This document shows, piece by piece, positions 1 to 25,078 of a stretch of 25,078 nucleotides of DNA. The stretch is from IMG/VR virus record IMGVR_UViG_3300010883_000424, positions 1 through 25,078 of that record, one strand, 5' to 3'. A model generated the notes under the pieces. It did no database searches and was not told the DNA's origin. It saw only the letters and a program-made list of their open reading frames with translations. The position numbers and the translations under genes are program-made. Every line of letters begins with the position of its first letter. The stretch's first letter is position 1. Origin of the DNA: a virus.

Positions 1-41
1 GCATCTTGGGCTAGTTATGTTGAAATAGTAAATCTTGAAAA

Positions 42-99
42 TGACTAAGTATGACTAAGCTGTGACTAAGTTGGGAATACAATCACAATATAACATAAT
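42..99 (+). promoter_or_regulatory. Candidate promoter with three phased TGACTAAG direct repeats
   Basis: Three exact copies of TGACTAAG begin at 42, 52 and 63, i.e. 10 and 11 bases apart, so they lie on the same face of the helix. The third abuts a -35-like TTGGGA (71-76), which is followed after 17 bases by a -10-like CATAAT (94-99). A purine-rich ribosome binding region (AAAGGGA, then GAGGG) precedes the ATG at 126. This is the geometry expected of an activator or repressor array next to a promoter for the left plus-strand operon. The repeats are seen directly; the promoter assignment is inference and the hexamers are imperfect. Confidence 0.5.
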
Positions 100-125
100 A
101 TAAAGGGAATTGAGGGTAAAAAATA

Positions 126-698
126 ATGACAAAAACGGAAGAGAGAGAAGTAAGAGATGCAATCTTTGAAAAATACTATATTGTTGATGATTTATATGAT
201 GAAGTAGAGATAAAGAATATTGAAAAATCTATAGAACATATTAGTTATGCTCAGGCAGATACGGTTAGCAAGGACCCTGATGATGATTACAGGGTATCTA
301 GCGTTAAGTGGATACCTTTTGAAAACGACTGGATATACGACAGGATTTGGGAGCATTCCAATATTGCTAATAATGAATTATGGGGATTTGATGTTATAGG
401 GTTTAAAGACTCCGCACAATTTACAAAATATACAGCCCCTACAGGCAAATATGACTACCACCTAGACATAAACGGGGAAGGGATTAATCATCGCAAAATA
501 AGCGTAATTTGCGCCTTAAACGATGGCTATAAAGGTGGGGGTGTAGAGTTCAAAACTGGTAGGGAGACTCACGCACTAGATTTAAAAAAGGGTCAAGCTG
601 TTTTTTTCCCGTCGTTTTTTTTACATAGGGTGTTGCCAATCACGGAAGGAGTAAGAAAGAGCTTGGTTCAATGGATTTCTGGAGAACCATATCGATGA
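126..698 (+). CDS. 2OG-Fe(II) oxygenase (PKHD / prolyl 4-hydroxylase-like)
   Basis: 190-aa protein of the Fe(II)/2-oxoglutarate-dependent dioxygenase superfamily. The double-stranded beta-helix signature is complete: HxD at H112/D114 (YHLD), a distal histidine at H167 (FLHR) and the 2OG-binding arginine in RKS at R177, with a typical GGxxxF beta-strand region (138-142) between them. Such enzymes hydroxylate protein side chains, nucleic-acid bases or small molecules. Phage members are common in marine genomes but their substrates are mostly unknown. The start has a GAGGG element 9-10 bases upstream. The stop overlaps the next small gene (ATGA at 695-698), so this is the first gene of an operon. 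The family is clear; the substrate cannot be inferred. Confidence 0.85.
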   Translation: MTKTEEREVRDAIFEKYYIVDDLYDEVEIKNIEKSIEHISYAQADTVSKDPDDDYRVSSVKWIPFENDWIYDRIWEHSNIANNELWGFDVIGFKDSAQFTKYTAPTGKYDYHLDINGEGINHRKISVICALNDGYKGGGVEFKTGRETHALDLKKGQAVFFPSFFLHRVLPITEGVRKSLVQWISGEPYR

Positions 699-784
699 GG
701 TTTTTAAATATAATATTTATTTCTTATATTCTGTTTAGTATATTCTGTTTAGTTATGGATAAAAATAGGAAGTTACTTGAGTGA
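695..784 (+). CDS. 29-aa single-span membrane peptide
   Basis: Short ORF whose ATG overlaps the stop of the dioxygenase gene (ATGA), implying translational coupling. The product starts MRFLNIIFISYILF, continues hydrophobic to about residue 21, then ends in a charged tail (DKNRKLLE): one predicted transmembrane helix with a cytoplasmic-type basic end. A perfect 14-bp tandem duplication (725-738 and 739-752) lies inside the hydrophobic codons, so part of the helix is repeated out of register. The next gene starts inside its last codons. No family is recognised. It could be a holin-like or regulatory peptide, or a fortuitous ORF; coupling at both ends favours a real gene. Confidence 0.45.
   Translation: MRFLNIIFISYILFSIFCLVMDKNRKLLE
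725..752 (+). repeat. Perfect 14-bp tandem duplication
   Basis: TATATTCTGTTTAG occurs twice head to tail. Fourteen is not a multiple of three, so the duplication changes the frame of the 29-aa ORF it lies in. This suggests a recent slippage event or a site with a DNA or RNA role. Confidence 0.8.
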
Positions 785-1106
785 ACAGCCCAAAACTGCT
801 AGAAGTTATAGGGGGACTGTGGTTGATGATAACGCTATTGTTTCTATTAACCTTAAATGGTTGGGTCAGTTACTTGTCCTTGTTGCTATGCTCGTTTATG
901 GTTATTGGCGCATTGAAAGCAGATTGGGTAACCTTGAAGAAGCGATGCTTACGGCAGATGTTAAGATTGGGGACCTTCTTGGTAAACACATCGTGGAGGA
1001 GACTTTACAAAGAGAGCAGCTAGAAGAGAAAGTAAGTTTTTATGAGAAAGAGTTTAACATAAACCCCCTAAGCTGGGGAAAAAGAAAAGGGAATCGAAAA
1101 AAATGA
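777..1106 (+). CDS. Membrane-anchored coiled-coil protein
   Basis: 109-aa protein read from a TTG start with AGGAAG 6 bases upstream; there is no ATG at the amino end. After a polar N-terminus (about 25 residues) comes one hydrophobic segment (about 28-45, LGQLLVLVAMLVYGYW), then a charged heptad-like region (about 46-95) and a very basic tail (KRKGNRKK). A single span plus coiled coil is common in phage lysis or spanin-like proteins, but there is no lipobox or cysteine signature to assign it. Its end overlaps the start of the next gene by 4 bases (ATGA). Function unknown; a membrane location is likely. Confidence 0.7.
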   Translation: MSEQPKTARSYRGTVVDDNAIVSINLKWLGQLLVLVAMLVYGYWRIESRLGNLEEAMLTADVKIGDLLGKHIVEETLQREQLEEKVSFYEKEFNINPLSWGKRKGNRKK

Positions 1107-1348
1107 GTGAAGAAAAAAAGTATATTGACAAGTGTTCAATAAAACAAAAGGACTTTGAGAATGGCGGAAGTGTGTTAAACTGCGCTTTTGGTATAGACGA
1201 GTTAAAGGAAATAGCGGTTGATGGTTGGGTTAATATTACTATTTGCGAAAGAAGGGAACCTTCGGAAAATGGAAAAACTCATTATGCTAAAGTAGACACA
1301 TATAGGAGCAAGAAGGCAGACACTAAAAGTGATGACTTGCCTTTTTAG
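1103..1348 (+). CDS. Small phage protein with SSB-like acidic C-terminal tip
   Basis: 81-aa protein, ATG overlapping the previous stop (ATGA). The body (about residues 9-68) looks like a compact beta-rich fold with WVNITICERREPSENGKTHY. I believe this is a recurring small phage protein but cannot name a family. The last residues, SDDLPF, closely resemble the DDDIPF-type tail that bacterial SSB uses to recruit repair and replication proteins. The tail may recruit such partners or mimic SSB. That the protein itself binds ssDNA is inference only. Confidence 0.7.
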   Translation: MSEEKKYIDKCSIKQKDFENGGSVLNCAFGIDELKEIAVDGWVNITICERREPSENGKTHYAKVDTYRSKKADTKSDDLPF

Positions 1349-1357
1349 ATAGTTACT

Positions 1358-1510
1358 ATGCCTATGCCGTTTATGTGCCACGAGTGTGATAAATACACAA
1401 GGAACAAAAACGGTATATGCAGCACCTGTTTAGATATGCTAGCACGACCAGCAGCACCAGCTAAACCAGAAAAAAAAGCTAGTGTCCCAAAGAAGGTTAA
1501 GGATGACTGA
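1358..1510 (+). CDS. 50-aa zinc-ribbon-like miniprotein
   Basis: ORF too short for usual callers. The product begins MPMPFMCHECDKYTRNKNG and carries two Cys-x-x-Cys pairs (C7/C10 and C21/C24) spaced as in a zinc ribbon. A proline/alanine/lysine-rich tail follows (about 30-50). It sits between two clear genes and its stop overlaps the next ATG by 8 bases (1503-1510), which supports it being real. An internal ATG two codons downstream is an alternative start. No specific function is recognised; nucleic-acid or protein contact through a zinc knuckle is a general expectation. It contains one TGCTAGCA site. Confidence 0.6.
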   Translation: MPMPFMCHECDKYTRNKNGICSTCLDMLARPAAPAKPEKKASVPKKVKDD

Positions 1511-1814
1511 ATTTCTAGAAGTATATTCAGAGGCGGGAATGATAGGGGTTGTGGGTGTTATGTTTTGTTTTATGGTATATCAAAATGCCAAAAGAGCCGA
1601 AGAACAAGGAAAGTCCATAAATGATTTACAGATTGAAAACAGGGGTCAATCAGAGACTCTTGAGAATACTGAAAGTATGATTATCAAATTAATTGAACGA
1701 TGGAACAAGTCGGATGATACTTCCCTTAGACATAGGGAAGATATTCTTCGTGAAATTTCAGACTTAGCTGAGAAAGTAAGCTACCTGTCTGGAAGAGTAA
1801 ATGGGAATAAATGA
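1503..1814 (+). CDS. Single-span membrane protein with coiled-coil domain (holin-like)
   Basis: 103 aa. I chose ATG 1503 over the in-frame upstream GTG 1482 because GAAGGTTAAGG lies just ahead of it. A hydrophobic helix (about residues 12-28, MIGVVGVMFCFMVY) is followed by a long charged coiled-coil region (30-98). Together with the next three small genes and the endolysin at 2331 it forms a likely lysis cassette, so a holin or spanin-type role is possible but unproven. The stop overlaps the next ATG (ATGA, 1811-1814). Confidence 0.7.
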   Translation: MTEFLEVYSEAGMIGVVGVMFCFMVYQNAKRAEEQGKSINDLQIENRGQSETLENTESMIIKLIERWNKSDDTSLRHREDILREISDLAEKVSYLSGRVNGNK

Positions 1815-1963
1815 TAATGGATAGTCTAAGGGTCACAGGTATAAGCACAAGTTTGGGGCTTGCATATTGGACAGACCTACTTTCCGGTGTTTTGATGTGT
1901 ATAATGTTTGCGGTACAGATTTACTATTTGTATCTAAAAACAAAAAAGATAAAGGAGTCATAA
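1811..1963 (+). CDS. 50-aa membrane protein in the lysis cassette
   Basis: Short ORF translationally coupled to the preceding gene (ATGA). The product has a hydrophobic segment of about 22 residues (roughly 21-42, containing LLSGVLMCIMFAVQIYYLY) and a basic C-terminal tail KTKKIKES. The AAAGGAG inside its last codons is the ribosome binding site of the next gene. The topology of one helix plus a positive tail fits small phage holins or antiholins. No sequence family is recognised. Confidence 0.6.
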   Translation: MIMDSLRVTGISTSLGLAYWTDLLSGVLMCIMFAVQIYYLYLKTKKIKES

Positions 1964-2116
1964 ATGGAATGGTTAGCTGAAAATTGGGAAACGGTTCTTG
2001 TTGTTTTTTTCTGTTTAGAAAAAATAGTAAAGCTGTCCCCGTCAGACAAAGACGATATTCTTGTGGATGTTGTATTTCAAGGTTTAACTAAAATGATAAA
2101 GGGAGAAGAAAAATGA
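1964..2116 (+). CDS. 50-aa small phage protein, EKIVKLSPSDKDD type
   Basis: ATG directly follows the previous stop, with AAAGGAG 7 bases upstream. The product begins MEWLAENWETVLVVFFCLEK: an amphipathic or short hydrophobic helix (about 8-17), then KIVKLSPSDKDDILVDVVF. The arrangement of an EK-x-VKL segment followed by an acidic DD-I-x-VD helix recalls small proteins near lysis genes of marine phages, but I cannot name a family. It shares an SPS/TPS-K-(D/E)-D-D-x-(I/L)-V pattern with the next gene, suggesting the pair may be related or interact. Confidence 0.6.
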   Translation: MEWLAENWETVLVVFFCLEKIVKLSPSDKDDILVDVVFQGLTKMIKGEEK

Positions 2117-2268
2117 GTTGGGCATCAAAATATGTGCAGAGACAAGTTAGAAAGAGAGGACTGAAGGGGTTTATCATTTGGGTATTAGACTTGGTTGCAA
2201 AAGCTACTCCGTCTAAAGAAGACGATAAAATTGTTGCAAAAATCAAAGAAGCAATGAAATCTTTTTAA
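2113..2268 (+). CDS. 51-aa small basic/amphipathic protein
   Basis: Coupled to the previous gene by an ATGA overlap; the GGGAGAAGAAAA ahead of it provides a ribosome binding site. A basic N-terminus (QRQVRKRG) precedes a short hydrophobic helix (about 19-30, FIIWVLDLVAKA) and a charged C-terminal helix. The TPSKEDDKIV segment parallels SPSKDDILV-like residues of the preceding gene. It sits 62 bases before the endolysin, so a role in lysis timing is plausible by position only. Confidence 0.55.
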   Translation: MSWASKYVQRQVRKRGLKGFIIWVLDLVAKATPSKEDDKIVAKIKEAMKSF

Positions 2269-2330
2269 AGCCACCCTTACGTTCAGCATAGTATTTGCTT
2301 GTCGTTGTTTAAATCTTTACATTAAGAGCG

Positions 2331-2816
2331 ATGAATCAGACGCAAATTAGACGAGTAATCCAAAAGGTCTTAAACAACTTAGGGTACGATTCAGAAGATG
2401 CCCTAGAAATGGTTTTCCTGACAGGGTTAGTCGAATCAAAATATAACTACTTAGAGCAGTTAGGTTCTGGACCAGCAAAGTCCTTTTTTCAAATAGAACC
2501 AAATACCTGCAAGGATATAATTGAAAACTATCTTTCCTACAAAATAACTACCCGTCAAAAAGTGACAGAAACAGCAAAGCTATATGATGGCTGGCATAAA
2601 GCTAGCACCGAACAATTAGCTTACCTGCTGGAAACAAATATCGCTTTTGCCATCTGTATGTGTAGGTTGCATTACAGGAGGGTCCCGACGGCTTTGCCGA
2701 AAAAAGGGGATGCTAGAGGGTTTGGAACATACTGGAAAAAATGGTTTAATACACATCTTGGGGCAGGAACCATTGAAAAATTCCTAGAAGCAGAGGGTAG
2801 ACGTAAAGACGAGTAA
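2331..2816 (+). CDS. Endolysin, lytic transglycosylase-like (SLT fold)
   Basis: 161-aa protein with the hallmarks of the SLT/goose-lysozyme-like family. A catalytic glutamate sits in LVESKY (E35), followed by the substrate-groove motif G-P-A-K-S-F-F-Q-I-E-P (47-57) and a helical C-terminal half with an RxHYRR stretch. Such enzymes cleave the MurNAc-GlcNAc bond of peptidoglycan, here to release progeny. There is no signal peptide, so export would depend on a holin among the small membrane proteins encoded just upstream. A GAG element sits 5 bases before the ATG. The 62-base gap before it (2269-2330) holds no obvious feature. Confidence 0.75.
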   Translation: MNQTQIRRVIQKVLNNLGYDSEDALEMVFLTGLVESKYNYLEQLGSGPAKSFFQIEPNTCKDIIENYLSYKITTRQKVTETAKLYDGWHKASTEQLAYLLETNIAFAICMCRLHYRRVPTALPKKGDARGFGTYWKKWFNTHLGAGTIEKFLEAEGRRKDE

Positions 2817-2823
2817 AATCAAA

Positions 2824-4302
2824 ATGCCTAAAAAAGATGACAAATTCGGTGGCAAAACAACTTGGACACAGGAACAACGGGACGTTGCTGAAGATTTAAT
2901 AGGAAAAAAACACTCGTATTCAGAAATAGCTCGTAGATTATGTGAATTATACCCTGAATACAACTTTACAGCCAACTCAGTTAGAAACCAAAAAAGGACA
3001 GGACGACTAGGTGTCAATCCAACCATTCCTCTTTCGGCTGACCGAGGCAGACACAGGAAATCAAAACCCAGACAGGAAAAAGAAGTTTTTACTGCTGAAC
3101 CAAACAAAAAACCCGATTTTGAACCCGGTCACGATTTTTCATCTTTAGGTAATTATGCAATATTAGACTATCGTGGAGAGCAAAACCCGTCATCCCTAGA
3201 AGAATTATTAACTGCTTGTGATGTAGATAGGTCTATTTGGCAAGTAGAACGCTACGTTGTAAATAAGTGGGAAGTAGCTATGAAGTTACAAGAGGCGATT
3301 GTTCACCGCCCATTGTTTCAAGTAAAGGCTTGGTTAGTGAGAGAAAAACCGATTGTTGTAGAGTTTCCGACAATTAAGCCAATAAACCCAATAAATGTAC
3401 CCTCTCCAAAACCCTTAAATATGAAAACCTATGGCAGCAGGAAAGATAAGCTAGCATTAATTATACCAGACGCACAGGTGGGATTTTCTAGGAATTTCCA
3501 AACGGGAGAACTAGACCCGTTTCACGACAGGAGAGCATTGGACTTATGCTTGCAAATGGCAGAAAAGCACCAGCCTGATGAAATCATCCTGCTGGGGGAT
3601 ATGCTAGACCTTCCAGAGTGGTCCGATAAGTTTATGATAAGCCCAGAGTTCTATTGGACAACTCAACCCGCAGTAAACGAACTCTATTGGTGGATAAAAG
3701 AACTAAGACAGCACACTAATAAAATGATATATATTGAGGGGAATCACGAGTTAAGAATGTCTAAGGCTGTTGTAAAAAATATTATCGCTGCGTACAATTT
3801 AAAGCCTGCTAACGAACCTAATAAAAATAGCCTCACAGTTCCTACTCTGCTAGCACTTGATGAACTGGGTGTCGAATATATGGGTCCATATCCAGATGGA
3901 GAATATTGGATTAACGACAACTTGAGAGTGTCTCACGGGCAAATAGCAAGGAAGGGAGGCGGAAAAACCGCTTCAGCAATCTTAGCAGACGCTAGGAACT
4001 CTGAGATTGTTGGACATATACACAGGCACGAAATGGCGCAGAAAACCGTTCATCCGAGAAAGGGCATTAAGACCTACGTTGCGTACTCTCCCGGAACGGT
4101 TGCTAGAATTGACGGGGTAGTCCCCGCATATCAAGCTAGAAACGATTGGCAACAAGGTATGGCTCTTGTCCATTTTGAAGATGATAATGGAAAATTTCAA
4201 ATAGTACCATACAATATTCACGAAGGCGAAACAATGGCTGATGGGGTTATTATGAAATATAGAAAGTCTATAGTCAATAAGCTAAAAAAGACAATAAAAT
4301 GA
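2824..4302 (+). CDS. HTH-containing calcineurin-like metallophosphoesterase
   Basis: 492 aa. Residues about 10-62 form a helix-turn-helix-like domain (WTQEQRDVAEDLI ... SEIARRLCEL ... SVRNQK) resembling phage terminase or transposase HTHs. Residues about 208-420 carry the metallophosphoesterase motifs in order: DAQ (D216; usually D-x-H), GDMLD (258-262), GNHE (306-309), SHG (370-372) and GHIH (397-400). The fold includes SbcD/Mre11 nucleases and phosphatases. With an N-terminal DNA-binding module, a nuclease or DNA-end-processing role is reasonable. The Q in place of the first metal-binding H is notable. Follows the endolysin by 7 bases and overlaps the next gene (ATGA). Confidence 0.8.
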   Translation: MPKKDDKFGGKTTWTQEQRDVAEDLIGKKHSYSEIARRLCELYPEYNFTANSVRNQKRTGRLGVNPTIPLSADRGRHRKSKPRQEKEVFTAEPNKKPDFEPGHDFSSLGNYAILDYRGEQNPSSLEELLTACDVDRSIWQVERYVVNKWEVAMKLQEAIVHRPLFQVKAWLVREKPIVVEFPTIKPINPINVPSPKPLNMKTYGSRKDKLALIIPDAQVGFSRNFQTGELDPFHDRRALDLCLQMAEKHQPDEIILLGDMLDLPEWSDKFMISPEFYWTTQPAVNELYWWIKELRQHTNKMIYIEGNHELRMSKAVVKNIIAAYNLKPANEPNKNSLTVPTLLALDELGVEYMGPYPDGEYWINDNLRVSHGQIARKGGGKTASAILADARNSEIVGHIHRHEMAQKTVHPRKGIKTYVAYSPGTVARIDGVVPAYQARNDWQQGMALVHFEDDNGKFQIVPYNIHEGETMADGVIMKYRKSIVNKLKKTIK

Positions 4303-4709
4303 GACATATGACAGAAGATGAAATGATTGAATCGCTAAACCAGACGACTGGTAGGGATGCTAGCAGAGTTGATTACGACGAATACTCAAGGTATGATGCA
4401 GAGGACAAAAACTACATATACGAGGCGAAAGACAGAAAAAAGCATTTTTTAAGGACGATGATTGAGGATAAAAAGTTTAAAGCAAATAACGATTGGGGAG
4501 ACCGTTTAGAAAAAGAATTTATTTATTTAGTCCACTCTAATGATAATATGTATATATTCAACGTCACCGAGCTTGTAGGTGAGGGATATAATTTTGGTTG
4601 GCACGAGAGACTATGTAAAAAAACAACCGATTTTGGTGAATCTAAGATGGAATTAAAGAAAGTCGGGTACATCCATCTAAATAAGGCGGTTCGAACATAT
4701 AAAACTTGA
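4299..4709 (+). CDS. Unrecognised protein, weak PD-(D/E)XK-like motif
   Basis: 136 aa, ATG overlapping the previous stop. A possible nuclease-like pattern is visible: D33 in the acidic RYDAED, then a hydrophobic strand ending in YEAKDRKK (E42-x-K44), as in the E-x-K of PD-(D/E)XK folds. Aromatic strands around 75-100 (FIYLVHS, MYIFNV, FGWHERL) could complete such a core. This is a motif-level suggestion only; no family was recognised. One TGCTAGCA site lies in its codons. A structural prediction would decide. Confidence 0.6.
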   Translation: MRHMTEDEMIESLNQTTGRDASRVDYDEYSRYDAEDKNYIYEAKDRKKHFLRTMIEDKKFKANNDWGDRLEKEFIYLVHSNDNMYIFNVTELVGEGYNFGWHERLCKKTTDFGESKMELKKVGYIHLNKAVRTYKT

Positions 4710-4738
4710 CAGGCATTAACTTCTGTTGCTAACTTCTG
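4706..4738 (+). promoter_or_regulatory. TTGACA box and TAACTTCTG direct repeat upstream of the HTH gene
   Basis: A perfect -35 hexamer TTGACA (4706-4711) overlaps the end of the preceding gene. Two exact copies of TAACTTCTG follow at 4717 and 4730 (13 bases apart). No good -10 lies at the normal spacing (CTAACT at best), so this may need an activator or may be only a regulatory repeat. The HTH protein encoded immediately downstream is an obvious candidate ligand. Low-confidence inference. Confidence 0.25.
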
Positions 4739-4759
4739 CCAATCAACAGGGAGTATCAC

Positions 4760-4984
4760 TTGAAAGTAGCAGAAAAGAGCAATATTCAATATATAGAACG
4801 TATGTTAAGCGTGGACGAGGTTGCAGAAAACCTTAATTGTAGCGTATATACCGTTTATCGAAGACTAAAAAGCGGTGAACTAGGTGGATTTAGAGATGGT
4901 GGAACTTGGAAAATCCCAACAAGCGATTATACTAGGTATGTAAGCAATAAGAAAGCGTATCAAGGTACTTATCCTTTATTGTGA
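4760..4984 (+). CDS. Excisionase-like MerR/HTH_17 DNA-binding protein
   Basis: 74-aa protein from a TTG start with GGGAG 7 bases upstream. Residues about 15-60 match the helix-turn-helix of the excisionase/HTH_17 group: LSVDEVAENLNCSVYTVYRR, then a wing with a KIP-x-x-D-Y/W end (IPTSDYTRYV). Proteins of this size act as DNA-bending regulators or excisionases. No integrase is seen in the window, so a regulatory role in the operon is more likely. Its last codons form the left arm of the 17-bp hairpin that covers the next gene's ribosome binding site. Confidence 0.7.
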   Translation: MKVAEKSNIQYIERMLSVDEVAENLNCSVYTVYRRLKSGELGGFRDGGTWKIPTSDYTRYVSNKKAYQGTYPLL

Positions 4985-5011
4985 ACGCTAGTGAACAATA
5001 AAGGATAAGTA
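4966..5011 (+). promoter_or_regulatory. 17-bp perfect hairpin masking the ribosome binding site of the next gene
   Basis: TACTTATCCTTTATTGT (4966-4982) and ACAATAAAGGATAAGTA (4995-5011) are perfect inverted repeats around a 12-base loop. The left arm is the last codons and stop of the HTH gene. The right arm contains the AAAGGA Shine-Dalgarno (5000-5005) of the gene starting at 5015. In RNA this hides the ribosome binding site until a ribosome finishing the HTH gene opens it: obligate translational coupling. There is no U-run, so it is not a classic terminator. A DNA operator role for the HTH protein is an alternative. Confidence 0.7.
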
Positions 5012-5014
5012 ACT

Positions 5015-5332
5015 ATGAGACTATTGGGAAAGACTCCGATTGTATATTTAAAAAACTTGGATGTTGGAACACCCTTTCACGTTCCAAACACAAGTCTTTA
5101 CGGAACCATTATAAAGCACGGACAAATGGGGACTAGGGTCATAATGGACGGTTGTGTGAGGTATAACTCGGAAGGGAAAACCTTATACGAAAGAAGAATA
5201 GAAACAATCGGAAACAGAACGGAGTGCATAAAAAATGAAAATAGATATACAAGTAGCCAACTTGAAACAATTACAGGAATGGGTAACAAAAACACAGGCG
5301 TTAGCAGAGAAAATAGGACTTCCGAAGTTTAG
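5015..5332 (+). CDS. Unrecognised 105-aa protein, long overlap with the next gene
   Basis: ATG start with AAAGGA 9 bases upstream, inside the right arm of the hairpin at 4966-5011. The first ~72 residues look like a compact beta-rich domain (VGTPFHVPN, YGTIIKHGQMGTRVIM, LYERRIETIGNRTEC). The remaining ~30 residues are polar and low in hydrophobics and overlap the next gene for 98 bases in another frame, suggesting the ancestral stop near 5235 was lost. No family is recognised. Confidence 0.6.
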   Translation: MRLLGKTPIVYLKNLDVGTPFHVPNTSLYGTIIKHGQMGTRVIMDGCVRYNSEGKTLYERRIETIGNRTECIKNENRYTSSQLETITGMGNKNTGVSRENRTSEV

Positions 5333-5495
5333 TTTCTTTTTTGGTTACTGCAACACTTGTAATAGAGGGGTACATTATCCAAAAAGGCTAGTAATCCACG
5401 ACAATGGGGATAACTTTGATATAATGTGCGAATTATGCAACAATAAGCTATCACAAAAATATAACGGAGGGAACGATGGGGAGAGTCAAGGGTAG
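5235..5495 (+). CDS. Small protein with two CxxC pairs
   Basis: 86 aa, ATG with GGAG 11 bases upstream. An N-terminal amphipathic helix (LKQLQEWVTKTQALAEK) is followed by a probable zinc ribbon, CNTC (39-42) and CELC (65-68), and a glycine-rich tail. The tail (from NGG) overlaps the next gene's start and its coding bases double as that gene's ribosome binding site (GGAGGGAACG). It lies at the head of the Gam/annealing-protein recombination cassette, so a nucleic-acid role is plausible. Not assigned to a family. Confidence 0.65.
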   Translation: MKIDIQVANLKQLQEWVTKTQALAEKIGLPKFSFFFGYCNTCNRGVHYPKRLVIHDNGDNFDIMCELCNNKLSQKYNGGNDGESQG

Positions 5496-6021
5496 TAAAA
5501 TGTTTCAAGATGCAGAAGAGCAAGAGAGAAAGTTTCAAGAATCCTTAGACCAATACACGGACGACTTCTTCGGTGATGACACGAGCGAAAACCTAGAAGT
5601 GGACAACAACAACGTAGAAAGAGTCCTCTATAGACACTCTAAGATTGAAAAAGACCTAAGTGAAATGGAAGAAAGAAAGGAAAGTAGTGAGAATTTCTAT
5701 AACGACGAAATAGATAAAATTAAAAAACAACTAAAGTATCAAAGCCAATGTTTAAAAAGTTTCTTACAAGCAAGTAAGAAAAAAACAATGAAATTCCCAA
5801 ATGGAACGATTTCTATTAGGAAATCAACTAAGCATCAGTATAACGGGGATGATGAAGTCTTACTAGATTGGTGCAAAAAACAAGAGAGGGTTCTCACAAC
5901 AACAATGACAAAACCGTCAAAATCTTTAATCATTAAATACATTAAAGAAACGGGATTTGCCCCCAATGATTGGGAAATTGAAGAGAAAGAGTCTTTTAAC
6001 GTAAAAACAAAAGGAGAATAA
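5476..6021 (+). CDS. Gam-like host-nuclease inhibitor (Mu Gam / Gp157-like)
   Basis: 181 aa. An acidic N-terminal region (about 10-50) is followed by a long coiled coil (55-98). A C-terminal domain then starts with the typical T-M-K-F-P-N-G-T-I-S-I-R-K segment (103-116) and includes a DDEVLLDWCKKQ helix. This layout matches phage Gam/Gp157 proteins that bind DNA ends and block RecBCD or other host exonucleases. It immediately precedes a single-strand annealing protein, the usual partner. GGAGGG lies 5 bases ahead of the ATG. Gam versus Gp157 cannot be settled by eye. Confidence 0.75.
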   Translation: MGRVKGSKMFQDAEEQERKFQESLDQYTDDFFGDDTSENLEVDNNNVERVLYRHSKIEKDLSEMEERKESSENFYNDEIDKIKKQLKYQSQCLKSFLQASKKKTMKFPNGTISIRKSTKHQYNGDDEVLLDWCKKQERVLTTTMTKPSKSLIIKYIKETGFAPNDWEIEEKESFNVKTKGE

Positions 6022-6022
6022 G

Positions 6023-6952
6023 ATGCCTGTAAAGATACACAACAAAGAATATAAAACGGTTGCGGAGAGAATAGTTGAGTTCTATGCCAAATACGGAGGA
6101 AGCAACGAGACATCAATACATACTGAAATACTAAAAGACGAAGATAGCCTAGTACAAGTTAGGGCTACTATTTCAGTAAATATAGAAGACGTTCAAGTTC
6201 TGTATGGAACCGGACACGCTGAAGAAGACAGACGACAGGGAATGATTAATAAGACATCAGCCCTAGAGAACGCTGAAACATCCGCAATCGGAAGAGCATT
6301 AGCTAGTATTGGACTAGGCGGTGAAGAGTTTGCATCGGCAGATGAATTAGTTCAGGCTCTTGCTAACCAAAAAAGTACAGCCGCCAAGAAACCTAGCACC
6401 GCTGTCACGACGAACAGTTCAGCCAGCAGCGAGAAAAATGCTAGCACAATTAACTTCGGAAAACACAAAGGAAAACCATACAACAAGATTCCTATTCAAT
6501 ATCTAGAGTGGCTGACAGGGAGACCCGACACAGACCAAGAGACTATGGAACTTGCGAAGGCAGAAATCTCAGTAAGAAATTCAATAGGCATTGGGAATCT
6601 CACACCGCCTGATGATAAAGATGTCAAAGCCAACGATTCTTGGGAAGTGGATGAAAAAATCTTCAGCAAGGTTGCAAAGACAGAAGAAAAACCAAAAAGC
6701 CAAACACCAAAGACGATAGAAAAAAAACAACAAAGCGTCAATGAAATGGTTGCTAGCATAGGTAACGGAGTAGCTCCTGAGTCTCCGGTTATTTCTGAGT
6801 CTCCGGTTGCTGATACTCCTTTGTCTCTAGAAAGAAGAAGAAGAGATGTTGCCAATGAACTTACTATTCTATCTCAAGTCTTAGGAATGGAGAAGTTCCA
6901 AGAAATCAAGACTAGGGAAGTTGGAGCAAGGGATTCGCTCAATGCGAACTAG
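6023..6952 (+). CDS. Single-strand DNA annealing protein (ERF/Sak-type) with DUF3820-like motif
   Basis: 309 aa. Residues about 10-112 carry the ERF/RAD52-like core with E-N-A-E-T-S-A-I-G-R-A-L (82-93) and the following GLGG. A Thr/Ser/Ala linker leads to INFGKHKGKPYNKIP and YLEWL (about 143-164), a motif also found at the ends of phage exonuclease-type proteins (DUF3820). A low-complexity region follows and the end is unusual (see 6979-7083). The protein would anneal complementary single strands during phage recombination, working with the Gam-like neighbour. GGAG precedes the ATG, one base after the previous stop. Confidence 0.8.
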   Translation: MPVKIHNKEYKTVAERIVEFYAKYGGSNETSIHTEILKDEDSLVQVRATISVNIEDVQVLYGTGHAEEDRRQGMINKTSALENAETSAIGRALASIGLGGEEFASADELVQALANQKSTAAKKPSTAVTTNSSASSEKNASTINFGKHKGKPYNKIPIQYLEWLTGRPDTDQETMELAKAEISVRNSIGIGNLTPPDDKDVKANDSWEVDEKIFSKVAKTEEKPKSQTPKTIEKKQQSVNEMVASIGNGVAPESPVISESPVADTPLSLERRRRDVANELTILSQVLGMEKFQEIKTREVGARDSLNAN

Positions 6953-6978
6953 ATGAGTTAGAGAAGTTGAAAGAGATA

Positions 6979-7083
6979 ATGGACGGCTCTATCCCAACAA
7001 AAACCAAAAAGTCCATTGAAAAACAAGAAGAACTGCTAAATAAAGTTGTCGAAACTTTTGACGGTCAGATTCTTAGCAAATAA
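6979..7083 (+). CDS. 34-aa ORF or frameshifted tail of the annealing protein
   Basis: After the annealing-protein stop at 6950-6952, the -1 frame stays open to TAA 7081-7083. It encodes a protein-like charged helix (DELEKLKEIMDGSIP then KKSIEKQEELLNKVVE). The frame opens upstream inside the annealing gene (after a stop near 6915), overlapping it by about 38 bases. Either it is an independent gene starting at ATG 6979, or the original C-terminus split by a one-base indel, or expressed by frameshifting. I see no canonical slippery heptamer. The TAA overlaps a following ATG (TAATG). Confidence 0.4.
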   Translation: MDGSIPTKTKKSIEKQEELLNKVVETFDGQILSK

Positions 7084-7127
7084 TGACAAGTAATAATTAT
7101 TGGTTTCATAGTGAAGGAGAATACATA

Positions 7128-7352
7128 ATGAATCAAAAAAGCAAGAAGGATAAAATCAGAAATTGGCTAGAGGAAGGTAGGTCTATAACGCCTAAAGATG
7201 CTTATGAGATGTTTGGCTCGATGAGGTTAGCCTCAATTATCCACGACTTAAAAGCAGATGGATACACATTTAACACCGAGTATGTGAGAAAGGGAAACTC
7301 TAAGTATGCTAAGTATTCTTTAGTAATCCCATCAACCCTGTTCGGTTCTTGA
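7128..7352 (+). CDS. Phage helix-turn-helix protein
   Basis: I choose ATG 7128, giving 74 aa, because GAAGGAGA lies 8 bases ahead; an in-frame ATG at 7083 overlapping the previous stop is possible but lacks a good site. The product is a winged-helix-like domain: KDKIRNWLEEG, then SITPKDAYEMFGSMRLASII and HDLKADGYTF, then a basic beta wing with KYAKYSL. This matches small phage HTH proteins found in replication clusters. Probably DNA-binding; the target is unknown. Confidence 0.7.
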   Translation: MNQKSKKDKIRNWLEEGRSITPKDAYEMFGSMRLASIIHDLKADGYTFNTEYVRKGNSKYAKYSLVIPSTLFGS

Positions 7353-7353
7353 T

Positions 7354-7674
7354 ATGACTCATCCATCAAAAAGGAAAGGTAATCGTGTTGAGAATCTAGT
7401 AAAGGATATCTTTATAGGTCACGGATTTAAGTCAATCCGTGCCTATGCTAGCAACGGTTTAGCTCTGGGGGAACACGAGGAGTGCGACCTAACTGCTGAA
7501 ATGTTTGGTCACAAATGGCGATTTCAAATAAAAGCTAGGAAGGTAATAGCCAAGTGGATTAAACCTAATATGGAAAACGTGGATGCTCAAATTATCAAGC
7601 AAGATAGGGAAGAGCCATTGATAGTAATGCCATTAAGCAGATTTATAGAGGAGTTGAGAAATGCCCGACAATAA
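7354..7674 (+). CDS. PD-(D/E)XK nuclease, Holliday-junction-resolvase-like
   Basis: 106 aa. N-terminal KRKGNRVENLVKDIF (G9-N10-R11-x-E13) and a following GF-x-S-I-R-A-Y-A-S match phage and archaeal Hjc-like resolvases. The expected metal-binding pattern is E13, D45 (EECDLTAE) and a final E/Q-x-K, here Q58-I59-K60 followed by AR. Q at that site deviates from the usual E. The family resolves branched DNA during recombination, fitting a place after Gam, annealing and HTH genes. The start is coupled to the previous stop (TGATATG) with no strong ribosome binding site, and the end overlaps the next gene by 14 bases. Confidence 0.65.
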   Translation: MTHPSKRKGNRVENLVKDIFIGHGFKSIRAYASNGLALGEHEECDLTAEMFGHKWRFQIKARKVIAKWIKPNMENVDAQIIKQDREEPLIVMPLSRFIEELRNARQ

Positions 7675-8530
7675 GCCCCCGGCTTTTATGTTTTATGCCG
7701 GAGATTTCTTATCGAGCATAGATGTTGCTTTTATGGATATGGAGTTGAGAGGTGTTTACATAACTCTGTTAGCATACTCTTGGCTAGAGAACGGGATACC
7801 AAATGAAGACAGGAAATTAAAAGTTATCTTACAATGTAGTGACGAGGACACTTACTCAAGGTATAAATCTGAGGTTATAGATGCTTGTTTTAAGCTAGAA
7901 AAAAATACTTGGAGACAACCAAGACAGGAAAGAGAAAGAGCCAAGCAACAAGAAAGAAAGGATGCTCACATTAAAGCCGGAAAAATGAGTCAAGATTTAA
8001 GGAGAGCAAGAGAAAATAAAAGGGGAAAAGGAGCATTATTGCGTGTGAGTAAAGGGAGCAACGCTCTAGAGTTGGAAAGAGAAGTAGAATTTGAAACTGA
8101 ATTTTGGAAAGCGTATCCTAGAAAAACAGGAAAGAAGAAAACAAAAGCACTATATAATAAAATAAGAAAAAGCACAAGCAAGGAAGACGTAATAAATGGA
8201 TTAAAAAACCACATAAAAGGTTGTTGGAGTGGGAAAGAAATTGAATTTATACCATATCCAATGACTTGGCTAAATGGGGAATGTTGGAATGATGATGCTA
8301 GCAATATATCTGGTGAGGTCACAAAGGTGATTAAGAGAACTTTTGTGAAGGTTTGCCCCGTCTGTGGAGCAACTAAGGATGGATGCGACAAGAACTCTGT
8401 CGATGTTTGCCGTAGGCACAAACCTAGCTTTGATATGTTTTCAGAGAATAAAGTGCTAATGGACGATGATTTACTAATGATTAATGGCATACGTTTAGAT
8501 TTAGGTTTGGAATTAGTAGGAGAAAAGTAA
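7661..8530 (+). CDS. Phage replication initiation-like protein (DUF1376 domain)
   Basis: 289 aa. The N-terminal ~80 residues match DUF1376: P-A-F-M-F-Y-A-G-D-F-L (7-17), ELRGVYITLLAYSW and a G-I-P segment. A basic helical linker (85-125) follows. The C-terminal part has the FWKAYPRKTGKKK and PYPMTWLNGECW motifs (149-161, 198-209) common in phage O-like and DnaD-like replication proteins. A probable zinc knuckle (C232, C235, C242, C250) lies near the end. It likely recruits the replication helicase to an origin; no helicase is encoded within the window. GAGGAG precedes the ATG. Confidence 0.7.
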   Translation: MPDNKPPAFMFYAGDFLSSIDVAFMDMELRGVYITLLAYSWLENGIPNEDRKLKVILQCSDEDTYSRYKSEVIDACFKLEKNTWRQPRQERERAKQQERKDAHIKAGKMSQDLRRARENKRGKGALLRVSKGSNALELEREVEFETEFWKAYPRKTGKKKTKALYNKIRKSTSKEDVINGLKNHIKGCWSGKEIEFIPYPMTWLNGECWNDDASNISGEVTKVIKRTFVKVCPVCGATKDGCDKNSVDVCRRHKPSFDMFSENKVLMDDDLLMINGIRLDLGLELVGEK

Positions 8531-8544
8531 TAAATTTAACAGAA

Positions 8545-8614
8545 CACCCTTAGTATAAATTGGGGTGACAAATGAACAGAGAGCTAGTTTGGTTTGGCTA
8601 TTAGTCTAGTTCTC
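8545..8614 (+). ncRNA. Two adjacent RNA hairpins after the DUF1376 gene
   Basis: Hairpin 1: CACCCT (8545-8550) with GGGGTG (8562-8567), one U-G pair. Hairpin 2: GAGAGCTAG (8579-8587) with CTAGTTCTC (8606-8614), 9 pairs including a G-U that only forms in plus-strand RNA, around an 18-base loop. Between them lies GGGGTGACAAATG, which could start a 10-codon leader peptide (8572-8604). Untranslated RNA or leader of the gene at 8723; exact function unknown. Confidence 0.4.
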
Positions 8615-8619
8615 AAAAA

Positions 8620-8700
8620 TAAGCGCAAAAGAGAGAAATCTCGATGGTGGATTATTTGGTTATTCTCCAAATTACCCATTTTTATTCACCATCACGCTTA
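8620..8700 (+). ncRNA. Candidate structured RNA, branched, with GAAA tetraloop
   Basis: Nested stems are visible: P1 TAAGCG (8620-8625) with CGCTTA (8695-8700); P2 GAGA-GAAA-TCTC (8631-8642), a GNRA-capped hairpin; P3 GATGGTGGAT (8643-8652) with ATTCACCATC (8684-8693), one G-U; and P4 ATTTGG (8654-8659) with CCAAAT (8667-8672). The stems together use most of 81 bases, which is unlikely by chance. It ends 22 bases before the ATG at 8723, so it could be a cis-regulatory element or a separate small RNA. It does not match a riboswitch class I can recognise. Confidence 0.5.
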
Positions 8701-8722
8701 TAACCTATAGACGGAGAGAAAT

Positions 8723-9190
8723 ATGGCAACAAAAAAAGAAGTAACCGCCCTGAAAGAGAAATATTATGAGGGGAAGAAGGAAGTAAATCGCCTGAATGAG
8801 CAGTTAAATCATCTTGGTGGTCATTTAAAAAATGTAATTTTTCATATAGATGAAATATACGCTAAATTACTCGTTGAATCTGACGATGCAAAGAGGAACA
8901 GGAATTATAGTAAAAAAGACCTTATTCGCAAGATTAAAGGCATTGTAGACTATTCTATTAGATGGATTGGTGTACCAAAGAAACAAGTCTATCAATGGAA
9001 CCCATTGGATTTATATAAAAACTATGATTGGTGGGAAGAGAAAAAAGAAGACAGATATTTCGTAGGAAAAGAAATACTAGATTCAATATACCCAAATGAA
9101 AAAGAACTAAAAGAAATTTTAGACGGAAGCGGCATTAGTGAGGACGAGCTAAAGACACCGGACTTGGCAGATGCTAGCACGAAAAAATGA
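8723..9190 (+). CDS. Unrecognised coiled-coil protein flanked by structured RNA
   Basis: 155 aa, ATG with GGAGAG 5 bases upstream. Residues 3-60 are a charged coiled coil (KKEVTALKEKYYEGKKEVNR). The middle is aromatic and basic (SIRWIGVPKKQVYQW, KNYDWWEEKKED) and the tail acidic (about 128-150). No family is recognised. It is the last gene of the left plus-strand operon and is bracketed by candidate structured RNAs (8545-8700 and 9204-9386), which suggests a link such as an RNA-binding partner or autoregulation. That link is positional inference only. One TGCTAGCA site lies near its 3' end. Confidence 0.65.
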   Translation: MATKKEVTALKEKYYEGKKEVNRLNEQLNHLGGHLKNVIFHIDEIYAKLLVESDDAKRNRNYSKKDLIRKIKGIVDYSIRWIGVPKKQVYQWNPLDLYKNYDWWEEKKEDRYFVGKEILDSIYPNEKELKEILDGSGISEDELKTPDLADASTKK

Positions 9191-9203
9191 AATCACATAG
9201 CTC

Positions 9204-9291
9204 AAGGTGAAGTAGCCGAAACAAATCGCCCTTCGCATTTCAACTCCGCATTAATCAATAGGGGGGCTTGATAAGTAGGTTATTTCACCTT
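9204..9291 (+). ncRNA. Candidate structured RNA B, 14-bp closing stem
   Basis: AAGGTGAAGTAGCC (9204-9217) pairs with GGTTATTTCACCTT (9278-9291) over 14 bp, including two G-U pairs that would be A-C mismatches in the opposite strand. The fold is therefore specific to plus-strand RNA. Inside, ATCAA and TTGAT form a small hairpin around a G-run loop (about 9254-9272). No ORF of note occupies it. It starts 14 bases after the stop of the preceding gene. Likely a 3' untranslated or processed RNA; no known class recognised. Confidence 0.55.
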
Positions 9292-9301
9292 AATATTTAG
9301 A

Positions 9302-9386
9302 TAGACACTAGGGAATATATATTGTAAAGTCGTTTCGTCGGCTCACAACTACCTCGGTTTACTCGCCAATTATTTCTTAGTGTCTA
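9302..9386 (+). ncRNA. Candidate structured RNA C, 16-bp closing stem
   Basis: TAGACACTAGGGAATA (9302-9317) pairs with TATTTCTTAGTGTCTA (9371-9386) over 16 bp with two G-U pairs, again only valid in plus-strand RNA. ATTG/CAAT and TAAA/TTTA can continue the helix inward with bulges. It is 85 bases long, nearly the size of element B (88), with only 10 bases between them, so the two look like a tandem pair of similar architecture but unrelated sequence. The convergent terminator follows 25 bases later. Confidence 0.55.
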
Positions 9387-9410
9387 CATCCTATCCCAAT
9401 AGGCAAAAAA

Positions 9411-9437
9411 AAAGGGGGAGCATTTTGCTCCCCCTTT
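9411..9437. terminator. Convergent intrinsic terminator
   Basis: AAAGGGGGAGC (9411-9421) and GCTCCCCCTTT (9427-9437) form a perfect 11-bp stem with a 5-base loop. On the minus strand it is followed by an uninterrupted U-run (the A-run at 9405-9413 on plus), a strong rho-independent terminator for the leftward operon. On the plus strand the tail is only TTTCTCC, so termination of the rightward operon is weaker. It sits between the two convergent gene blocks. Confidence 0.85.
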
Positions 9438-9459
9438 CTCCGTTATCTAGGTAGTCAGA

Positions 9460-9597
9460 CTAACCACTTCTTTTTATTGCTTGAATTGTAACCGAAACCA
9501 CAACTGCCATTATCCCTATGGCTATTGACCAAATTAGGAACCCTACTCCCAATGCTAGCACTTGAACTATCCAACCTGCTACGTCTAGAATTATCAT
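9460..9597 (-). CDS. 45-aa hydrophobic membrane protein
   Basis: Last gene of the minus operon. Its ATG overlaps the preceding TAA (TAATG). The product starts MIILDVAGWIVQVLALGVGF and is hydrophobic almost throughout (about residues 8-40), ending in KRSG: one long or two short transmembrane helices. A different frame over the same bases is also open but is polar and serine-rich with no ribosome binding site, so I prefer this one. Function unknown; small toxins or membrane modulators of early phage operons have this form. A TGCTAGCA site falls in its codons. Confidence 0.6.
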   Translation of the reverse strand: MIILDVAGWIVQVLALGVGFLIWSIAIGIMAVVVSVTIQAIKRSG

Positions 9598-9842
9598 TAT
9601 TCATCCCTTTTTTGTTCTGTATCTTTATCTTCAAATAAATCATCACAATTATTCAATATGGTTTCACTTAATTGTTCGTGACTCACGCACCAATCCATTT
9701 CTTCTTCAGCTATGCCAACTTGTTCTTCCCACGATATTTCTTTAATATCTATTGGAGACATTTCTTCATCCCACCAAGCTATAATAATTTCTTCATTACT
9801 ATCATAGAGAGAAAGTTTTTTAATAGCATCTTTAATTTTCAT
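9597..9842 (-). CDS. Acidic small protein, unrecognised
   Basis: 81 aa from ATG 9842, chosen because AAGGAG lies 8 bases upstream; the longer open frame upstream lacks a site. The product begins MKIKDAIKKLSLYDSNEEII and becomes very acidic (AWWDEEMSPIDIKEISWEEQ, CDDLFEDKDTEQKRDE). A DNA-mimic or protein-binding role is conceivable from charge alone. Overlaps the upstream gene by 11 bases and the downstream gene by the TAATG junction. Confidence 0.65.
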   Translation of the reverse strand: MKIKDAIKKLSLYDSNEEIIIAWWDEEMSPIDIKEISWEEQVGIAEEEMDWCVSHEQLSETILNNCDDLFEDKDTEQKRDE

Positions 9843-10029
9843 CTCTGTACTCCTTATAAAGTTTTTTGTAATTATATTTGTTATGAATATCCCATCTATC
9901 ATATTGAGCAGATAGCTTTTTAAGTCTTTGATGCGCCTTTCCCCCTTTTTTTATTTTTCCTTTTTCTAATAATTGTTCATAAAAACTTACTAATAAAGAT
10001 GTTTTCATTTTATAATTTGTCTTAGCCAT
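9832..10029 (-). CDS. Small basic helical protein, unrecognised
   Basis: 65 aa, ATG with AAAGGA about 8-9 bases upstream. Rich in Lys and Tyr (KGKIKKGGKAHQRLKKL, YNYKKLYKEYRDEN), helical and strongly basic, so nucleic-acid or ribosome contact is plausible. It follows a 62-base three-way-junction-like structure in the leader (10047-10108). No family recognised. Confidence 0.6.
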   Translation of the reverse strand: MAKTNYKMKTSLLVSFYEQLLEKGKIKKGGKAHQRLKKLSAQYDRWDIHNKYNYKKLYKEYRDEN

Positions 10030-10046
10030 AGTTATTATCCTTTCTT

Positions 10047-10108
10047 ACAGGGAGAGAGGTCTGACCTTTTTCACAAGACTAATGCACATATCTTGCTACT
10101 CTCCCTGT
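10047..10108 (-). ncRNA. Candidate three-way-junction RNA in the minus transcript
   Basis: In minus-strand RNA, ACAGGGAGAG and CTCTCCCTGT (plus coordinates 10099-10108 and 10047-10056) form a perfect 10-bp closing stem. Inside are two hairpins, CAAGA/TCTTG around a 12-base loop and AGGT-CAG-ACCT, giving a compact three-way junction of 62 bases. It lies between the PC4 gene and the small basic gene. It could be a regulatory leader, processing site or small RNA. No hammerhead core sequence is present. Confidence 0.4.
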
Positions 10109-10124
10109 TACATATTAGTTATGC

Positions 10125-10364
10125 TTAATCAGTTCCCTTGATTGCCTCGGCAAGAGCATTGATTCCCTTAGCCATAGCCTCGATTGATGTTCTTGGAAAA
10201 GCCACACCTTTTTTAGTAGGAATCATTTTACCGTCTTCTAGCTTAATCCAAGTCCTAATTTGGGCTAGTTGCTTACCGCCTAATTCGTCAAGGGTGAATC
10301 TGATTTCTGAATTAGATTTTTCATTTGGTTTATGTACTGCTACTACGTTGTTGTCGTCGTTCAT
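10125..10364 (-). CDS. PC4/p15-like ssDNA-binding transcription cofactor
   Basis: 79 aa. The PC4 (transcriptional coactivator p15) domain spans about residues 20-72. IRFTLDELGGKQLAQIRTWI gives the beta strands, and G-K-M-I-P-T-K-K-G-V-A-F-P (45-57) is the diagnostic beta-ridge that holds ssDNA, followed by the dimerisation helix (EAMAKGINALAEAI). Such proteins bind single-stranded DNA at promoters or replication forks, and phage versions are known. ACAGGAG lies about 9 bases ahead of the ATG. A terminator-like hairpin stands between it and the gene upstream. Confidence 0.8.
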   Translation of the reverse strand: MNDDNNVVAVHKPNEKSNSEIRFTLDELGGKQLAQIRTWIKLEDGKMIPTKKGVAFPRTSIEAMAKGINALAEAIKGTD

Positions 10365-10406
10365 AACGATAACTCCTGTTTGTTTACTCGTTTAAAAAAA
10401 TTATTG

Positions 10407-10451
10407 CTTGGCATATCAAGAACAATATGATAACAAGTGCTAAGTGCCAAG
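10407..10451 (-). terminator. Hairpin with U-run, possible internal terminator or attenuator
   Basis: CTTGGCA (10407-10413) and TGCCAAG (10445-10451) close a stem, with TATCA/TGATA (10414-10418, 10428-10432) stacked directly inside. On the minus strand the stem is followed by CAATAA and then seven U residues. The spacing between stem and U-run is longer than ideal, so partial termination after the gene at 10457 is likely, which would lower downstream expression. Confidence 0.45.
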
Positions 10452-10456
10452 TCACT

Positions 10457-10978
10457 CTACGCCTCTGCTCCACTAGAGAACCCTGTGGTGATGTCTCCAT
10501 CACCGAAGTCATTGATGAATTTTTTCATATCTGACTCGTCAATATCAGCATTTACACCCATACCAATTCCATCTTCTGTCTCGAAGATATCAACACCGTC
10601 GGGAATTATGTCAGCACTCTTACACATAGATGTCAAAGAAAGAGACATCCCTAGAACCGTTCCGAGGCTCCTGTCGTGTTGTTCGTTGTTGAAGTATGCT
10701 AGCATCATCATAGCGTCCTTTCTGCTTAGACACTCTTTACTTACTAATGCTCTGATACAATTACACAAACTATCCATTATGTCTCCAATAATTGCCGACA
10801 TATAAGCATTCATTTTCCCATCACCTTTTATATATTTTTTCATCTCGTCACTATACTCTTCAAAATCTTCATAGCTACCGAAGATATCTCTTGGATTTGG
10901 TGCATCTGATTCGATGGTTCTTCTACGGGCATCATTTAGTTTATCTTGTGTCAGGTATTTTGATTTTGCTTTGGGCAT
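10457..10978 (-). CDS. Unrecognised 173-aa protein
   Basis: ATG with AGGAGA right ahead (TAGGAGAGAATG, where the TAG is the previous stop). The product has a basic N-terminus (MPKAKSKYLTQDKLNDARRR), an alpha-helical middle (MNAYMSAIIGDIMDSLCNCI and KDAMMMLAYFNN) and an acidic C-terminus with ETEDGIGMGVNADIDESDM. No family or catalytic motif is recognised. Gene order (directly after the 149-aa protein) suggests co-translation. One TGCTAGCA site is in its codons. Confidence 0.7.
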   Translation of the reverse strand: MPKAKSKYLTQDKLNDARRRTIESDAPNPRDIFGSYEDFEEYSDEMKKYIKGDGKMNAYMSAIIGDIMDSLCNCIRALVSKECLSRKDAMMMLAYFNNEQHDRSLGTVLGMSLSLTSMCKSADIIPDGVDIFETEDGIGMGVNADIDESDMKKFINDFGDGDITTGFSSGAEA

Positions 10979-10986
10979 TCTCTCTC

Positions 10987-11436
10987 CTAGTTAGCTTGTT
11001 CGTTTTTGTTCATAGCGATTGCTATCATTTTATTTAATTTTTTTAACTGATTTCTGATTTTTAATCCACCCTTCTTCCTGTTATATTTTTCAATAATATT
11101 ATATCTGTCTTGTTTGGTTGGTGGGGTTGGATTTGTGGGGTAGCCGTTGGTCACATCAACTAAATCCACCGCTAGAGACTCTATTTCCGTTGCTAATATT
11201 CTTAATTCGTCGTTGTCCATTGGGTAATATTCCAATGGGTCGGGAAGTCCCTTCGTTCCCAACCCCTTACTTAGCGAGAGAGTAGCTAAAATTGATTTTG
11301 TGGTATCTATCATATCAATAACTTGACCGAGTGATTCAAATAAATTTACTTCTAAAAAATCTCTTGGGAATTGGTCAGAGAAATCTGTCTCCGTTGCCCT
11401 GTTCGATGCTCTAACTTTGTCGTTCATAAAATCCAT
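10987..11436 (-). CDS. Unrecognised 149-aa protein
   Basis: ATG with GGGAG upstream. The first half is helical and hydrophobic in heptads (FLEVNLFESLGQVIDMIDTT, ATEIESLAVDLVDVTNG), then a proline-rich hinge (PTNPTPPTKQD) and a basic C-terminal helix (NRKKGGLKIRNQLKKLNK). The basic end suggests nucleic-acid contact. It is the first gene after the non-coding stretch 11437-11612 that holds a candidate promoter. No family recognised. Confidence 0.7.
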   Translation of the reverse strand: MDFMNDKVRASNRATETDFSDQFPRDFLEVNLFESLGQVIDMIDTTKSILATLSLSKGLGTKGLPDPLEYYPMDNDELRILATEIESLAVDLVDVTNGYPTNPTPPTKQDRYNIIEKYNRKKGGLKIRNQLKKLNKMIAIAMNKNEQAN

Positions 11437-11466
11437 TTCGTCGGCTCCCTTTTTAATATTGTTTTC

Positions 11467-11503
11467 TTTATTTTACCTTTCACTTTGTTCAAGGTAAAAT
11501 AAA
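11467..11503 (-). promoter_or_regulatory. Perfect 13-bp inverted repeat in an AT-rich leader
   Basis: TTTATTTTACCTT (11467-11479) and AAGGTAAAATAAA (11491-11503) are perfect inverted repeats around 11 bases, about 30 bases upstream of the 149-aa gene's ATG and downstream of a possible -10. It may be an operator, an mRNA-stabilising hairpin or a weak terminator. The remainder of 11437-11612 is AT-rich and I see no convincing gene in it. Confidence 0.5.
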
Positions 11504-11525
11504 TAAAACTATATTATTAACTAAT

Positions 11526-11552
11526 ATTATACATAAATAACTTAAATAGCAA
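11526..11552 (-). promoter_or_regulatory. Candidate internal promoter of the minus operon
   Basis: On the minus strand TTGCTA (plus 11547-11552) and a perfect TATAAT (11526-11531) are separated by 15 bases, slightly short of the optimum. Transcripts would begin near 11520 and cover the genes from 11436 leftward, with the 13-bp inverted repeat in the leader. Inference from consensus only. Confidence 0.35.
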
Positions 11553-11612
11553 TAGCTATCTTTGCTTGTCAGTATTGGTTTCTCCTTAGCTTTACTAAGC
11601 ATAATATTTGTA

Positions 11613-11723
11613 TTACTCAAGGTTTTGGAATGGGTTAAACGGTGCTAGCACGTTGATTTTAGGAGGGGCGGGAACACCACGAGATTCCTCAAGTGATGTT
11701 CCCTTGTCGAGAGAGAGCGACAT
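11613..11723 (-). CDS. 36-aa proline-containing miniprotein
   Basis: ATG 5 bases after the upstream TAG, with AAAGAGAT as a weak ribosome binding site. The product starts MSLSLDKGTSLEESRGVPAP and ends in an aromatic/proline segment (VLAPFNPFQNLE). It carries a TGCTAGCA site in codons for Val-Leu-Ala. It is the end of the upper half of the operon, before the promoter-like gap. It may be a short functional peptide or only a fortuitous ORF; no family recognised. Confidence 0.4.
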   Translation of the reverse strand: MSLSLDKGTSLEESRGVPAPPKINVLAPFNPFQNLE

Positions 11724-11727
11724 AAAT

Positions 11728-11883
11728 CTATCTCTTTTTAAAGGACTCTTTAATCCTCTTGATAGCATCTTTCGTATCGGGGATAAACATATCTTTGAAT
11801 GCGAAGTAAACTACAGGTACTAGAGTCCCATATACTACAACAATTATTATTACCGTTAATACATCTCCAAGTTGCTGATTCAT
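11728..11883 (-). CDS. 51-aa single-span membrane protein
   Basis: ATG overlaps the preceding stop (ATGA) and AAGGAGA lies 8 bases ahead, a strong start. The product begins MNQQLGDVLTVIIIVVVYGT: one transmembrane helix (about 8-29) followed by a basic amphipathic tail (DTKDAIKRIKESFKKR). Single-span proteins with such tails in early phage operons often target host membrane functions. No family recognised. Confidence 0.65.
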   Translation of the reverse strand: MNQQLGDVLTVIIIVVVYGTLVPVVYFAFKDMFIPDTKDAIKRIKESFKKR

Positions 11884-12149
11884 ACTATTCTCCTTATGTT
11901 AGATACTATTTCTTCAACATTTATTTCATCACAATGCTCTTTGCAATTAGAACATATATCAGAAAAAGATATTAAAGCACCGCAACAATCGCTTTCCTTA
12001 CTCCCCGGATAAGAATCCACCGACTCGTCATCTACCTTGACTTGGTAGGGGAACGCTAGCACTCCGTCACCTTCTGCCTCTAGAAGTACGTCAACTATTT
12101 GGTCTTTTTGAGATTCGTTTTCAACGGTTATTGTTATTATTTTAGACAT
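11880..12149 (-). CDS. Small phage zinc-binding protein (CCGA...CSNCKEHC type)
   Basis: 89 aa, ATG with AAGGAGA upstream, overlapping the end of the 63-aa gene. A beta-strand N-terminus (MSKIITITVENE) is followed by a Cys cluster: C55-C56, C66, C69 and C73 (SDCCGALI, ICSNCKEHC). The spacing suggests a zinc knuckle of a kind I believe recurs in small phage proteins annotated hypothetical. Function unknown. GCTAGC occurs once in its codons. Confidence 0.7.
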   Translation of the reverse strand: MSKIITITVENESQKDQIVDVLLEAEGDGVLAFPYQVKVDDESVDSYPGSKESDCCGALISFSDICSNCKEHCDEINVEEIVSNIRRIV

Positions 12150-12333
12150 TATTATTCTCCTTTTCTTGGATGATAAAGTCTAATACTTCTAGCATTATCA
12201 TCCGTTGGTCTTCATATCCCCTGACATAATAGTCTTGGGTCTTAACTTTTTTAATAAACTCTCTCATTTTCCTTAGATATTTAAGTATATCTTCGTCATA
12301 GTAAAGAGTTTTAGATTCTTTTCCAAAGTACAT
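12142..12333 (-). CDS. Small helical protein, unrecognised
   Basis: 63 aa, ATG with AAGGAGA upstream. Mostly charged helices (YDEDILKYLRKMREFIKKVK; QRMIMLEVLDFIIQEKE). Translationally linked to its neighbours: 8-base overlap at the 3' end and a 10-base gap to the 296-aa gene. No family or motif recognised. Confidence 0.6.
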   Translation of the reverse strand: MYFGKESKTLYYDEDILKYLRKMREFIKKVKTQDYYVRGYEDQRMIMLEVLDFIIQEKENNNV

Positions 12334-12343
12334 ACTGCTCTCC

Positions 12344-13234
12344 TTATTTGTAATGACCCTGTGAGTATTCCATTGTCTCTGCTAGCTTTCGTATTTCCCT
12401 GTCCAAAGTATCTACGGTAGCATCGACACTCTTGGTGTCTTTTTGTTCAACGACATAGAACACATTTGCTCTTTCTTTAGCATCTTCAGACATTTCTTTC
12501 TGATATCCCATACCGTGGTCAAATCCGAAGACACCTCTCTTGATTTGGAACAATAGGTCTCGAAGTATTCCGTTGGTTGCTATCGACATAACCCTCTGCA
12601 AATCCAACACTTCGTGACTTCTCTTTACCGGGAAGAGGACAACAAACTCCCTTACTCCGGGGAGAGAACCTTCATACTGACAACAATAAGTAGCGTGAAT
12701 CTCGACGGCATTCCCCATCCTTGTAAGAATGTCTGCTAGCACCGAAGCCGTAGCCCCTAGTCTTGCAAATTCCATCTCATCGTTGAAGTGAGCAAGGGAG
12801 AAATTGATACCTATTCTCACATTTCTCCTCTTGTTGTCTCTCACCATTTTGTCCCAATAGTCGTCCCTATTGACCATAACCTTGTCGATGTTAAGTTCAT
12901 CTCCATCGTCACTACATCTCCTAACTCTCTTCGATGATAGTCCTTGCCCTAAGTAAGAAGTAATGTCGAGTTGTTGTTCTACTTCTTCTCGATATTTTTC
13001 AAAGAAGTCCCTTACTTTCTTACTGCTCTTGCCGATAGTAAGATTCTCGACAAGTTGCTCCCTTGTCTTAACCGACCCATAAGTCCAATCCTTGTCGGTT
13101 ATTTTGAAGACATCGTTAGTCAGACAAGCCTCGATATAGTCTTCTGCTGAATCAAATTCAAGACAGACGATTTCCTTCTCGGCACTATAGTCATATGATA
13201 CATCGTTCTTTTCTGATAGAATATAATCAGACAT
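12344..13234 (-). CDS. Degenerate vWA-like partner of the MoxR ATPase
   Basis: 296 aa, ATG with GAGGAG 7 bases upstream, 14 bases after the AAA+ gene. Residues about 139-185 (VRIGINFS, then FARLGATASVLADILTRMG and AVEIHATY) follow the first beta strand, first helix and second strand of a von Willebrand A domain. However, the metal-binding DxSxS is replaced by NFSLA, so the MIDAS is probably lost. This region also recalls phage proteins grouped as DUF7192. MoxR-type ATPases nearly always sit beside vWA proteins, as CobS does with CobT. The pair is expected to form a metal-chelatase or chaperone-like complex. Fold inferred from pattern, not alignment. Confidence 0.6.
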   Translation of the reverse strand: MSDYILSEKNDVSYDYSAEKEIVCLEFDSAEDYIEACLTNDVFKITDKDWTYGSVKTREQLVENLTIGKSSKKVRDFFEKYREEVEQQLDITSYLGQGLSSKRVRRCSDDGDELNIDKVMVNRDDYWDKMVRDNKRRNVRIGINFSLAHFNDEMEFARLGATASVLADILTRMGNAVEIHATYCCQYEGSLPGVREFVVLFPVKRSHEVLDLQRVMSIATNGILRDLLFQIKRGVFGFDHGMGYQKEMSEDAKERANVFYVVEQKDTKSVDATVDTLDREIRKLAETMEYSQGHYK

Positions 13235-13248
13235 ATTTTACTCCTCGA

Positions 13249-14568
13249 TTAAAGTGTTATTGGTTGATTGACATTGACACCATCTAAGCTAGATACTCTC
13301 GGTTCTGCTCTCTTGTAGTTGGTGGGAAACTTCTCCATCATCTCTTCAAGATTGATTTTCGATTTCTCTTCGTCTGTCCATTGAGCCGTCAAGTCAGCTA
13401 ATGCGTAGAAGATGCTAGCTTTTGATAAGCCGCCCTCTATCTTCTTGCCCTTTCCTAGTGTCATCGGAGTTACCGATTTTTCTGCCACTACACCATTGAC
13501 GGCTTGGTGAATCATTTTTGCCGAAGTGGAAAAAGCACGGGTAGAGATGTTGTATCTTAGCTTTTGGTCTCTAATCCGAGTCCTTAGTTCGAAGAGAGCA
13601 TCTGCTAGCTCTTTATATTCCCCGACTATAGCTTTCTCGATTTCATTGTCGTAATCTATCGATATTACTGCTCCGGTGAATCTATCAAGAGTTGCCATAT
13701 CTTGTTGGTTCCTTCCAACGTATTGGTGACTATTTCCATACCCTGTGCTATTATCGATGGCAATAAACGAGAAGTCATCGTGACGAAATCGATACGGATT
13801 CTCTGGGTCATTTGGAGTGAACATCAATCCTTGACCATCTAGCATAGAGTTATGAATGAGAGACATATTGGGGTCAAATCCATTGAACTCGTCGGCTACA
13901 ATAAAGCCACCTTCCGAGAATGGTTTGACATATTGACCCTCAATATACCGACCATCAAATGTCGATTTCCCTAATAGTTGAGCCTCACTAACTCCGGCAG
14001 TACCGACGGCATAAGTATATTTAAACTTATCATCTTCGTCCCAATCTTTAGCCTTGGCAATTACCTTAAATAGCATCTCGGCTATTGTCGATTTCCCTGT
14101 TCCTCTTTCACCGACCATAAAAAGCTTGCCGTGAGTTATCAGTTTATCGAGACAATCTTGGTATTGAAAGTGGATTAAATCTCCATCGACTTGGTCAAAA
14201 ATTACCTTATCCTTGACGGTGATTTGGACAGGTCTCGTTACTTCCTCGACTCTCTCCTCAATCATCTCCTCGATTTTCTTCCCATACTTGTCCTCCATCT
14301 TCTCGAGAACCTTTTCCGACGAGTAGTCTCCAATCACTTTCTCCATATCCGACAGACTTTTCTGCCCTGTAGTACCGTTGTTGTCCGACGATGAACTATT
14401 CCCACTACTTTGGTCGGAAGTATCTTTACCGTCGTTACTTGGTGGATTCCAACTTCCGTCTAGAAAGCCGTCTAATTCGTGTCTTCTAGCAAAAGCCGTC
14501 CAACTTGAACTGACACCGTCAGCTTCACATTTTCTTCTAGCGGATTTTCTCATTTCTGAAACATTCAT
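13249..14568 (-). CDS. MoxR/CobS-type AAA+ ATPase
   Basis: 439 aa from ATG 14568, chosen for the strong AAGGAGA 6 bases ahead; an upstream in-frame ATG (14673) has no site and lies in a hairpin. An N-terminal helical segment (1-38) with SSWTAFARRHELDGFL resembles phage CobS N-termini. An acidic/serine linker (45-70) leads to the AAA+ module: Walker A GERGTGKST (153-161), the long MoxR-type insertion around 195-220, Walker B GFIVADEF (221-228), sensor-1 N273 and arginine finger in LDRF (R296). ATP-dependent remodelling with the neighbouring vWA-like protein is the expected role; the substrate is unknown. Confidence 0.8.
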   Translation of the reverse strand: MNVSEMRKSARRKCEADGVSSSWTAFARRHELDGFLDGSWNPPSNDGKDTSDQSSGNSSSSDNNGTTGQKSLSDMEKVIGDYSSEKVLEKMEDKYGKKIEEMIEERVEEVTRPVQITVKDKVIFDQVDGDLIHFQYQDCLDKLITHGKLFMVGERGTGKSTIAEMLFKVIAKAKDWDEDDKFKYTYAVGTAGVSEAQLLGKSTFDGRYIEGQYVKPFSEGGFIVADEFNGFDPNMSLIHNSMLDGQGLMFTPNDPENPYRFRHDDFSFIAIDNSTGYGNSHQYVGRNQQDMATLDRFTGAVISIDYDNEIEKAIVGEYKELADALFELRTRIRDQKLRYNISTRAFSTSAKMIHQAVNGVVAEKSVTPMTLGKGKKIEGGLSKASIFYALADLTAQWTDEEKSKINLEEMMEKFPTNYKRAEPRVSSLDGVNVNQPITL

Positions 14569-14579
14569 TTTGTTCTCCT

Positions 14580-14706
14580 TGCCTCTCTCGGCAGTTTTGG
14601 TTTTTGGCTCAAATTCCGAGCCGTTAGTATTTCTATAAATGATAGCATCTTCAGTTCCTTCAGATGCTATCATTTATAAATACAAAGCCGTCAGTTCTTC
14701 CGACGG
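14580..14706 (-). promoter_or_regulatory. Leader of four hairpins, three exposing GGA
   Basis: In minus-strand RNA, between the stop at 14719 and the ATPase ATG, four stems follow one another: CCGTC/GACGG (14688-14706, loop GGAAGAACT); a perfect 17-bp stem (14634-14650 with 14662-14678, loop GAAGGAACTGA); GGCTC/GAGCC (14606-14622, loop GGAATTT); and TGCC/GGCA (14580-14593) just before the Shine-Dalgarno. The first three loops contain GGA, and the first two share a near-identical loop (GAAG-(G)-AACT). This resembles CsrA/RsmA-type targets. A 27-codon ORF (14565-14648) with its own GAAGGA in the second loop overlaps the ATPase start. Confidence 0.5.
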
Positions 14707-14718
14707 TTCTGCTTCTCA

Positions 14719-15081
14719 CTACTCGATAGTTAGCATCTCGTCGATAAACTCGTCGGTTATCAATGCTAGTCTAGACTTCGTAAAGAGTCCAACTATCGTT
14801 TTTTGAGCATAACCATAAGAGCAGTCAAACTCTGTTGCTAAAAGACTTGTATATCGAGAGATTACAAAACTTCTCCGCTGTCTATCGGTAGCTTTTTTCA
14901 TCTTCAAGACATTGTGACGGTCTAATCCATCCCAATCTCCATTTATAAAGTGAGTCCATAGTGAATATCCATAATCACTCATCGTTCCGACGGTGATGAC
15001 TTCATTCCTTCCCGAATGGAACATCCCAATTTGCTGCTTATTGACGAGAAGCACTTTTTTCATCTTGTCTTTTATGTTCAT
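14719..15081 (-). CDS. Unrecognised 120-aa protein
   Basis: ATG overlaps the previous stop (ATGA), with GGGAGAG upstream. The product has a basic N-terminus (MNIKDKMKKVLLVNKQ), a Ser/Gly/Tyr-rich middle (TVGTMSDYGYSLWTHFING) and a helical C-terminal half with basic residues (KKATDRQRRSF). There is no recognised domain. Codons are biased to C/G endings, as in its minus-strand neighbours, compatible with strong early expression. Confidence 0.65.
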   Translation of the reverse strand: MNIKDKMKKVLLVNKQQIGMFHSGRNEVITVGTMSDYGYSLWTHFINGDWDGLDRHNVLKMKKATDRQRRSFVISRYTSLLATEFDCSYGYAQKTIVGLFTKSRLALITDEFIDEMLTIE

Positions 15082-15596
15082 TTTACTCTCCCTGTTACTA
15101 TCGTTGTTGGTTGTTTGATTAACTTTCTCATATCTTCTAACTCACCGAAGACATTTTTATTGTAATTCATCACGAAGAAGAAAGCATCAACTCCATAAGT
15201 GAGATGAATCTCTCTCGGTAAACTAGCATCAATATTGCCTAGTTCTTCCTTCGTGTAGACTTGTTTCATCAAGGCTCCCTTGGTAATACCGTCGGGGATT
15301 AATTCATCGATTAACTCTTTCTCGTCGAGAAAGTCTCCATAGTCGTAACCTTGATTTCCCCGACCCTTGCTTACTTCGTCTTCTAGATGGTGCTTAATCA
15401 GAGAACCTAACTCTTTGACTAAGTCATCTAAGTCTCCTAACAAGATTCTCACTCCAAAATTGTTTGGAAAACCGTGATGTTTATTGTCACCACATTGACA
15501 AGCAGTTTTACTAGGATTATCTTCGTGCTTCTTAAAAGCATTTAATATGCCTTCTATTTCCCCTGTTAATTCGAGGATTCTGTCGATTGTGTTCAT
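15078..15596 (-). CDS. Unrecognised 172-aa protein
   Basis: ATG 15596 chosen, with GGAGAGT 5 bases ahead; a TTG four codons upstream lies inside that site. The product is helical with an N-terminal leucine pattern (DRILELTGEIEGILNAFKK), a His/Cys-containing stretch (CQCGDNKHHGF, about 33-43), and a second acidic helix region (LLGDLDDLVKELGSLIKHH). C-x-C plus HH could bind a metal. No family recognised. The hairpin at 15614-15641 stands just upstream of its ribosome binding site. Confidence 0.65.
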   Translation of the reverse strand: MNTIDRILELTGEIEGILNAFKKHEDNPSKTACQCGDNKHHGFPNNFGVRILLGDLDDLVKELGSLIKHHLEDEVSKGRGNQGYDYGDFLDEKELIDELIPDGITKGALMKQVYTKEELGNIDASLPREIHLTYGVDAFFFVMNYNKNVFGELEDMRKLIKQPTTIVTGRVK

Positions 15597-15613
15597 TTTA
15601 CTCTCCAAGCTGT

Positions 15614-15641
15614 GACGGTGCTAGAACATTCTAACACCGTC
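15614..15641 (-). promoter_or_regulatory. Intergenic hairpin with TGCTAG core
   Basis: GACGGTGTTAGAA and TTCTAGCACCGTC (minus strand) form a 13-bp stem with one U-G pair that would be an A-C mismatch in plus RNA; the apex is very tight. It ends 17 bases before the ATG at 15596 and just ahead of its Shine-Dalgarno. It shares the TTCTAGCACC arm with the hairpin at 16174-16199. Likely an mRNA processing or stabilising element. Confidence 0.55.
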
Positions 15642-15650
15642 GGTTTTAGG

Positions 15651-16076
15651 TTATAATATCATCTCAAGAAGTACATCTTCGGTTTGATTTTCCTTGTACA
15701 CCAAGACCATCCAAGATGGTTGAGGTGATTCTCCTTCCTTGACGATGAAGTAGTCGGAATTTTTAATCCATTCCAGTTCTCCAGTCCCACCGAGATGCTC
15801 TTCGCATTCTTTCCAAGACCATTCTCCCATTTCGAGATTTTTGTCCCAATCGAGTCTATTCTCGTCGATATAGGCTTCCCATAAGAGATGCTCTTTCATC
15901 ACGGAGAACCAAGACTCGTCGTTGAGTCTATAGTCGGGGTGAATAGTGCATCTTTGGATTTTTCTCTCTTCTGCCGACGGTGGAAGAGCTAATTTCTCTT
16001 TGTATCTGTCAAAGTATGCCTTGAAATGCTCTAGCTTCTCGACGACTCTCTCGACGAGTTGTTTCTTATGTTTCAT
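15651..16076 (-). CDS. Unrecognised acidic 141-aa protein
   Basis: ATG with AGAGAGAGT 5 bases ahead. The N-terminal helix is charged (KQLVERVVEKLEHFKAYFDR). The middle is acidic and Trp-rich (LWEAYIDENRLDWDK, MGEWSWKECEEHLGG, ELEWIKNSDYFIV). Net negative charge and many Trp suggest protein-protein contacts; a DNA-mimic is possible but unsupported. No family recognised. Strong use of GTC, GAG and AAG codons. Confidence 0.65.
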   Translation of the reverse strand: MKHKKQLVERVVEKLEHFKAYFDRYKEKLALPPSAEERKIQRCTIHPDYRLNDESWFSVMKEHLLWEAYIDENRLDWDKNLEMGEWSWKECEEHLGGTGELEWIKNSDYFIVKEGESPQPSWMVLVYKENQTEDVLLEMIL

Positions 16077-16090
16077 TTTACTCTCTCTTT

Positions 16091-16199
16091 ACCGTCACTA
16101 AAGACGGTGGTTTTTCGTTAGTTGGTCTGTCTTCTTCAGGACGAGTAGACCAGTTCTCGTCGATACTGCTCTGGCGATGCTAGAACAATCTAGCACCGC
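16091..16199 (-). promoter_or_regulatory. Non-coding gap with two or more hairpins
   Basis: Within the 140-base gap between genes, minus-strand RNA can form ACCGTC-TTTAGT-GACGGT (16091-16108), ending 14 bases before the ATG at 16076. It can also form GCGGTGCTAGA-TTGT-TCTAGCATCGC (16174-16199), 11 bp with one G-U. A third stem, GACGAG/CTCGTC, can form between them. The second repeats the TCTAGCA core of 15614-15641. No ORF is supported here. Confidence 0.5.
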
Positions 16200-16216
16200 T
16201 TCGAATAGTATTTCGA

Positions 16217-16426
16217 CTATACTCTCTCGACAAATTTGCCATTTCGGTTCAGATAACCGTCACGTTTCTGACAATCTCCCGAGAGGTGACCGACGTTACC
16301 ACCGACGAGTAAATCGTCGCTGATATTGATACACTTCAGCTTCAAGATTCCAATTTCAATCTCGTCGGCATTGTTACTATTCAGATATGCGTTATATACT
16401 GCGTTCAATCGTTCGTTTTTGCTCAT
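16217..16426 (-). CDS. Small protein, unrecognised
   Basis: 69 aa, ATG with GAGAGAGAGT ahead. An N-terminal helix (NERLNAVYNAYLNSNNADE) is followed by beta-like segments (IEIGILKLKCINIS, LLVGGNVGHLSGDCQKRDGY). Two cysteines and one histidine are too few to call a zinc site. Second gene downstream of the divergent promoter region, so expected to be early and strongly expressed. No family recognised. Confidence 0.6.
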   Translation of the reverse strand: MSKNERLNAVYNAYLNSNNADEIEIGILKLKCINISDDLLVGGNVGHLSGDCQKRDGYLNRNGKFVERV

Positions 16427-16519
16427 TTTGTACTCTCTCTCTTTTTGTTGTTTTGTCGTCGATAAAACCTAGTGTTCTATCTTCGTTTTCTTATTCTAAT
16501 TCTTGTTCTCTTTCTCTTT

Positions 16520-16605
16520 CCATATCACTAGCGATGCTATAGCGACGTTATAGATATGCTAGAACACCGCTTAGTGCTATGGTGTATTAACTCGTCGGTT
16601 AATAC
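16520..16605 (-). promoter_or_regulatory. Tandem hairpins after the first minus-strand gene
   Basis: Immediately after the TAA of the 126-aa gene, minus RNA forms GTATTAAC-CGACGA-GTTAATAC (16584-16605), a perfect 8-bp stem. Directly next to it is a long hairpin (16520-16582): CCATA/TATGG, CACTA/TAGTG, GCGGTGTT/AGCATCGC with G-U and U-G pairs, and TAGC/GCTA. The middle arm repeats the GCGGTG...GCATCGC core of 16174-16199. There is no U-run, so processing or 3' protection is likelier than termination. The rest of 16427-16519 is purine-rich without a gene. Confidence 0.5.
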
Positions 16606-16608
16606 TAC

Positions 16609-16989
16609 TTATCCACGAGAAGTGGACTTCGTATCCGCTAGAATCGTCAAGTCTCTTGCGAAAGTATCAGCAATCTCTTCAGGTGAGAGAAGCTTATATT
16701 CATCGAATCTTGCGAAGTGAGAAGGTTCGATATCTTCAGCAATCTCCGAGAAGCGGTCATCCTTGCCATCCGCCACTTTCTCGACGATAAAGTCCATATC
16801 GTGATGTTGTCCTGTTCTCTCTGCGTAGTCTTCGAAGAATAACTGTCTTTCTTCGTCGTTCATATTCGTTACTTCGTGACGGTTTTGAGTGGTCACGACT
16901 GCAACGTCCTTAGTCACCGTGTCTGTGGTGATAGCAAGGTCGATTATGTCGATTGTGTCCTGTGTGTCGAACATATTGATTGTTTTCAT
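16609..16989 (-). CDS. First minus-operon gene, unrecognised acidic protein
   Basis: 126 aa, ATG with AGAGAGAGT 5 bases ahead. Acidic throughout, with Thr/Asp-rich N-terminal strands (DTQDTIDIIDLAITTDTVTK) and helical C-terminal segments (FSEIAEDIEPSHFARF, SPEEIADTFARDLTIL). No family recognised. As the promoter-proximal gene of the leftward operon it is the best candidate for an immediate-early host-modifying protein. Codon use is distinctive: seven of its eight Phe codons are TTC and six of ten Ile codons are ATC, unlike the AT-ending codons of the late genes. Confidence 0.65.
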   Translation of the reverse strand: MKTINMFDTQDTIDIIDLAITTDTVTKDVAVVTTQNRHEVTNMNDEERQLFFEDYAERTGQHHDMDFIVEKVADGKDDRFSEIAEDIEPSHFARFDEYKLLSPEEIADTFARDLTILADTKSTSRG

Positions 16990-17307
16990 TTGATACTCTC
17001 TCTTTAGTTATGGTTCTGTTGGTTAGTGTAGTGTGAGGGGAGCAACGTCAGAACCTTATATATTGCTCTCCGGTGACGGCACAACTTAGCACAGGAGACC
17101 AAGTTCGCAAGGGATATAATAAAAATGGGCTGTTCTCACGTCGATAAATAAGGTTGGCGCAACGGAAAAAAACAATGTCAACTCAACGAAAACACCGACG
17201 ATGAACCGAATGCGTTGGGGGGGCGGTCCTATATCGATACCCCAACGCAGAAATTGCTAGTAATTTTCAGGTTTAAACCCGTATATTCAGCAAAAGAGAG
17301 GTATTAT
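16990..17307. promoter_or_regulatory. Divergent control region between early-left and late-right operons
   Basis: 318 bases without a gene. A plus-strand -10 TATAAT (17115-17120) overlaps a minus-strand -10 TATTAT (17116-17121). The minus -35 is TCGACG (17139-17144) at 17 bases; the plus -35 position (17092-17097) has only CAGGAG, so that promoter would need an activator. The leftward leader contains GGTTCTG/CAGAACC (17012-17018, 17049-17055). The rightward leader contains the perfect 10-bp inverted repeat TGCGTTGGGG/CCCCAACGCA (17211-17220, 17240-17249) with a G-rich loop. Promoter calls are consensus-based inference. Confidence 0.45.
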
Positions 17308-17469
17308 ATGTCTGAACAATTAAAATTCTTTTATTTAAGTATTCTGGAACAGCAAAACTTCCCCGGATGGGAACTTTACGTTTTTTTCACTACATCGCTT
17401 TTAGTTAGTATTATTTTTAGATTAAATAGAATCGAGAGGAATCAAGATGGCAAAGATACTCAAGAATAA
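17308..17469 (+). CDS. 53-aa single-span membrane protein
   Basis: ATG 17308 chosen because AGAGAGG sits 7 bases upstream; the frame is open further upstream but runs through the inverted repeat without a site. The product begins MSEQLKFFYLSILEQQNFPG, then a transmembrane helix (about 21-40, containing LYVFFTTSLLVSIIF) and a charged tail (RLNRIERNQDGKDTQE). First gene of the late operon, overlapping the terminase small subunit by 23 bases. Function unknown. Confidence 0.6.
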   Translation: MSEQLKFFYLSILEQQNFPGWELYVFFTTSLLVSIIFRLNRIERNQDGKDTQE

Positions 17470-18196
17470 AAAAGGAGAAGACTTCTATGTATATAGTGCA
17501 GAAGAGGCTGACAAGATGGGTATATTATACAGGTCGGACGATTGGCGCAAAGCTGAAATCGATGACCACATTCTCACAACAGACAAGATGGTTATTAAGG
17601 TCCTTGGTAGAGATATTGAAAAACCTCTGCACGCTCGCAAAGGAACTGTTTATCTTATTACTGGTTTTGGGAGGCATCCTATTTCTAAGAATAGTATATT
17701 CTCTGGATTCGTTAATGCTAAAAAGGAAAGAGTAGATGTCAGACAGACATTCAAGCAAAAAATATTCGCTGATTATCTCGTTACATACGGTAACAGCAAC
17801 GAAATGGGTATGTGGGATGCAGACTCAATCATTAACGCATACCAAGCTGTCTATCAAGACAACCATTCCACGAACAGCCTTAAACGTGGCTTACATATAT
17901 TAAAGAAAGAACACATAAAAAAACACATAGCAATCAAAATGAATATAAGACCAACATTATTAGATAACCAGATAGACGATGATTATATTGTACAGGGATA
18001 TAAAACCCTGCTGGAAGGCGCAGACGTTCCGCCTGCGACAAAGTTAAATACATTAAATAGACTCTCAGCACTCCTAGGTCACGATGATAAAGACAGGACA
18101 GAAACAACGGAACAAGTAGTGATGATTAGTGATGGTGAGTTGAAGAAACTAGCGGGTTATCGTAAAAAAATTGCCGAAACAACAAGTATTAGTTAA
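17447..18196 (+). CDS. Terminase small subunit-like protein
   Basis: 249 aa, ATG with GAGAGGAA about 6 bases upstream. The middle (about 98-160) is helical and HTH-like (QTFKQKIFADYLV, DADSIINAYQAVY, NSLKRGLHILKKEHIKKHI). It is followed by a helical oligomerisation-type stretch with TKLNTLNRLSALLG and a basic end. Position two genes before TerL, size and helical DNA-binding character fit TerS, which recognises the packaging site. Sequence identity to a named TerS family was not apparent, so the call leans on context. Overlaps the next gene by 26 bases. Confidence 0.6.
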   Translation: MAKILKNKKGEDFYVYSAEEADKMGILYRSDDWRKAEIDDHILTTDKMVIKVLGRDIEKPLHARKGTVYLITGFGRHPISKNSIFSGFVNAKKERVDVRQTFKQKIFADYLVTYGNSNEMGMWDADSIINAYQAVYQDNHSTNSLKRGLHILKKEHIKKHIAIKMNIRPTLLDNQIDDDYIVQGYKTLLEGADVPPATKLNTLNRLSALLGHDDKDRTETTEQVVMISDGELKKLAGYRKKIAETTSIS

Positions 18197-18407
18197 GAAA
18201 ACTACCAATACGGATTTCCATACCTATGAGATAGTCCATACGGCAGATATAGATGAAAAAAAGCTAGCTACGTTGGTCCTAAACGACAAGGAGTACCAAG
18301 TTGACGGGACAGTAGCAAAGATGTTTATTACTATGTGCGACGAGATAGACATTTATTACAGCCTATTTAATGAATTAAAAGACAAGAGTGGTTATGGAGA
18401 ATCTTGA
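18171..18407 (+). CDS. Small protein between terminase subunits, unrecognised
   Basis: 78 aa from a TTG start inside the end of the TerS-like gene; no upstream ATG exists in frame and the ribosome binding site is weak, so coupling is assumed. The product has beta-like segments (PKQQVLVKKTTNTDFHTYEI, KLATLVLNDKEYQVDG) and a C-terminal helix (MCDEIDIYYSLFNELKDK). It overlaps the TerL start by 14 bases. It may be an accessory packaging protein; no family recognised. Confidence 0.55.
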   Translation: MPKQQVLVKKTTNTDFHTYEIVHTADIDEKKLATLVLNDKEYQVDGTVAKMFITMCDEIDIYYSLFNELKDKSGYGES

Positions 18408-20034
18408 TGCCAAATTAAACTTACTTAGCGGGAAAGAGAAAGTTGATATGCTAAGGGCTATGTATTTGGACATATTTTTTTTCGCTGAAGTATTATTTGG
18501 TGATGCAGAGAACTCGATGCACTACCATTGCCGTGCTGAGTCCCCCCATTTTCATAAAGAGATAGCAGAAAACCTTTTAAGGTTGAATGTTGGCGAGAAA
18601 ATTGCGATAGTTGCACCTAGGGACCACGCAAAAAGCACATTTATTAACTTAATATACCCTTTACATAGGATTTTATTCGGTGAAGAGCGTTTTATATTGC
18701 TTATATCTGAGTCTGAGATGCAATCTAAGTACAATTTAGAAAGTATTGGCAATGAGGTCGAGTTTAACCCAAAAATAAAATTTTTCTTTGGAAATAGGAT
18801 GGGGTCAACGTGGGGAAAAGAGGAGAAAGAGTTCGTAGGAGCATATGCAACAGACGGTTCTATAAAAATAAAGACAAAAGTGCTTGTTCGTGGTACTGGT
18901 CAAAAAGTCAGGGGCTTAAAGTATGGAGCATATCGACCAACTCTTACTATTATTGATGACGGAGAGGGAGAGGCAAACACAGCAACACCAGTTTTAAGGG
19001 ATAAATTCAAAAGATGGCTAAATGCTGCCGTAATTCCGGGTTCTGGGGACGCTAAAATGATTTTTATTGGAACAATAGTAGACGAAGAGAGTTATTTGAA
19101 CAGAATTGCGGGTCCAAAAGCCTATGATAGGGACGGTAACTATAAAATAAAGTCGTGGAAGTCGCTATTTTACCAAGCAATCATACAAGATACCCCAAAA
19201 GGGATTTTTGTCAGTTCGGGTAAGGAAAAAAAGGACAAAAACGGTACTCCGGCTGTTCTTTGGCACGATAGAAGACCTTATAAGTGGCTAGCAGCAGAAA
19301 GAGATAGATTGAAGTCTGAGGGAGATATATCGTATTTCTACCAAGAGTACCAGAATATACCAATGGATGATTCTTTTAGGATATTTAAAAAAGATGACAT
19401 TCAGTATTGGGACGGAAGGTATTTAAGGCAAGATAACTACAATTTTATAATTAATAAGGGAGTTCAGGTCCCAGTTAATATATTTATGGGCGTTGACCCG
19501 GCAAGTAGTGAAAATATTAAAGCAGACTATACGGTTGCGATGGTTGTAGCCGTTGATGATAAGTATAATATATATGTGGTAGATATGTTTAGAGGTCAAG
19601 TAGCTCCTATGGATGGAGTGACCGCAATCATTAATTTAGCAGACACATATCATCCTAAAGACATTAGAGTAGAAAAGACGGGTCACGCTATGTTATCGGA
19701 CTATCTAATGAGATTAGGTAAGGAAACTGGAAGATTTTTACCAATTACCCCAAAAGATGCTATTAAGTCTAAGTTTTTCAGGATTAAAGAGATGCAACCA
19801 TTATTTGCTAGTAAAGCTATCTTTCTAAAAGATAGCCAATATGAACTTGAATCTGAGCTGCTAGCATTTAGAGAACACGGAACATTTAAAAAAGACACAC
19901 TTGATGCTTTAAGATGGGCAACTGAAGATATATACCCAAATAGGCTCCAGAGAGGCGAGAAAGGCATATGGGAAACTTCTATGCCAAAAACCCTTGCTTG
20001 TGACTGGGAAACGGGTGAAATTTATAGTGCATAA
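18394..20034 (+). CDS. terL: Terminase large subunit
   Basis: 546 aa from ATG 18394 (GTG two codons earlier is possible; AAGAG lies ahead). The ATPase domain has a Walker A-like APRDHAKST (residues 74-82 of this start) and Walker B LTIIDDGEGE (184-193, D-D/E catalytic pair), followed by a coupling motif region with MIFIGT. The C-terminal RNase H-like nuclease has its first aspartate in MGVDPASS, a middle acidic residue in DIRVEKTG and a last aspartate in DTLDALRWATED. It pumps DNA into the prohead and cuts concatemers. Codon use is AT-ending, unlike the early minus genes. Confidence 0.92.
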   Translation: MENLDAKLNLLSGKEKVDMLRAMYLDIFFFAEVLFGDAENSMHYHCRAESPHFHKEIAENLLRLNVGEKIAIVAPRDHAKSTFINLIYPLHRILFGEERFILLISESEMQSKYNLESIGNEVEFNPKIKFFFGNRMGSTWGKEEKEFVGAYATDGSIKIKTKVLVRGTGQKVRGLKYGAYRPTLTIIDDGEGEANTATPVLRDKFKRWLNAAVIPGSGDAKMIFIGTIVDEESYLNRIAGPKAYDRDGNYKIKSWKSLFYQAIIQDTPKGIFVSSGKEKKDKNGTPAVLWHDRRPYKWLAAERDRLKSEGDISYFYQEYQNIPMDDSFRIFKKDDIQYWDGRYLRQDNYNFIINKGVQVPVNIFMGVDPASSENIKADYTVAMVVAVDDKYNIYVVDMFRGQVAPMDGVTAIINLADTYHPKDIRVEKTGHAMLSDYLMRLGKETGRFLPITPKDAIKSKFFRIKEMQPLFASKAIFLKDSQYELESELLAFREHGTFKKDTLDALRWATEDIYPNRLQRGEKGIWETSMPKTLACDWETGEIYSA

Positions 20035-20062
20035 CTTATGAATATAAAGGATATAGAATAAA

Positions 20063-22099
20063 TTGGCAATAAAGCAACCATACGGAAAATCCGGTCCATA
20101 CCAGAAGATAGAAGACAGTTACGGTCTTAATGACCTCAACTCTGATGAAATTCGGGATGAGTGGTTTCGCTATGAAAAAGCTAACTCTGAGTGGAGAGTC
20201 CAAATTTCCGATGATGAATCTTTTTATTTAGGGAATCAACTCACAGAAAAACAGAAAGAATATCTTCAAAGCGTGGGGCAACCACCGGAGTGCAATAATA
20301 AGATTAGACCAGCAGTTGAGCAGGTGCTAGCAAATGTAGCGTCAGCCTCTCCAACTTGGTCTGTGCAGCCAGAAGGAAAAACAGATTCAGAGATAAGTTT
20401 TATATTCTCTCAATTAATGGATAGAATATGGTACGATTGCGACGGGGACCATAGTTTTAGAAAAATGGTCCGAGATTTCTTAGTAAAGGGAATAACATAC
20501 GCATATGTTTACCCTGACTGGCAAGGAGATGGAGGATTAGGGAGCATAAAATTAAAGAAGATGGCTCCAGAATCTATATTCGTAGACCCAAATTCCATAT
20601 TACCAGACTTTTCTGATGCTAGCAGCATAATATATAGTGATATTATGACCAAAAAGCAGGCTAAGACTTTATATCCGTCACTAGAAAAAGTAATTGACGA
20701 TGCTATGCCAGAACAATGGGGCAATGAGAAGTCTAGTGGTAACTTTAATAGGGATTATGTTATTTCTAGGTCAGATAGTTATAATGAGCAAGAAGACGAG
20801 AGAGTAAGAAAGTTTGTAAGATGGTCTAAGGTTTCATTACCAAAAATGCGAGTTACGGAGATGACTACCGGATATACTAGTATTTTAGAGAAAGAACAAT
20901 GGGATGAGATGAAAGAAAGCCCTGATTACGCACAATTTGTAGAAGCGGGTGAAATAACAGCTCAGGAAATTTTTCAAACAGTAATTAGAGAGACTTGTAT
21001 GTTTGGGGACGTTATGGGCTATGATTATATATTGCCACTTACTGAATACCCAATTATTCCAGCCTGCAATGAACACGCAGCAAATCCATACCCTAGCGGA
21101 GATGTTCGTCACGCAAAGACTCCTCAGCGTATGTTAAATAGAACTGAGGCATTATTAATTGCACACACAAATGCAACGGCTAATTTTAAATTAATTTACG
21201 AAGATGGTGCAATAGACCCAGAAGAACTGGGAAAATGGTCTATTCCCAATGCTGTTATAAGAGCGAATCCCGGTGCTATCTCAGGTGGCAAAATAAAAGA
21301 ATATACACCAAACTCTTTAAGTTCTCAGCTATATAACGAGAAAAGTAGGTATGAAGTAGATATAGAGCAGGTTTTTGGCTCCTATAAGTTTTCTCAAGGA
21401 AACCCAGACGCTAGTCCGGGTACGGTAGGTGAGGCAGGTCTTATTGACGAGGCTGTAGCTAAAAAGCAGAATTGGAAGATATTACCAGTATATGATATGC
21501 TAACTAGGGCTGCTAGCATATGCGTACAATGGATACCTCACATCTATGACCAGCAAAGGGTGTTAAGGTTTGTTAATCCGCAAGGTGACGATAAGGAAGT
21601 TCAATTAAATTTACCAGTTGAAGATAAGACTGGTGCAGTAAACAAGATGTATGATATGACTACCGCAAAAGCAGACATTAGAGCAGTAGTAGGTAGCACA
21701 AGGGCTAAAAACCCATTAGCAGATTTAAACAGGGACATTGGATTAATGCAAGCAGGTATTTATGATAAAACCCAAGTTATTATGAATATGCAATCTGATA
21801 TTGACAAAGGGGCATTACTAGAGAGGCAGGGCGAAATTTCGCAATTATCTCAACAAGTTCAGCAATTAACAGAGCAAGTTAAAACATTATCCGGTGATAT
21901 ACAGACAAGAGAACGAGAAGTTTTCCACCAGAAGATGAGAGCTGAAGTTGCAGAGGCAACTAAACCAATAGCTGGAGCAGTTGCAAATATAAAAGCGAGA
22001 ACAAAAATTGAAGAAGCTCGGCAGAAGGACAGTTCATCCAAAGCTGAGGAACAGGTAAACTCAATGATAGCTGCTAATTCTCAAAACGGAATGGCATAA
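20063..22099 (+). CDS. Portal protein
   Basis: 678 aa from a TTG start with AAAGGATA about 11 bases ahead; no ATG fits. The product has the P22-type portal character: N-terminal helices with DESFYLGNQLTEKQKEYL, a core with IRPAVEQVLANV and MAPESIFVDPNS, and a C-terminal helical/coiled-coil tail (about 590-660, Gln-rich QLSQQVQQLTEQVKTL). Portals form the dodecameric DNA gate. Position directly between TerL and the scaffold supports the call. Four TGCTAGCA or GCTAGC-type sites fall in this and adjacent late genes. Confidence 0.85.
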   Translation: MAIKQPYGKSGPYQKIEDSYGLNDLNSDEIRDEWFRYEKANSEWRVQISDDESFYLGNQLTEKQKEYLQSVGQPPECNNKIRPAVEQVLANVASASPTWSVQPEGKTDSEISFIFSQLMDRIWYDCDGDHSFRKMVRDFLVKGITYAYVYPDWQGDGGLGSIKLKKMAPESIFVDPNSILPDFSDASSIIYSDIMTKKQAKTLYPSLEKVIDDAMPEQWGNEKSSGNFNRDYVISRSDSYNEQEDERVRKFVRWSKVSLPKMRVTEMTTGYTSILEKEQWDEMKESPDYAQFVEAGEITAQEIFQTVIRETCMFGDVMGYDYILPLTEYPIIPACNEHAANPYPSGDVRHAKTPQRMLNRTEALLIAHTNATANFKLIYEDGAIDPEELGKWSIPNAVIRANPGAISGGKIKEYTPNSLSSQLYNEKSRYEVDIEQVFGSYKFSQGNPDASPGTVGEAGLIDEAVAKKQNWKILPVYDMLTRAASICVQWIPHIYDQQRVLRFVNPQGDDKEVQLNLPVEDKTGAVNKMYDMTTAKADIRAVVGSTRAKNPLADLNRDIGLMQAGIYDKTQVIMNMQSDIDKGALLERQGEISQLSQQVQQLTEQVKTLSGDIQTREREVFHQKMRAEVAEATKPIAGAVANIKARTKIEEARQKDSSSKAEEQVNSMIAANSQNGMA

Positions 22100-22119
22100 C
22101 TAATAAGCAAGGAGCATCT

Positions 22120-23031
22120 GTGGAAAACACAACAGAAGAACAAGTCAATGAGCAAGTAGAAGACACCCAAGAAGATGGTAACTTTAATCTCGTAGATGAA
22201 CTAGTTTCATTTAATAAAGGAGAAGAAAGCCCAGAAGAAGGTGCTGTAACAAACGAGGCGGAATCTGACAATAATGAAAAGGTTGAGGAATCAGAATCCC
22301 AACAGGAAAGTACCGAACAATGGTTAATAGATAACAAGTTTAAAGACAATGATGATGGAAGGCAGAAACTAGCCGATTCATACAAGAGTCTGCAAAGCGA
22401 ATACGATAAAATGCGTAATAGTCCCGAATTACCACAGGACGCTCAAGACGCTATCAAGTTTGCTGAGTGGGTTGCTAATAATGATGATGCTAGAACAGCC
22501 TTGGAAGGACTTGTTAACTCACCGGAGCAAAGTATTGTAGAAATCCCAGAGGATTTTGACCAATTAGATATATATACAGAAGGCACTTCGTCTAATGATT
22601 GGTATAAGGCAACTCAGAATCAGCAAAGGACTGAAATGAAAGACCAGATACTATCGGAAGTAAAGAGTGAATTTCAACAACGAGATAATAAAGTTCAGGA
22701 AGAAGCAGAAGCTCGTAATATGTACGCCTATTTACAGGCAGAACATAATATGGACGAAGCTGAAGTAACTGATTATTTAAGCTTTATTAAGGAGGAAGAT
22801 AATTTTTCCCCCCAAAATCTTGTTTCAATGTATAGAACGTCTAAGGGAACTCAGCCACGAACTAAAACAACTACAAAACATTCGGAGAGTAACCCTTCTC
22901 GGAAGGAACTACCTGCTGGAGTAAATGCAGCAGTCGGTGGTGGTTCAAACCCCCCTGCTAGCAACAATCCAGTAGATGACCTAATGAAGAGTTTAATGGG
23001 AAACTCAAAGAGGAATGTTTTTCAAGACTAA
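22120..23031 (+). CDS. Capsid assembly scaffolding protein
   Basis: 303 aa from a GTG start with AAGGAG 6 bases upstream. Highly acidic N-terminal third (NTTEEQVNEQVEDTQEDGNF and following Glu/Asp-rich stretches), a helical middle (about 85-235) and a basic C-terminal tail with a Pro/Gly/Asn linker (about 250-290). This charge layout, length and location between portal and major capsid are typical of phage scaffolds, whose basic end binds the capsid protein. Homology to a named family is not evident. Confidence 0.8.
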   Translation: MENTTEEQVNEQVEDTQEDGNFNLVDELVSFNKGEESPEEGAVTNEAESDNNEKVEESESQQESTEQWLIDNKFKDNDDGRQKLADSYKSLQSEYDKMRNSPELPQDAQDAIKFAEWVANNDDARTALEGLVNSPEQSIVEIPEDFDQLDIYTEGTSSNDWYKATQNQQRTEMKDQILSEVKSEFQQRDNKVQEEAEARNMYAYLQAEHNMDEAEVTDYLSFIKEEDNFSPQNLVSMYRTSKGTQPRTKTTTKHSESNPSRKELPAGVNAAVGGGSNPPASNNPVDDLMKSLMGNSKRNVFQD

Positions 23032-23044
23032 TTAGGAGTCTATA

Positions 23045-24538
23045 ATGGCTGAAAACTACGGAAGTGGTTATGCAAAATTCACGGACGGGTCCGCAAGACA
23101 AGTCCTTGAATTAGGAAGTAAAGTTCATTATTTCAACCCCTCAGATACACCTATCTTTTCTATTATGGGTCGTACAAGCACTCGCTCAACTCCTGTGCCT
23201 AAATTTGAATGGATGGAAGATGAACATTTTATTAAACGCTCAATAACGCTTGTTGGTCACACAGACACAATCGGTGGAAATGCTATTTTAAATGGTGCTA
23301 CTGATGGCGATGGAACTGTCGCTGCCTCTGGTGATAACCAATTTCAATCTGTTCTTACGATGAATAGACAGGCACAGTTGGAACTCTTTGAAATAGGCGG
23401 TGTCTACTCAGTAAAATCAAATGCCGCTGCTGGTACTGTTAACGGAGTTGACGGAACTACTGCTCAATACGTTATGGTTACTGCTATTGGATATCAAGCT
23501 GCACATAAAGGTCAGACCAATTCTGACAGAGATGTCTGCTTTGAATCTGTAGCCGTGGCTGGTAGTGCTGCTACCCTTAGTGATAGCACAGGTGCTGTTT
23601 TTGTAAGTACCTCAGCTTCGACTAAGTGGGACATTGAGTATGTTGGTACTGCTGGCAATCCTACAACTGGGACTAAAAAGGGTTTTGAATATCAAAGCTC
23701 TGATAATTCTGGTGACTACGTTGCTCACGTTTGGAATATGCACGGACCTTCTCAGGGTTACAATGAAGGTGCGGGCGTTAGTGCAATGAGTACAAAGAAA
23801 GTTCGTAGACTATCTAACTACACTCAAATTTTTCGTGAACCATTCTCGCTTACTCGCACAATGCGTGTTTCTAAGCAGTATGGTGAGCAGGAATTTGCTA
23901 GGTTACAATCTCGCAAACTTACCAAAATCAAAGGCGACCTTGAATGGGCGTTGATGATGAATGGTGATGCCGATGCTGATGCTAGTGCTATGAACCCAAA
24001 GCGTACTTTTATGGGCTTTGGACTTAATGGTTCTGGTGGAGCTATTGCTTCAAATGACGGTCGTAGTAATACTGCCTTTCAATTTGATGCTAATGGTGAT
24101 GCTACTGACATTGACCATATGGACGAAGTTGTTGCTAACATCTTCCAAGATACCATTAATGGTTCAATGAATAAAGTTGCTCTTTGTTCTAACAAATGGT
24201 TACGGAAGCTTGTTACAGCAGTTCGTAAATCTTCTGGTGCTACCTTGAATGCCGAAATGGGTTCTGGAGTTACTAGCGGGATGCGTGTTACTAAGCATTT
24301 TGGACCAGTCGGTGAACTATCGTTTATTCCTCATCCATTGTTAAATGGAGCATATGAGGATTACGCTCTAGTAATCGACCCTGCTAACATTGATATGCGC
24401 CCTCTGGCACAATCCGATATGCAACTGCGTAACGACATTGTGAAAGATGGTACTGATGGAACTGTTAGTGAATGGTTGTACGAAGGTGGACCGGAAATTA
24501 GGAATGAGCAAACTCACGCTATTTTAAAGCTGATTTAA
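23045..24538 (+). CDS. Major capsid protein (SU10/DUF5309-like)
   Basis: 497 aa, ATG with TTAGGAG 9 bases upstream. The N-terminal arm (1-65) and the S-N-Y-T-Q-I-F-R-E-P-F segment (about 257-267), followed by an R-x-L-T-K-I-K-G-D-L-E-W-A helix (288-300), match the SU10 head protein/DUF5309 family, an HK97-fold branch. Residues about 115-235 are a Gly/Thr/Ser/Ala-rich beta stretch, likely a surface insertion. Arginine is often CGT/CGC here rather than AGA/AGG, consistent with high expression. A terminator follows immediately. Confidence 0.88.
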   Translation: MAENYGSGYAKFTDGSARQVLELGSKVHYFNPSDTPIFSIMGRTSTRSTPVPKFEWMEDEHFIKRSITLVGHTDTIGGNAILNGATDGDGTVAASGDNQFQSVLTMNRQAQLELFEIGGVYSVKSNAAAGTVNGVDGTTAQYVMVTAIGYQAAHKGQTNSDRDVCFESVAVAGSAATLSDSTGAVFVSTSASTKWDIEYVGTAGNPTTGTKKGFEYQSSDNSGDYVAHVWNMHGPSQGYNEGAGVSAMSTKKVRRLSNYTQIFREPFSLTRTMRVSKQYGEQEFARLQSRKLTKIKGDLEWALMMNGDADADASAMNPKRTFMGFGLNGSGGAIASNDGRSNTAFQFDANGDATDIDHMDEVVANIFQDTINGSMNKVALCSNKWLRKLVTAVRKSSGATLNAEMGSGVTSGMRVTKHFGPVGELSFIPHPLLNGAYEDYALVIDPANIDMRPLAQSDMQLRNDIVKDGTDGTVSEWLYEGGPEIRNEQTHAILKLI

Positions 24539-24561
24539 CTCTAGTTCTAGTTTTAAACTAA

Positions 24562-24594
24562 TCGAAGGGGCATTCTTTATGTCTGCCCCTTTGA
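24562..24594 (+). terminator. Terminator after the major capsid gene
   Basis: TCGAAGGGGCA (24562-24572) pairs with TGCCCCTTTGA (24584-24594) over 11 bp, one G-U pair, around an 11-base loop, 23 bases after the capsid stop. The U-tail is short and interrupted (TTTGATTT region), so partial termination with some read-through to the downstream tail genes is likely. Confidence 0.65.
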
Positions 24595-24609
24595 TTTACA
24601 GGAGATACA

Positions 24610-25078
24610 ATGTTATACGCAGAAGCTTATGAACTACTAGATATTGTCCTTACGGGACATTCAACAAGCGTTCCATTAACAGCAAAGCTGAAAAGAAGAT
24701 TCTTTGATGACGCTGTTAATATGATGAATAATCTATATGTGAGAAATATCGAAGAAGAAGTATTCTCCGGGAATGGGGCAACAACAAAATTTGTTTTTAG
24801 TAACGATAAGGCAAGCACTAGAATATATCAAGTATCTTTTAAAGACAGCAATGGATACAAAGACATTCCTTTTGCACCACAAAGTCTTATTACGAACCCT
24901 GATGAAATGCTTAATCCAAGTTATGTAGTAAGAAAGGAAACTTCTCTTGGTGGTCAATATTCAGACATAACTACATCAACTAATTCAATTAGAACCTCAG
25001 AATCTCACGGATTGTCTGTAGGCGACTATGTTAATATATTGCAAGTACCAACAATTACTCAATATTTTGTTCATTCAA
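24610..25078 (+). CDS. Head-tail junction gene, cut by the window edge
   Basis: Open frame from ATG 24610, with AGGAGA 5 bases upstream, to the end of the window (156 codons seen, 3' end missing). The product begins MLYAEAYELLDIVLTGHSTS and continues with helices (LKRRFFDDAVNMMNNLYVRN) and beta segments typical of viral structural proteins. The place right after the major capsid gene suggests a neck, adaptor or head-completion protein. No family recognised; function inferred from position only. Confidence 0.6.
   Translation, partial: MLYAEAYELLDIVLTGHSTSVPLTAKLKRRFFDDAVNMMNNLYVRNIEEEVFSGNGATTKFVFSNDKASTRIYQVSFKDSNGYKDIPFAPQSLITNPDEMLNPSYVVRKETSLGGQYSDITTSTNSIRTSESHGLSVGDYVNILQVPTITQYFVHS

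Follow-up and report, generated by a model that had tools for sequence, protein, structure and literature searches.

GCTAGC, within TGCTAGCA in one clade, is an iterated palindrome of two phage families

The purpose of HIP sites in cyanobacteria is debated. These iterated palindromes of cyanobacterial chromosomes, HIP1 (GCGATCGC) and the alternate HIPs, are treated by Elhai (2015; PMC4390886) as short exact palindromes found far above expectation, at about one core per kb, with their first- and last-base variants also enriched. Phages have iterated sites of their own. Cluster O mycobacteriophages carry more than 30 copies per genome of one dyad-symmetric 17-bp sequence, two invariant 7-bp arms about a 3-bp spacer, many of them intergenic or near gene starts; the account given there describes no clear orientation and a function still unknown (PMC4351075). 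The stoperators of Cluster A phages, as described, are dispersed copies of an asymmetric 13-mer, oriented with transcription, that lie at promoters and in short intergenic gaps and are bound by the phage repressor (PMC9283540). Short palindromes can also be avoided: complete loss of Type II restriction sites is documented for non-temperate phages, among those reported (PMC6286503, PMC4687349). Among the open-licence papers listed by our literature searches, none describes a phage with iterated GCTAGC or TGCTAGCA.

The window, which is the whole stretch analysed, is a linear IMG/VR virus record of 25,078 b. It holds 17 exact copies of TGCTAGCA vs. 0.27 expected, and 25 of the GCTAGC core vs. 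3.0 expected; an earlier note on this DNA had arrived at both counts by eye. The copies of TGCTAGCA, and the further cores without T/A flanks, are listed here (no strand is assigned to any).

1437..1444, TGCTAGCA copy 1, intergenic
3848..3855, TGCTAGCA copy 2, CDS
4358..4365, TGCTAGCA copy 3, CDS
6439..6446, TGCTAGCA copy 4, CDS
6751..6758, TGCTAGCA copy 5, CDS
7446..7453, TGCTAGCA copy 6, CDS
8296..8303, TGCTAGCA copy 7, CDS
9172..9179, TGCTAGCA copy 8, CDS
9553..9560, TGCTAGCA copy 9, intergenic
10697..10704, TGCTAGCA copy 10, minus-strand CDS
11643..11650, TGCTAGCA copy 11, short predicted CDS
12734..12741, TGCTAGCA copy 12, minus-strand CDS
19859..19866, TGCTAGCA copy 13, terminase large subunit (TerL)
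20325..20332, TGCTAGCA copy 14, portal gene
20617..20624, TGCTAGCA copy 15, portal gene
21511..21518, TGCTAGCA copy 16, portal gene; not retained in G004
22956..22963, TGCTAGCA copy 17, CDS 22120-23031
2601..2606, GCTAGC core
3450..3455, GCTAGC core
12055..12060, GCTAGC core
12381..12386, GCTAGC core
13414..13419, GCTAGC core
13604..13609, GCTAGC core
18263..18268, GCTAGC core
19287..19292, GCTAGC core, TerL

The excess survives both the Markov and the codon-aware checks that the note had proposed. Under an order-1 Markov model TGCTAGCA tops the z ranking of the 8-mers present in the window (17 vs. 0.27; z 32), and chains simulated at orders 2, 3 and 4 (60 simulations for each) yield means of 0.45, 2.25 and 4.07 with maxima of 2, 6 and 9. 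Synonymous shuffling of the predicted CDS gives 0.73 ± 0.81 copies (maximum 4, n = 300) against 15 present. On these nulls, chance and codon usage were rejected as the source of the excess. The enrichment also extends beyond the window, as the note's reading called for: a near-identical 46.3-kb record (G005) has 24 copies vs. 0.64 expected and the relative G004 has 38 vs. 0.67, so that the over-representation of the palindrome is strong and genome-wide. Two further descriptions agree with the annotation. The sites are scattered over genes of both strands, copies 10 and 12 lying in minus-strand CDS, and the 15 genic copies (the other two of the 17 are intergenic) are read ten times in the A-S phase, five times in the L-A phase and never in the phase that reads TAG, an assignment verified on the TerL site. 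The likeness to HIP1 drawn in the note extends to the near-variants: among one-mismatch words the one of highest observed/expected ratio retains the GCTAGC core, as a first- or last-base variant, in six of six records, and there is about one core per kb. Other one-mismatch words are raised as well, TGCTAGAA three- to sixfold in G004-G007 (four of the six records) and TGATAGCA in G004 and G005.

GCTAGC, and in the window's clade TGCTAGCA, is thus strongly enriched and mostly genic, without detectable regular spacing or strong flanks. Spacing CVs of the window, G004, G005 and G010 fit uniform placement, as does that of GCTAGC in G040; sites in G011 are more clustered. None of the regularity that a packaging or nucleoid ruler might give was seen. 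No strong longer consensus flanks the 38 G004, 24 G005 and 22 G010 sites; C is scarce beside those of G010 (2 of 44 halves). A gap in the sites had been noted at 13.6-18.2 kb. It is there for GCTAGC (13,610-18,262), whereas that of TGCTAGCA spans 12,742-19,858, and it is non-significant (at CV 1.19 the window's spacing ranks at the 92nd percentile under uniform placement). Hairpins had been said to stand in for the sites there, and two do lie in the gap.

15,616-15,639, TGCTAGAA hairpin, inside the gap
16,175-16,198, TGCTAGAA hairpin, inside the gap

A third stretch of the gap proved unremarkable when folded (z -1.4), and TGCTAGAA/TTCTAGCA occur beyond the gap too, at 797, 4101, 12187 and 22488.

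Two families without detectable virion-protein similarity to each other are enriched, and each has unenriched or CTAG-free relatives. In the window's wider family most of the longer records are GCTAGC-rich, with one core per 0.65-1.16 kb in eight whole records (none of which has a tRNA gene); one subclade is weakly enriched, and in a sister clade CTAG is absent altogether. A 'neutral' class takes up 18 of 51 terminase rows, several of these being short contigs. In the second family, GCTAGC occurs 85 times in G040 and 95 times in G1405 (6.7 and 7.0 expected), vs. six in G1406 and nine in G1407, normal close relatives, in 40 kb. The state of enrichment can therefore switch. Megablast of the window against 50,697 phage records found no similar sequence; among the matches listed, identity does not exceed 28.6% for terminases (30 of 213), 23.2% for eight portals and 25.5% for three capsids. 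Two further viruses without clear kinship combine purged palindromes with a dispersed GCTAGC excess: L250 has 7 in 6 kb where 1.1 are expected, and G049 shows a milder excess, 64 in 67 kb against 19.1, with one tandem array accounting for six copies. It should be noted that L250, G040 and G049 are selected cases because they were found via a search for close TGCTAGCA triplets. The first of five viral scans gave 95 stretches (80 of the 95 among the matches listed). Among 101 loci drawn from the five scans and measured, six or more separate GCTAGC clusters, at no less than three times expectation, are seen only in L237 (part of G040) and L250; L102 stands at 2.6 times expectation and its whole record, G049, at 3.3 times, and the remaining loci are mostly local or tandem arrays.

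Conservation of the exact 8-mer far exceeds that of adjacent DNA, both in the window's clade and in the second family. At 74% identity, nine of 11 TGCTAGCA sites of G005 are retained in G004 vs. 1.0 expected, and nine of 15 in the reverse direction vs. 1.8; with both directions pooled, retention is 18 of 26 for TGCTAGCA, 2 of 25 for one-mismatch words and 4 of 67 for other palindromes. Of 12 exact G040 sites compared with L282, which is part of G1405, 10 are retained (2.9 expected). When 51 TerL genes are aligned, the TerL site (copy 13) keeps its column in six, namely those from the window's clade. Other pairs are at or near background: G010 to G012, 3 of 15 TGCTAGCA sites vs. 2.0; G006 to G007, 3 of 14 GCTAGC sites vs. 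2.3 and, in reverse, 3 of 16 vs. 3.2; G040 to L288, 5 of 9 GCTAGC sites vs. 3.0 and none of two TGCTAGCA. An origin of sites by single C-to-T conversion from GCCAGC was rejected. When G040 sites were set against five relatives not clearly enriched, 35 of the 52 comparisons showed differences at two or more bases, and 11 showed GCCAGC or its complement.

These genomes resemble those of phages under restriction-site avoidance in that whole sets of short palindromes are entirely missing from them, as in the cases described (PMC6286503, PMC4687349). The window is empty or nearly empty of GATC, CATG, GGCC, CGCG and CCWGG, a loss of Type II sites from which restriction systems would be deduced; GCTAGC is not purged. 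They differ from such phages in that TGCTAGCA/GCTAGC accumulates rather than being avoided. Of the 14 records that contain CTAG, 12 have GCTAGC as their most enriched 6-bp palindrome, and no second palindrome is raised consistently. Among members of the second family the set of avoided palindromes changes with the state of enrichment: CCWGG is nearly absent from the enriched G040 and G1405 (1/80 and 1/84) and in excess in G1406 and G1407 (206/112 and 145/82). G054 and G055 are heavily purged, yet have no GCTAGC at all, which shows that enrichment does not follow from purging by itself.

TGCTAGCA differs from HIP1, a chromosomal feature of cyanobacteria, in being carried by a phage, in its core and in switching state among close relatives. 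It is a symmetric, ungapped 8-mer that lies mostly in coding sequence, unlike the spaced arms of Cluster O or the asymmetric, transcription-oriented promoter and intergenic sites of Cluster A, and unlike the Cluster O repeats it shows opposite states among relatives and has a second enriched family. Nor was a cognate methyltransferase seen: no methyltransferase-family Pfam match (E ≤ 0.001) occurs in 50 G005, 39 of 56 G004, 31 of 33 G040 and 32 of 56 G010 and G007 proteins, scans that cover part of the ORFs in most records and that unrecognised enzymes would escape. Such an enzyme would be expected in the host.

We looked for bacteria of phage-like GCTAGC density. The pattern was three spaced TGCTAGCA copies, because a single 8-mer would not be long enough to scan a collection with. 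Over 84,980 species it matched 58 stretches in 32 genomes, largely Planctomycetota, as local clusters with no genome-wide signature. None of the 31 genomes counted came near phage density (the densest has 158 in 1.5 Mb), nor did any of the 1,343 genomes that make up four classes, 242 of them from a cyanobacterial class (densest by eye of the 1,343, 84 in 1.4 Mb), and in 11 dense genomes checked the excess was at most twofold, with expectation taken from 10-40 kb of each. A 3-Mb genome carrying a site every 1.5 kb is calculated to yield about 1.6 matches, and the scan would therefore miss more weakly enriched hosts. The proposal that a host signature was copied by amelioration is thus unsupported as tested on these genomes.

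That selection or maintenance acts at the DNA level, as the earlier note held, is supported by the excess over codon-aware nulls and by the conservation of exact sites. The account that we put first, tentatively and as somewhat less than probable, is a HIP-like site acted upon by a sequence-specific, host-strain-linked factor that recognises GCTAGC. Iteration in apparently unrelated viruses points to a DNA-recognising partner. Each site would bring a small benefit through its recognition by the factor, and density rather than exact position would matter, as suggested by pairs in which sites turn over at steady density. Three things suggest that the factor comes from the host strain or is linked to it: close relatives differ in state, in the second family the state coincides with an altered set of avoided palindromes, and the enriched phages have few recognisable genes in common. 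Purely by analogy, the likeliest candidate would be host DNA methylation of the HIP type, directed at a GCTAGC core, and marking of GCTAGC might help the infecting genome through mismatch repair, licensing or protection. A fuller version is possible but rather doubtful: phages pressed by restriction would lose restriction palindromes and at the same time build up GCTAGC, a positive mark by which a host-strain-specific methylation or repair system would accept or protect their DNA, gaining it where that system is present and erasing it, to the CTAG-free state, where it is absent or hostile.

The main rival, which we also consider doubtful, is that a phage-encoded early protein (a regulator or a nucleoid-like, replication or packaging protein) binds TGCTAGCA/GCTAGC, much as the L5 repressor acts on stoperators, so that enrichment would follow the early module and not the host. 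The enriched G040 and G1405 do have a common early module that is absent from G1406 and largely absent from G1407, and the excess over the synonymous null is greater in early than in late genes in six of six records. Two adjoining window genes bear on the comparison of the two families.

13249..14673, minus strand, CobS/MoxR-type AAA_5 ATPase; no other protein links the window so strongly to the second GCTAGC-rich family
12344..13234, minus strand, DUF7192-like partner of the ATPase, the window protein's own Pfam match being below the cut-off

The ATPase is common to both enriched families (profile E 4e-24) and DUF7192 Pfam matches are found in both; the partner's model shows a weak likeness to the VWA domain of NorD in NorQ-NorD. 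The relation of the pair to enrichment is a correlation only, and the CTAG-free clade retains divergent copies of both. Moreover, by profile search G040 and the window family have nothing in common beyond the AAA ATPase and a weak match of exonuclease type, and an ungapped, mostly coding 8-mer without strong flanks is short for a dimeric repressor site.

Passive copying of a host signature, by amelioration or by a repair drive as proposed for HIP1, would bring the phage no benefit. It suits the HIP1-like palindromic form, core density and first- and last-base variants, and repair drive could also slow site loss, but we regard it as unlikely given the lack of a comparably dense bacterium in the 31 counted and 1,343 class genomes, the patterned scan being weak for moderately enriched hosts. 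We think it quite improbable that the motif is Chi-like, protecting linear phage DNA from a host recombination nuclease or recruiting one, with the palindrome acting both ways. Chi-type protection is established for other octamers, and an exact, scattered, mostly coding octamer would fit; known Chi sites, which RecBCD/AddAB recognise and which are over-represented in the host chromosome, are however asymmetric whereas TGCTAGCA is palindromic, the Mu Gam-like protein that the window phage encodes could make such protection redundant, and switching among close relatives is unlike species-wide Chi. That the excess arose as a side effect of codon usage, amino-acid content or the avoidance of restriction sites is disfavoured to the point of being very improbable. 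Heavy purging could in principle inflate the palindromes that remain, but G054 and G055 and the lead of GCTAGC among 6-bp palindromes in 12 of 14 records speak against it, and a codon null in which GATC, CATG, GGCC, CGCG and CCWGG are forbidden fails to reproduce the excess: in the window's complete non-overlapping ORFs, 13 TGCTAGCA stand against 0.45 (maximum 2, n = 60), with 20 vs. 1.1 in G004, 19 vs. 1.0 in G005 and 18 vs. 1.5 in G010. Compensation for purging was rejected on this null.

To accumulate and hold one palindrome is the opposite of the known avoidance of restriction palindromes by phages, and it demands a reason. The two-state behaviour of two phage families makes HIP-type sites testable in small genomes.

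The earlier note claimed 17 copies of the palindrome TGCTAGCA and 25 of its inner core GCTAGC in the window, and both numbers were borne out. An order-1 Markov model expects 0.27 and 3.0 copies, respectively, confirming the over-representation. Simulated maxima for TGCTAGCA rise to 2, 6, and 9 at orders 2, 3, and 4 (60 runs each), the order-4 model absorbing in part the motif itself. A codon-aware null fares no better: coding sequences hold 15 copies against a mean of 0.73 and a maximum of 4 in 300 synonymous shuffles. The outcome holds when the codon null is further barred from forming the palindromes that the phage avoids: complete non-overlapping ORFs have 13 copies vs. 0.45 (maximum 2 in 60).

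The window is a linear IMG/VR virus record of 25,078 b from a tailed phage, with the following features:

12344-14673, minus strand: CobS/MoxR-type AAA ATPase and an adjoining DUF7192-like protein, kept across the family
18388-20034: terminase large subunit
20063-22099: P22-like portal
23045-24538: SU10-type capsid protein
within the window: Mu Gam-like protein

Megablast against the phage collection found no phage similar to the window, and the matches listed for terminase (30 of 213 records), portal, and capsid are all below 30% identity. The terminase led to 57 related loci in IMG/VR, one of them in G005, a record of 46,328 b that is 99.9% identical across the window and extends beyond it. 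The enrichment extends to the remaining genome (24 TGCTAGCA vs. 0.64 in G005) and is present in a relative of the same clade, G004 (38 vs. 0.67); phages of the clade carry one site per 1.2-1.9 kb. In the wider family the common core is GCTAGC (39-56 copies vs. 6.5-7.7), which ranks first among enriched 6-bp palindromes in 12 of 14 CTAG-bearing records. Eight whole family records, of 36-46 kb, were examined.

The signal is confined largely to the palindrome. No strong base preference was seen outside the 8-mer in G004, G005, or the wider-family record G010, where C is rare next to the sites. T and A dominate the flanks of the core in the window's clade; elsewhere they are A, C, or T. The most enriched one-mismatch word retains GCTAGC in all six records; TGCTAGAA is likewise raised, and TGATAGCA is raised in two. 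Sites in the window, G004, G005, and G010 are spaced as uniform placement would allow, those of G011 being more clustered. Predicted coding sequences hold 128 of 147 sites in the eight records, where 7-10% of the DNA is non-coding; G004 has the most sites outside (8 of 38). Every genic site lies in one of the two frames that avoid TAG. The excess over the synonymous null is 6.2-8.2-fold in early genes and 2.9-6.1-fold in late genes (six of six records). Two strong intergenic hairpins of a minus-strand gene cluster (15616-15639 and 16175-16198; z -7.2 and -4.6 as RNA) are made of TGCTAGAA/TTCTAGCA-like arms and are possibly transcript-processing, pause, or termination elements.

Individual sites are also preserved. 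From G005 to G004 (74% identity), 9 of 11 alignable sites are kept exactly, vs. 1.0 expected from neighboring in-phase 8-mers; none of 200,000 simulations reached the observed number. In reverse, 9 of 15 are kept vs. 1.8. Both directions together give 18 of 26 for TGCTAGCA, compared to 2 of 25 for one-mismatch words, 4 of 67 for other palindromes, and 11% for all 8-mers. Comparisons of G010 with locus L050 (10 of 11 vs. 4.2) and of G004 with locus L006 (7 of 11 vs. 2.6) agree. Preferential keeping is not clear from G010 to G012 (3 of 15 vs. 2.0) or, for GCTAGC, from G006 to G007 (3 of 14 vs. 2.3). Thus, in some lineages density is held while the sites turn over. One terminase TGCTAGCA column is common to 20 of 51 aligned genes, distant clades included; the protein there is a conserved A-S pair, which may partly explain the column, and the window reads TGCTAGTA.

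Relatives can show the opposite state. CTAG is absent from a supported sister clade (L015, L016, L026, and L027; 0 vs. 18-42 expected per locus, and 0 vs. 64 in each of two longer records). Sorted by our own thresholds, 8 of the 51 terminase rows are TGCTAGCA-rich, 21 are rich in GCTAGC, 4 lack CTAG, and the other 18 are neutral. Several neutral rows are short contigs, and the GCTAGC counts of two longer neutral records are 12 vs. 4.5 and 9 vs. 3.8. Other palindromes are missing too, in a combination particular to each phage. GATC is missing from 54 of the 57 loci (the rest carry 4, 1, and 1). The window has lost GATC (0/99 expected), CATG (0/77), GGCC (0/38), CGCG (0/22), and CCWGG (0/26); G004 additionally lacks AGCT (0/204) and GCGC (0/46) and retains CGCG. 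Such loss is the pattern reported as restriction-site avoidance (PMC6286503). Full loss of phage-specific 4-6-bp sets was seen in G004-G012, G054, G055, and the window, GATC in nearly all and CATG, GGCC, AGCT, GCGC, CGCG, CCGG, CCWGG, and GCNGC in various members.

A patterned viral scan yielded a second family. Its member G040 (35.2 kb, 54.6% G+C) has 85 GCTAGC vs. 6.7 and 28 TGCTAGCA vs. 0.37; in profile searches its only links to the window family are the AAA ATPase and a weak match of exonuclease type, and DUF7192 matches occur in both families. Its relative G1405 has 95 GCTAGC, with TGCTAGCA retained at 10 of 12 aligned sites (2.9 expected) in stretch L282; L288 is likewise enriched (18 vs. 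1.1). G1406 and G1407, many of whose proteins are 65-83% identical to those of G040, have 6 and 9 GCTAGC in 40 kb, and in the stretches compared they share none of the G040 sites that were aligned (16 and 14). The GCTAGC counts of L285 and L286 are 3 and 2, where about 1 is expected; in the 5.3 kb of L287, 12 CTAG would be expected and none occurs. Close relatives have thus gained or lost the enriched state. In enriched members CCWGG is down to a single copy each, more 6-bp palindromes are missing, and the early module differs; CCWGG is in excess in G1406 (206/112) and G1407 (145/82). The changed restriction landscape and the changed early genes both accompany the switch and are not separable with these records.

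Checking all 101 loci from five viral pattern scans added two carriers. L250 (6 kb) has 7 GCTAGC vs. 1.1, each within TGCTAGCA, and lacks GGCC (0/8.7) and GCGC (0/7.0). G049 (67 kb; L298-L301) is milder, with 64 GCTAGC vs. 19.1, six in one terminal tandem array, and GCGC at 34/352; of the 6-bp palindromes for which 6 or more copies are expected, 19 do not occur in it. The two carriers are tied to the two families only by isolated weak protein matches, and neither has clear kinship to either. These cases, selected by the scan, suggest that dispersed GCTAGC excess is often accompanied by heavy palindrome loss; G054 and G055 show the loss without the excess. Elsewhere, many viral contigs of about 49% G+C (L081, L084, L085, L087, L096, and similar) have three TGCTAGCA within 64 bp, apparently one conserved three-site element and perhaps an operator, and the viral loci L113, L111 (27-bp period), and L092 (17-bp period) are TGCTAGCA-based tandem arrays.

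What acts on the site? A host signature copied by amelioration, one of the possible roles listed in the earlier note, finds no match in the genomes counted, which lack phage-like density; the classes are sampled, and the scan has little power where enrichment is moderate. When 84,980 species genomes were scanned for a three-site pattern, 58 stretches matched, in 32 genomes; 31 of these were counted, the densest with 158 copies in 1.5 Mb. Among 1,343 genomes of four classes (those of Flagellimonas, 395; of Alteromonas, 369; of a Leptolyngbyaceae genome, 242; and an alphaproteobacterial class, 337), the highest density noted by eye is 84 copies in 1.4 Mb, and none of 11 dense genomes checked exceeds expectation more than twofold. 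Planctomycete loci (L176, L179, L222, L227, and others) have local TGCTAGCA clusters without genome-wide excess. The main rival to a host-linked factor is a phage-encoded one. No methyltransferase family of Pfam was matched among 50 proteins of G005, 39 of 56 of G004, 31 of 33 of G040, and 32 of 56 of G010 and G007. The ATPase and DUF7192-like protein look like a MoxR-VWA type pair: the model of the latter (pLDDT 73.6) best matches the NorD VWA domain of NorQ-NorD, weakly (E 4e-4, TM-score only 0.26). The pair occurs in both enriched families and is only a lead because divergent copies also occur in the CTAG-free clade. A 106-aa early protein (7354-7674) is shared by all eight of the window family's whole GCTAGC-rich records, and two of its members that were scanned match PDDEXK_15; inspection by eye suggests a putative small PD-(D/E)XK-type nuclease.

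The likeness to highly iterated palindromes such as cyanobacterial HIP1 holds in form and statistics. We do not file the feature among them because a cognate methyltransferase was sought and not found in the phage proteins scanned, nor was chromosomal occurrence at comparable density in the genomes counted. In sum, an exact palindrome is selected or maintained at the DNA level in two phage families, with the opposite state in relatives. Our best inference is that a host-strain-linked factor, HIP-like in form, would act at GCTAGC, be it by methylating, repairing, binding, or cutting.
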